DNA from: Cucumis sativus
Lineage: Eukaryota; Streptophyta; Magnoliopsida; Cucurbitales; Cucurbitaceae
NCBI RefSeq assembly: GCF_000004075.3
Contig: NW_022279561.1
Location: forward strand, 62,001 to 126,000
Reading direction: 5' to 3'
DNA: 64,000 nucleotides
Below, one piece after another: positions 1 through 64,000 of this stretch; the first letter of the stretch is position 1, and every line of letters begins with the position of its first letter. The notes beneath the pieces were generated by a model. It was not told the DNA's origin. It ran no database searches and worked only from the letters and a program-made list of their open reading frames with translations. The position numbers and the translations under genes were made by a program.

Positions 1-1641
1 AATTCCACGAGATAATCTCCTTGATCGATTTGGACAGGTTTCCGAGATGGAAGTATAAGAGTAGTTTACCATCGATCAATAAAAGATTTGCAGCCACGTT
101 AGGAGAACTTGTAGGTGGAAGAGTTGCCCTGGCATATTCGTCAGCTAGTGTTCTTAAGATTGCTTCTACAATTGCAATTCGATATTCGCTGTTACGTCAG
201 CAATTCGGTCCTCCAAAGCAGGCTGAAGTCAGTATTCTGGATTACCAATCTCAACAACACAGCTAATGCCAATGCTGGCATCAACATACGCCTTCCAATT
301 TGCTACTATACAACTAGTGGAGAAGTATACACAGATGAAGAAGATCATGATGAAGAACTAGTTGGAGATGTGCATGCATTATCAGCGGGGCTTAAGGCTT
401 ACATTACTTCATACACAGCGAAGTCATTGAGTACCTGCAGGGAAGCCTGTGGTGGCCATGGATATGCTGCTGTCAATCGCTTTGGTACCCTTAGGAACGA
501 TCATGATATTTTTCAAACTTTTGAAGGGGACAATACAGTTCTTCTACAACAGGTTTTGCTAACATAATCATTTGCTTGTTGGCCATTGGTTTTCCCTTAG
601 ATGATAGTATATTTATTCTTCAATTCATTCATTCTGGGTTCTTGCTATTAGTTATTAGGCTCATCTCTATGATGCAAAAGAACTTCTAATAATTTTTAAC
701 CGTTGGATGACTAGAGCTGAACTTTTCTCTTTTTGTATAGGTCGCAGCATACCTCTTGAAGCAATACAAGGAGAAATTTCAAGGTGGGACACTTGCACTT
801 ACATGGAACTACTTGCGAGAATCCATGAATACATATCTGTCTCAGCCAAATCCCGTCACTGCACGCTGGGAAAGTGCGGACATCTGCGAGATCCTAAGTT
901 TCAGCTAGATGCCTTCCAAGTGAGTATAATAACAGTTGCCTCCTGAAAATGAAAATGCTTCTAATGTTCAAACTCAGAGTCCTTATTCTTCATGATATTC
1001 ATCTCACAGTATCGAACATCTCGGTTACTTCAAAGTGTGGCTGTTCGTCTTCGCAAGCATACTAAAACCCTTGGTGGCTTTGGCGCATGGAATAGATGCC
1101 TGAATCACCTTCTAACTCTTCGCAGAATCTCATATCGAGTCTGTAATCCTTGCTCAATTTATTGAAGCTATACAAAGGTTCCTCTCATTCCAACACCTGT
1201 AGTTGCTTCATATTGTTTTCTGTTCTTGAGTTTAACAAATTGTTATTTTACATCAGATGTCCCAATGCGAATACACAGGCTACTCTGAAACTCGTATGCG
1301 ATCTTTACGCCTTGGATCGTATATGGAACGACATTGGAACTTACCGAAATGTTGACTATGTAGCTCCCAACAAAGCAAAGGTATTTGTAGCCAGCATCAA
1401 ATGGTGTATAAATAACTAAATATCATACACTGTTTCCCATTTCCTCGAGTTGAATTCGTCTGCTAATTTTCATTCTGCCCTGCAGGCAATTCACAAGCTC
1501 ACCGAATATCTATGTTTTCAAGTGAGAAACGTTGCACAAGAACTAGTTGATGCATTTGATCTTCCAGATCATGTAACTCGGGCTCCCATTGCAATGCAGT
1601 CAAATGCTTACTCCCAATACACACAATACGTCGGGTTCTGA
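1..1641 (+). CDS. Peroxisomal long-chain acyl-CoA oxidase (ACX2-like), 3' part
   Basis: C-terminal part of a FAD-dependent acyl-CoA oxidase, first enzyme of peroxisomal fatty-acid beta-oxidation (acyl-CoA + O2 to trans-2-enoyl-CoA + H2O2). The gene starts before the window. Exons from splice signals: 1-552, 741-919, 1010-1177, 1257-1380, 1486-1641. Visible motifs: [63 protein letters not shown] (FAD/substrate-binding C-terminal oxidase domain), then [17 protein letters not shown] and the end SQYTQYVGF. There is no C-terminal SKL, so import probably uses an N-terminal PTS2, as in ACX2 and pumpkin ACOX (family knowledge). Compared with the family the frame slips six times by one base: bases missing near 43, 52, 261, 344 and 881, and one extra near 1121. 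The exons and splice sites otherwise look normal, so I favour sequence errors over a true pseudogene. Confidence 0.93.
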
Positions 1642-2549
1642 TTGCCAACCCACGCAAATCGTATTCAAACTTGAAGGCGATTAGTAGGGTGGTTAGGCTT
1701 CTAAAACCTCGATAAGTTCTACTATCACTTATACAAATCATTGACTGCCAATTCTTGAAACCTCAAATGATTCTGGTATACCCATTGTCATGGTGGTGTC
1801 TTTTCTCCTATGTATTGATACATAAAATATGGAGATCATAAGATGTTGATAGAAATGTCAATGATTAAATATTGGTTGCAATTGATATTTACGTTAAGAA
1901 ATGACATTATCTAAAAGGATTTGTTCTGTCAAAGAAGTTTGGCCAAACTGTTACTCAATGTTAGCTTTTCTTCTACATTTGTTTTATATTCTTTTACATC
2001 TTAATGATTAGTTAATGGAAAATTTAAAGGAAGAATAAAGCAAGATACACTTTAATACTTTCAGTTCCAATTAAGGTGTTAAATTTTTGTTGACAATTTT
2101 GATCAAAACATGCTTTATGATGATGTAATGAAAAATTGAAGGAAGAATTAAAGCGAGAAGCACTTTATGCTTTCAATCTCGATTAAGGTGTTAAATTTTC
2201 ATGGTCTCAACCATTTTTTTTTTCTCAACATACATTATTCATATTCAAGAATTTGATTATGGACTTTGACTTTGTACAAATAGGAATTCCTAACAGATAT
2301 TGAGGCCTTTAGTTAGAACTAGAACGCCTTTCCTAGAATTCAATGGTCCTAAATTGATTAGATTCTGCCTAAGATCACAATAATGAAGAAAAAAGGAAAG
2401 AAAAGAATTTGACTTTCAAGAAATCAACAGGATTTCTGGAAGCAGAATAAAATGAGCATCATCATCATGCAACAAATTCCTCAAAACTATACAAATATTC
2501 CATCTCAGCCCAACTTGAGACATATTTGTACTTCCCCTTAATTACATGG
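1642..2549. other. Intergenic, shared 3' flank of two convergent genes
   Basis: AT-rich DNA between the oxidase stop and the stop of the opposing DUF632 gene. It must hold both 3' UTRs. Two similar stretches near 2025-2090 and 2130-2200 (each with 'aattaaggtgttaaatttt') form a weak direct repeat. No other gene seen. Confidence 0.6.
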
Positions 2550-5330
2550 TTAATATCTAACTGGCTTATAATTCAAATATGTTGATTGTGCGGCCTCGCT
2601 TTTCTGTCTAACATCTTCGTACATTTTGAGTGAGGCCTCAGAAAATTTCGTTAGTCGATCGAGAACTTTTGTTAAACTTGAATGTATGCAACTTATATTT
2701 GAAGAGAATGTGGCATTTTCGTCGGCCTTCCCTTCTAGTTCTTCACCAGTGTTTGCTTCGACAAGCTTCTGTTTCCTCTGTAGTTCAGCTTGTTGGGATA
2801 TTGAACAGTTCAATTCTCCCAAGAAGGCTCTGATGGCATTGCTGAGTTCATTGGATGGAAGGTCATCAATTCCGATTAACCAATCACGACAAAGGACAAA
2901 GATAGGTGGGGCAATGACACGGCGAGGAGAGAATGGCCTTCTGCTCTTTGAACGATCCTGTGGCTGAATACAATGCTGTAGCCAGCCGTTCAAAGCACCA
3001 ACATACGATGCAAGGCTGTTGATCCAGTTTGCAAAGCTTAGGCCAAAACATTCGATTTCTTGTTGAAGTTGGATCGATATCTGCCTCTGTGCATCTGCTC
3101 GAGGTGTACCCATGGCAGTACTCTTTGAATGATATGCCAATGATATTGTTATGTACTGTGAGTGATGACATTCAAGCATCGCCTTCCACATCCTGATCAA
3201 CCTGCACCGAAACAAAAAAGTATTGACAAAACAGCAAACAATCTATAATAACCGGCTACAAAATGAGTCATATCGCCTAATCACTTCGGTTGTGAAGAGG
3301 AAAATAAGATCCCTTCTTACCCCTGAATGAGCTCAATAAGTTGTGGCTGCATCTCTTCATCCCTCATTTTCTCAATGCGTTTTGATATTGAATCAACAGA
3401 ATAAATTGCAACTCGTATCCGGGAGTGCAGATCCTTGACAACTGCCCTCGTTTTGTCGATGACTTGTGTACTGTAATCCTTTGCAAATAGATATCTGAGT
3501 TGATCACACTTACGATCATACTCCTTCCTAATGGATTCGCTTGCCTAAAAGCACGAGTGATATGAAAAGACAAATCTTATTAAAAAAAGAGGTCAAAATG
3601 CAAATTGATCACCAAAATCTTATTCAAGATTTCAATAACCTAAACAATCAGCTCAAGATAACATCTGTATGATAAACTTTTGCTAATGATACTTCACCAT
3701 TTTGTATATCATAAAAATGGTTCATCAATCTATAAGATTTAAGCTAGAATGCAATTACTGAAATGATGAGCTCAAGATATCATCTATACGATAAACTTTT
3801 GCCAATGATACTTCACCATGATATCATCGACGTACCTTGACTTCATCGTAGAGTTTCCTCTCCCACGCGTAAAGCCGATCCAAGGTAGAGGAATGACTTC
3901 CAGAGATCATACAGAACTCTTCTACAAACTCACTTCCACTGTCATCGTCATCTTTGGCAGCAAGAGGATTCCTTGATGAAGATGACCGAGTTGATGTTGA
4001 CCTTTTCCATGTAATCACTTTTGTCTTATGAGCTTCTTCTACATATACATTATGACTCTATTAATACAGCAGGCTTAACAAGGAAAGGGCTATATCAGAA
4101 TATTAAATTCAAGGGTTCTATCTCTTTCATCCAAAAAGAACTTTACCATGAGAATAGAGGGCAGGTTTTGCAGGACAACAAACAAGTCGTAATCGACGTA
4201 AAGGGTCGAGAAAAGCAAAACCGGATATACTTCCTGCAAGAGTTGAGATACAACAGTGGAAATTAATGAACTAATCAAATACACATATGAACAGCTATAA
4301 CTAACTCAAGCAAATTAGTCAGTTAATTGACATTTTTTCTTCAATGTACCGTTTTCTTCAAGGTATCCAACTCTGATTTTATTGGCTTCAAGCATTCTAG
4401 AGATCTCCCTCCCAGATTCCGAAGCTCTCTGAAACCGATTATCGATCTCCTTAATGCTGGAAAGAAAATCTTTAGCTCTATGAGTAATAAACTCTGAGGG
4501 ATCCTCTTGTTCAGTACACAATCTCTTCTCCAACTCCATCCCGCCTCTCGAAGCAGATTGTTCAAGCACAACTTTGTTTGATAAACTTGCCGAATTAACC
4601 TCTTTATCTTCCCGTCTCGTCATCTCCAAATTTCTTTCTTCAACAGCCTCAAAGGAACTCAAATTCTCACCATTATCACCAGCTTTTTGCACTGCTTCTA
4701 GCTTTGAAGTTCCTTCATGAGATTTATCTTTGGTGGGATCAATCATTTCTCCCTTAAATTGCTTCCACATTCTCTCATCCTCAAAGCTCACATCCATTCC
4801 ACCAGTCCCCAAAAACCTAAAGCTCTCAATTTCATCATTGGTATCAAAGTAATCCCAAGACGGCCCTGACTCGTGGAGTGGCGGCGGGGGTGGTGGAGGC
4901 AATGGGGAAGAATCAGCAACTGATTCTTCATACACAAAACTATGGTTACTTGGCCGGACCTTGACAGTAAGAGGAGTTCCACCTCCGGCGACCATGTAAC
5001 TAATAGTGGCTATCGGCGGAGAAATGGGGCTTTCCTGCAATGGAGACTCCGAAGCATCGGCAGTGTGCGACGGACATGGAGACGGATAAGAGGAATGCGA
5101 CGGCGTTTTGTCGATCTCGGTAGCCGATGTTGACAAAGACGATTCTATCAACACCTCAGCCTCGGCATATCGTCGGAGAGAAACGCCGACGTTTCTGAGG
5201 GCCTGAACGTAACAAACATGCGCAGCGGCTAGAGCGTATCTCGAATCGATGGCCTGTTTGATGTACCGTTTTCGCTCCTTACAAAGGCGTAGGCTTCGTT
5301 GTTCTCGATTTTGGAGTTCGTACCACCCAT
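2550..5330 (-). CDS. DUF630/DUF632 protein (NRG2/bZIP-like plant family)
   Basis: Plant-specific DUF630 + DUF632 protein; relatives include the Arabidopsis nitrate regulator NRG2. Four exons from GT-AG signals: 5330-4350, 4017-3836, 3544-3321, 3201-2550, about 680 residues, normal for the family. The start at 5330 gives MGGTNSKIENNEA, a typical N-myristoylation start, followed by the DUF630 signature LCKERKRYIKQAID...SLRRYAEAE. Next come a proline run before WDYFDTNDEIESFRFLG and an acidic/charged linker. DUF632 spans exons 2-4: GSEFVEEFCMISGSHSSTLD, YAWERKLYDEVK, SIRKEYDRKCDQLR, VIDKTRAVVKDLHSRIRVAI, MWKAMLECHHSQYITISLAY. One base is missing near 5293, eight lines of sequence into the N-terminus, which shifts MGGTNSK out of frame with the rest; this is probably a sequence error. 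The biochemical role is not known; membrane association through myristate is inferred. Confidence 0.95.
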
Positions 5331-6430
5331 TTCTCGCCAAAACTTTCACTACCCAGGTCATGAAATTGAGGTCGAAGCCATAAAATACTAATTAAAAGAA
5401 CACTCACTTTGTAATCAATGGCTTCCGGACTCGATTTTCAAAGAAATCCACCAGCATCAGACATTGTAGAGCATCGAGATGAATACGAGAAACAGAGCAA
5501 AACAAAGCGAAACCTGTATAGAAAAACAGAGCAGCCTCTTTTCAACGAACAACTCAAAAACTCAGCACGAAATCAAGAACCCACTACAGGAAAGCGTGTT
5601 TGTAAAGAAAAGGACAAGACACACAAAAGGGAATGTGCTTAAGAAGACAGAGTTTTCTTCACATTACATTTCACAATATGACAAAAGAAAACAGAGGATT
5701 ATTACCTTGTTTTGAAGCACGAAAGAGAGCAAAGCTAGAAAGTTCAGTGAGCAAGAGCTCATAAATTCAAACCCATCAAATACAAAACTTGAAGAGAATG
5801 AAAGAGAAAAAACGAAACGATCTCAGAGATTATTAGTATTCAATGAACCTCTGAAACGAAGATTTTTGCAGAAATAGAGAGGGAAAGGCAGTAATGATGA
5901 AGCAAAATGGAGATCAATAAAACCTAAGAAGGAAAGAAAGAGAGAGCTTAGTGGGAATCTGCTTACACAATCACCATGGCAAGAAACTCCTCGAAAAATG
6001 TGTAGATTTTCACCCAAAAAAATTCAAAAGAAAAAACATAAGTTATTAGAAAACATTCATACTTCACTGTTTCAATTAAAGAATTATAATGGCCATTCCT
6101 TTTTATGGGAAGGACAAAAGAAAATGAAAGAAAAACTAAAGCAAAAACCTTTCACACTAAGCAGAACAGAGGAAATTAGTGTCAGAAAAGGGAGAGAGAG
6201 AACATTTAATGGAAAAGATGGGTAGATGACGGAATTGCCCTTGATTTTCACAAGAGAAAGTGCAACGGCTCCTTAAAATCCGGTTTTTAGGGAAATTGCG
6301 TTTTGTTTTGTAGCAACTTTTGCCAGCTAACTTCGCCATTTTTACACTAATGGAGCTCTCTGTACTGCTCTGTTTCTCTGTTTAGTGGAATGAGAGAGAA
6401 AGGGAAAATAAGATAAATTGAATTTTGAAT
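5331..6430. other. 5' region of the DUF630/DUF632 gene
   Basis: About 1.1 kb upstream of the start codon at 5330, purine-rich on the + strand (so pyrimidine-rich on the gene's own strand), as in many plant 5' UTRs and leader introns. No convincing coding frame on either strand. The boundary between leader and promoter cannot be fixed by eye. Confidence 0.4.
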
Positions 6431-6431
6431 A

Positions 6432-6472
6432 TTCTTCTTCTTTTCTTTTCTTTTCTTTTCTTTTCTTTTTTT
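6432..6472. repeat. (TTTTC)n microsatellite
   Basis: Run of CTT then repeated TTTTC units, ending in poly-T. It lies upstream of the DUF630/DUF632 gene. Confidence 0.85.
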
Positions 6473-7726
6473 CTACTTTTTATTCTATTATTGAATGAAA
6501 AAGGTTTTTTCTTTTGAAAGTTTTGAAAGATATTTGATCTAATTTATTTAATAATATGCAAAATTTAGATTATCAAGTCTGGAAATTTAGTATAAATTTG
6601 AGTATGGCAGAGAATCTTTGGTACATGATGACAACTTAGTGACATGGAAAGGAATGTTTACTTTTTCCTTTGTTATAAAGATTTGTGTAAATTTTATGAT
6701 ACATTTTTCTTTCTTTGATCTCTTTCTTTTTCTTTTCTCATCAAAAATTAACAAAGTTTTAGTTCAGTCCACCAGCCAACTTCTTCATTGTTTTATTGGT
6801 TAAAATCTTTTAGTTAGATCAAAAGTTCCAATATCATCTCCCCATCCATTCAAATATATAGCTTATTAACTTTAATATGTATCAATTTAGTTGATATTGT
6901 TAAAACTTATGTCTAAAATAGATAATATCATATAATTGTGAAAACCTTTACCTCATGGAGTGTTATAAGAATCATGTCTTTGACCTAATCGTGTTAATGG
7001 ATCATCAAATGTCAAACCAATAAATTGTGAGCCACACTGATATTATAGTCTGTTCAAATTCATTTGGTTATGCTCTATATATATGTACAATCTCTAACAA
7101 AAAGAAGAAGAAAAATTATGTCAAGAAATGTTTGAAGAAGTTTCTTTGTTCCATGGAAATCAAACTGCTCTAACACTGTTATAAATTAGTGCAAAGTGAA
7201 TTTGCAAATAATTTAATTAGCATGTAAAAATTTAGTTTGTGTCATTCTTAAGATGCAGCTAAAATGGATGAGCCAAGGTTGATAGAATTCATAGCTAATC
7301 ATTGCTTTAAAAGATCGATCCAGGTGAATTTGCAAAAATTAGGGAAGACCTTTAGTCTCGTTGGAGCGCGCTCAACAAGACCTAGAGACTATCTTTACAC
7401 TTTGTCAGACCAAGTGACTAGTTGAACTCCGACAATTATTGGTCCAAATTCCTTACAACGATATATATTCATAACAAAAACCGCATTGAGAATTGAGTTG
7501 ACACATAATTTGATTGGTTATTAGAGTAAGTAGTGACATAAGACAATCATTCAACCAATAACTCAATACTTCTAAAAATTAAAAAGAGAGCAACGATGAA
7601 TTTGAGTGTTATCTTACCTAAAGGTAAGCACTATATAAGCAATAATATATATATAGAGCAATCACCATGGGTACACAAAAAATTCCATGCTCTTATTTGC
7701 TATAAAATTACTTAGTAATCTACTAG

Positions 7727-8172
7727 GTGTGTTTGGGGTGGGAATTTAGGGGTTAGGAAAAGAGTTATGATCCAAACTTTATTTGGGCAAACGGTTTACA
7801 TTTTTGGGATTAGGGTTTAATAAACCTATATATTTTCCTACTTTTATCTTCTCATAACTACAAATTTTCCTACTTCATCTTATTATTATACTACACTCAT
7901 AACTTTTTTCCAAACACATCTTATAATAACACTACAATTATAAATTTTTCTCCAAACGCATATTATCATAATACTACCACAATAATTCTTTCCTCAAACA
8001 AATATTATCGTAACACTATCCTTCATATTGCTTCTTTCAAACAAATATTACCATAACACTACCAATAATAACTCTAACCTCAAACACGTATTATCATAAC
8101 ACTAGGATTATTATAATCCTAAGATTATCACAATCATTTTTCTTAATAGTTGTGTCCCTCTTCCAAACACAT
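7727..8172. mobile_element. MITE-like element with internal minisatellite
   Basis: Begins gtgtgtttgg and ends with the inverted ccaaacacat. The interior holds several degenerate copies of a 50-60 bp motif built on 'caaacacatattatcataac' (around 7900-8110). Elements with such gtgtttgg ends are common short non-autonomous DNA transposons in plants. No clear target duplication was found, so the ends are approximate. Confidence 0.4.
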
Positions 8173-9160
8173 ACTTATTGTTTTGAGTTAGGCATCAAAA
8201 TATTGGTAGCTTGACATCACGTTAATTTTTGTTTTTATTATTTTGCAAGACACTTTTCGTATTATTTAAGAAAAAAATATTTCTAATGCTGATTTTTTTT
8301 ATATGAACACAATACTTTAGGTTGACAAAGATTTCTACGTTAAAAAACATTTTCATAGAATCTAAAAGTACACAATAATTAATTAAATATTACAAATTAT
8401 TTTAAACTATTCAAAAACTATATCGTAAAATCTTTAAAATAATAAATAAAAAACAAAAAAAGAACTATATTGTTACGAAGTTCTATGAAAACTTTTTGTA
8501 CTACTAATAATAATAATATTAAATTGAAATCAATCTTTTTACAAACAAAACCTTTTATACAACTCTTCTTAAACAGAAAAAAAAAAAAAATCATGCTAAG
8601 TTAGAAATTTTCATTTTTTAAACAACTTGGATAAATGTTTTTGAAATCTAATGAATGTTTTTAACCATCTTTTAAGGGTATCTTATGACGCTTCCTAATT
8701 TTAGTCGTGTGTTGATTGATGAATTATTGAATTTCAAACTAAGAAACAACAATGAAAATTGCAAAGATCATCACTTTAAACTTTTAAAATAAAATTATTT
8801 AGAATTAGATACCAAACCGCATTGTAGTCGAAATGAGATTCATTAAAAATAATTGAAGAAGTATCTATTTGTTTTAGTAGTGGTCGACAGGAAAGTAGTT
8901 CTTGTTTCAAAAGTCACGGTTGAAATTCTTGTTGAAAATTATCGTTCTATTAATTGATCATATATGAACTCATATTCACATTAGCAGGAGAAATGTTGGC
9001 ATTTGAATGAAAGGTACTATGTTTTCATAGCGAGACAACAAAGTCTAACTCTTTCTCTCTTCATCTTTGCGTAAGAAAGTTACCGTTAGACACACTGTGG
9101 AATGAATGCATTGCTTTTAATCGTGCTTACCTACCTAGAAATATATACATCTATCACATT

Positions 9161-9218
9161 TTACTGTTACCTTACCGTTATTGATTGACCACGACAATAA
9201 CGATAACCGTAACAATAA
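9161..9218. repeat. Imperfect inverted repeat (hairpin)
   Basis: ttactgttaccttaccgtt at the left pairs imperfectly with the inverted cgataaccgtaacaataa at the right across a loop of about 10 bases. Similar gttac/gtaac words recur to about 9290. Function unknown. Confidence 0.4.
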
Positions 9219-9702
9219 ATTAAGCATGACAATTTCATAGTTTTCATATTGTTATAGTAACAATATTTGTAACTGTAACAATAAAAATAGTGAATCTCAT
9301 GTAATCTTCCGTTTCAATTCGATATAACTTTTATTCTTCAATCAAATTATAGAATTTGATTACAAATTTCAAAAACCACATTTGATTAAGATTATATATA
9401 AAAAAAAAAACAAGTAAACAACAAAAAGTAATCAATTGGTGTCCACTCTTTACATTACTGTTGATGGATTACTTTTGAACCGTGTAAATGTAGTTCTTAG
9501 GATGTGTATTATTACATAATACTTAAATAGTAATTATTTATTACATTTTAAATTATTAGGAAAGGGTAAATAAATCAATTTAATCCTCATCCCCTAGTGC
9601 TTAAGATTATACTCTAAATCAAAAAAATCAAACATTTTGAATCTATTTCTCTCAAAATGAAAGACTAAAGTACAAATCAAATGTATAGAGAAAAAGTTTA
9701 CA

Positions 9703-9723
9703 TGTATATATATATATATATAT
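9703..9723. repeat. (TA)n microsatellite
   Basis: About ten TA units in an AT-rich background. Confidence 0.8.
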
Positions 9724-12700
9724 GTAAAGGAAACATAAATAATTTGTTGATGAAAGACATTATTGTTAAAGCTTAAACATATGTTTTGCTATGCACGTGA
9801 TAAAAAATGACTAAGAGCAATTTGGGAAAGGATTCAACTTTATGTGGATAATAGCAATGATTTCCTCATCTCCAATTCCACTCATGTTTGAGTTGAAAGG
9901 GAGGAGACAATATTCTCAAATACTTTTCATCAAACAAGTATAGTTTAATAGTTTGATTTTGTTTAGTTCAAACAATATATGCTTTACCGATGTTAAGTAG
10001 AATGTGGTTTCATTGATCTAATCCATAACCAACCTATATTCTTTTCTCTAATTCAGTTCACATCCATTTTAATAAAATTAATTAATATTTCACAAACTTA
10101 ATTTGATTAGATACTCAAGCTTGTACCAATCTTTTATTTTAAGAATATATGTTTTTTTAAAAAGGATAGCATAGTTAATTGAATATGATCATTGCAACAA
10201 GCTTAATGATTTGATTTCCAATCACAATTGATTAGGTCATCTTTAATAACGACCTAGCTCTTTTTTTTAAAAAAAAAATTAAAATTAAGTTTATATATAA
10301 ATGTTCGCTTAGTTATATTTACTTTTTACCGATGTTTTTAACGATTCATCCATGTTTTGAAAACAAAAAAAAAAAATTAGTTTTCAAATTTGACTAAATA
10401 ATTTAACTCTTTTACTTTATGAAAATAAAATTCATTGTAATATGTTGAGAGGAAATAGGCTTGATTTTCACAAACGAAAAATAAAAACCAATAAACACGA
10501 GAGACATGAAGTTAATTATGATAGTTAGTGATTATTACAGCATATGTGGATCGTACTAATCTATAGATTGTAATATAATAATTAAAAACAAATTAAATAA
10601 CTCCCAATCATTTTATCAAAATGGGTCTAATTAAATAGTTTTTGAAAGAATGGAAGAGAAAAGAGGTGACTAATTAAGTGTGGGGCACATTGTGCCATAA
10701 GAGAGTGGTAATATTCTTTACTTGGCAAAGTAGATCACGAGACTATATTTAAATGTCAACTTTGAGCAAAGAATATTGAAGTGTTTTTTTGGTCGAGTAA
10801 CGTAGTTTTAAACACTTATATAACTTATGAAACTGGTTAATATAATATGTGTACGTTTTAATAATCTTTGTCGATGTGAATATTATTTTAGTTTAGATAG
10901 AAAGTCATAAATGTTATAATAGAGAAAAAATTTAAATTGTATTCCAATTACTAATTGTATCACCGCTATTATTAATTTTACTTCAGAAATTTTTATATAC
11001 TTTTCCTTCTAATAAAACTAGTTTACATTTGAATCTTTAGAATCAAATAGTTAAATGGGAAGCTTTTTTAAACAATGATATATTTTCTTTTTGTTTAATT
11101 TCATAGTTTAGTTTGCTTTTATTCATTCTAATTCTTTTCATTATTAGTCTACATATATCACCTACATTCCTATACAAAAATTGAGTCTTATTAACACTAA
11201 ACGTTAATAAAATCTAGTTTCTTAAAAGCACCATATCAAAGATAACCTTTTAGAACCAATAATTATATCATGTTTTTAATCATCAAAGTTCACATTGGAC
11301 GAAGTATACAAATTTGGTTAAATTATATAAAATAATATCCTAAAATCCTTTTTCATTTGCTTTAAAAATGCACATCCTTTTATATTTTCAAAGGTTACAA
11401 TAGTCGTATATGAAGTCATGGCGTTACTGTTTCTGAATTCTAATTTAAGTTTTCAAAACCAGCAACTAAATGCAGTAATCAAATGCATGCATGACTCACG
11501 AAATTCCTTACGTAACTCTTTCTGATTAGTAAGTGGCATCTTACAAATATTTTAATGCATGAGTGGAGGAAAATATAATATAAGAACTTATCTATGAAGA
11601 ATGAATTAAATAACATTACAAAAGTTTACACCGCTTAAGATCAAAGAAACCAACTTCACTCAGCTGTTGAGTGTCACCAAAAAGCTTCACCAGCCCTCTT
11701 AACAGTAACACTAGGGCCTTTTCTAATTAATAAAAAGCAATAAAATAGCAAACGAAAACAAAAACAATCATAAATATTGAAGCTGCTTAACTCTTAAGGC
11801 TACGTAAAATAATTTAATTATTCAGTCGGTTCAAAAGAACTGACTCCATCCATGGATGTTGGAACACTGTCTCAAAGAAATTAAGAAAGGGTAGAAATAT
11901 ATGAGTTTCGACGACGACATAAGTGACATCATGGGTATATATAACAATTAATGTGAGGGTAAACAATATAATTTAATATACAAAGTCTGTGGATTTGACC
12001 TAAACTTTAGTTCCTTACAAATAATACTCCTACTACTGTTTTCTCAAATTACCATCTACAAAACTCAAAACTACTTTTCTTTTCTTTTCTTTTTAATATC
12101 TAAAATCATGAAAATCATGAAGGAAGTAATCATACCAAAGTTTCATTGATGGACAAACGATAAATGACTTGAATCGTAAACTTAATTAGACCATTTCTAT
12201 TATAAGTTTTGCAAATTTACTGTTATTGTTACCTTTATCTCTACTTTGAGGGTTAAGTAAAATTGATATCATTAATAGTAATTGTAAAGATGTCAAAATT
12301 GAAAATGTTCAGTTGTAATTAACTATATATATATTGATAATGGTAATGATCGGACATAATTTTTAGATGTAATAATCAAATTGAGCCTTCTTATAACTCA
12401 CCAATTACATTGTGTTATTTCATTAAAGATTTGGATATAAACAATGCCAGATGTAAATATAATTGTATAATAGTAGTAAACAGGTTCAAAGTAATATACT
12501 TTTTTTAATTTTCATTAATCTATTATTTTTCCACTGCCATAAATAAAGAGTGAGATGAGAGTTATTTAAACTACACTAGAGACTCTCATTTTGATAAATG
12601 GAGCATGCTTCAACTTATAGATGACTAGCGACTCAACATAATTATGTTATAAAATTTCACTCAATTTTCTCTCAAATTCATCCTTTGTCACTGTTTTCCA

Positions 12701-13783
12701 TTACTTATATACACTTATGCAATGTTTTGATTCCATAATTAAAATTAAAATTTAATATAGAAAACATACCTTTATACAATATATACTTCTATTAAAATGA
12801 ATATTAAAATGAAAATTGACATGCATGAATTCTAGTTGCACTAAAAACTAGATAATTACTAAATCAAATAAAAGAATAGTTGTAATTATAGTAATTAAAT
12901 TTAAATCATCCACGTAAATATAGAAAAATTTATATTTGATTATATTTGCAATTTTTTAAAAAATTATTACTATACAATTAATTATTATTTCTACAATTGT
13001 GATGGTAATGATGCAAAAGTTAACTTAAACCACTAAATCAATCAACTAAATTATTACTTTTTAAAAGTTTAAAAAAAATGAGCAAACGGTTGCCAATGAT
13101 GGGGTAATATCATTCACAAAATGATTGAATTTAGTAATGCATACATAATAGGATTCACAAAATGATTTATATAAATTAAGGTGGTAATAAAATTGATTTA
13201 GTTAATGATTTAAAGATGATTATTTTAGATGAAACAAATGATATATAACATCTTTTCATTTTCCAGTAACTTTTTAAATATTTGTTAAGATACAATTTAA
13301 TTTTTTTTAAAAATGTTGTGCATAATTTAAAATTCAAAACTATCATTTTTAAAAAGAAATATAAATTAAAAAAATTACTGTAAATGGGTAACGAATATTA
13401 AAAAGAATATGTGTAAGTAGATTTAATATATTTTGGAAATGATAAAGTTAAAAATAAAAAAAAGTATTATTTTGTGTGACATAGTAAGAATGGAAAAAAC
13501 AATAGTTGGTCAAATATAAAAGGAAAAGAAAATATATAGAGAAGGATTAAGTTGGTTTGTGTAAAAAAGAAAGAAATAAAACGATAAGTTAGTGATGTAA
13601 TGAAATGGCATATGTGTTCAACATGCAAGCTCCCTACACCCATTCTTCAACCATCTCTTTCTCTCTCTTTTTCCTCTCTCTTCTTCCTCTCTTTCAAAAA
13701 CCTCCAAAGTCAAATTTACTCCTCCTTAATGGCAAACTTTGTCTCCAACCTTCAATCACCGCCATTCTCAATTTCTTCCCATT

Positions 13784-13792
13784 ATATATATA
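13784..13792 (+). promoter_or_regulatory. Probable TATA box of the EIL gene
   Basis: TATATATA about 90 bases before the ATG at 13882, downstream of a CT-rich tract (13645-13690). Placement suits a short 5' UTR; an upstream start within the CT-rich tract is also possible. Confidence 0.45.
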
Positions 13793-13881
13793 CCCCTTCC
13801 CAACAATGGACCCAATTCACTGTATCTCAATTTCCCCCCCAATTTTATAAACTACATATTACCTTCCTCATCTCACTTTAA

Positions 13882-15224
13882 ATGATGGTGGAGTTCCATG
13901 GAGAAATCCGATCCCATAACGATGAAGACGACCGAGACCAAGAACCAGAAGAGGAAATTAGCTACGATGATCTCAAGAAACGAATGTGGGAGAGATCGAC
14001 AACGGATGAAGAAGATGAAGGAGAGGCATGATGAAGAAGAGCCTGAATCTGCTGCAAGAGAAGAAGCTTCTCGCCGTAAGAAAATGGCTAGAGCTCAAGA
14101 TTCCATTCTTAAGTGCATGGATAAAATCATGGAAGCTTGTAAAGCTCAAGGGTTTGTTTATGGAATCGTTCCGGAAAAGGGAAAGCCGGTCACTGGCTCT
14201 TCCGAGAGCCTCCGTGAATGGTGGAAAGATGATGTCCGATTCGAACAAGATGCTCCAATGGCTATAGCGAAATTTCTCCCCAAAGTAATTGAAGAATCAG
14301 GGATTGATCCCAATTCGTTTTTGCATTTACTCACCGATTTACAGGACACAACATTGGATCCATTCTCTCCGCTTTGATGCAGCACTGTATTCCTCCACAG
14401 AGGAAATCCCACTGGAAAAGGGTTTAGCGCCGCCATGGTGGCCGACGGGTAACGAGCTTTGGTGGGGTGAACAGGGCGCCGCCGGTGGTCATGGTGTTCC
14501 GCCGTATAAAAAGCCCCACGATCTCAAAAAGGCGTGGAAAATCAGTGTCTTGGCGGCGGTGATTAAACACATGTCGCCTGATTTAGACAACATGAAGAAA
14601 TTAATTAGGCAATCGAAGAATTTACAAGCGAAAATGACAGCGAAAGAGACAATCACCTGGGCTAAAGTTGTGAATCAAGAAAGAAGCTCTGATGAACTTA
14701 ACAAAAAAGAGCTTAAGAATCACCGACGAAGAAGAAGACAAAGAAGAAGAACAAACAAAAACAGAGATAAACAGAGCAGCGATGAGATTATGACGAAACG
14801 AAAGTGTGTATTCGAACAAGAACCCATATTGGAATCGTTGTTATACCCTTGCCAGAATCAATGGTGTCCGCAGAGTGAAGCGGTAATGGGATTTATGGAC
14901 AAGAAAGCAAGAACAGAGCATGAGACACAGTGCATTTGCGGAGGAGAGAGGTCAGAGGAATTTTCGGACGAGCAATCGATGACACGCATTTGAAGAGCGT
15001 GGTGGAGTGGATGAACTGGGAGCTGGGGAGGGAGGCAGGCGGGGAGGGAGGAGGCGAGGATAGAAGATGCTGGAGATGGGTCGGGGAGCAGCACGGCGGA
15101 GGATTACGGGAGTGGGTACTGGAATATGGATTTGAATGCGAGTCCGGCGGAGGATTTGAGTGGGCAACAACAAGATTCTACTTCCATTTGGGATTTGAGA
15201 TATGATTGGGGAGCTGAAGAATAA
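13882..15224 (+). CDS. EIN3-like (EIL) transcription factor, EIL4/EIL5-like
   Basis: Nuclear DNA-binding factor of the EIN3/EIL family (ethylene and, for some members, sulfur responses). Intronless, as usual for the family. The start at 13882 gives [17 protein letters not shown], then the conserved acidic block and [13 protein letters not shown], a basic [13 protein letters not shown] region, [116 protein letters not shown]. The end is [11 protein letters not shown]. At about 445 codons it is short, like EIL4/EIL5. The frame shifts by single bases near 13988 (one extra), 14356 and 14406 (one missing each), and again in the C-terminal third. There a +1 frame reads an acidic [10 protein letters not shown] where the open frame reads poly-Arg. 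I suspect sequence errors. Confidence 0.92.
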
Positions 15225-16290
15225 TGAAGATCAACAATCACTCCCTTTTTATATCTCAATTTTGATGCTTCAAACGGAAAAATTAGTTTTGAAGAAGTTT
15301 TGAATTTTGAAATTTTAAATCTTTTCTTGGGTAGAAGTTAATTGGACTTTAGGTTTGAATACTGAGGTTGCTTTAATCTTCTTCCATTATCATTAATGAT
15401 TTCTATGATTAGAATGATTTCTATGATTATGATTCATATTAATACTATTATTAGTAGTGTGTTCCATTAAAGTCGGAAATGGATTATTTTGTTACTAATA
15501 TAATGTTATCTTTACTTTGAATGTATTGGATATATCTATTTATTACGAGAGTGTTCTTATTACTACACTTTTTGGAAGGACAGAAAATAATTCTTTCACT
15601 GGGTGCACTTCGAATTCGAATTCATTTGAAGGTTGAGATTGTCTTGTTCAATCTTCTTCTTTAAATTGACAAACAAACAAACAAAAAAAAAGGACGTGTG
15701 ATGGCCTTTTACTTCTTCATTCTTCCTCCCTATCTATTGCTTTTTTATTCTCTATCTTCCTTCTCCAGTTTTTACCAACTTTAATTTGGATTATATGAAT
15801 CATAGAGTCTTTTTGCTTATGCTTCAAGGATTATTTCACACATGTTCTCTTTCAACCATTATTTCACACATGTTCTATACAAATAGAGGTTGTGTCTTCA
15901 TTTATAAACGGAACCAAGCAAGTAAAACAAGCAAAAAGAGAGTAAGAGAGTTAGTGAGAGACTATGGGTGTTTTGAAAGTAAAATAGTGCTAGCTCTTCC
16001 AAAAAAATGGTCAATTCTTTGTAAAATTTCAAATATAACATTCACATTAATCACAAATTCTCATGATATTTACTAAGTTAATAATAAAAATACAAATAAT
16101 TAAATTTGAGACTAATTAAAAAATTGACATCCGTCCAAATTAAAATGATCAACTCTGATGCTGCCACATAATTTTATTATGACCGTTAGATCAAGTTAAT
16201 TATTTTGGTCCAATTAAATATTATTTATTTGAGTTAAAGTTCAATTGAGTAAAAAAAATGTAATTGTAATTGACGACTATTTTAAAATAA

Positions 16291-16500
16291 TAATAATTAA
16301 ATATAACAATATTTAAAAAATTGCAAATATAGCAAAATTATCGTCGATAGACTTGTATTATTGATGGACTCGTATGATCTATTAGTGATAGATCAATATT
16401 TGCAACATGATCTATCACTAATAGATTTTCATCATTTATAGAATTTGACAAATTTTGCTATATTTGTAATTTTTTTAAAATGTTGTTATATACTTAATTA
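16291..16500. mobile_element. MITE-like palindromic element
   Basis: Terminal inverted repeats of about 48 bp: the left arm (16291-16339) includes ttgcaaatatagcaaaatt, and the right arm (16451-16500) includes its inverse aattttgctatatttgtaat. The interior has the smaller inverted pair tctattagtgatagatc / gatctatcactaatagat. This is a typical short non-autonomous DNA element; similar copies are, to my knowledge, abundant in cucurbit genomes. Confidence 0.65.
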
Positions 16501-16559
16501 TTTTGAATCTAATTGCTAAATTTGCAACTGTCCTAAACAAAATAAATTTAATTTAGTTC

Positions 16560-16822
16560 AAAAGTTAAATATGATCCAAATCCATGTGGTTGAGTATATG
16601 GTCTAGCCCATGGACCAAGCTTAAGTTCAGAAAAGACTAGGAGTTAAGAGGGCAGTTAGAAAGTGGTTAGAGGTATTCTTGCAATTCCTTGGAAGATAGG
16701 AAGGCAGAATAGAGAGAGAGACTTTCGAATTGAGATCTCCTCAATTCGATTTTCTTGTATTAATTTATGAATCTGAAGCAATAAAAGAAATTTGTTACGT
16801 GGTTCAATTTGGTGTTCTATCA
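16560..16822 (+). mobile_element. Possible degenerate LTR remnant
   Basis: The stretch contains a polyadenylation-like gcaataaaag and ends ggtgttctatca, resembling the 3' end of a Ty1/copia-type LTR and sharing its last bases (gttctatca) with the solo LTR at 41206-43129. No partner LTR, no 5' end and no coding domain are visible. Old and incomplete if real. Confidence 0.25.
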
Positions 16823-17521
16823 AATTCCACCAAAAAATTCTATAATAGAAAAGTTCTCCTTATTTGGAAAGAGTTGAATTTTTTTTTACTCCACATCTTA
16901 AAGAAAATTCTTTTAAAAGCTAGAAGACTCTTTTAGCTTCTGAAGCCGACCATCCCTCTAACTTCAAGAACATCATGTGCTCTGCTTCCTCCAAATCAAG
17001 TATAGACGTTCAACCGGAGAGAGAAACAGATGATCAAATTCTAGAGATGGAAGTATATCACGTCAAAGTAACATAAATACAACATCAACACAAGTTCAAC
17101 TACACGAATTAAATTTCTCAAAAAATCTCGTGTGAATAACGTGAATTAAGGACAAGAAGATTTATGACCATACGAAGAAAAAAAAACTATTTATTGAATT
17201 TATATGCTTTGGACAATTTAAATACATAACCTCAAACTAAGTAAAACATTAAAAAGTAAATACTCGAGCTTTCAAGAAAATGCATGGAACTCAAGCTAAT
17301 TTAACAAGAGGTTAATACATTATTATCATCATATCCATTTTCCAACAAGTAGTTAAAAAGAAGAAGAAGAAAGAAAACTATAGCGCAATGCATCAAAGAA
17401 ATCAAACCCTGAAAAACCAATCCTTTGTAGTGAGCTTAACAACTTTATTTTTCTCAAATCACTATTTCTAATAGCTAGATATATATATATATTAGAAACC
17501 GTTAAGCGAAAGACAACGCTT

Positions 17522-18141
17522 TCACAACGACTCATCGAAGTCGAGATATTGTTTGAGAATTGTGGGGCAGAAAGCAAGAGGACGTCGGATCAGGAAGCCC
17601 ATTGCATTTGCATAGCGGAAGATGCTAGTGAGGCCATTGTTGTTGGTGAGAATGACAGTAGCACTGTTTCGACCTACATCGGGACGGTTGCACCCAAGAT
17701 GAGGACTACTCACAAGAACTACCTTACAACTCTCATCCTTGTGGTCTTCATACACATTGATTTTGTATTTTCCTTTAGAATCGGTAATAGCTTCTTTGGT
17801 GAACTTCAACACCCATGTGGCTCTATCTCTACACTCCAACCTCACTTTTGCACCTGTTTCATTTCATTGATTAATTTTCTAGTAAAACAATCGTCCATTT
17901 CATTACTTGTTATAAAAGAGAAGCATTACAAACAGAAATATAAAAGAAGCATTACAAACAGAGACATAAAAGAAGCATTACCAGAAATGGGAGTGGAGAC
18001 GTTTGTCTCGAAACCACACCGACAAGTGTCGCAGTAGACACAACCATTGACGACGAAAAGCTGCGCGGAGGCAGGAAGGCCGTGAAGAAGCACGAGAAAA
18101 CAAACACCAATCAATAACTTGAAAAGAGTAGAAGTAGGCAT
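17522..18141 (-). CDS. Ole e 1-like secreted pollen/extensin-family protein
   Basis: Small secreted glycoprotein of the pollen Ole e 1 allergen and extensin family, expected in the apoplast or pollen tube wall. Two exons: 18141-17982 and 17853-17522, with a 128-base GT-AG intron, about 163 residues in all. The N-terminal signal peptide starts MPTSTLFKLLIGVCF and probably cleaves after PASA. The family signature VNGCVYCDTCRCGFET follows directly. Conserved cysteines continue in exon 2 (RLECRD, ESCKVVL, HLGCNRPD, LAFCPTIL), matching the six-plus cysteines of the fold. No frame errors seen. A TTTAAATA box near 18205 could be the promoter TATA. The ligand or enzymatic role of this family is not established. 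Confidence 0.92.
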
Positions 18142-20479
18142 GATTAGGAAGAAGAATGAAAAGAAAGATTAAAGGGGCAAGGTCTCAGATTTCCAATGGT
18201 TTATTCATATTTAAAAGGGGAGTTTTGAAGATTGGGAACTTGGATTTGTGTGAGACATTAATGTTACAACGTGCTCTTTCCCTTCTCTTCCGCATATTCT
18301 CACAACTTCTATTATTCATCACTTTTTCAACACTCACATGCCCCTTCTTTCATTTTTCTTTGTTTACAATCCAATGGAGGAATAGTCGGAGGTTGACTTT
18401 AAATTGAAGTGAGAGAAGTCCATGCTTTATCTACGGATCTTGTCCTCTCCTCCCCTTTTCACATTTTTTATTTTTCTATCCATCCAACAGTCGAGTTGAG
18501 ATCTTCCAACTCTAAATGGCTGAGATTGTTTTGGGACAGGTATTTTAATTTCTGTAATATATATGCACTCCTTACTCCTTACTAACAACATTTTATCATA
18601 ACGTCTTTCATCAACATTAATCAAACCATATACACTACTCCCATGGGTGTATTGATCTGAAATACTGAACTTGGCTTCATTCCTACTCAACTTGGTTCAC
18701 TTGTTTGGTCGACTCTTAACATGGCCCTTGGGTTTATATATTTTCATATATGGTTTGAGACTTGCAAGATGAGGTTCACAATATAATTTTTGGAAGGTGC
18801 TTCAAAGGTTGATTTCAAACAAGTTACTGCAGTTATTATGTTTAATAAATTATTTGTGCCCTATTTGATAATTGTTTTTATATTTTCTTTCTTTTAAAAA
18901 CTAAACTTATACACGCTTACACCATTCAATTTGTTTTGTTATTTAGGATTGATTTGATAACGTTCTTGTTTCTTCTTTTTTTATAACAAAAAATAAATCT
19001 ATGTTTAAAAAAAAACAAATTTCGTTTTTTGAAAAAAAAATAAAAACATGAATTGTTCGATAATTATCGTTTCTTGTTTTTTGTGTTATTTTTCCTATTT
19101 TCACTTATTTTCTAGTTTAAATATAATTTAATTGTGTACAAATTAATATATATATATATATAAATAAAAGATAATTATAAAACATTGACATTATCAAATA
19201 TTCATAAATCCCTCTTTGCAAAATTAATAACTTATAATATACTATAGTTTTTATTATGTCGTTCAAAATTATTTGGTTTGAGGTATTTTTTTTTTCATTT
19301 AATTCATTTATCTTTAATAATGTTAATTTAAATTAAGCTATATTATTATATAAATAGGGTGGTTGTAAAATATTAAAGAAAATTGAAATGATTATCTTAC
19401 TAAAAAATTTATATAATATAAAATTCTAAGATATACTAAAAATAATAATTTTAAAATTTAAATAACATATAAATATGCATGTTAAAATCTATTTTAAAAA
19501 TTAGATATAAAATTTAAAATTAAATAATAGGTTAATCTAAATATTAAAAGTTTAAGATTTAAAATTAAATAAACATACAATTATGAAATATTAAGTGAAG
19601 AAAAAAAATGGTTAATTTTTAAAAATAGAAGAATTGACAAATTATTTACTAAACATACAATTATGAAATATTAAGTGAAGAAAAAAAAATGGTTAATTTT
19701 TAAAAATAGAAGAATTGACAAATTATTTACTGTCAATAGCAAAATTTTAATCCAAATTTAATATGGATAACCAAAATTTTAACCAAAATCTAAAATATAA
19801 AAAAAAATAAAAATTGCTATAAAATGTAAATACTTTCTATTTTCTTCTATTTATGTAAATTCTCTAAAATAAAAACTAATTAAAAAATATTAAACATATA
19901 TAAAAATTAATAAATAAAGAAAAAATAGAGATATTAAATGTATAAATATGAAAAATTAACCTATAATTACGAAAAATTAATAAAGAAAGAAAAGAAAATA
20001 AAACAAGTTAAGAAATAAAAAAACCATGAAAGTTGGAAATTGAACCTGTTAGTTTCTCTATTTTTGTATTTCTAGAAACGTATCTTGAATATTAGAAACA
20101 AGAAATAGAAATGGTTATCACACATGTATGTTTCTTAAAAAAATGAAAAGTAGAAATAAAAATTACTAAAAGAATCGTTTAAAGTATGTATCTAAAACTT
20201 AACTCAAAGTTAATGAAGAAAAATATAGAAGTATGTATACTGTAGTTGTTAGTAGTACATTATACATATAAACAGCAAACATTTAAACCCTTATACCTAA
20301 GATGTATTTGTCCCTTCAAATTTTTGTCACGAGATCACAAAATATGTAGTCAAGAAGCAAGCATTGTGCAAAACAAACAAACTCTTAGAAAACACAAAAT
20401 TTGGAGCTCACCATAAAATTTTTAACTACAATCAAAACTTGAACAAAAGCAATGTGGGGGGTTTGCATGGAAGTGAGTT
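18142..20479. other. AT-rich intergenic region
   Basis: About 2.3 kb between two minus-strand genes: promoter of the Ole e 1-like gene on the left, 3' flank of the SOSEKI gene on the right. The middle (19000-20200) is extremely AT-rich and contains a recent 80-bp direct duplication (19571-19731). No supported gene. Confidence 0.55.
19571..19731. repeat. Direct tandem duplication, 80 bp x 2
   Basis: 19571-19650 and 19651-19731 are the same sequence apart from one base in an A-run. Each copy starts aaacatacaattatgaaata and ends attatttact. Confidence 0.95.
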
Positions 20480-23199
20480 TCAAGGCTTCTTGGGTTGCTT
20501 TGATGAGGTTGAGGTCAATATCATGAGAGGAAGGCACCTTCCTTTGATCCCACCATTCTCATTCTCATTCTCTTCATCTTCATCTTCATCTTTTTTCTCT
20601 TCCAATTCTTCCCTTTTGCTCCTAAATATAAAATCTCATAATATTCTCAACATTTTCATAACTATTCAAATGGACAAATACTAAACAAACCTATATGATT
20701 GTGACATTTTGATAGTTATTATTATATAACAATTTTGGTACTCATCAATATCAATAATTTAGTTTTAGAAAATGTGATAGATTCTTTTGTTCTTTTTGTT
20801 TTTAATTTTTTTTAATGGTATGACTGTTTTATTAACGATGGTTGGATACACCGAATCTTATCATTCCCTCTCTTTTACACACTTGAAAATAATGTTGTTT
20901 GACACATTCCTATTTAGTGCTAGTCAAAATGCACGAAAGACTGGTGCCACTCGATTTTTTATCAAAGTCTTTTTTTTATATAGGTGATTTTCATGAATCA
21001 CAAGGTTAAATTTAAAAACAATTACAAACTACATGTTTCTTTCAAAGTTTTTGACCTTGTAAAAAGTTAAATTAATTAAAAAAATTGTAAAAAAATGGAC
21101 AAAATATTTATATTTTATAAAAAAATTAAGTGTAATTGATTTTAGTCCTAAATAATTTGGACTTTTTTACCAATTTTTTTTAAGAAAAACCCAAAAAATT
21201 AAGTAAACAAAGGAACTCATAGTTAAAAATAGTATCTACAGCCCAATTTTGCAAAATTAAAAGTCGAAAGCCAAAAAAAAAAAAAAAACCTTTTCAGCCT
21301 GAATAATAATGCAAAAAAAAAGTAAGATTAATTTTCAAAACCAAAAATAAAATAATTAGGCAATGCTTAATAATTGCTGTATTTATCTAAAATTGTTTTT
21401 ATAGGACTTTTATTGTATTAAAAAGAATGGAAAATCGTACTTACTTTTCTTCTTTATAGGAGTTGGACTTGTTGAGCATAGGTGGGATGACATGCCGATC
21501 TTCTCTAATGGACTCCACAATGGAGCCACTAAAATACTCCTTCTCCTCTCTCTGCAATTTCCCCAACCTCGGATTCTCTGACATATACTTTATCATTTCC
21601 TCTTCTCTCATCATATTTCCCCCCATTTTACACACAACCCCTTTCCCTATCCCCTTCTCCGTTCTTCTCACGGTTTTCCCCTTCGAACCCACTGACCCAC
21701 CACACCCTATAAACTGCATCAGAACCGAATTCCGACTCGGACCCGACTCGATCCCTAGTTCGTCGTCGTTATTCAAGGCAAACCGTTTCGAAGTGGAACA
21801 TCGAGCCGACTCGGTCGGAGTCTGAGTTGTCCCGGGGGTTCCCCAGCGTTCTTATCGCCATCGTCGTATTCGTAATCTTCGTCTTCGTCGTATTCTAAAT
21901 CGGAATGTGGGTGGTGGGGGAGTGGAGTGGGTGCGAGTTGCTGTTTCCGAGTTTTAGTTGGGAGGTTGGGTTCTTGAACCGGTTGCCTTGGGTTGTTGTT
22001 GGGTATGTGTACTTGCTGCAATTTTTCTGAGAAATAAATATAATATAAACTATTTTGAAATGAATTATGATACAGTATTTCCGTGACATCACAAATTGTT
22101 TTATAATTGGTAGCCCAAAATTTCATATTTTTTAAATTTTTTTAATAACTTTATAAATTTGAATTTAATTTTTATAGCAAATAAAACTGTTCAAATATAA
22201 TATTATTATAGTACAATCATGAGTTAAAAATTGAAAGACCTATTAAACATTATTTAAAAGCTTGACACATCATTCAAATTTTCAGTTACTTTTAAAACAC
22301 TTAACCAAAAGAAAAGAAGCTCATTAATGAGAATTCAAGAATCATGAACTCATTAATTCAAGAATAATTATGAATCTGCAAAATCTCTCTATGATGATGA
22401 GCATGTAATTTCATTTTGCCCATCATATTTCACCGATCAAATGTACACCATTCGTACACCATGATCATACTAAAAGCAAGTTGAATTTAAATTATAACAA
22501 ATTAAAATGGTGATTTCTCCCAATAATAATAATAATAAATAGTAATCTCTTCGCAATTAATTTTTAAATATATGTAAAGTTTGAATATTAAATTTAAACT
22601 GCAAAATCATTTATGAAGAAAATTATAGATAGATATAAAGACAAAAAATCACCACAGGAGGCATGAAGATCAACAAGTTGAGATGCCTTGAGAACGTATT
22701 CATAACCTTCAGCGGGATAAACCACGTCATTTTCCGACAAGTCGTTCCACACATATCCACTTTTATAGTTCCTAAAATAAACCAAACAATAAAAATAAAA
22801 AGAACCCTGAGACTCGCTAAACGACATGTCGTCTTACAGAACAGAGAACCCCCTGTTTTTATTTTTCCTCCTTTCTCTTTTTCATTTTTATACCTTTTAC
22901 AGGACCAAGAATAGAGGAAAGGCATGGCGTTGCCCCTGAGAACAGCGAGCCGATCCAAAACATCTGTCGTCACATTGAATACGATGAGACCCAAAACGAC
23001 GTGTCGTTCGAAATAGTAGAAGAAGCGTACCTTTGAGACGAAGAGGGTGGTTGGGGAAGAGAGGGATTTCGAGAAAATGGGGTTGTTCCAGACGGCCGTT
23101 TCTGGAGATATAGTAAAAAACTTGGGCTTTTTTCATCGGAGTGGGAGAGTCGCGGCGACGGTGGTGACGGTGGTGGTGGTCTCTGTCTTTCTCCTCCAT
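20480..23199 (-). CDS. SOSEKI-family polarity protein (DUF966, DIX-like domain)
   Basis: SOSEKI proteins polymerise through an N-terminal DIX-like domain and mark cell corners/edges in plant cell polarity. Five exons from GT-AG signals: 23199-23031, 22963-22894, 22771-22653, 22026-21445, 20621-20480. The first intron is only 67 bases. Domain motifs in order: KKAQVFYYISRNGRLEQPHF, FLEIPLF, DVLDRLAVLRGNAMPFLYSW, NYKSGYVWNDLSENDVVYPA, EGYEYVLKASQLVD, completing the DIX-like domain. Later conserved islands: TTQTPTESARCSTSKR, SVLMQFIGCGG, KSNSYKEE and GRCLPL near the C-terminus, as in the family. Exon 4 has one frame slip at the G5 run 21834-21838 (C-run on the gene strand), fixed by one base, so probably a sequence error. 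The N-terminus is rich in His/Arg (about 16 residues). Confidence 0.93.
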
Positions 23200-24221
23200 G
23201 GTTATGGATGGGTGAGAGGGAGAGAGGTTGTCCAGTAGAAGAAGAAGAAGGAGAAGAGTATTAATATTTTACGGGAAAAAGATGGGATTTGGGGGAATTG
23301 GAAGAAGCTGAGGGTAATTGTAGAGAAGGGGAGAAGGCTCGGATCCCTATGAATGAGGGAGGAAGAAGTTAATTTTGAATCCAGAATCTACGGATGTGAT
23401 TTTTTACATGCTTACATTACCTCTTACAAAACAAAGCAATTTGTACAAATCTATTCATTTTCTTTTTTATTTCAAACAATTATTATTATTATTATGTTAT
23501 CGATAGTTTGATAAGTTCAAAAGGTGCAACAATAAAGTTAGTGGAGTTGATAGGAATCAAGAAAAGAGTCTAGTAATTAAGAAAAAAATAAATAAATCAA
23601 ATAAGCTATATGAAGACTAGGGCCTTTAAAGGGACCATGAAAAAAACACAGTGAAACTTCTCCATAAGAAAAAGAAAAAAGAAAGTTAGATTTTCATTTA
23701 TGTATTGTAAAAGTAATAATAAGAACGACATGAATAATAATGATAATAAATAAAAGAGTAAACTGGAGGGATGGCACCGTATAGTTGGTTTGTTTGGGGG
23801 TTGGGGAGGTAATAATTAAGAAAGGAGAGTAGGGTTTAGGGTAAAATGCGTTGGGTTTTGGTTACTTTCTTCACAACTTACTGCTTTTTATGAGAAGCTT
23901 TAAAAATTGGAATTGCCAAACCAAATGTCATGGGGTTTCCCCCTACGTCACCCTTTTAAACTCTTTTTTCTACATCACTTTTCTATCTTCAAACTCAAAA
24001 CACTCACTTTCTCTCTATTTTTTTCCATTCAACATCAGTATCCACAAATTTTGATCTCAACAGTACCTAGTTATAAAGTCTACCCGGCATTTCAAACGTA
24101 TTATAATCTGTCGGTTATAATAGTTTGTGTTTCAAATACAAATTATTATAGTCTCTGTTATTATAATCTACGTTTAGAAAATGAAAAATAGTGAAACAGG
24201 AGAATGAAGAATAGTGACATT
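23200..24221. other. SOSEKI 5' flank and left flank of the tandem array
   Basis: 23200-23400 is the purine-rich leader/promoter side of the SOSEKI gene. 23945-24050 is CT-rich and shows diverged similarity to a block inside every array unit. 24080-24175 has repeated 'ttataatagtttgtgttt'-type words, probably a MITE scrap. Confidence 0.45.
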
Positions 24222-24625
24222 TTATTGTTCTCGTTGTTGAAAATAATGACGAAAGAAGCACCCAACGACACATAAGGTACAACCTTTGTATAAAGAAACA
24301 ACAAATTATATTGAATGAAGAAAATGAAAGGGAATTTAGATTTTCCTTTCTAAAATGTTAATTAATCAAATCATTTATAGTTGATCCCACCATTTTCCAG
24401 CTGTCAACTTTAAATTCCTGGTCAATTATCAAGCGCCTAGTTTGGACTTGAGTTTTTCTGCAGTACAAACACATAAAAAATCAAAATAACTCACACAAGA
24501 AAACAAAAAAAGATTAAAAGAAATAAAAGTTGGAAGAAATAAACAACTAAATTTAATTTTCGTTAAATTTTGACACATGAAATTTTTGCCTCGCAACTAA
24601 AACTGACCACACACAATAAAATTAA

Positions 24626-24952
24626 CTATTGTCTTGATATAACAAAAAAAAAAAAAAAAAAACCATTTCTCCAGAGATTGAAGACAATACCAACAACTTC
24701 ATTTTTCATGCAATCTTTATCACATATAGGATCACACAAATCGTTAGCAACGCCTTTTGTCGTGCATGTTTTCTTGCACGTTTCTACACATGATTTGTAT
24801 TGAGGCTCTAGATTGGATATTTCGTTAAACAAAGTATTAGATTTCCTCTCAATCTCAGCATCCCTTTCAGCGGTCATGTGTGCCTTAGAGAATTGCAGTG
24901 ATCCCACCACAACAATGGACATAAAGAAAACAATCGTAATGGTTTTTGCCAT
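24626..24952 (-). CDS. Ole e 6-like secreted six-Cys peptide, copy 1
   Basis: Small secreted protein. Signal peptide MAKTITIVFFMSIVVV...FSKA (about 24 residues), then a charged segment (AERDAEIERKSNTLFNEI) and a six-cysteine core: CVETCKKTC, TTKGVANDL, CDPICDKDC. The spacing C-x3-C-x3-C-x9-C-x3-C-x3-C is exactly that of olive pollen allergen Ole e 6 (recalled sequence), whose core folds as two helices held by three disulfides. The pre-Cys segment is longer than in Ole e 6. Single exon. The open frame runs into an A19/T19 homopolymer (24644-24662) that encodes a Phe run and ends VISRQ; a splice or alternative end just before that tract is possible. Likely pollen-expressed by family; function unknown. 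A TATA box lies about 80 bases upstream. Confidence 0.72.
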   Translation of the reverse strand: MAKTITIVFFMSIVVVGSLQFSKAHMTAERDAEIERKSNTLFNEISNLEPQYKSCVETCKKTCTTKGVANDLCDPICDKDCMKNEVVGIVFNLWRNGFFFFFFVISRQ

Positions 24953-25031
24953 TTTTTAGTTTTATCTTTTAGTAATTAAGCCTACTTTTTTCCCTTATGG
25001 CTTTATCGTATGAGAAAACGAGGGAAGACCA

Positions 25032-25038
25032 TTTTATA
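25032..25038 (-). promoter_or_regulatory. TATA box of the Ole e 6-like gene (copy 1)
   Basis: On the minus strand GCTATAAAATGG, 80 bases before the ATG at 24952. The same box at the same distance is kept in every unit: 31199-31205, 37415-37421, 45556-45562 and 51754-51760. So all five copies, including the frameshifted copy 2, keep a core promoter. Confidence 0.6.
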
Positions 25039-26049
25039 GCAATTTTCGTTGTTAAATTTAGATCATTGAGCGAAAAGTAGGTTTTTATCTCTCTATAAAT
25101 ATTTGTAACAAGTGGTGAATATTTGTTTGTTCTCTAAAAACCAGTTTTTGTTCCTTAATTAACACGTGAATAGAGGAAGAAATGGTAACGATAGCAAATA
25201 AAATGTCGGTGTTGACTAAATATGGTGTCTCAATTTAAAGGAGATCAATCAAAATAATGAAAACATATGTAGCTTAGATCGAGTGTGTAAACTCAAAGGT
25301 AAGGTTGACATTAATTTTATGGTTTCACGAACAAATAATTGATGTGGATAAATTAGCTTTACCAAACAATAAAATTATACTAATTATTTCGAAGCAGTCT
25401 TAATTATGTTGTAAAAAAACAGAAAGAAAGAAAGAAAGAAAAAAGGCGTGGTTTAATAGAGAGTGCAACGAGTCAATTATATAGAATTTAAACACCCATG
25501 ACAAAAATAATCATAAACATACCTCAAACCCCCTATTTATTGAAGGCATTAATATGATTTAAATTTGACACAAAATAAAATACAAAAAAGTATCATTCCT
25601 CTTCTCAGCACTTCAAACACTCAACACACATACACACATATAGGCTGCAACATATAATTATTAACACAAAAACCCACAAACATTGTTTTATTTAAAAAGA
25701 TAACTTTGGTTTTCAAGGAGCGACACCATGAAGCTTAGTTTATATCGGTCCCAATACAATGGACATCAATAATCGTGGCTTCTTTCGGTTTGAAGTCAAT
25801 GAGTTTTAAGCAAATTTGGCAAATTAACTTGGATTTGAATTTTATAGCGATATCAAATTCTTTTAGAATATCATCCCCTAAAATCATGACTAACATAAAT
25901 TCAATATTTTCAAATTATTTATAGTCATCAATATTTATTTTATGAGTTGAATTGAAAATTTGCGTTGAAATATCTCCAAATTTTGAATTTAGAATTATAT
26001 TCATCCCTAAAATCGTGCATTTAACATAATAACAACTTGAAATTAAGAT

Positions 26050-29000
26050 TTTTATGGGACGTTGTTTTTTTAATTACATTAATATTTAATTTTATTTTCA
26101 TTTGGCAGGATATTTCTGGTTTGCCTACGACTTTCTTTTACGGTTGAGTTGCTTTTCTTTTACTGTTATCATTTAGCGTTATGTGTCATGGCACTACAAC
26201 GTGTGAAGACTACGTTCGATGGAAGATGGATTGGATTTTCCAATATATTGACTACCACGTGGTTGATGTAAATGTTCCATGTTCATCTTCGTATTAAGAA
26301 TTTATACAATGCATTCAAGGTAGACTTTTCCATCTTCAGATCTTTCTGTATATCGGTTGACTCTTTATTTAGTACGGATGCAACAATTCAAACCTTGGCT
26401 TGTTCGAATTGTTGAAGAAATAGACTGTATTGGCTTAAATATGTTGGTTTTTTCGAATTTTTCCAATAATGATTTAGTGGTTGTCGCCACGTGCCCGAGA
26501 TGACGTGGAGCGACCGATGTCCTCAAAAGAGTTAGTGTTTTTTTTAAAAAAAAAAACAGTCGCCACCAATCTTTTTTACGGTGTGATTGGACATCAAAAT
26601 AAAGTAAACAATTTTAAAAATATGGTCTGCGAAAAATAGAGATGAGTTCGGGAGTCATTTGTGTGTGAGGAAGGTATTAGCACCCCACAACACCCATTTA
26701 GAAAACGGTGGGCAAATTTCAAATCTCGAATTGAAAATAATTTTTTATTTATTTAAAACTAATGTCTTATTTTACCCCTCATTACTCCAATATTTAAGCA
26801 ATGATCTCATAAAATAAGTGGAATAATATTCCCTTAATTAGTCGGTATATTGAAGGAAACTTCTCACCTTAAGAAAAAGAAAAATTATTACAATTTCTCA
26901 AAGTATATCATGGGCTAGTCTTCGAATAAAGATTTTTTTTAAAATATTGATTAAATCCATTTTTTCTTGAGATCAAATTTCAGACTCCCAAAGATATTGA
27001 TCCCTCACCTTAAGAATTCTAGGAAATCGGACTCCCAAATTTCCTAGATTCCTTCATAGTATTTTTCTGTTAGCGAAATAAAAGTGTGTTGCTAAAAAAA
27101 TTGATTAGGATGACTTATGAAGTATAAATTTATATTTTAAACTTTTTTCTAAAAATAAATTAAAAATGATAGTTTCAAAGTAAAAATTTATAAACGGCTA
27201 AAGAAGAAAATTTAAGAAATGATTCAAAATTAGGTCAATAGGAAATAATGCGCAATGAAATCAAATGTATTATACAACGAATTAAGCAAGTAAGATAAGA
27301 TTTTGTTTTTTAAAAAAATATTGGGAATCAAATCTTGGACTCCCAAAGAAACGATTCCTCACCTCAAGAATTTAGAAATAACGAATTCCAGATATTTTTA
27401 ATTGCATCGTCGAATTTCTTTTAGAATGGTAAAATGTAAAGATAAATATGATGTAAGAAAAAAGAACAATTAACTGATATAAAATACCGTGGCAATATTG
27501 GTAAGCATAAAAGAAATATTCATGAATTTAATATTACATGATAATAAATATTGTGCATGCAAGAAAAATATGTTAAAATAAATAAGAAAAAAATAAAAAC
27601 CATCACCAACCAAAAAAGGATAGAAGAAAGAAAGGAAAGTTTTTTAAAAAAAATTAAAAATGATAGTTTCAAAGTAAAAATTTATTAAAACTGTCAAGTA
27701 TAACAAAACTGCAGGGGTCAAGTAAGGTTGTTTTTGTAGTAGTGCCATTACATTTTAATGTCAGATTTGAATTTTGGAAGAGGTCAAGCCGCTGTCTAGC
27801 CCTTGAATTGAAATAGTGTTTGAGAAAGCTTTGGATCATATTTTGTTGAGATTTTGCAAGTACGTAAGGTTGTATTTAATCCCTATCAATTGTTGGTTTC
27901 AAATTGTGGATGCTCAATTTGTTTTGGATGTTAGGGTTGAGTTTCAAGGGACTAAAAACCATATTGTCCTACGGTTTAAAAGCGTAAATTTATGGCGCCT
28001 TCAATTGTGATACTTAATTGGAGTTGGAAGTGACTTTTCGACTTAAGGTTGGCTTAAGTTGCGGGTACCCCCATTGTGTAAAATTTGTATTTGAAGGCTT
28101 GAGGTACTATAAAATAAAAACATCTTGGGAGTAGTTCAATTTGAGGAGTGGAGGATCAGGGTCACTGAAACATAAAATAGATTGAGTTGATATTATAGAA
28201 CGCTTTGGGATAGTTATGTCATGATCTGAACATGTGAGGATAACTTAGTGGCCTCATAAATCATTGTTTTCCTATCAAACTGAAGTAGGGAAAGCTTATG
28301 ATCCTGGAGAATTTAGTCGTTGACTGGGAGTGGTTATTTTCAAGTATTTTCTTATTAATCTATGTATGCTATTATAGTATGCCATGATTCAAAAAATTCC
28401 AATATGAGTGTTTCTTGAACTACATGTTAGAAATAATTTTAAAATATGACTTTTGGTTTCCATGTACTATTATATTTTGGAGTGAACCCGAACTTATTAA
28501 TCATGATTTAAATGACAACTGGTTTAAAAGGATACCCTTGATCTGTAATTAAAACTTGGATGGTTTGAATGGCCTCTTCTAAAAGTATGTGTCTGATCTT
28601 TCAGGACTGAAAACGACTTTACGAAAATGTATTTCTGACATGATTGACTTTTAAACATGAAATATGTGATCTTAATGAATGTTGGTGATTTACCATAAGT
28701 TATGCAAATGTGTTTTGGTAGCGCCACACCTATGGTTGTTAGGGGATTTCAAGGCTGAAAGAGGTCGTGGCCATAGATTCAGGAAGCCTGAAATAGGGAG
28801 GACGTGGATGAAGGATTGTGATTGGCTTCTAGCCTAGCTCAACCCACATGATGGATGGCTCTATGTGCACATAGGAGCGTGGATATGGGGTTGCTACTGC
28901 GGTAGTACTAAGTATGCATGAGCTCAGTTTGACCACGTGTTTTCCTGTCGATATGGATCGCGTGTGACCTATTCTCGACGTGTATTTAGTATTCTATCAT

Positions 29001-29650
29001 GCTTGGATTGGATGCAGGTTGCTACTGTGGCAGATACTAAATGCGTGAGCTTAGTCTAGTCGCGTGTGTTTATTTGTGGATATGGATATCGTGTGAGCTA
29101 TTATCAGGTCGTGTATTTAGTATTCTACCATGGTTGGTTGGATGGATGTCGCTATTGTGGCAAGTACTAAATGTACTCGAGCTTGTTTTGCCACGTGATT
29201 TTTCTTGATCGTTTGCGAGCTATTATTAATTCGATCGTATATTTAGGCGCTCTGCTATGGCCGTCATATGGTAACTGGTTTGTTGGCAAATACTTGCGAT
29301 TTATCGTAATATGTGATAGGACGTTTCAATTATTAATTCATTATCGATTCCTTATTTAAACAGTTGTTAGAGTATGTTTACGAGCTTTAATTCTAAAAGA
29401 AATAGAGAAAAACAGTTTCAATGTATATACTTAAGTTTTATATATATTGTAGCATGGGGTGGTTAGAAGTGGCGATTGTAACATTATGGCATGTATTTGA
29501 GAGATCTCTTAGTGGACTGTAATTCCTCTGTAACTAAATTCCTTGTTTGGATATAAACTCTTATTGAGACTCTAGACTAGCTTGGATGAGTGTGTAGACG
29601 CACTCAATGCGGTTATGAGCTGAAAATTATAATTAAGTATAGAATTCTCT
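26050..29650 (+). mobile_element. Probable retrotransposon-derived block, unit 1
   Basis: Fossil sequence with no intact coding domain. 26555-26700 has the wording gtcgccaccaatctttttta, then ggtgtgattggacatc, then gaggaaggtattagcacccc. I associate this with the untranslated/LTR region of Ty3/gypsy Tat/Ogre-type elements (recalled, not searched). It also holds degenerate ~130-bp subrepeats (28890-29262). No terminal repeats or target duplication are visible, so ends are set by where similarity to the array flanks stops. Old: present in all four full units and heavily decayed. Confidence 0.4.
28890..29262 (+). repeat. Three degenerate ~130-bp tandem subrepeats
   Basis: Copies start at 28890 (gttgctactgcggtag), 29018 (gttgctactgtggcag) and 29148 (gtcgctattgtggcaag). 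Each continues through tactaa..., a cacgtg- or cgcgtg-like word, gagctatt and tatttag. The same triple lies in units 2, 3 and 4 (from about 35093, 43221 and 49430). Such subrepeats are common in LTR/UTR parts of retroelements. Confidence 0.8.
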
Positions 29651-29846
29651 TTAAACTCTTTTATCACTTTCTCTACCTTCAATGTCAAACCACTCACTTT
29701 CTCTCTCATTCCTCTCTATTTTTCCCATTCACCATATATATACCCACAAACAAGCTCTAATTTACAGTGTTAAAATAATTTAATTTTGATTAATGAATTC
29801 ATTTTAAAACAAAAACATGAAAATCAAATCTAAAATATAAACAAAC

Positions 29847-29948
29847 CTCTGCTCCTTCATTGTCCGCCATTAACTCATCTTCTTCTAAATTCCTCTTAGC
29901 ATTTGATCCTAATATATTATTGAAGAGATGTCTTGTTTGATGATACAT
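29847..29948 (-). other. Conserved 34-codon open stretch ending at a GT donor
   Basis: On the minus strand an ATG at 29948 opens MYHQTRHLFNN, ILGSNAKRNLEEDELM, ADNEGAE and stops exactly at a GTTTGT splice-donor-like site. It recurs with identical length (102 bases) at 36160-36059, 44292-44191 and 50498-50397. It could be a first exon copied with the unit, but no downstream exon was found and I do not recognise the peptide. It may be chance. Confidence 0.25.
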
Positions 29949-30900
29949 TTTTTTTGCAAAACCCCCATTGAATAAACTAATGAATTCTTAACCCTACCTG
30001 TTCAATTTTTAAATTTCTCCCTTCATATATTCCTCACCAATTTCCTAATTTTCTCAACCCATCTCCTCCTCTCCATTTTCTCTTCTTTTTTTTTCCCATC
30101 GAAACACAATTTTTCTCTTGACAATCTGAAATACCAATTCAAAATAAACTTATCTCATAATTGTAATTATAAAAAAAAGCAATAAAACATATCTATAACC
30201 ACAAACTTCATCTCTTTTATAATATATCAAAAACTATCGAGGGAGATTGACCAAACACACATGTGACAAAACTGCTCGCAACTTGAATAATAATGTGATA
30301 TATTCACAAAATTTCTTCTACACGGTAGGATTATATGATAAATGTAAAACGCATAAATAATTATGTGAATAAACACAAAAGGCGTAAATAAACTTTATTG
30401 ATCTCGTTGTTGAAAATAATGACGAAAGAAGCACCCAACGACACATAAGGTAGAACCTTTGTATAAAGAAACAACAAATTATATTGAATGAAGAAAATGA
30501 AAGGGAATTTAGATTTTCCTTTCTAAAATGTTAATTAATCAAATCATTTATAGTTGATCCCACCATTTTCCAGCTGTCAACTTTAAATTCCTGGTCAATT
30601 ATCAAGCGCCTAGTTTGGACTTGAGTTTTTCTGCAGTACAAACACATAAAAAATCAAAAATCACACAAGAAAACAAAAAAAGATTAAAAGAAATAAAAGT
30701 TGGAAGAAATAAACAACTAAATTTAATTTTGTTAAATTTTGACACATGAAATTTTTGCCTCGCAACTAAAACTGACCACACACAATAAAATTAACTATTG
30801 TCTTGATATAACAAAAAAAAAAAAAAAAAAACCATTTCTCCAGAGATTGAAGACAATACCAACAACTTCATTTTTCATGCAATCTTTATCACATATAGGA

Positions 30901-31119
30901 TCACACACAAATCGCAACGCCTTTTGTCGTGCATGTTTTCTTGCACGTTTCTACACATGATTTGTATTGAGGCTCTAGATTGGATATTTCGTTAAACAAA
31001 GTATTAGATTTCCTCTCAATCTCAGCATCCCTTTCAGCGGTCATGTGTGCCTTAGAGAATTGCAGTGATCCCACCACAACAATGGACATAAAGAAAACAA
31101 TCGTAATGGTTTTTGCCAT
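30901..31119 (-). pseudogene. Ole e 6-like peptide, copy 2, frameshifted
   Basis: Identical to the other copies from the signal peptide through CVETCKKTCTTKGVA, then out of frame. The + strand reads cacacacaaatcgcaacgcc where the others read cacacaaatcgttagcaacg: one CA added and four bases lost, net -2. The product ends after ICV and lacks the last three of six cysteines, so the disulfide core cannot form. TATA box (31199-31205) and the downstream sequence are intact, so this is either a young pseudogene or an assembly error. Unlike most indels in this window it is a compound change, which favours a real mutation. Confidence 0.7.
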
Positions 31120-32212
31120 TTTTTAGTTTTATCTTTTAGTAATTAAGCCTACTTTTTTCCCTTATGGCTTTATCGTATGAGAAAACGAGGGAAGACCATT
31201 TTATAGCAATTTTCGTTGTTAAATTTAGATCATTGAGCGAAAAGTAGGTTTTTATCTCTCTATAAATATTTGTAACAAGTGGTGAATATTTGTTTGTTCT
31301 CTAAAAACCAGTTTTTGTTCCTTAATTAACACGTGAATAGAGGAAGAAATGGTAACGATAGCAAATAAAATGTCGGTGTTGACTAAATATGGTGTCTCAA
31401 TTTAAAGGAGATCAATCAAAATAATGAAAACATATGTAGCTTAGATCGAGTGTGTAAACTCAAAGGTAAGGTTGACATTAATTTTATGGTTTCACGAACA
31501 AATAATTGATGTGGATAAATTAGCTTTACCAAACAATAAAATTATACTAATTATTTCGAAGCAGTCTTAATTATGTTGTAAAAAAACAGAAAAGAAAGAA
31601 AGAAAGAAAAAAGGCGTGGTTTAATAGAGAGTGCAACGAGTCAATTATATAGAATTTAAACACCCATGACAAAAATAATCATAAACATACCTCAAACCCC
31701 CTATTTATTGAAGGCATTAATATGATTTAAATTTGACACAAAATAAAATACAAAAAAGTATCATTCCTCTTCTCAGCACTTCAAACACTCAACACACATA
31801 CACACATATAGGCTGCAACATATAATTATTAACACAAAAACCCACAAACATTGTTTTATTTAAAAAGATAACTTTGGTTTTCAAGGAGCGACACCATGAA
31901 GCTTAGTTTATATCGGTCCCAATACAATGGACATCAATAATCGTGGCTTCTTTCGGTTTGAAGTCAATGAGTTTTAAGCAAATTTGGCAAATTAACTTGG
32001 ATTTGAATTTTATAGCGATATCAAATTCTTTTAGAATATCATCCCCTAAAATCATGACTAACATAAATTCAATATTTTCAAATTATTTATAGTCATCAAT
32101 ATTTATTTTATGAGTTGAATTGAAAATTTGCGTTGAAATATCTCCAAATTTTGAATTTAGAATTATATTCATCCCTAAAATCGTGCATTTAACATAATAA
32201 CAACTTGAAATT

Positions 32213-35200
32213 AAGATTTTTATGGGACGTTGTTTTTTTAATTACATTAATATTTAATTTTATTTTCATTTGGCAGGATATTTCTGGGTTTGCCTACGAC
32301 TTTCTTTTACGGTTGAGTTGCTTTTCTTTTACTGTTATCATTTAGCGTTATGTGTCATGGCACTACAACGTGTGAAGACTACGTTCGATGGAAGATGGAT
32401 TGGAATTTTCCAATATATTGACTACCACGTGAGTTTGATGTAAATGTTCCATGTTCATCTTCGTATTAAGAATTTATACAATGCATTCAAGGTAGACTTT
32501 TCCCATCTTCAGATCTTTCTGTATATCGGTTGACTCTTTATTTAGTACGGATGCAACAATTCAAACCTTGGCTTGTTCGAATTGTTGAAGAAATAGACTG
32601 TATTGGCTTAAATATGTTGGTTTTTTCGAATTTTTCCAATAATGATTTAGTGGTTGTCGCCACGTGCCCGAGATGACGCGGAGCGACCGATGTCCTCAAA
32701 AGAGTTAGTGTTTTTTTAAAAAAGAAAAACAGTCGCCACCAATCTTTTTTACGGTGTGATTGGACATCAAAATAAAGTAAACAGTTTTAAAAATATGGTC
32801 TGCGAAAAATAGAGATGAGTTCGGGAGTCATTTGTGTGTGAGGAAGGTATTAGCACCCCACAACACCCATTTAGAAAACGGTGGCAAATTTCAAATCTCG
32901 AATTGAAAATAATTTTTTATTTATTTTAAAACTAATGTCTTATTTTACCCCTCATTACTCCAATATTTAAGCAATGATCTCATAAAATAAGTGGAATAAT
33001 ATTCCCTTAATTAGTCGGTATATTGAAGGAAACTTCTCACCTTAAGAAAAAGAAAAATTATTACAATTTCTCAAAGTATATCATGGGCTAGTCTTCGAAT
33101 AAAGATTTTTTTTAAAATATTGATTAAATCCATTTTTTTCATGAGATAAAATTTCAGACCCCCAAAGATATTGATCCCTCACCTTAAGAATTCTAGGAAA
33201 TCGGACTCCCAAATTTCCTAGATTCCTTCATAGTATTTTTCTGTTAGCAAAATAAAAGTGTGTTGCTAAAAAAATTGATTAGGATGACTTATGAAGTATA
33301 AATTTATATTTTAAACTTTTTTCTAAAAATAAATTAAAAATGATAGTTTCAAAGTAAAAATTTATAAACGGCTAAAGAAGAAAATTTAAGAAATGATTCA
33401 AAATTAGGTCAATAGGAAATAATGCGCAATGAAATCAAATGTATTATACAACGAATTAAGCAAGTAAGATAAGATTTTGTTTTTTAAAAAAATATTGGGA
33501 ATCAAATCTTGGACTCCCAAAGAAACGATTCCCTCACCTCAAGAATTTAGAAATAACGAATTCCAGATATTTTTAATTGCATCGTCGAATTTCTTTTAGA
33601 ATGGTAAAATGTAAAGATAAATATGATGTAAGAAAAAAGAACAATTAACTGATATAAAATACCGTGGCAATATTGGTAAGCATAAAAGAAATATTCATGA
33701 ATTTAATATTACATGATAATAAATATTGTGCATGCAAGAAAAATATGTTAAAATAAATAAGAAAATAAATAAAAACCATCACCAACCAAAAAAGGATAGA
33801 AGAAAGAAAGGAAAGTTTTTAAAAAAAAATTAAAAATGATAGTTTCAAAGTAAAAATTTATTAAAACTGTCAAGTATAACAAAACTGCAGGGGTCAAGTA
33901 AGGTTGTTTTTGTAGTAGTGCCATTACATTTTAATGTCAGATTTGAATTTTGGAAGAGGTCAAGCCGCTGTCTAGCCCACTTGAATTGAAATAGTGTTTG
34001 AGAAAGCTTTGGATCAATTTTGTTGAGATTTTGCAAGTACGTAAGGTTGTATTTAATCCCTATCAATTGTTGGTTTCAAATTGTGGATGCTCAATTTGTT
34101 TTGGATGTTAGGGTTGAGTTTCAAGGGACTAAAAACCATATTGTCCCACGGTTTAAAAGCGTAAATTTATGGCGCCTTCAATTGTGATACTTAATTGGAG
34201 TTGGAAGTGACTTTTCGACTTAAGGTTGGCTTAAGTTGCGGGTACCCCCATTGTGTAAAAATTTTGTATTTGAAGGCTTGAGGGATGTAGGATAAAATCT
34301 ATGCTAAAAATAAGGCATCTTGGGAGTAGTTCAATTTGAGGAGTGGAGGATCAGGGTCACTGAAACATAAAATAGCTTGAGTTGATATTATAGAACGCTT
34401 TGGGGATAGTTATGTCATGATCTGAACATGTGAGGATAACTTAGTGGCCTGATAAATCATTGTTTTCATATCAATCTGAAGTAGGGAAAGCTTATGATCG
34501 TGGAGAATTTAGTCGTTGACTGGGAGTGGGTTATTTTCAAGTATTTTCTTATTAATCTATGTATGCTATTATAGTATGCCATGATTTCAAAAAATTCCAA
34601 TATGAGTGTTTCTTGAACTACATGTTAGAAATAATTTTAAAATATGACTTTTGGTTTCCATGTACTCTTATATTTTGGAGCGAACCCGAACTTATTAATC
34701 ATGATTTAAATGACAACTGGTTTAAAAGGATACCCCTTGATCTGTAATTAAACTTGGATGGTTTGAATGGCCTCTTCTAAAAGTATGTGTCTGATCTTTC
34801 AGGACTGAAAACGACTTTACGAAAATGTATTTCTGACCATGATTGACTTTTAAACATGAAATATGTGATCCTAATGAATGTTGGTGATTTACCCATAAGT
34901 TATGCAAATGTGTTTTGGTAGCGCCACACCTATGGTTGTTAGGGGATTTCAAGGCTGAAAGAGGTCGTGGCCAGAGATTCAGGAGCCTGAGAATAGGTGA
35001 GGACGTGGATGAAGGATTGTGATTGGCTTCTAGCCTAGCTCAACCCACATGATGGATGGCTCTATGTGCACATAGGAGCGTAGATATGGGGGTTGCTACT
35101 ACGGTAGGTACTAAGTATGCATGAGCTCAGTTTGACCACGTGTTTTCCTGTCGATATGGATCGCGTGTGAACTATTCTCGACCGTGTATTTAGTATTCTA

Positions 35201-35861
35201 TCATGCTTGGATTGGATGCAGGTTGCTACTGTGGCAGATACTAAATATGCGTGAGCTTAGTCTAGTCGCGTGTTTATTTGTGGATATGGATATCGTGTGA
35301 GCTATTATCGGTCGTGTATTTAGTATTCTACCATGGTTGGTTGGATGGATGTCGCTATTGTGGCAAGTACTAAATGTACTCGAGCTTGTTTTGCCACGTG
35401 ATTTTTCTTGATCGTTTGCGAGCTATTATTATCTCGACCGTATATTTAGGCGCTCTGCTATGGCCGACCCTCATATGGTACTGGTTTGTTGGCAAATACT
35501 TGCGATTTATCGTAATATGTGATAGTGACGTTTCAATTATTAATTCATTATCGATTCCTTATTTAAACAGTTGTTAGAGTATGTTTACGAGCTTTAATTC
35601 TAAAAGAAATAGAGAAAAACAGTTTCAATGTATATACTTAAGTTTTATATATATTGCAGCATGGGGTGGTTAGAAGTAGCGATTGTAAATTATGGCATGT
35701 ATTTGAGAGATCTCTTAGTGGACTGTAATTCCTCTGTAACTAAATTCCTTGTTTGGATATAAACTCTTATTGAGACTCTAGACTAGCTTGGATGAGTGTG
35801 TATGAGACGCACTCAATGCGGTTATGAGTCTGAAGATTATAATTAAGTATAGAATTCTCTT
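32213..35861 (+). mobile_element. Probable retrotransposon-derived block, unit 2
   Basis: Unit 2 copy of the 26050-29650 block, with the same gtcgccaccaatc wording (about 32731) and three subrepeats (from about 35093). Fossil; no intact coding domain. Confidence 0.4.
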
Positions 35862-37005
35862 TTAAACTCTTTTATCACTTTCTCTACCTTCAATGTCAAA
35901 CCACTCACTTTCTCTCTCATTCCTCTCTATTTTTCCCATTCACCATCAGTATATACCCACAAACAAGCTCTAATTTACAGTGTTAAAATAATTTAATTTT
36001 GATTAATGAATTCATTTTAAAACAAAAAATGAAAATCAAATCTAAAATATAAACAAACCTCTGCTCCTTCATTGTCCGCCATTAACTCATCTTCTTCTAA
36101 ATTCCTCTTAGCATTTGATCCTAATATATTATTGAAGAGATGTCTTGTTTGATGATACATTTTTTTGCAAAACCCCCATTGAATAAACTAATGAATTCTT
36201 AACCCTACCTGTTCAATTTTTTCTAAATTTCTCCCTTCATATATTCCTCACCAATTTCCTAATTTTCTCAACCCATCTCCTCCTCTCCATTTTCTCTTCT
36301 TTTTTTTTCCATCCAAACACAATTTTTCTCTTGACAATCTGAAATACCAATTCAAAATAAACTTATCTCATAATTGTAATTATAAAAAAAAGCAATAAAA
36401 CATATCTATAACCACAAACTTCATCTCTTTTATAATATATCAAAAACTACCGAGGGAGATTGACCAAACACACATGTGACAAAACTGCTCGCAACTTGAA
36501 TAATAATGTGATATATTCACAAAATTTCTTCTACACGGTAGGATTATATGATAAATGTAAAACGCATAAATAATTATGTGAATAAACACAAAAGGCGTAA
36601 ATAAACTTTATTGATCTCGTTGTTGAAAATAATGACGAAAGAAGCACCCAACGACACATAAGGTAGAACCTTTGTATAAAGAAACAACAAATTATATTGA
36701 ATGAAGAAAATGAAAGGGAATTTAGATTTTCCTTTCTAAAATGTTAATTAATCAAATCATTTATAGTTGATCCCACCATTTTCCAGCTGTCAACTTTAAA
36801 TTCCTGGTCAATTATCAAGCGCCTAGTTTGGACTTGAGTTTTTCTGCAGTACAAACACATAAAAAATCAAAATCTCACACAAGAAAACAAAAAAAGATTA
36901 AAAGAAATAAAAGTTGGAAGAAATAAACAACTAAATTTAATTTTCGTTAAATTTTGACACATGAAATTTTTGCCTCGCAACTAAAACTGACCACACACAA
37001 TAAAA

Positions 37006-37335
37006 TTAACTATTGTCTTGATATAACAAAAAAAAAAAAAAAAAACCATTTCTCCAGAGATTGAAGACAATACCAACAACTTCATTTTTCATGCAATCTT
37101 TATCACATATAGGATCACACAAATCGTTAGCAACGCCTTTTGTCGTGCATGTTTTCTTGCACGTTTCTACACATGATTTGTATTGAGGCTCTAGATTGGA
37201 TATTTCGTTAAACAAAGTATTAGATTTCCTCTCAATCTCAGCATCCCTTTCAGCGGTCATGTGTGCCTTAGAGAATTGCAGTGATCCCACCACAACAATG
37301 GACATAAAGAAAACAATCGTAATGGTTTTTGCCAT
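37006..37335 (-). CDS. Ole e 6-like secreted six-Cys peptide, copy 3
   Basis: Same signal peptide and six-cysteine core as copy 1, residue for residue up to the homopolymer. Here the tract is 18 bases (37028-37045), which changes the frame after the Phe run to LLYQDNS. The signal peptide, charged segment and C-x3-C-x3-C-x9-C-x3-C-x3-C core are intact. TATA at 37415-37421. Probably functional if copy 1 is. Confidence 0.72.
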   Translation of the reverse strand: MAKTITIVFFMSIVVVGSLQFSKAHMTAERDAEIERKSNTLFNEISNLEPQYKSCVETCKKTCTTKGVANDLCDPICDKDCMKNEVVGIVFNLWRNGFFFFFLLYQDNS

Positions 37336-40300
37336 TTTTTAGTTTTATCTTTTAGTAATTAAGCCTACTTTTTTCCCTTATGGCTTTATCGTATGAGAAA
37401 ACGAGGGAAGACCATTTTATAGCAATTTTCGTTGTTAAATTTAGATCATTGAGCGAAAAGTAGGTTTTTATCTCTCTATAAATATTTGTAACAAGTGGTG
37501 AATATTTGTTTGTTCTCTAAAAACCAGTTTTTGTTCCTTAATTAACACGTGAATAGAGGAAGAAATGGTAACGATAGCAAATAAAATGTCGGTGTTGACT
37601 AAATATGGTGTCTCAATTTAAAGGAGATCAATCAAAATAATGAAAACATATGTAGCTTAGATCGAGTGTGTAAACTCAAAGGTAAGGTTGACATTAATTT
37701 TATGGTTTCACGAACAAATAATTGATGTGGATAAATTAGCTTTACCAAACAATAAAATTATACTAATTATTTCGAAGCAGTCTTAATTATGTTGTAAAAA
37801 AACAGAAAAGAAAGAAAGAAAGAAAAAAGGCGTGGTTTAATAGAGAGTGCAACGAGTCAATTATATAGAATTTAAACACCCATGACAAAAATAATCATAA
37901 ACATACCTCAAACCCCCTATTTATTGAAGGCATTAATATGATTTAAATTTGACACAAAATAAAATACAAAAAAGTATCATTCCTCTTCTCAGCACTTCAA
38001 ACACTCAACACACATACACACATATAGGCTGCAACATATAATTATTAACACAAAAACCCACAAACATTGTTTTATTTAAAAAGATAACTTTGGTTTTCAA
38101 GGAGCGACACCATGAAGCTTAGTTTATATCGGTCCCAATACAATGGACATCAATAATCGTGGCTTCTTTCGGTTTGAAGTCAATGAGTTTTAAGCAAATT
38201 TGGCAAATTAACTTGGATTTGAATTTTATAGCGATATCAAATTCTTTTAGAATATCATCCCCTAAAATCATGACTAACATAAATTCAATATTTTCAAATT
38301 ATTTATAGTCATCAATATTTATTTTATGAGTTGAATTGAAAATTTGCGTTGAAATATCTCCAAATTTTGAATTTAGAATTATATCATCCCTAAAATCGTG
38401 CATTTAACATAATAACAACTTGAAATTAAGATTTTTATGGGACGTTGTTTTTTTAATTACATTAATATTTAATTTTATTTTCATTTGGCAGGATATTTCT
38501 GGGTTTGCCTACGACTTTCTTTTACGGTTGAGTTGCTTTTCTTTTACTGTTATCATTTAGCGTTATGTTCATGGCACTACAACGTGTGAAGACTACGTTC
38601 GATGGAAGATGGATTGGAATTTTCCAATATATTGACTACCACGTGGTTGATGTAAATGTTCCATGTTCATCTTCGTATTAAGAATTTATACAATGCATTC
38701 AAGGTAGACTTTTCCAATCTTCAGATCTTTCTGTATATCGGTTGACTCTTTATTTAGTACGGATGCAACAATTCAAACCTTGGCTTGTTGAATTGTTGAA
38801 GAAATAGACTGTATTGGCTTAAATATGTTGGTTTTTTCGAATTTTTCCAATAATGATTTAGTGGTTGTCGCCACGTGCCCGAGATGACGTGGAGCGACCG
38901 ATGTCCTCAAAAGAGTTAGTGTTTTTTTAAAAAGAAAAACAGTCGCCACCAATCTTTTTTACGGTGTGATTGGACATCAAAATAAAGTAAACAGTTTTAA
39001 AAATATGGTCTGCGAAAAATAGAGATGAGTTCGGAGTCATTTGTGTGTGAGGAAGGTATTAGCACCCCACAACACCCATTTAGAAAACGGTGGCAAATTT
39101 CAAATCTCGAATTGAAAATAATTTTTTATTTATTTTAAAACTAATGTCTTATTTTACCCCTCATTACTCCAATATTTAAGCAATGATCTCATAAAATAAG
39201 TGGAATAATATTCCCTTAATTAGTCGGTATATTGAAGGAAACTTCTCACCTTAAGAAAAAGAAAAATTATTACAATTTCTCAAAGTATATCATGGGCTAG
39301 TTTCGAATAAAGATTTTTTTTAAAATATTGATTAAATCCATTTTTTCTTGAGATCAAATTTCAGACTCCCAAAGATATTGATCCCTCACCTTAAGAATTC
39401 TAGGAAATCGGACTCCCAAATTTCCTAGATTCCTTCATAGTATTTTTCTGTTAGCGAAATAAAAGTGTGTTGCTAAAAAAATTGATTAGGATGACTTATG
39501 AAGTATAAATTTATATTTTAAACTTTTTTCTAAAAATAAATTAAAAAGATAGTTTCAAAGTAAAAATTTATAAACGGCTAAAGAAGAAAATTTAAGAAAT
39601 GATTCAAAATTAGGTCAATAGGAAATAATGCGCAATGAAATCAAATGTATTATACAACGAATTAAGCAAGTAAGATAAGATTTTGTTTTTTAAAAAATAT
39701 TGGGAATCAAATCTTGGACTCCCAAAGAAACGATTCCCTCACCTCAAGAATTTAGAAATAACGAATTCCAGATATTTTTAATTGCATCGTCGAATTTCTT
39801 TTAGAATGGTAAAATGTAAAGATAAACATGATGTAAGAAAAAAGAACAATTAACTGATATAAAATACCGTGGCAATATTGGAAAGCATAAAAGAAATATT
39901 CATGAATTTAATATTACATGATAATAAATATTGTGCATGCAAGAAAAATATGTTAAAATAAATAAGAAAAAAATAAAAACCATCACCAACCAAAAAAGGA
40001 TAGAAGAAAGAAAGGAAAGTTTTTTAAAAAAAATTAAAAATGATAGTTTCAAAGTAAAAATTTATTAAAACTGTCAAGTATAACAAAACTGCAGGGGTCA
40101 AGTAAGGTTGTTTTTGTAGTAGTGCCATTACATTTTAATGTCAGATTTGAATTTTGGAAGAGGTCAAGCCGCTGTCTAGCCCACTTGAATTGAAATAGTG
40201 TTTGAGAAAGCTTTGGATCAATTTTGTTGAGATTTTGCAAGTACGTAAGATTGTATTTAATCCCTATCAATTGTTGGTTTCAAATTGTGGATGCTCAATT

Positions 40301-41200
40301 TGTTTTGGATGTTAGGGTTGAGTTTCAAGGGACTAAAAACCATATTGTCCTACGGTTTAAAAGCGTAAATTTATGGTGCCTTCAATTGTGATACTTAATT
40401 GGAGTTGGAAGTGACTTTTCGACTTAAGGTTGGCTTAAGTTGCGGGTACCCCCATTGTGTAAAAATTTTGTATTTGAAGGCTTGAGGGATGTAGGATAAA
40501 ATCTATGCTAAAAATAAGGCATCTTGGGAGTAGTTCAATTTGAGGAGTGGAGGATCAGGGTCACTGAAACATAAAATAGCTTGAGTTGATATTATAGAAC
40601 GCTTTGGGGATAGTTATGTCATGATCTGAACATGTGAGGATAACTTAGTGGCCTCATAATCATTGTTTTCCTATCAAACTGAAGTAGGGAAAGCTTATGA
40701 TCCTGGAGAATTTAGTCGTTGACTGGGAGTGGTTATTTTCAAGTATTTTCTTATTAATCTATGTATGCTATTATAGTATGCCATGATTTCAAAAAATTCC
40801 AATATGAGTGTTTTTGAACTACATGTTAGAAATAATTTTAAAATATGACTTTTGGTTTCCATGTACTATTATATTTTGGAGTGAACCCGAACTTATTAAT
40901 CATGATTTAAATGACAACTGGTTTAAAAGGATACCCCTTGATCTGTAATTAAACTTGGATGGTTTGAATGGCCTCTTCTAAAAGTATGTGTCTGATCTTT
41001 CAGGACTGAAAACGACTTTACGAAAATGTATTTCTGACCATGATTGACTTTTAAACATGAAATATGTGATCTTAATGAATGTTGGTGATTTACCCATAAG
41101 TTATGCAAATGTGTTTTGGTAGCGCCACACCTATGGTTGTTAGGGGATTTCAAGGCTGAAAGAGGTCGTGGCCATAGATTCAGGAGCCTGAGAATAGGTG

Positions 41201-43134
41201 AGGACTGTTGGAATTTTTTGTCCTAAAACTCGTAGTTTATAAATCATATTCTATTCAATAAAGTTGTTATTGAGAAATTAAATATTATAATCTTAAATCC
41301 AATAAATCAAAGTTCCAAGGCTATTTTTTGAATAAACTTGAACTTTATGTGTAAACATAAACGTGGATCAAGTTCGAGTATATAGCCTAAATAGTCTATA
41401 GTATATGAAATAAAGGTTGGGCGCCTTATTTTGAGAGACTATGGATGCGGCCCACTTTGTAGTACAAACGATGTGATCCTAATCGTTCATGTAGAGACAT
41501 GAAAGTGGGGCATCCTATGTAAAATGTTTACATAAGACTGAACCATGAATTAGTCATTTTTACGTTATAACACCGTTTACTGTTTAAAACTGACTATCTC
41601 AATTATTGATGACCTAGGTAACTTAGTCTTAATCCTGAGTTAACTATGAACTCCTGTTCATACAAGATTATCCTTAGATCTGCATAGGTGAGGGCAGCTC
41701 ATCAGCGTTGGCCCAATAAGCCTCCCATTTCAGGAGTAAGATCGGGTGGATAGCTGGGAACATAGGGTACAAGATGGAATTCACTCCTACCCGCTTTAGG
41801 GTTAGTAGATAGGTTGCTCTCTTAAGCACTGAATCCAAGTCTTGAACAAGGGGCCCCACCCTCTCATTGGCCCGAGAGGGATTAAGTTTATAGGTTGAAC
41901 CTTAAACCAATTGTTCAATAGTGGATTAGTGGGACTTAAGGAGCAAGATGTAATCTTGGGGGTAAAACGGTATTTTGACCCAGCCAAGGTTACGAGCAAC
42001 CTGTGAAGGATTAACTTACTGATTATGGTTTTATCAAATGGACACAAATATATCTATAGTGAGGGGAGTGCAACTACGGGACTTTAGTGGAATGACCCGT
42101 TAGTTAACGAATGTTGATTAACTCGGTTTAAAAGAGTTTAGCTAGTTAATCTTGAATCGTTGGAGCCCATGATCTATAGGTCCATTAGGTTCCTCTGCTA
42201 GCTCATATGGATTAAACTTAGAACAGTGTGATGAAATAAGTCGAATTGTTCGAATAGGGAGAAGAAAGGAAAACCGACATATACAGTGATATAATCGTCG
42301 GTCTTCTAATTAGAAATAGAGCTTTATGTTTTACATACTATAAGTATGAATGCGGATTCATACTAAGAAGCTCGGAATTGGTCAAAAATAGTAAAAAGTC
42401 AAAATGTTGACTTTGACTTTGAAAAGTCAAACTTTGACCGGCCTTATATTCAAATGTGATTTGAATTTTGGAAAAATGAATGCGGATTCATGCTCGAGAG
42501 GTTGGAATTAGTCAAGACGGACAAAATGGTAAAAAGTCAAAATATTGACTTTTGACTTAGAAAAGTCAAAGTTTGACTTTTGACTAGAAAAATCTAATGA
42601 CCATTTTACCCTTGGACTAAGTTAGTGGGAAAATCCAACATTTTGTTGGATAATCCCACTAACTCTTAGTGGGATATGTGGCTATATGAGATATAGACAC
42701 CTAGCCCACTAAGTTCCACTAATTGTTAGTGGAATATTAGGTGTTGAGATTTGGCAATTGAATTGCATGCATTTTTGCATGTAATTAGGCTATAAATAGA
42801 GATGTTTTCAAATGTTGAAGGACTTTTGCCTCTTTTATCATTTTCATCATCTCAACAAAAGAAAAAAGAAAGCTTCCAATCTCATTTTATCTCCATTATT
42901 TTCTACACCAAAATTGGGTCCCACAACCCGGTTCTTTGTCCAGAGGATAGCAGTTGAGTACTAGTGGTGGTCTCGGGTAGAATTGGTAAGAAGACATCAA
43001 ACCTTTTGAAAGCTTCAAAGGTAATACTTCTTAAAACCCTAATTTGATTAGTTTATGGTTACATGTTAATTGTGGCAATTAGGGTAGAAATTCGATTCTT
43101 TTTCCGCTGTGCATGACTTAGTTCTATCAAGGAC
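41201..43134. repeat. 5-bp target-site duplication AGGAC around the solo LTR
   Basis: AGGAC at 41201-41205 and again at 43130-43134. The uninterrupted units read aggtgaggacgtggatgaagg with a single copy at this place, so the empty site is directly visible in units 2 and 4. Confidence 0.95.
41206..43129 (+). mobile_element. Solo LTR, probably Ty1/copia (1,924 bp)
   Basis: Starts TGTTGGAATTTTTTGTCC and ends GACTTAGTTCTATCA (TG...CA), flanked by a perfect 5-bp duplication. No internal region or coding domain, so it is a solo LTR left by LTR-LTR recombination. A TATA box, ctataaatagaga, lies at 42790-42802, as expected for the U3 promoter, and there are repeated TTGAC words around 42390-42590. 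The terminal sequence and length recall Angela/Tork-type copia LTRs (recalled, not searched). Young: present in only one unit of the array, so it post-dates the copying of that unit. Confidence 0.88.
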
Positions 43135-45143
43135 GTGGATGAAGGATTGTGATTGGCTTCTAGCCTAGCTCAACCCACATGATGGATGGCTCTATGTGCA
43201 CATAGGAGCGTGGATATGGCGGTTGCTACTGCGGTAGGTACTAAGTATGCATGAGCTCAGTTTGACCACGTGTTTTCCTGTCGATATGGATCGCGTGTGA
43301 ACTATTCTCGACCGTGTATTTAGTATTCTATCATGCTTGGATTGGATGCAGGTTGCTACTGTGGCAGATACTAAATATGCGTGAGCTTAGTCTAGTCGCG
43401 TGTTTATTTGTGGATATGGATATCGTGTGAGCTATTATCGGTCGTGTATTTAGTATTCTACCATGGTTGGTTGGATGGATGTCGCTATTGTGGCAAGTAC
43501 TAAATGTACTCGAGCTTGTTTTGCCACGTGATTTTTCTTGATCGTTTGCGAGCTATTATTATCTCGACCGTATATTTAGGCGCTCTGCTATGGCCGACCC
43601 TCATATGGTACTGGTTTGTTGGCAAATACATGCGATTTATCGTAATATGTGATAGTGACGTTTCAATTATTAATTCATTATCGATTCCTTATTTAAACAG
43701 TTGTTAGAGTATGTTTACGAGCTTTAATTCTAAAAGAAATAGAGAAAAACAGTTTCAATGTATATACTTAAGTTTTATATATATTGTAGCATGGGGTGGT
43801 TAGAAGTAGCGATTGTAACATTATGGCATGTATTTGAGAGATCTCTTAGTGGACTGTAATTCCTCTGTAACTAAATTCCTTGTTTGGATATAAACTCTTA
43901 TTGAGACTCTAGACTAGCTTGGATGAGTGTGTATGAGACGCACTCAATGCGGTTATGAGTCTGAAGATTATAATTAAGTATAGAATTCTCTTTTAAACTC
44001 TTTTATCACTTTCTCTACCTTCAATGTCAAACCACTCACTTTCTCTCTCATTCCTCTCTATTTTTCCCATTCACCATCAGTATATACCCACAAACAAGCT
44101 CTAATTTACAGTGTTAAAATAATTTAATTTTGATTAATGAATTCATTTTAAAACAAAAACATGAAAATCAAATCTAAAATATAAACAAACCTCTGCTCCT
44201 TCATTGTCCGCCATTAACTCATCTTCTTCTAAATTCCTCTTAGCATTTGATCCTAATATATTATTGAAGAGATGTCTTGTTTGATGATACATTTTTTTGC
44301 AAAACCCCCATTGAAATAAACTAATGAATTCTTAACCCTACCTGTTCAATTTTTTCTAAATTTCTCCTTCATATATTCCTCACCAATTTCCTAATTTTCT
44401 CAACCCATCTCCTCCTCTCCATTTTCTCTTCTTTTTTTTTTCCATCCAAACACAATTTTTCTCTTGACAATCTGAAATACCAATTCCAAATAAACTTATC
44501 TCATAATTGTAATTATAAAAAAAAGCAATAAAACATATCTATAACCACAAACTTCATCTCTTTTATAATATATCAAAAACTACCGAGGGAGATTGACCAA
44601 ACACACATGTGACAAAACTGCTCGCAACTTGAATAATAATGTGATATATTCACAAAATTTCTTCTACACGGTAGGATTATATGATAAATGTAAAACGCAT
44701 AAATAATTATGTGAATAAACACAAAAGGCGTAAATAAATTTATTGATCTCGTTGTTGAAAATAATGACGAAAGAAGCACCCAACGACACATAAGGTAGAA
44801 CCTTTGTATAAAGAAACAACAAATTATATTGAATGAAGAAAATGAAAGGGAATTTAGATTTTGCTTTCTAAAATGTTAATTAATCAAATCATTTATAGTT
44901 GATCCCACCATTTTCCAGCTGTCAACTTTAAATCCATGGTCAATTATCAAGCGCCTAGTTTGGACTTGAGTTTTTCTGCAATACAAACACAAAAAAAATC
45001 AAAATAACTCACACAAGAAAACAAAAAAAGATTAAAAGAAATAAAAGTTGGAAGAAATAAACAACTAAATCTAATTTTCGTTAAATTTTGACACATGAAA
45101 TTTTTGCCTCGCAACTAAAACTGACCACACACAATAAAATTAA

Positions 45144-45476
45144 CTATTGTCTTGATATAACAAAAAAAAAAAAAAAAAAAAAAAAACCATTTCTCCAGAG
45201 ATTGAAGACAATACCAACAACTTCATTTTTCATGCAATCTTTATCACATATAGGATCACACAAATCGTTAGCAACGCCTTTTGTCGTGCATGTTTTCTTG
45301 CACGTTTCTACACATGATTTGTATTGAGGCTCTAGATTGGATATTTCGTTAAACAAAGTATTAGATTTCCTCTCAATCTCAGCATCCCTTTCAGCGGTCA
45401 TGTGTGCCTTAGAGAATTGCAGTGATCCCACCACAACAATGGACATAAAGAAAACAATCGTAATGGTTTTTGCCAT
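45144..45476 (-). CDS. Ole e 6-like secreted six-Cys peptide, copy 4
   Basis: Same protein as copy 1 up to the homopolymer, which is 25 bases here (45162-45186), the longest in the array. It adds two Phe relative to copy 1 and returns to the VISRQ end. Signal peptide and all six cysteines intact. TATA at 45556-45562. Copies 1 and 4 also share the 'aataactcacacaag' variant in the 3' flank. Confidence 0.72.
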   Translation of the reverse strand: MAKTITIVFFMSIVVVGSLQFSKAHMTAERDAEIERKSNTLFNEISNLEPQYKSCVETCKKTCTTKGVANDLCDPICDKDCMKNEVVGIVFNLWRNGFFFFFFFFVISRQ

Positions 45477-46569
45477 TTTTTAGTTTTATCTTTTAGTAAT
45501 TAAGCCTACTTTTTTCCCTTATGGCTTTATCGTATGAGAAAACGAGGGAAGACCATTTTATAGCAATTTTCGTTGTTAAATTTAGATCATTGAGCGAAAA
45601 GTAGGTTTTTATCTCTCTATAAATATTTGTAACAAGTGGTGAATATTTGTTTGTTCTCTAAAAACCAGTTTTTGTTCCTTAATTAACACGTGAATAGAGG
45701 AAGAAATGGTAACGATAGCAAATAAAATGTCGGTGTTGACTAAATATGGTGTCTCAATTTAAAGGAGATCAATCAAAATAATGAAAACATATGTAGCTTA
45801 GATCGAGTGTGTAAACTCAAAGGTAAGGTTGACATTAATTTTATGGTTTCACGAACAAATAATTGATGTGGATAAATTAGCTTTACCAAACAATAAAATT
45901 ATACTAATTATTTCGAAGCAGTCTTAATTATGTTGTAAAAAAACAGAAAAGAAAGAAAGAAAGAAAAAGGCGTGGTTTAATAGAGAGTGCAACGAGTCAA
46001 TTATATAGAATTTAAACACCCATGACAAAAATAATCATAAACATACCTCAAACCCCCTATTTATTGAAGGCATTAATATGATTTAAATTTGACACAAAAT
46101 AAAATACAAAAAAGTATCATTCCTCTTCTCAGCACTTCAAACACTCAACACACATACACACATATAGGCTGCAACATATAATTATTAACACAAAAACCCA
46201 CAAACATTGTTTTATTTAAAAAGATAACTTTGGTTTTCAAGGAGCGACACCATGAAGCTTAGTTTATATCGGTCCCAATACAATGGACATCAATAATCGT
46301 GGCTTCTTTCGGTTTGAAGTCAATGAGTTTTAAGCAAATTTGGCAAATTAACTTGGATTTGAATTTTATAGCGATATCAAATTCTTTTAGAATATCATCC
46401 CTAAAATCATGACTAACATAAATTCAATATTTTCAAATTATTTATAGTCATCAATATTTATTTTATGAGTTGAATTGAAAATTTGCGTTGAAATATCTCC
46501 AAATTTTCAATTTAGAATTATATTCATCCCTAAAATCGTGCATTTAACATAATAACAACTTGAAATTAA

Positions 46570-49500
46570 GATTTTTATGGGACGTTGTTTTTTTAATTAC
46601 ATTAATATTTAATTTTATTTTCATTTGGCAGGATATTTCTGGGTTTGCCTACGACTTTCTTTTACGGTTGAGTTGCTTTTCTTTTACTGTTATCATTTAG
46701 CGTTATGTGTCATGGCACTACAACGTGTGAAGACTACGTTCGATGGAAGATGGATTGGAATTTTCCAATATATTGACTACCACGTGGTTGATGTAAATGT
46801 TCCATGTTCATCTTCGTATTAAGAATTTATACAATGCATTCAAGGTAGACTTTTCCAATCTTCAGATCTTTCTGTATATCGGTTGACTCTTTATTTAGTA
46901 CGGATGCAACAATTCAAACCTTGGCTTGTTGGAATTGTTGAAGAAATAGACATGTATTGGCTTAAATATTTTTTCGAATTTTTCCAATAATGATTTAGTG
47001 GTTGTCGCCACGTGCCCGAGATGACGCGGAGCGACCGATGTCCTCAAAAGAGTTAGTTTTTTTTAAAAAAGAAAAACAGTCGCCACCAATCTTTTTTACG
47101 GTGTGATTGGACATCAAAATAAAGTAAACAGTTTTAAAAATATGGTCTGCGAAAAATAGAGATGAGTTCGGGAGTCATTTGTGTGTGAGGAAGGTATTAG
47201 CACCCCACAACACCCATTTAGAAAACGGTGGCAAATTTCAAATCTCGAATTGAAAATAATTTTTTATTTATTTTAAAACTAATGTCTTATTTTACCCCTC
47301 ATTACTCCAATATTTAAGCAATGATCTCATAAAATAAGGAATAATATTCCCTTAATTAGTCGGTATATTGAAGGAAACTTCTCACCTTAAGAAAAAGAAA
47401 AATTATTACAATTTCTCAAAGTATATCATGGGCTAGTCTTCGAATAAAGATTTTTTTAAAATATTGATTAAATCCATTTTTTCTTGAGATCAAATTTCAG
47501 ACTCCCAAAGATATTGATCCCTCACCTTAAGAATTCTAGGAAATCGGACTCCCAAATTTCCTAGATTCCTTCATAGTATTTTTCTGTTAGCGAAATAAAA
47601 GTGTGTTGCTAAAAAAATTGATTAGGATGACTTATGAAGTATAAATTTATATTTTAAACTTTTTTCTAAAAATAAATTAAAAATGATAGTTTCAAAGTAA
47701 AAATTTATAAACGGCTAAAGAAGAAAATTTAAGAAATGATTCAAAATTAGGTCAATAGGAAATAATGCGCAATGAAATCAAATGTATTATACAACGAATT
47801 AAGCAAGTAAGATAAGATTTTGTTTTTTAAAAAAATATTGGGAATCAAATCTTGGACTCCCAAAGAAACGATTCCCTCACCTCAAGAATTTAGAAATAAC
47901 GAATTCCAGATATTTTTAATTGCATCGTCGAATTTCTTTTAGAATGGTAAAATGTAAAGATAAATATGATGTAAGAAAAAAGAACAATTAACTGATATAA
48001 AATACCGTGGCAATATTGGTAAGCATAAAAGAAATATTCATGAATTAATATTACATGATAAAAATATTGTGCATGCAAGAAAAATATGTTAAAATAAATA
48101 AGAAAATAAATAAAAACCATCACCAACCAAAAAAGGATAGAAGAAAGAAAGGAAGTTTTTTAAAAAAAAATTAAAAATGATAGTTTCAAAGTAAAAATTT
48201 ATTAAAACTGTCAAGTATAACAAAACTGCAGGGTCAAGTAAGGTTGTTTTTGTAGTAGTGCCATTACATTTTAATGTCAGATTTGAATTTTGGAAGAGGT
48301 CAAGCCGCTGTCTAGCCCACTTGAATTGAAATAGTGTTTGAGAAAGCTTTGGATCAATTTTGTTGAGATTTTGCAAGTACGTAAGATTGTATTTAATCCC
48401 TATCAATTGTTGGTTTCAAATTGTGGATGCTCAATTTGTTTTGGATGTTAGGGTTGAGTTTCAAGGGACTAAAAACCATATTGTCCTACGGTTTAAAGCG
48501 TAAATTTATGGTGCCTTCAATTGTGATACTTAATTGGAGTTGGAAGTGACTTTTCGACTTAAGGTTGGCTTAAGTTGCGGGTACCCCCATTGTGTAAAAA
48601 TTTTGTATTTGAAGGCTTGAGGGATGTAGGATAAAATCTATGCTAAAAATAAGGCATCTTGGGAGTAGTTCAATTTGAGGAGTGGAGGATCAGGGTCACT
48701 GAAACATAAAATAGCTTGAGTTGATATTATAGAACGCTTTGGGGATAGTTATGTCATGATCTGAACATGTGAGGATAACTTAGTGGCCTCATAAATCATT
48801 GTTTTCATATCAATCTGAAGTAGGGAAAGCTTATGATCGTGGAGAATTTAGTCGTTGACTGGGAGTGGGTTATTTTCAAGTATTTTCTTATTAATCTATG
48901 TATGCTATTATAGTATGCCATGATTTCAAAAAATTCCAATATGAGTGTTTCTTGAACTACATGTTAGAAATAATTTTAAAATATGACTTTTGGTTTCCAT
49001 GTACTCTTATATTTTGGAGCGAACCCGAACTTATTAATCATGATTTAAATGACAACTGGTTTAAAAGGATACCCCTTGATCTGTAATTAAACTTGGATGG
49101 TTTGAATGGCCTCTTCTAAAAGTATGTGTCTGATCTTTCAGGACTGAAAACGACTTTACGAAAATGTATTTCTGACCATGATTGACTTTTAAACATGAAA
49201 TATGTGATCTAATGAATGTTGGTGATTTACCCATAAGTTATGCAAATGTGTTTTGGTAGCGCCACACCTATGGTTGTTAGGGGATTTCAAGGCTGAAATA
49301 GGTCGTGGCCAGAGATTCAGGAGCCTGAGAATAGGTGAGGACGTGGATGAAGGATTGTGATTGGCTTCTAGCCTAGCTCAACCCACATGATGGATGGCTC
49401 TATGTGCACATAGGAGCGTAGATATGGGGTTGCTACTACGGTAGGTACTAAGATGCATGAGCTCAGTTTGACCACGTGTTTTCTATCGATATTGGATCGC

Positions 49501-50195
49501 GTCGTGAACTATTCTCGACCGTGTATTTAGTATTCTATCATGCTTGGATTGGATGCAGGTTGCTACTGTGGCAGATACTAAATATGCGTGAGCTTAGTCT
49601 AGTCGCGTGTTTATTTGTGGATTATGGATATCGTGTGAGCTATTATCGGTCGTGTATTTAGTATTCTACCATGGTTGGTTGGATGGATGTCGCTATTGTG
49701 GCAAGTACTAAATGTACTCGAGCTTGTTTTGCCACGTGATTTTTCTTGATCGTTTGCGAGCTATTATTATCTCGACCGTATATTTAGGCGCTCTGCTATG
49801 GCCGACCCTCATATGGTACTGGTTTGTTGGCAAATACTTGCGATTTATCGTAATATGTGATAGTGACGTTTCAATTATTAATTCATTATCGATTCCTTAT
49901 TTAAACAGTTGTTAGAGTATGTTTACGAGCTTTAATTCTAAAAGAAATAGAGAAAAACAGTTTCAATGTATATACTTAAGTTTTATATATATTGCACATG
50001 GGGTGGTTAGAAGTAGCGATTGTAAATTATGGCATGTATTTGAGAGATCTCTTAGTGGACTGTAATTCCTCTGTAACTAAATTCCTTGTTTGGATATAAA
50101 CTCTTATTGAGACTCTAGACTAGCTTGGATGAGTGTGTATGAGACGCACTCAATGCGGTTATGAGTCTGAAGATTATAATTAAGTATAGAATTCT
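46570..50195 (+). mobile_element. Probable retrotransposon-derived block, unit 4
   Basis: Unit 4 copy of the 26050-29650 block, with the gtcgccaccaatc wording (about 47078) and three subrepeats (from about 49430). Fossil; no intact coding domain. Confidence 0.4.
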
Positions 50196-50944
50196 CTTTT
50201 AAACTCTTTTATCACTTTCTCTACCTTCAATGTCAAACCACTCACTTTCTCTCTCATTCCTCTCTATTTTTCCCATTCACCATCAGTATATACCCACAAA
50301 CAAGCTCTAATTTACAGTGTTAAAATAATTTAATTTTGATTAATGAATTCATTTTAAAACAAAAACATGAAAATCAAATCTAAAATATAAACAAACCTCT
50401 GCTCCTTCATTGTCCGCCATTAACTCATCTTCTTCTAAATTCCTCTTAGCATTTGATCCTAATATATTATTGAAGAGATGTCTTGTTTGATGATACATTT
50501 TTTTGCAAAACCCCCAATAATAAACTAATGAATTCTTAACCCTACCTGTTCAATTTTTTCTAAATTTCTCCCTTCATATATTCCTCACCAATTTCCTAAT
50601 TTTCTCAACCCATCTCCTCCTCTCCATTTTCTCTTCTTTTTTTTTCCATCCAAACACAATTTTTCTCTTGACAATCTGAAATACCAATTCAAAATAAACT
50701 TATCTCATAATTGTAATTATAAAAAAAAGCAATAAAACATATCTATAACCACAAACTTCATCTCTTTTATAATATATCAAAAACTACCGAGGGAGATTGA
50801 CCAAACACACATGTGACAAAACTGCTCGCAACTTGAATAATAATGTGATATATTCACAAAATTTCTTCTACACGGTAGGATTATATGATAAATGTAAAAC
50901 GCATAAATAATTATGTGAATAAACACAAAAGGCGTTAATAAACT

Positions 50945-52755
50945 TTATTGATCTCGTTGTTGAAAATAATGACGAAAGAAGCACCCAACGACACATAAGG
51001 TAGAACCTTTGTATAAAGAAACAACAAATTATATTGAATGAAGAAAATGAAAGGGAATTTAGATTTTCCTTTCTAAAATGTTAATTAATCAAATCATTTA
51101 TAGTTGATCCCACCATTTTCCAGCTGTCAACTTTAAATTCCTGGTCAATTATCAAGCGCCTAGTTTGGACTTGAGTTTTTCTGCAGTACAAACACATAAA
51201 AAATCAAAAACTACCACACAAGAAAACAAAAAAAGATTAAAAGAAATAAAAGTTGGAAGAAATAAACAACTAAATTTAATTTTCGTTAAATTTTGACACA
51301 TGAAATTTTTGCCTCGCAACTAAAACTGACCACACACAATAAAATTAACTATTGTCTTGATATAACAAAAAAAAAAAAAAAAAACCATTTCTCCAGAGAT
51401 TGAAGACAATACCAACAACTTCATTTTTCATGCAATCTTTATCACATATAGGATCACACAAATCGTTAGCAACGCCTTTTGTCGTGCATGTTTTCTTGCA
51501 CGTTTCTACACATGATTTGTATTGAGGCTCTAGATTGGATATTTCGTTAAACAAAGTATTAGATTTCCTCTCAATCTCAGCATCCCTTTCAGCGGTCATG
51601 TGTGCCTTAGAGAATTGCAGTGATCCCACCACAACAATGGACATAAAGAAAACAATCGTAATGGTTTTTGCCATTTTTTAGTTTTATCTTTTAGTAATTA
51701 AGCCTACTTTTTTCCCTTATGGCTTTATCGTATGAGAAAACGAGGGAAGACCATTTTATAGCAATTTTCGTTGTTAAATTTAGATCATTGAGCGAAAAGT
51801 AGGTTTTTATCTCTCTATAAATATTTGTAACAAGTGGTGAATATTTGTTTGTTCTCTAAAAACCAGTTTTTGTTCCTTAATTAACACGTGAATAGAGGAA
51901 GAAATGGTAACGATAGCAAATAAAATGTCGGTGTTGACTAAATATGGTGTCTCAATTTAAAGGAGATCAATCAAAATAATGAAAACATATGTAGCTTAGA
52001 TCGAGTGTGTAAACTCAAAGGTAAGGTTGACATTAATTTTATGGTTTCACGAACAAATAATTGATGTGGATAAATTAGCTTTACCAAACAATAAAATTAT
52101 ACTAATTATTTCGAAGCAGTCTTAATTATGTTGTAAAAAAACAGAAAAGAAAGAAAGAAAGAAAAAAGGCGTGGTTTAATAGAGAGTGCAACGAGTCAAT
52201 TATATAGAATTTAAACACCCATGACAAAAATAATCATAAACATACCTCAAACCCCCTATTTATTGAAGGCATTAATATGATTTAAATTTGACACAAAATA
52301 AAATACAAAAAAGTATCATTCCTCTTCTCAGCACTTCAAACACTCAACACACATACACACATATAGGCTGCAACATATAATTATTAACACAAAAACCCAC
52401 AAACATTGTTTTATTTAAAAAGATAACTTTGGTTTTCAAGGAGCGACACCATGAAGCTTAGTTTATATCGGTCCCAATACAATGGACATCAATAATCGTG
52501 GCTTCTTTCGGTTTGAAGTCAATGAGTTTTAAGCAAATTTGGCAAATTAACTTGGATTTGAATTTTATAGCGATATCAAATTCTTTTAGAATATCATCCC
52601 CTAAAATCAGTATTTTCAAATTATTTATAGTCATAAATATTTATTTTATGAGTTGAATTGAAAAGTTACATTGAAATATCTTCAAATTTTGAATTTAGAA
52701 TTATATTCTTTCCTAAAATCGTGCATTTAACGTAATAACCACTAGAAATCAAGTT
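50945..52755. repeat. Tandem array unit 5, partial (~1.8 kb)
   Basis: Holds only the Ole e 6-like gene block. It matches the other units closely to about 52609, lacks about 18 bases present in the others there, continues as clearly diverged similarity to about 52755, and then shares nothing. The 3.6 kb retro-derived block is absent, so this is the right edge of the array. Confidence 0.93.
51345..51674 (-). CDS. Ole e 6-like secreted six-Cys peptide, copy 5
   Basis: Same protein as copies 1, 3 and 4 up to the homopolymer (18 bases, 51367-51384), ending LLYQDNS as in copy 3. Signal peptide and six-cysteine core intact. TATA at 51754-51760. It sits at the array edge, so its far upstream region (beyond 52755) differs from that of the other copies and it could be regulated differently. 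Confidence 0.72.
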   Translation of the reverse strand: MAKTITIVFFMSIVVVGSLQFSKAHMTAERDAEIERKSNTLFNEISNLEPQYKSCVETCKKTCTTKGVANDLCDPICDKDCMKNEVVGIVFNLWRNGFFFFFLLYQDNS

Positions 52756-55611
52756 TGTATCATCCTATAATTATGCATTTAAAGTGTACACCATTTATTT
52801 TAAGAAAATTTTGAATTGTTAATTTTATTTACAACAAAACTTGAATTTAGAAGTCCATGTTAAATATACATCACATATATTGATGTATATATAAGATAAA
52901 GATGATATATTATATAAATTATCTTGTTGATGATGAATGTATCAAATATATATTCTGGTTTATTTCTATAATATTCAAATACATAGTGTGATATAGATAT
53001 ATATATTATATACTTTGTTTTCTCTTTCAAACTTATTATTGTTTTCATTTATAACAGCAGCCATTTTTAGATAAACAATAAAATATTTTGGACTATGATC
53101 TTCACACTAAATTCGTCTGACATTCTATTGGTTTTACAAAAATAAAGTGGTCGATCGAAAAAATATTTGCAAAAAGCATAGAGATTTTTTGTCCTATTAG
53201 GATTCACTCTTCTCTAAATACTGAATACACACTTGTATAGATTCAATCTTCTTCAAAGACTAAATATATTGATGTGGCGAGCATTGTATCAGTTGATCGG
53301 TGAAACCATTTTTTATTCGTTATTTTTTTGTGTTACCTCCCTCTTCCCTTCATTGACAAAAACGTTTCATTTTTCATTTTTTTTTAAAAAAAATTATTAG
53401 AAGATTTTTGCTAGTTTCTTTTTGGGTTTTGCCATTGTTTTCTGAATCTTTTCTTGATCTTCTTCCCTTTTTTTTTTTTTTTTTTTTTTGTGTTTGTAGC
53501 TTCAATAGCTCGATCACTTCCTCCTCGATCCTCTTCATTTTTCGCTTTGCTAAAAAATGTCTCGTACGTCCTTTAACGATGGGGTTTTACTCCATTTCAC
53601 TTTTCTTGTGTTCGTTTTGAGCACATCAATTTATCCCAGAAAAAAAAATAATAATAAGGAAGAAGAAGCAGCAGGAGGAATGAAACAGACGGCCAAAACA
53701 AAATAAAACGAAAGCAAATTTGATCCTTCCTTTAGTACTACTGAATTATTAGGAAGAGGGAAAACAAAATTAAATAATAATGATAAAGAATAAAAAAATG
53801 GTTTCACCTTTCAACCGCGAGGTGTCTGCCACATCAACCATATTTAGTCTTTGAAGAAGACTGAATATATAAGTTTATTCAATCTTCTAAAGACTTAATC
53901 TCTAGGTAATAAGAAGAAAAAAAATCTCCATGCTTTGTTGATGCTTATCAGCCAGTCTATTTTCACAATATATATAAAGAAAGAAATTATAAACAAATGC
54001 ATGTAAAATTAGATGCACCCAATTATTTATGCTACAGTATATTGTGTAGAAAGTGTTTAGATTATATAGAACGTGAAGTAGAGTAAATTAGAAAGAAAAG
54101 AAATATAGAAATAGTACGATAGAGACGATGATGACCCAGGAACAAATTAACAAAAACAATCAATCAAATTGGTCAAACTTTATTATTTAACGCGCTTATT
54201 TTTTTATAAATAATAATAAATAAATAAATAAAAAGAGTTTCCACGAGTGAAGGCACTCCCACGTGTTAAAACCATTGCCATTGTCTTCGAAACGCGGCGA
54301 CGTCGTCGTCTTCGTACATTTCCCTAATTCTTTTTAAGCTTTATAATTCTCTTCTCCGTTCTCCCAATAATCCCTCCCCCCACGTGCGCACCTCCTTAAA
54401 TCCCGCATTTTTCTTTTTCTTTTTCCTTTTCAATATTCATTCATCTTCTCAACCAAATTAGGCCGATGATAATTTAGAAATTTAATGGAAACAATTACAA
54501 GTGTGTGAAGTTAATAAATCGATACAACCTCAAATTTTAGAAATATCATGATTAGGTCAACGTTTCAATTGTGGTATGTGATGGATGAATATTGTAATAT
54601 TTTATGTGAATAAAGTTAAATAAGTAGCAATGTTTCCCTCTCACTTCTATTTGTTTTATGCATTTTTTTATACATTCATATTCCAAATTTTCAAGGAAGA
54701 TAGTGGTAAATAAATTATGATATTGTAAATTAAAAAAATATTAAACATGTTTATTTTCATATATAATGAAATGATCTAACATATTTATGAATATAGTAAA
54801 ATACCATCATACTAATGTATCTAAATTTGTCACGCTAGTTATATTTTTAAATTTTAATTTAAAAATACTTTGTACATCATAAGATCATTGCACATTTCTT
54901 TGTATAGTTTATTCAATGACACATTGTCATCGAGAGCTTAAGCTCAACTGCCACCCAACACCTAACATCTTTATGTACTAAAAATTAAGAGATGTCAAAA
55001 CCTTTTTTAAAAGTTATTATTATTGTTATATGATTAAGATAACATTAGACATGAACAATTTGTTAGAAACATGAACATAATACAACTAACACAAATTTTC
55101 ATTATTAAATTAATCTCAACATATAACGTTTAATCTTCTACCCACTTATTATAAAAAATAAACAAAACATTAAAAAAAAGGAGCTTAAAATGTATACAAT
55201 TACAAGAAATTTAATTAGTTGATATTTTAATTGTTGAACAACTAATACCAAAATAAATTTAACTCAACTAAGACAGATTTGAGGAAAACTATTTTAGGGT
55301 CAAAACATTGAGATACCAATAAATGACCATTTAATAAGATAAAAATTATATATTTTTTCTTTTAATAAAAACGAGACGACATTAAAAATTAAAATATATA
55401 TTCAACCAATTTTCTTTTATTAATCCAAAAAGGAAAAGAGGAAAAAGAAAAAAAAAAAAGAAAATTAACCAATTCACACGGACGACACTCTGTCTCTTGT
55501 TTTTATATCCCAATTCACATTTAAACAGAGACAAAAAAACAAAAAACCAAAAGAAGAAAAAAAAAGAAAAACAGAGAGGAAAACACAATCAATCAATTTG
55601 TTTGAAGAAGC
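52756..55611. other. Intergenic, right flank of array
   Basis: AT-rich DNA with one inverted-repeat element (53169-53940). A less AT-rich stretch (54270-54400, acgcggcgacgtcgtcg and cccacgtgcgcac with a G-box-like CACGTG) lies about 1.2 kb before the 55612 gene; it could be regulatory or a gene scrap. No other supported gene. Confidence 0.5.
53169..53940. mobile_element. DNA element with ~185-bp terminal inverted repeats
   Basis: Left arm 53169-53352 and right arm 53751-53940 are imperfect inverted copies. Left words gcatagagatttttt, gattcaatcttcttcaaaga, ctaaatat, tgatgtggc, ggtgaaaccatttttt and cctctt all reappear inverted and in order at the right. The spacer is about 400 bases with no transposase. 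Size and arm length fit a non-autonomous Mutator-like or foldback element. No target duplication recognised, so ends are approximate. Confidence 0.7.
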
Positions 55612-56043
55612 ATGGGGAAATCGGAATCGGCCAAAGAATGTAAGAGACACCCAAATCACAATCTCTTACCCGGAATTTGCCCTTCTTGTCTTCGAGAAAA
55701 GCTTCAACAATTTCATCAATCTCCCAACTATTCCGATTCTCAATCAACTTTCTCTTCCCCTTCTTCTTCTTCCTCCGATTTTTTCTTCTCCGCCGATTCC
55801 TCTCGCCGCCACCGCCGCCACCACCGTCGTAACGCCTCCGAGTTCGTCACTGGGTCGATGGCGGTTGACTTGTTAGCGGACAAGCTGAAGAAGACCGGTT
55901 CCATTAGGATCTCTACCGATGGCGGCACCGGCGCTGGCGTTAAAGGAAAGAAAAACTTGGGTTTTGGTCAAGGTTGTTGCTCCGCCCAAAAGCTCTGTAT
56001 TTTAGTTGATTTATCATTGTATGAGATTTTATTTAGTAAATGA
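55612..56043 (+). CDS. Small protein with OCTOPUS-like N-terminal Cys/His motif
   Basis: 143 codons, single exon as read. It starts MGKSESAKE with CKRHPNHNLLPGICPSCLRE at residues 10-29. This C-x2-HP...G-x-C-x2-CL-x-E pattern is found at the N-terminus of OCTOPUS/DUF740 membrane-associated polarity proteins and in short unnamed relatives. A serine-rich tract (residues 45-62), a basic RRHRRHHRR patch, and FVTGSMAVDLLADKLKKTGS follow; the rest is Gly/Lys-rich. The tail after GKKNLGFGQG (CCSAQKLCILVDL...) looks less conserved and might instead be read past a splice donor. MG at the start could allow N-myristoylation. A TATATCCC box lies about 105 bases upstream. The family assignment rests on the short motif only. 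Confidence 0.6.
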   Translation: MGKSESAKECKRHPNHNLLPGICPSCLREKLQQFHQSPNYSDSQSTFSSPSSSSSDFFFSADSSRRHRRHHRRNASEFVTGSMAVDLLADKLKKTGSIRISTDGGTGAGVKGKKNLGFGQGCCSAQKLCILVDLSLYEILFSK

Positions 56044-56402
56044 ATTAGAATTTTTCTTTTTTGTTCTTTAATCATTCACAATTTCTTTGAATTTACATTA
56101 TTCTTTTATATATATATGTATATATATACACATAGACGAAGAAGAAGAGTTTGTTCTTGCAATTAATTCAAAAAAAAGAAAAAGAAAAAAGAGATGAATC
56201 CCAATGGAGAAGGTTTGGTTTGTCGAACAAAGGGTACGAAGGAGTCAAACATCTTATTAATGCAAATTCACCTAATTTCCCCACTTATTGCTTTATGAAT
56301 TAGGAAAATCAAGACTCAATTGTTAATATATTATGGAGACCTGCAAAATAAAATAAAGACAAACTTGAAAATTGGAAAATTGGAAAATGAGGGGTCATCT
56401 TG

Positions 56403-56424
56403 ATATATATATATATATATATAT
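56403..56424. repeat. (AT)n microsatellite
   Basis: Eleven AT units in the 3' flank of the 55612 gene. Confidence 0.85.
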
Positions 56425-58676
56425 TCTCATTAGAAAAACCATTTTTTTCTATTTATCAAATGTGTGATTTAGATTCGTGAGTGGCTTCTTGGTGACCTTT
56501 TATGTGTATGGATAAAAATTCTCTAACAATGTATTATATATATAGAAAACATAACCATTGTTTTTTGTGAGCACAGAAATCATGAGATAAACGATAGATT
56601 GCACGATGTCAATAATGTGCAACTAGATGAATGATTTTGTTGTTAGATCGTGATATTTTTATACCTGGATGATTTAAATCATATTCATATACAAAAAGTT
56701 ACACTACTTTATAATTGTGTTATCCTATTGACATGAATAGTTACAATATAGAATTATTTGAAAATGTGAGAGCAAATTAGGAATGTAAAGATTTCTATAT
56801 ATATATATATTAAAGATAAAGGATGAGTAAGATTTCATATGAGAAGGAGTAAAGAACTACCAAATGTTAGTAATTTTTAAAATCTTTAAACATGTCCATT
56901 GAAAAGGGGAAACTGTCCATCTTATCTTCCTTTCTTGTGACTTTAAACAAGAGCTTATACTTCTTAAAAGAAAGAGATCTTGAGTGGTCAACCTATGAGG
57001 CCTCTTCAAAGCACAAGTGGGCTTATGGTTAGCCCAATAGTTCGTCATAATAAGCCCGAAAGGTCACGATAGGCTAGCCGCTACCTCTTGCTCACATGAG
57101 TGTGGGTCGTATTTTAATCGATCTAATCACTCCTTTTATTACGTCATGTTTGATAGTAAATGAGTTTTGTTGTTTTTGAAATTACTACAAAACTATTATA
57201 CGAAAAATCTGGTTGAAAATGTAAAATTAAACATCAAGTTTATTTTGAATTTTTAATTAATCAACTATATATTAACCTTATTTTTAAACCAAAGTAAGTT
57301 AAAAAAAAAAAAACACTAATGATTTAATTTTCTTTTTCTTTTGTAGGTATGTAATAAGATTACGTATACTCCTCGGTAATATCTTCTTTTATCAATAAAA
57401 AATACTTTGAATTAATATATATTAATATGGGTCCAAATTATTGGAATTGAATAACAAAATAATTAGTCATTGGTAATGGAAGCCACCAAAATGGACCCAA
57501 TCTAATAATGGATATTTTTTTTACTTACTCCAACAACTCCAAGTTATGAGATCCTCTTCAACAACATCAAAGATTTTCCCTTCACATGTAAGCTTTGGAC
57601 TTTGGGCTTACAAGGTTTCTTTCACAAGCAATTTTAAAAGATATATACAATTAACCACTTATTCATAAAAATTAAACATATTCATGTGTATATCATAATG
57701 TTAAATCTTAGATCGTTGTATTGAGAATTTACAGAATTATATTAAGCAAAGTCAAATATTCACGAGAGCGACACAGTCTTAATACAAGTGTAACTTTACA
57801 TTCTTGTAGATATTTTCAAGTAAGAAAGTTTGTGAGGATAGTGATCAATATGATTTTATGTATCATGAAATAATACTACGATACAAGTATTCTTGTTAAA
57901 AATCTATAACATGATCTCAACTTAGATTATATGATATTGCTTTGAATAATGTATGAGGAAGAATTTTGGAGATTAATGATGAGAATTTTGGGAGATTAGT
58001 GATGTAGGATAATTTGGGATAGGAGATCGATATCAAACAGACAATTCTTGTGTACGCTTACCATTCACACCAAGACAATACTCTCATCTACCAAACTATT
58101 CTCTATTCTTTAGCAACATTTTCTTTAGTAGTGGAACTATCTTTGTTAAATGAAAACTTCGATAAGCAAATAATTATCATTTTATTCTATACATGCATTC
58201 TCACATTGCTTAGATAGAAATGTGGAGTCTCATTTATAAATTTATATCATTCATGGATTTGGGCCCTAAGGGCACTCAAGTTTTGAATGGGGTGAGGAGA
58301 TTGATAGGCAAATGTAGGTTTGTCAATATCTCCAAATGTTTTTGGTAAATTAAACTTTCCAAAATCAAAACCGTTTCAAAATAAATGTATTTATCAATCA
58401 GTTTTGCAATCTCTCCTCGAACGACGATTTCGTTCAATTATCTTTCACTATAACATGAGAGAATTTCAATTAGTTTCAGGTGGGGCAATCGTGGGTCGAT
58501 GGTGCAATCTAAACTATATGCACAAAGAGCAGAGCTGCAAAACATCTTAAAGAGAGTGAAATCCATGACTCAGTCACTTTCTAACCAGTTTCGTATTGAC
58601 CAGGCAACTTGACAAGTTGTCGTTCTGAGCAATAGGCAACTCTTCCATAGGCGAGTTGATCACTTGGTGACTTAAC

Positions 58677-58780
58677 CATTACAGAGTTGAACGAAGAAGG
58701 TGTTCTTACCAGGCGAGATACCAACAAACCATTACGCAAGTTGAACGAAGGTGTTCTTACCAGACGAGATACCAACACAT
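58677..58780. repeat. Two-copy ~52-bp tandem repeat
   Basis: cattacagagttgaacgaag...accaggcgagataccaaca (58677-58729) is followed by cattacgcaagttgaacgaa...accagacgagataccaaca (58730-58780). A shorter third echo (cattatgcgagatac) follows, and similar gcgagttga wording precedes it. Degenerate minisatellite. Confidence 0.75.
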
Positions 58781-59689
58781 TATGCGAGATACAAGGCAAG
58801 GAAGCACGCGTTCTACCTAGGTGTTTTGTCTAGGCATCAAAAGTTTCTCAACGCATCACTTCTTCTAGGCTTTGCTACAGCAATCTTCATAAGTTTAAAC
58901 ATATATGAAATAAACTCTTTCAAAAAGTTTATTTTAGACATATATATCTTGCTTCATTACTTTTTCTTTTTTTTTTTGCCTATAACTCACACCTTCCAAA
59001 AGTAGCTCAAAACAAACATCCAAATTGAGCATATATGTGTAATATATTGAAGTGTGTATAGAAGGTTGTTTTTCAACATCATTATGATTAGATAAGGCCC
59101 TCTCATTCTTTTAGAGTTGGGATGAATGAAGGCTCCAAAATTTTCATACTCTTTTTTGACTCTCAAATTGATAAAAAAAGAGAGTAAAGATATGGGAATT
59201 TGGAAGATTCTCAACCTCAAATGAGAATCAATGGCTTCCATTATTCCCACTTTCCTCTTCGTGAAAGGCCATAGGATCCTTCATTTGGCATCTCATTGCT
59301 TTTTGGTTCTCATCCACTCTTTTTCTTTTCCAAAGTTCAACTCTTTAGGCTCCTCTTCATTTGTTTCTCTTTCACACACAATCATTATGCCACACGTGGC
59401 TTCAACTTCATCTTCCTCCACTTTGCCAACTTCTTTATCAACTTCTTTATTTAAGCATTTGCTAAAGCCATGTTTTTATGTCATTTTCTTTGTCATAATA
59501 AACTCTCTTTACCTTTTATACCAACCTACCATAAACTTAATTCTTTAAAGTTATGAGTTTTGAATCTACGATCTCACTTCTACTACTAAAAAAAAGACAC
59601 TTTTCTTTTACGACCTTTATATATGTATATGTTACTTGATTATTAGTAGGTACCTATAGCGATAATTCCTTGAAATTATTACTAAATTT

Positions 59690-59820
59690 TGTTTCTGGTA
59701 TAATGGTTGTATCTACTTTCAAACCTCAGGGTTCTAGGTTCAAATTTTTGTCTTTCTACATCTACATTTTTTATATATAGTGTCCTCTACCTATGATTTC
59801 TGGATCTGCCACTGTTTCAA
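59690..59820 (+). mobile_element. Possible tRNA-derived SINE fragment
   Basis: tggtataatgg at 59695-59705 fits the Pol III A-box consensus TRGYNNARNGG. ggttcaaattt at 59736-59746 is close to the B-box GGTTCGANTCC, and the spacing suits a tRNA-like head. No clear poly-A/T tail or target duplication. Confidence 0.35.
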
Positions 59821-62800
59821 TCCGTCTCTTAAAACCTAGATCACCAAATTTGATCCCAATATCATTGACCTACTCGAAACCTACTAGTCTAATTTTTCAA
59901 ATACAACTATGATGGATCATCTCGAGCAAAATAAACTCACACAATATTTTAACAAGTGATTGCACAAATTTAACCAATTTAGTATTGAGTCAATTGATTG
60001 TATTTTTATTGATAGAATAACTCGATATATTTAATTAAGACTTAAAAGATATATATCTTGACCAAAAGATCATCGTAGGTTTTATAATCCTTTAAATCTA
60101 ACGTACTTTTAAAGATATCTATTAAAAGAAATTATTTTTAGCACTGTTGCATGACAAAAGAATATATAAATATGTAATACACATCATAGTTATAGTGTTT
60201 TTAGTTTAGAATTGATATTAAGTATTAACAATAACACTAAGTATGTGATTTAAGGAAGGTTTCCTCTTTCAAAATAAAATAAAATAATACATATTATTCC
60301 AAACTTAGATTTGATCTTTAAACCTTCATAACCGCTAAATATTTTAGACCTACAATTTTTTATTAAAAAGAAAAATTATTGTAAATGATTATAAGGTGTA
60401 CTATATATGCTAAAAATATCATAATCTTCGAAAACTACCGTTAAGCTCCAAATTGAGATAAATTACTATATGTGTCAATCATGACACAACACACACAACA
60501 CATTTATAAATATTTTGATTTATTTTACTATATTTAAAAACAATTCATTCACGGCTTATTCGGTAACCCAACTTTTGTTTTTTAGTTTTCAAAGAATAAG
60601 TGTGTTTAGTAACTAATTCACTTTTTTTGTTTTTAAAACAAGAATGATTTTTTTTCAATTATGAAAGAAAACTAAAAATGAAAAAAAAAAGACTTTATTT
60701 GTAAATAGGTTATCAAATATATATGGTTAAATTAAAAACACAATTTAAAAAAAGAACAAAATCTAAAAATTATAGACTTAGAATTTTTTTTCTCAAAAAC
60801 TCACTTTTATAAAATGGTTTAAAATATACTTATTTTGATTTGAGTAAATATTGAAAAAAAAAAGTAAATAACAAAAGATAAAATGGCTTTTATTAAGAAA
60901 AATAGAACAAAGCATAATTGGAAACTTAAACATTAATGAAATGGAATTAGGTAAAGAATTAAAATGTTTATTAAGCATAGAAGGGAATAATATTATTGGT
61001 GTAATTAAGAATGTGAAATAGATAGAGAGAGTGATTAGTGATTATAATTTAAGAGAGAGAGGAGAGATGTCCCACAAAATGGTAACAAAATTGGGAGAGT
61101 AGAGAAAAAGCTTCCATAAATAAAGTGTGCAAAACCAAATGACTCTCCATCAATTTCAAACCTCATCCACCATTCATTTTGTTTTTATATCATTCAAATC
61201 TAACACGTTATTAAATTACCTAACTTCACATCTAATGAATTAACCTAATTGGATTCACTTTGATTGTATTTAATTAAAACGCATGAATTTTATCAAATTT
61301 AACATTATTGTTATATACTAAACTATGGTAGTTTATGATTATAAATAACAGTAATAATTGTCAAAAAAATGAATGTGTCACATGAGATCAAGTATAAAGT
61401 TGAGGTAAACGTGGCTTACGTTTCTATTGATATCTAAATGTTTATATATTTCTATGATTTTGATATCGACATTTCTATTATATCATACAACAAAATAACG
61501 AAACATACTAATTGTTTACTAATATAAATATAATAATAAAAATGTTAATTTTTTAACTATTCATAACATGGCTTGTTATTACAATTTACACCTTTTTATT
61601 AAAAAAATCCATTAAACCAATATTTTAATTATATTTTTGTTAGCACTTGAAATTGACATTTTAAATATAAGGATGATATATTTTTTTCTTTTACTCTTAG
61701 ATAAACTTCTAAAGAATATTATCTTTTTATTATAAAATTTTTCAAACGAGGTATTCAAATTTTTCTTAAATTAAATACACGTAGCCTTTAAATTTATATT
61801 CATCTCCAAATACATATACGAATAATTAAACTACGATTACAATACTTGAATAGTCTCTCGTTTTTTTTTTATAGTACGCATTAGAAGGATATTTCTTTTC
61901 CATTTTTTTTTGACAAAATGATAGTCATGACCTACCTTATGTTCACATTGGAAGGAGATGATGAACTTTGTTGATGGTATCTTAATGGGATTAGTGATGT
62001 GCCCAAAAGAACCTCTCCCTTTTCCCTTCATCCAAAGTCAACCTATGATAATTATTTGTCTTAACAAAGCCACAATTATTGAATATACACTCACACACAC
62101 ATTGGGATTATTATTGTATAATAGTTACAAAATAGTTTTGGCTATATTCACTTTTTAAAATTTTAGAATTTTCTCTTCTTGCTTATATCTTTTAATCTCA
62201 TATACCAAACATTATTACTAAAATATATTCCTTATTTTTCTTTCCTTTTTCAAATTTTCTCATTCTCCATTTTTGTTTCCTTTAGGTTTCATATATGTGT
62301 TGTGGGGATTTTGCTAGCATGTGTGGGATAGGTGAATTGTACGTGTGAGTGGGGTTGCATAGACTCGAGATAACAAAAGAAAATCACGATGGATCGAGGG
62401 TTAGATTTATCATTGTGAAAGAGAAAAATTAACGAGCTAATAGTGAGAGAGAGAAGATTATGAGTAAGGAAAGATGAGGAGGCCTAATTTGCTTGTGTGT
62501 TGTTTCGTTTGGTATTTTTACCCGAATATATATGACATAACTGGGAGAAGGATAAAAATTTTATATTTTAGAAAGTTGGTTAAACGTCGTTTTAGTTCAA
62601 TATTTTAATTTTGGACTATCGTAACAATTATTCTTTTCTAATGCATATTAACTATTCTAACATTTCTTTATGAACCATCGACCAACATGTTGATTCAACA
62701 TCAAATATCCCTTTGATAGAATATTATCTTCATGTCTGTTACCCAACATCTTGATTCAACATCGAATATGGTTTAATTGATTGATTTATGCGTAAATCAA

Positions 62801-64000
62801 GTAATTCCAATTTATACTTTTCATATAAAAACAAACATTTCAAACTATAATAAGATCACTAAACATATATATAACATAATGTTGGAGACGTGCTCGTGGT
62901 AAATATCAACGACATCATGCTAAAAATACTTAAAACCACACGGGTAGCCAAGAACTTCACACAATCAATTATTTGATCCCAACTTTTCTCATGGATACTC
63001 ACATTAGAAATTCAAACAAAAAACAAATCATATTCAAACTTTAGTCGATATCATCAACAAAAATACTACCGACTAGTTCTCACTTAATTATTATAATCCA
63101 TCAAAATATCGACAAATACTTTAAAATACATACATATATATACCTCGTCACACACTGACACACATGTAAAAAAGTTAATGTCAAACCTATGTAATATATG
63201 TTCATGAATTCTTTCCATAATCAAATCAAAATGACCCCAAATGTATCATTAATTGAAACATTTTTTTCCCTTAATTACATTATTAAATTAATTTGTTCAA
63301 AACTAGCCAATATTGATAATTAGTTTTAAAAGTATATAATATAGTTATTGCTCAACTTTAGCCTAACATGAACAGTTCATTTTTCCTTTTAATTTCCTTT
63401 ATTTCTCCTCTCTTTCAATTATTGTATTCTCTCGTCAACAACTATACCAACTGTTTTGTACCATATGCCCACCAATCAGTTTATTTATTTTTTTCATTTT
63501 TCAAATTTGCTGTCAACCCATGAGACCATAAATCAACCACTCATATCATAATATAATATATATCATAATGTATTTATTTGATTGTATTTCATTATATTTT
63601 GTATATATATCATATCGTCCAAGATGCTTTCTATCATATTTTTGTTGTATTTAATTCGATTTGGTTCTTCCAAAAAAATAATTTGAAAGAAAACAACTAC
63701 GACCATTGTTATTGTTACAATCCCTATTGCATGCATATGTATGATCAATTTTTCACTTTATTTTAATTAATGTAAATATAGATATCTAATGAAGATGATC
63801 AAAGTATTCATATTATGGACGTGTTTGGGAGCTCTTCTAAGTCCAACTTAATATAGATATATGATTGGAAGTTTTAAGTTTTCATCGTCCAAGAACGTAG
63901 TGTAGAATTGCACAAGAGATTCATGTGATATGAAATTGTTAGCAAAGTGAAAAGATCTAGAAAGCCCTCATCCTCTATTTACAACTTCTATGATATATAT

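Follow-up and report, generated by a model that had tools for sequence, protein, structure and literature searches.

A probable Pack-CACTA-like element with an Ole e 6-like peptide gene, dispersed and arrayed in tandem in the cucumber genome

In plants, genes for small secreted cysteine-rich peptides commonly lie in fast-changing tandem clusters, usually attributed to unequal crossing-over. Two described systems are closest to the locus reported here. Pack-CACTA (or Pack-TYPE) elements are non-autonomous, CACTA-ended units with host gene sequence (PMC13317346, PMC8903248). In the portion of the review available to us (PMC13317346) they contain mostly gene fragments, and a proposed capture mechanism, which involves tandem neighbours and complementary terminal deletions, is credited to Catoni et al. 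2019. At the maize P1-wr locus, eleven 12-kb repeats form a known array, and the available part of its description does not present the unit as a mobile element that has copies elsewhere (PMC2686159).

The cucumber (Cucumis sativus) locus lies in a 64,000-nucleotide stretch of DNA (the window) on contig C59. It resembles P1-wr in its near-identical, gene-bearing, multi-kilobase units arranged head to tail, but its unit has the features of a mobile element and dispersed copies. It resembles Pack-CACTA elements in its terminus, but the gene it carries is whole, including the intron and the upstream region. We consider it probable (roughly 70%) that a non-autonomous, CACTA-derived (Pack-CACTA-like) element with a complete two-exon Ole e 6-like gene and its upstream region was dispersed and then arrayed.

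Self-BLASTN of the window placed the array at 24221-52760, with units starting at 24221, 30394, 36607, 44739 and 50944. The four full units of ~6.2 kb and the partial copy of 1.8 kb, which stops at 52760, agree with the original prediction, which was made from the sequence alone. So does the presence of one peptide gene per unit, as all five copies were found on the contig, on the minus strand (Table 1). Unit 3 contains a solo-LTR-like insert and is for this reason 1.9 kb longer than the others. Identity is 98.5% in the two longest matching pairs, which span 10.8 and 9.7 kb. Independent array copies within the window show 0.20-0.85% substitutions, which supports recent amplification or homogenisation as proposed.

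Table 1. Features of the array, by position in the window (S, position in the 6203-bp unit)
Feature	Position	Strand	Remark
First element copy in gene-sense order, 5'-truncated	48262..52760	-	S1688-6203
Full-length element copy, 8136 bp	40126..48261	-	Split by solo-LTR-like insert; CACTA end 48246-48260
Full-length element copy, 6204 bp	33922..40125	-	
Full-length element copy, 6176 bp	27746..33921	-	
Last element copy, 3'-truncated	24221..27745	-	S1 to about S3519
CACTA terminus CACTACTACAAAAAC	48246..48260; repeated at 40110-40124, 33906-33920, 27730-27744	-	
Solo-LTR-like insert in one unit	41206..43129	.	TG...CA ends, AGGAC at either side
Right-edge tract unlike other units	52607..52760	-	Junction with older relative
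Upstream region, ~390 bp (copy 3 as example)	37336..37726	-	Among least diverged stretches in 5/6 dispersed copies
Gene copy 1, predicted exon 1	24691..24952	-	
Gene copy 1, predicted exon 2	24429..24457	-	End counted from 96-aa length
Gene copy 2, predicted exon 1	30860..31119	-	Frameshifted; stop after 72 aa
Gene copy 3, predicted exons 1 and 2	37074..37335; 36815-36843	-	
Gene copy 4, predicted exons 1 and 2	45215..45476; 44947-44975	-	
Gene copy 5, predicted exons 1 and 2	51413..51674; 51152-51180	-	

The array peptide has exactly the predicted Ole e 6 cysteine spacing (C-x3-C-x3-C-x9-C-x3-C-x3-C), and the unspliced ORF of copy 3 gave an ungapped alignment with Ole e 6 (PDB 1ss3; E=1.2e-4, 38 residues). 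In a Pfam profile search the spliced protein matched the Ole e 6 family, PF09253 (E=1.7e-5), but its 25.1 bits are under the gathering cut-off of 27.7, and the peptide is therefore named Ole e 6-like. Unspliced ORFs 1, 3, 4 and 5 reached 23.3 bits in this search, and no PF09253 match was found for the truncated ORF 2. Six loci in the genome score above the cut-off. A search with the array peptide recovered five of these paralogues at E<=0.002, and the sixth (L004) only at 0.147. The N-terminus is hydrophobic in these paralogues and in the array peptide, for which secretion and disulfide bonds as in Ole e 6 are presumed. In the array peptide the first motif Cys is preceded by 11-12 more residues than in the five paralogues that were aligned (L004 was left out). 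For comparison with the two antiparallel helices of Ole e 6, a weak AlphaFold model of exon 1 only has helices at 5-65 and 70-85, with a pLDDT of ~80 for residues 51-80 (mean 61.5, pTM 0.37). An Rfam search gave 0 matches. Ole e 6-like genes are also clustered on contig C6.

Judged by sequence, the gene has two exons and a ~230-nt phase-1 intron, and its intron position and phase appear to be those of the paralogues above the cut-off. The donor position is common to 6/6 of these, and the acceptor is visible in the printed stretch in all except L004. The predicted exon-exon junction joins TTGTTG to AAAAACTC. The single exon of the original prediction was thus not borne out, and a single-exon gene with a variable C-terminus was rejected in view of the predicted intron. 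Four copies had also been said to encode the same peptide up to a C-terminal homopolymer. Their identity stands, as copies 1, 3, 4 and 5 spliced in silico gave one identical 96-aa protein, C-terminus included; the homopolymer is the poly-T of the intron. The frameshift of copy 2 may be a consensus error.

The CACTA terminus occurs at 4/4 unit starts in the window. Its 28-nt motif (<=3 mismatches) had 98 matches in the genome versus 0 for the reversed pattern; 16 lie within the four versions of the array locus described below and 82 elsewhere, and the terminus is common to the unit and other genomic elements. One pair of motif ends is inverted (C1:18227020 and 18230736), with AAT at either side. 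In the flanks that were read, no inverted CACTA end was found at the far side of any dispersed copy, and the other end of the unit, CATTAC (S6203), equals CACTAC at 5/6 bases, so we do not class the unit as a complete CACTA element. It nonetheless appears to work like a gene-carrying Pack-CACTA element, from which it differs in this second inverted terminus, not found here, and in being amplified head to tail, with copies one base apart. The capture model, as far as the review's account of it was available (PMC13317346), has a parallel in what we see, namely copies lacking the far end (C1, C3, C5) and one lacking the CACTA end (C2). The unit as a whole was rejected as an LTR element: it lacks long direct repeats at its termini, and the end that copies share is the CACTA motif. 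We take this end to be unlike that of a LINE or Helitron.

Six single copies with gene matches were found on the six large contigs C1-C6, with the gene broken in C5 (stop) and C6 (split frame). The CACTA end is kept in four of them and absent from C2 and C6. The copies on C1, C3 and C5 begin exactly at this end, and C4b carries it in fuller form, with the exact CACTA end and ~1.48 kb of sequence that has relatives in other copies; of those, at least five adjoin CACTA ends of the 28-nt motif set. The far ends vary (S4300, S4591, S4865, S5814 and S5815, S6203). A 3' end at S3519 common to the array and a relic at C3:14.53 Mb was dropped from consideration, as U1 was merely the query start. When the outer flanks were compared, the only long match (C4b/C6, 1050 bp) was inside the fuller element, and the remaining matches between loci were 33-103 bp.

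For two of the sites, C3 through matches elsewhere in the genome and C1 through alignment to the window's LTR, empty counterparts with 3-bp duplications were identified, the case for C3 being strong and that for C1 weaker. The joined C3 flanks had 16 matches, of which two are the locus itself, 13 cross the junction in other repeats and one is elsewhere; AAA stands at either side of the copy. For C1, the junction of the two flanks falls at 412/413 in this LTR, and the copy has TAG at either side. On the 3' side the flank matches firmly (E 7e-10 and 3e-27), and on the 5' side the match is weak alone (67%, E 0.10), yet collinear to the last base. Such a duplication is seen in two of the four CACTA-ended copies, in C5 only when 5 extra bases are allowed, and not in C4b; a single 3-bp match has a chance probability of ~0.023.

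These observations bear on the rival that a native gene underwent ordinary local tandem duplication, with the dispersed copies being segmental duplications and the CACTA end an incidental insertion at the unit edge. A second gene, 40-49% identical, is in its own tandem array (array B) ~220 kb away on C4, and CACTACTAC was not found in the 9.7 kb of array B that was read. This suits local duplication, as do the cluster on C6 and the precedent of P1-wr, so far as its description was available (PMC2686159). However, this rival is unlikely given that the CACTA end itself is the starting point of C1, C3 and C5 and is present in fuller form in C4b, that the outer flanks are unrelated and that two sites have empty counterparts. 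Array B also speaks for capture of a host gene by the element: it contains a relative, 69-76% identical, of the unit's S2125-3899, where the gene lies, and no CACTA end was seen in the part of array B that was read or, by the 28-nt motif search, in the paralogues. Under the Pack-CACTA-like reading, the element was dispersed to several chromosomes by transposition, as the shared CACTA end in four of six single copies, the unrelated outer flanks and the two empty sites show, and some copies would have lost the far end, most simply via incomplete repair after excision. Weighing against this reading are the second terminus that was not found in the flanks read, the two single copies without a CACTA end, the varying far ends and the presence of an adjacent 3-bp duplication in only two of four CACTA-ended copies.

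The array locus is present four times in the assembly: on C4 (2 gene copies; region C4:2.92-2.96 Mb), on the window's contig (5) and twice on C57 (6 and 6). If the assembly is cucumber 9930 v3, with a read N50 of 10.8 kb, it does not settle the copy number, and array copy numbers in assemblies from ~11-kb reads should not be relied upon. An assembly artefact, in which few or single units were multiplied by misassembly, would account for these differing counts, for the different structures of the two mirrored C57 versions and for the error-like compensating indels beside the array on C4. We regard it as quite improbable, as every version has at least two tandem gene copies, the array edges are consistent between versions where read, the window copies differ by substitutions and one has the LTR insertion, and the unit-to-unit joint is present even in the version with fewest copies. 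The doubt about the assembly that came with the original prediction therefore falls for the tandem structure and persists for the copy number.

Between units the head-to-tail joint is TAATG-G-CACTA, with one extra base. In the Pack-CACTA-like reading, copies would have been joined in this way at one C4 locus, and the array would then have grown or shrunk by single 6.2-kb units, most simply through unequal crossing-over, which would also keep the units nearly identical. At the right edge, the tract of ~154 bp is common to C59, C57 and C4. Compared with an internal C4 copy it has 16 substitutions after a 17-bp deletion, and the C4 edge copy agrees with it at 16/16 of these. On C4 the right-edge copy (22/206 and 35/163) and the right flank (88%) seem to diverge further, but this was discounted because the alignment has compensating indels, as is typical of an unpolished consensus, and only the shared tract was retained.

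The array edges also raise a possible, though doubtful, founding event that is compatible with the Pack-CACTA-like reading, in which a circular element served as a rolling-circle repair template at an older relative and yielded multimers in one step. The array begins within a unit (S1688) with the divergent tract and switches sharply to the common sequence, and it ends at S3519, giving overlapping ends as in a linearised multimer; the extra base at the joint would also fit. Against this, the left end is common sequence right up to the flank, and no circle was observed. Simple circle integration by homologous recombination was rejected, as this left end means that it cannot explain both edges.

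The original prediction of an Ole e 6-like, recently amplified or homogenised array thus needed correction in the exon structure and homopolymer, and had missed the CACTA terminus, the six relatives and the four versions. It appears that a complete gene, together with its intron and upstream region, travelled on a transposon to several chromosomes, and that this transposon also furnished the array's repeat unit. The steps of capture, spread and amplification are testable, as accessions can be compared for occupied and empty sites.

It would be a long shot to suggest that a CACTA-type vehicle, by dispersing and multiplying a whole secreted-peptide gene with its conserved upstream region while the peptide changes freely, tunes both the amount and the diversity of a peptide for defence or reproduction. 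Divergence of the coding sequence is similar to that of the remaining unit, yet lower than that of its intron. Over six copies the intron is about twice as diverged (63/1342 versus 42/1762 aligned bases, with the intron poly-T aligning poorly), which counts against an absence of constraint. In ten pairwise comparisons among the array, C1, C2, C3 and C4b (C5, with its stop, and C6, with its split frame, were left out), synonymous changes numbered 0-2 over ~59 sites and non-synonymous changes 2-9.5 over ~229, too few for us to claim positive selection. The low divergence of the upstream region, noticed before it was tested and in a sliding scan that omitted C6, was significant for C2, C3, C4b and C5 (p 0.0008-0.011) and not for C1 (p 0.77) or C6 (p 1).

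The ordinary-looking gene cluster in the window is most likely the amplification of a whole gene carried by a transposon, in what would be a new form of Pack-CACTA-like gene capture. In a limited search of the open-licence PMC literature, judged by titles and abstract beginnings, we recognised neither an Ole e 6 amplification nor a CACTA element carrying an Ole e 6-like gene.

The tandem array originally predicted from the sequence was borne out, with units starting at 24221, 30394, 36607, 44739 and 50944, an end at 52760 and about 98% identity. Independent window copies differ by 52/6153, 7/3514 and 20/3519 substitutions per aligned base, and the insert-bearing copy, compared in part, by 17/2680. 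Each of five gene copies (numbered from the left) had been described as a single exon. However, all five contain a donor (GTTGTTG|GTATTG) and an acceptor (TGTAYTGCAG|AA), which on sequence inspection would delimit an intron of 229-239 nt. The supposed C-terminal homopolymer appears to be open frame running into poly-T; splicing would give a defined C-terminus, ...DCMKNEVVEKLKSKLGA, a tail that we take to be much like that of Ole e 6, beyond the aligned stretch. As predicted, four copies (1, 3, 4 and 5) encode the same peptide, of 96 amino acids when spliced. Copy 2 has a net loss of 2 nt and stops after 72 amino acids. The spliced protein does match the Pfam Ole-e-6 profile (PF09253), but at 25.1 bits it falls under the cut-off of 27.7; it also matches TIL (15.6 bits) and C_tripleX (13 bits) weakly. 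Used to search the genome, it recovered the Pfam-positive paralogues (E 6e-6 to 0.147). All six of these share the donor position, and the acceptor was seen in five. The sequence evidence thus predicts a two-exon gene.

In gene-sense orientation (S positions), the unit is 6203 bp long, with the gene at S2791-3311, and begins G-CACTACTACAAAAACAACC. The 28-nt terminal motif is common in the genome and specific, with 98 matches against 0 for the reversed pattern; 16 of the 98 lie within versions of the array locus. One inverted pair of terminal motifs is flanked by a 3-bp duplication. Single relatives of the unit occur on other contigs and at 8.57 Mb on C4 (C4b). When the flanks of the C3 copy were rejoined, 13 of 16 genomic matches spanned the site in other repeats; two were the locus itself and one lay outside the junction. 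The C1 copy is inserted within an LTR related to the insert in the window array: its left flank adjoins the CACTA end and runs out at LTR position 412 (67%, E 0.10; weak by itself), and its right flank picks up at position 413 (E 7e-10). Judged by such features, the array unit appears to be mobile. An older copy lies on C3 at 14.53 Mb, where the matches listed skip exon 1. Also on C3, at 19147400-19177441, eight CACTA ends on one strand are spaced by about 4.29 kb (one start was read) and may mark a further array of CACTA-ended units in tandem.

Features of the window and single relatives of the array unit
Feature	Position	Strand	Remarks
Acyl-CoA oxidase piece	115-564		left flank
DUF630/DUF632 gene pieces	2553-5391	minus	left flank
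EIN3-like DNA-binding domain	13886-14993		two overlapping frames; profile 9-142 and 160-251
Ole e 1-like domain	17525-17863	minus	PF01190, 44.4 bits
TG...CA insert, solo-LTR-like	41206-43129		lengthens one unit; AGGAC on both sides
Relative C1	S1-4300		
Relative C3	S2-4591		
Relative C5	S2-4865		
Relative C4b, 8.57 Mb	S107-5814		preceded by CACTA end and ~1.48 kb not in unit
Relative C6	S107-5815		part of C4b-type extra stretch; without CACTA end
Relative C2	S379-6203		without CACTA end

Among the matches listed, S107-1261 has dispersed relatives at 84-88% and S4523-5123 matches a further dispersed repeat. At least two S107-1261 relatives (C1:31.65 Mb and C5:15.29 Mb) adjoin relatives of the C4b CACTA-end stretch. 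The unit middle, S2125-3899, matches a second, diverged Ole e 6-like array (array B, C4:3.16-3.20 Mb) in 69-76% pieces. A host gene region thus lies between stretches of repeat-derived sequence, an arrangement also found in Pack-type elements. Within the 9.7 kb of array B read, CACTACTAC was not found; array B holds two CACTACAA words, both within its genes, and a satellite of about 182 bp inside its unit. Array B comprises seven matches (C4:3.159-3.201 Mb), with four spacings of about 6.45-6.49 kb and two of about 7.6-7.7 kb; two further matches of this type lie at C67:78-85 kb, and all nine are Ole e 6-like genes with 40-49% identity. On C6, Ole e 6 genes that pass the Pfam cut-off form a cluster of three at 6.79-6.80 Mb and one of two at 7.04 Mb.

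The genome searched comprises 226,625,048 bases in 88 contigs. Six of the large contigs (C1-C6) measure 24.8-40.9 Mb, and we infer that C1-C7 are the cucumber chromosomes. Flanks of the array (window 2001-6000, 19500-24220, 52761-57500 and 60001-64000) each matched the window's own contig (C59), C4 at 2.921-2.963 Mb, and C57 twice, mirrored. Gene copies with intact exon 1 number two at the C4 locus, four on C59 (plus the frameshifted one) and six and six on C57. Genome-wide there are 22 unbroken exon-1 copies at ≥93% identity, besides C59 copy 2, C5 (internal stop) and C6 (split). The published cucumber 9930 v3 assembly comes from a highly inbred line; its sub-reads had an N50 of 10.8 kb, and six pre-assemblies were merged to build it. 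If the genome is 9930 v3, redundant contigs are for these reasons the simplest reading of the C57, C59 and C4 versions. H25Q was read in one C4 and one C57 copy, and a further copy on the other C57 arm is likewise 99% identical to the query. All four intact copies on C59 match the query at 100%, so no locus version is clearly complete. The mirrored C57 versions (contig of 410 kb, seen in parts; centre near 206 kb) differ in structure. In both, among the matches listed, an interval of 11.2 kb breaks those of one unit at position 4092 of the unit, and the last full unit of arm 2 has a gap of about 1930 bp, of the same size and unit position as the solo-LTR-like insert.

In gene-sense order the window array reads [S1688-6203][S1-6203]x3[S1-3519] and the C4 version [~S1710-6203][S1-3519], so that whole units separate the two versions, an outcome that either unequal exchange or assembly collapse would produce. 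At the right edge, common sequence switches sharply at 52606/52607 to a tract of 154 bp that carries 16 substitutions. The C4 edge copy matches the window at 16/16 of these, and both C57 edge copies give the same count as the window (14/186). The switch indicates that the array has recombined with an older relative.

Between copies, the coding sequence and the remainder of the unit diverge at similar rates (6/6 comparisons, p 0.13-0.86), but coding divergence is about half that of the intron (42/1762 vs 63/1342). The roughly 390 bp before the ATG differ at 7 of 1953 aligned bases (C1, C2, C3, C4b and C5 combined); the lowest sliding window scanned, starting at S2470, has 6/1948. C6, with a broken gene, lacks this low divergence (11/390), whereas C5, also broken, has it. 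This pattern could reflect constraint, gene conversion or uneven mutation. In a study of tomato, Ole e 6-like peptides are classed with the cysteine-rich peptides, and their role is given as unknown (PMC8198727).

In the flanks, the split EIN3-like domain is either a pseudogene or a consensus error. The Ole e 1-like domain belongs to another family named for an olive pollen allergen.
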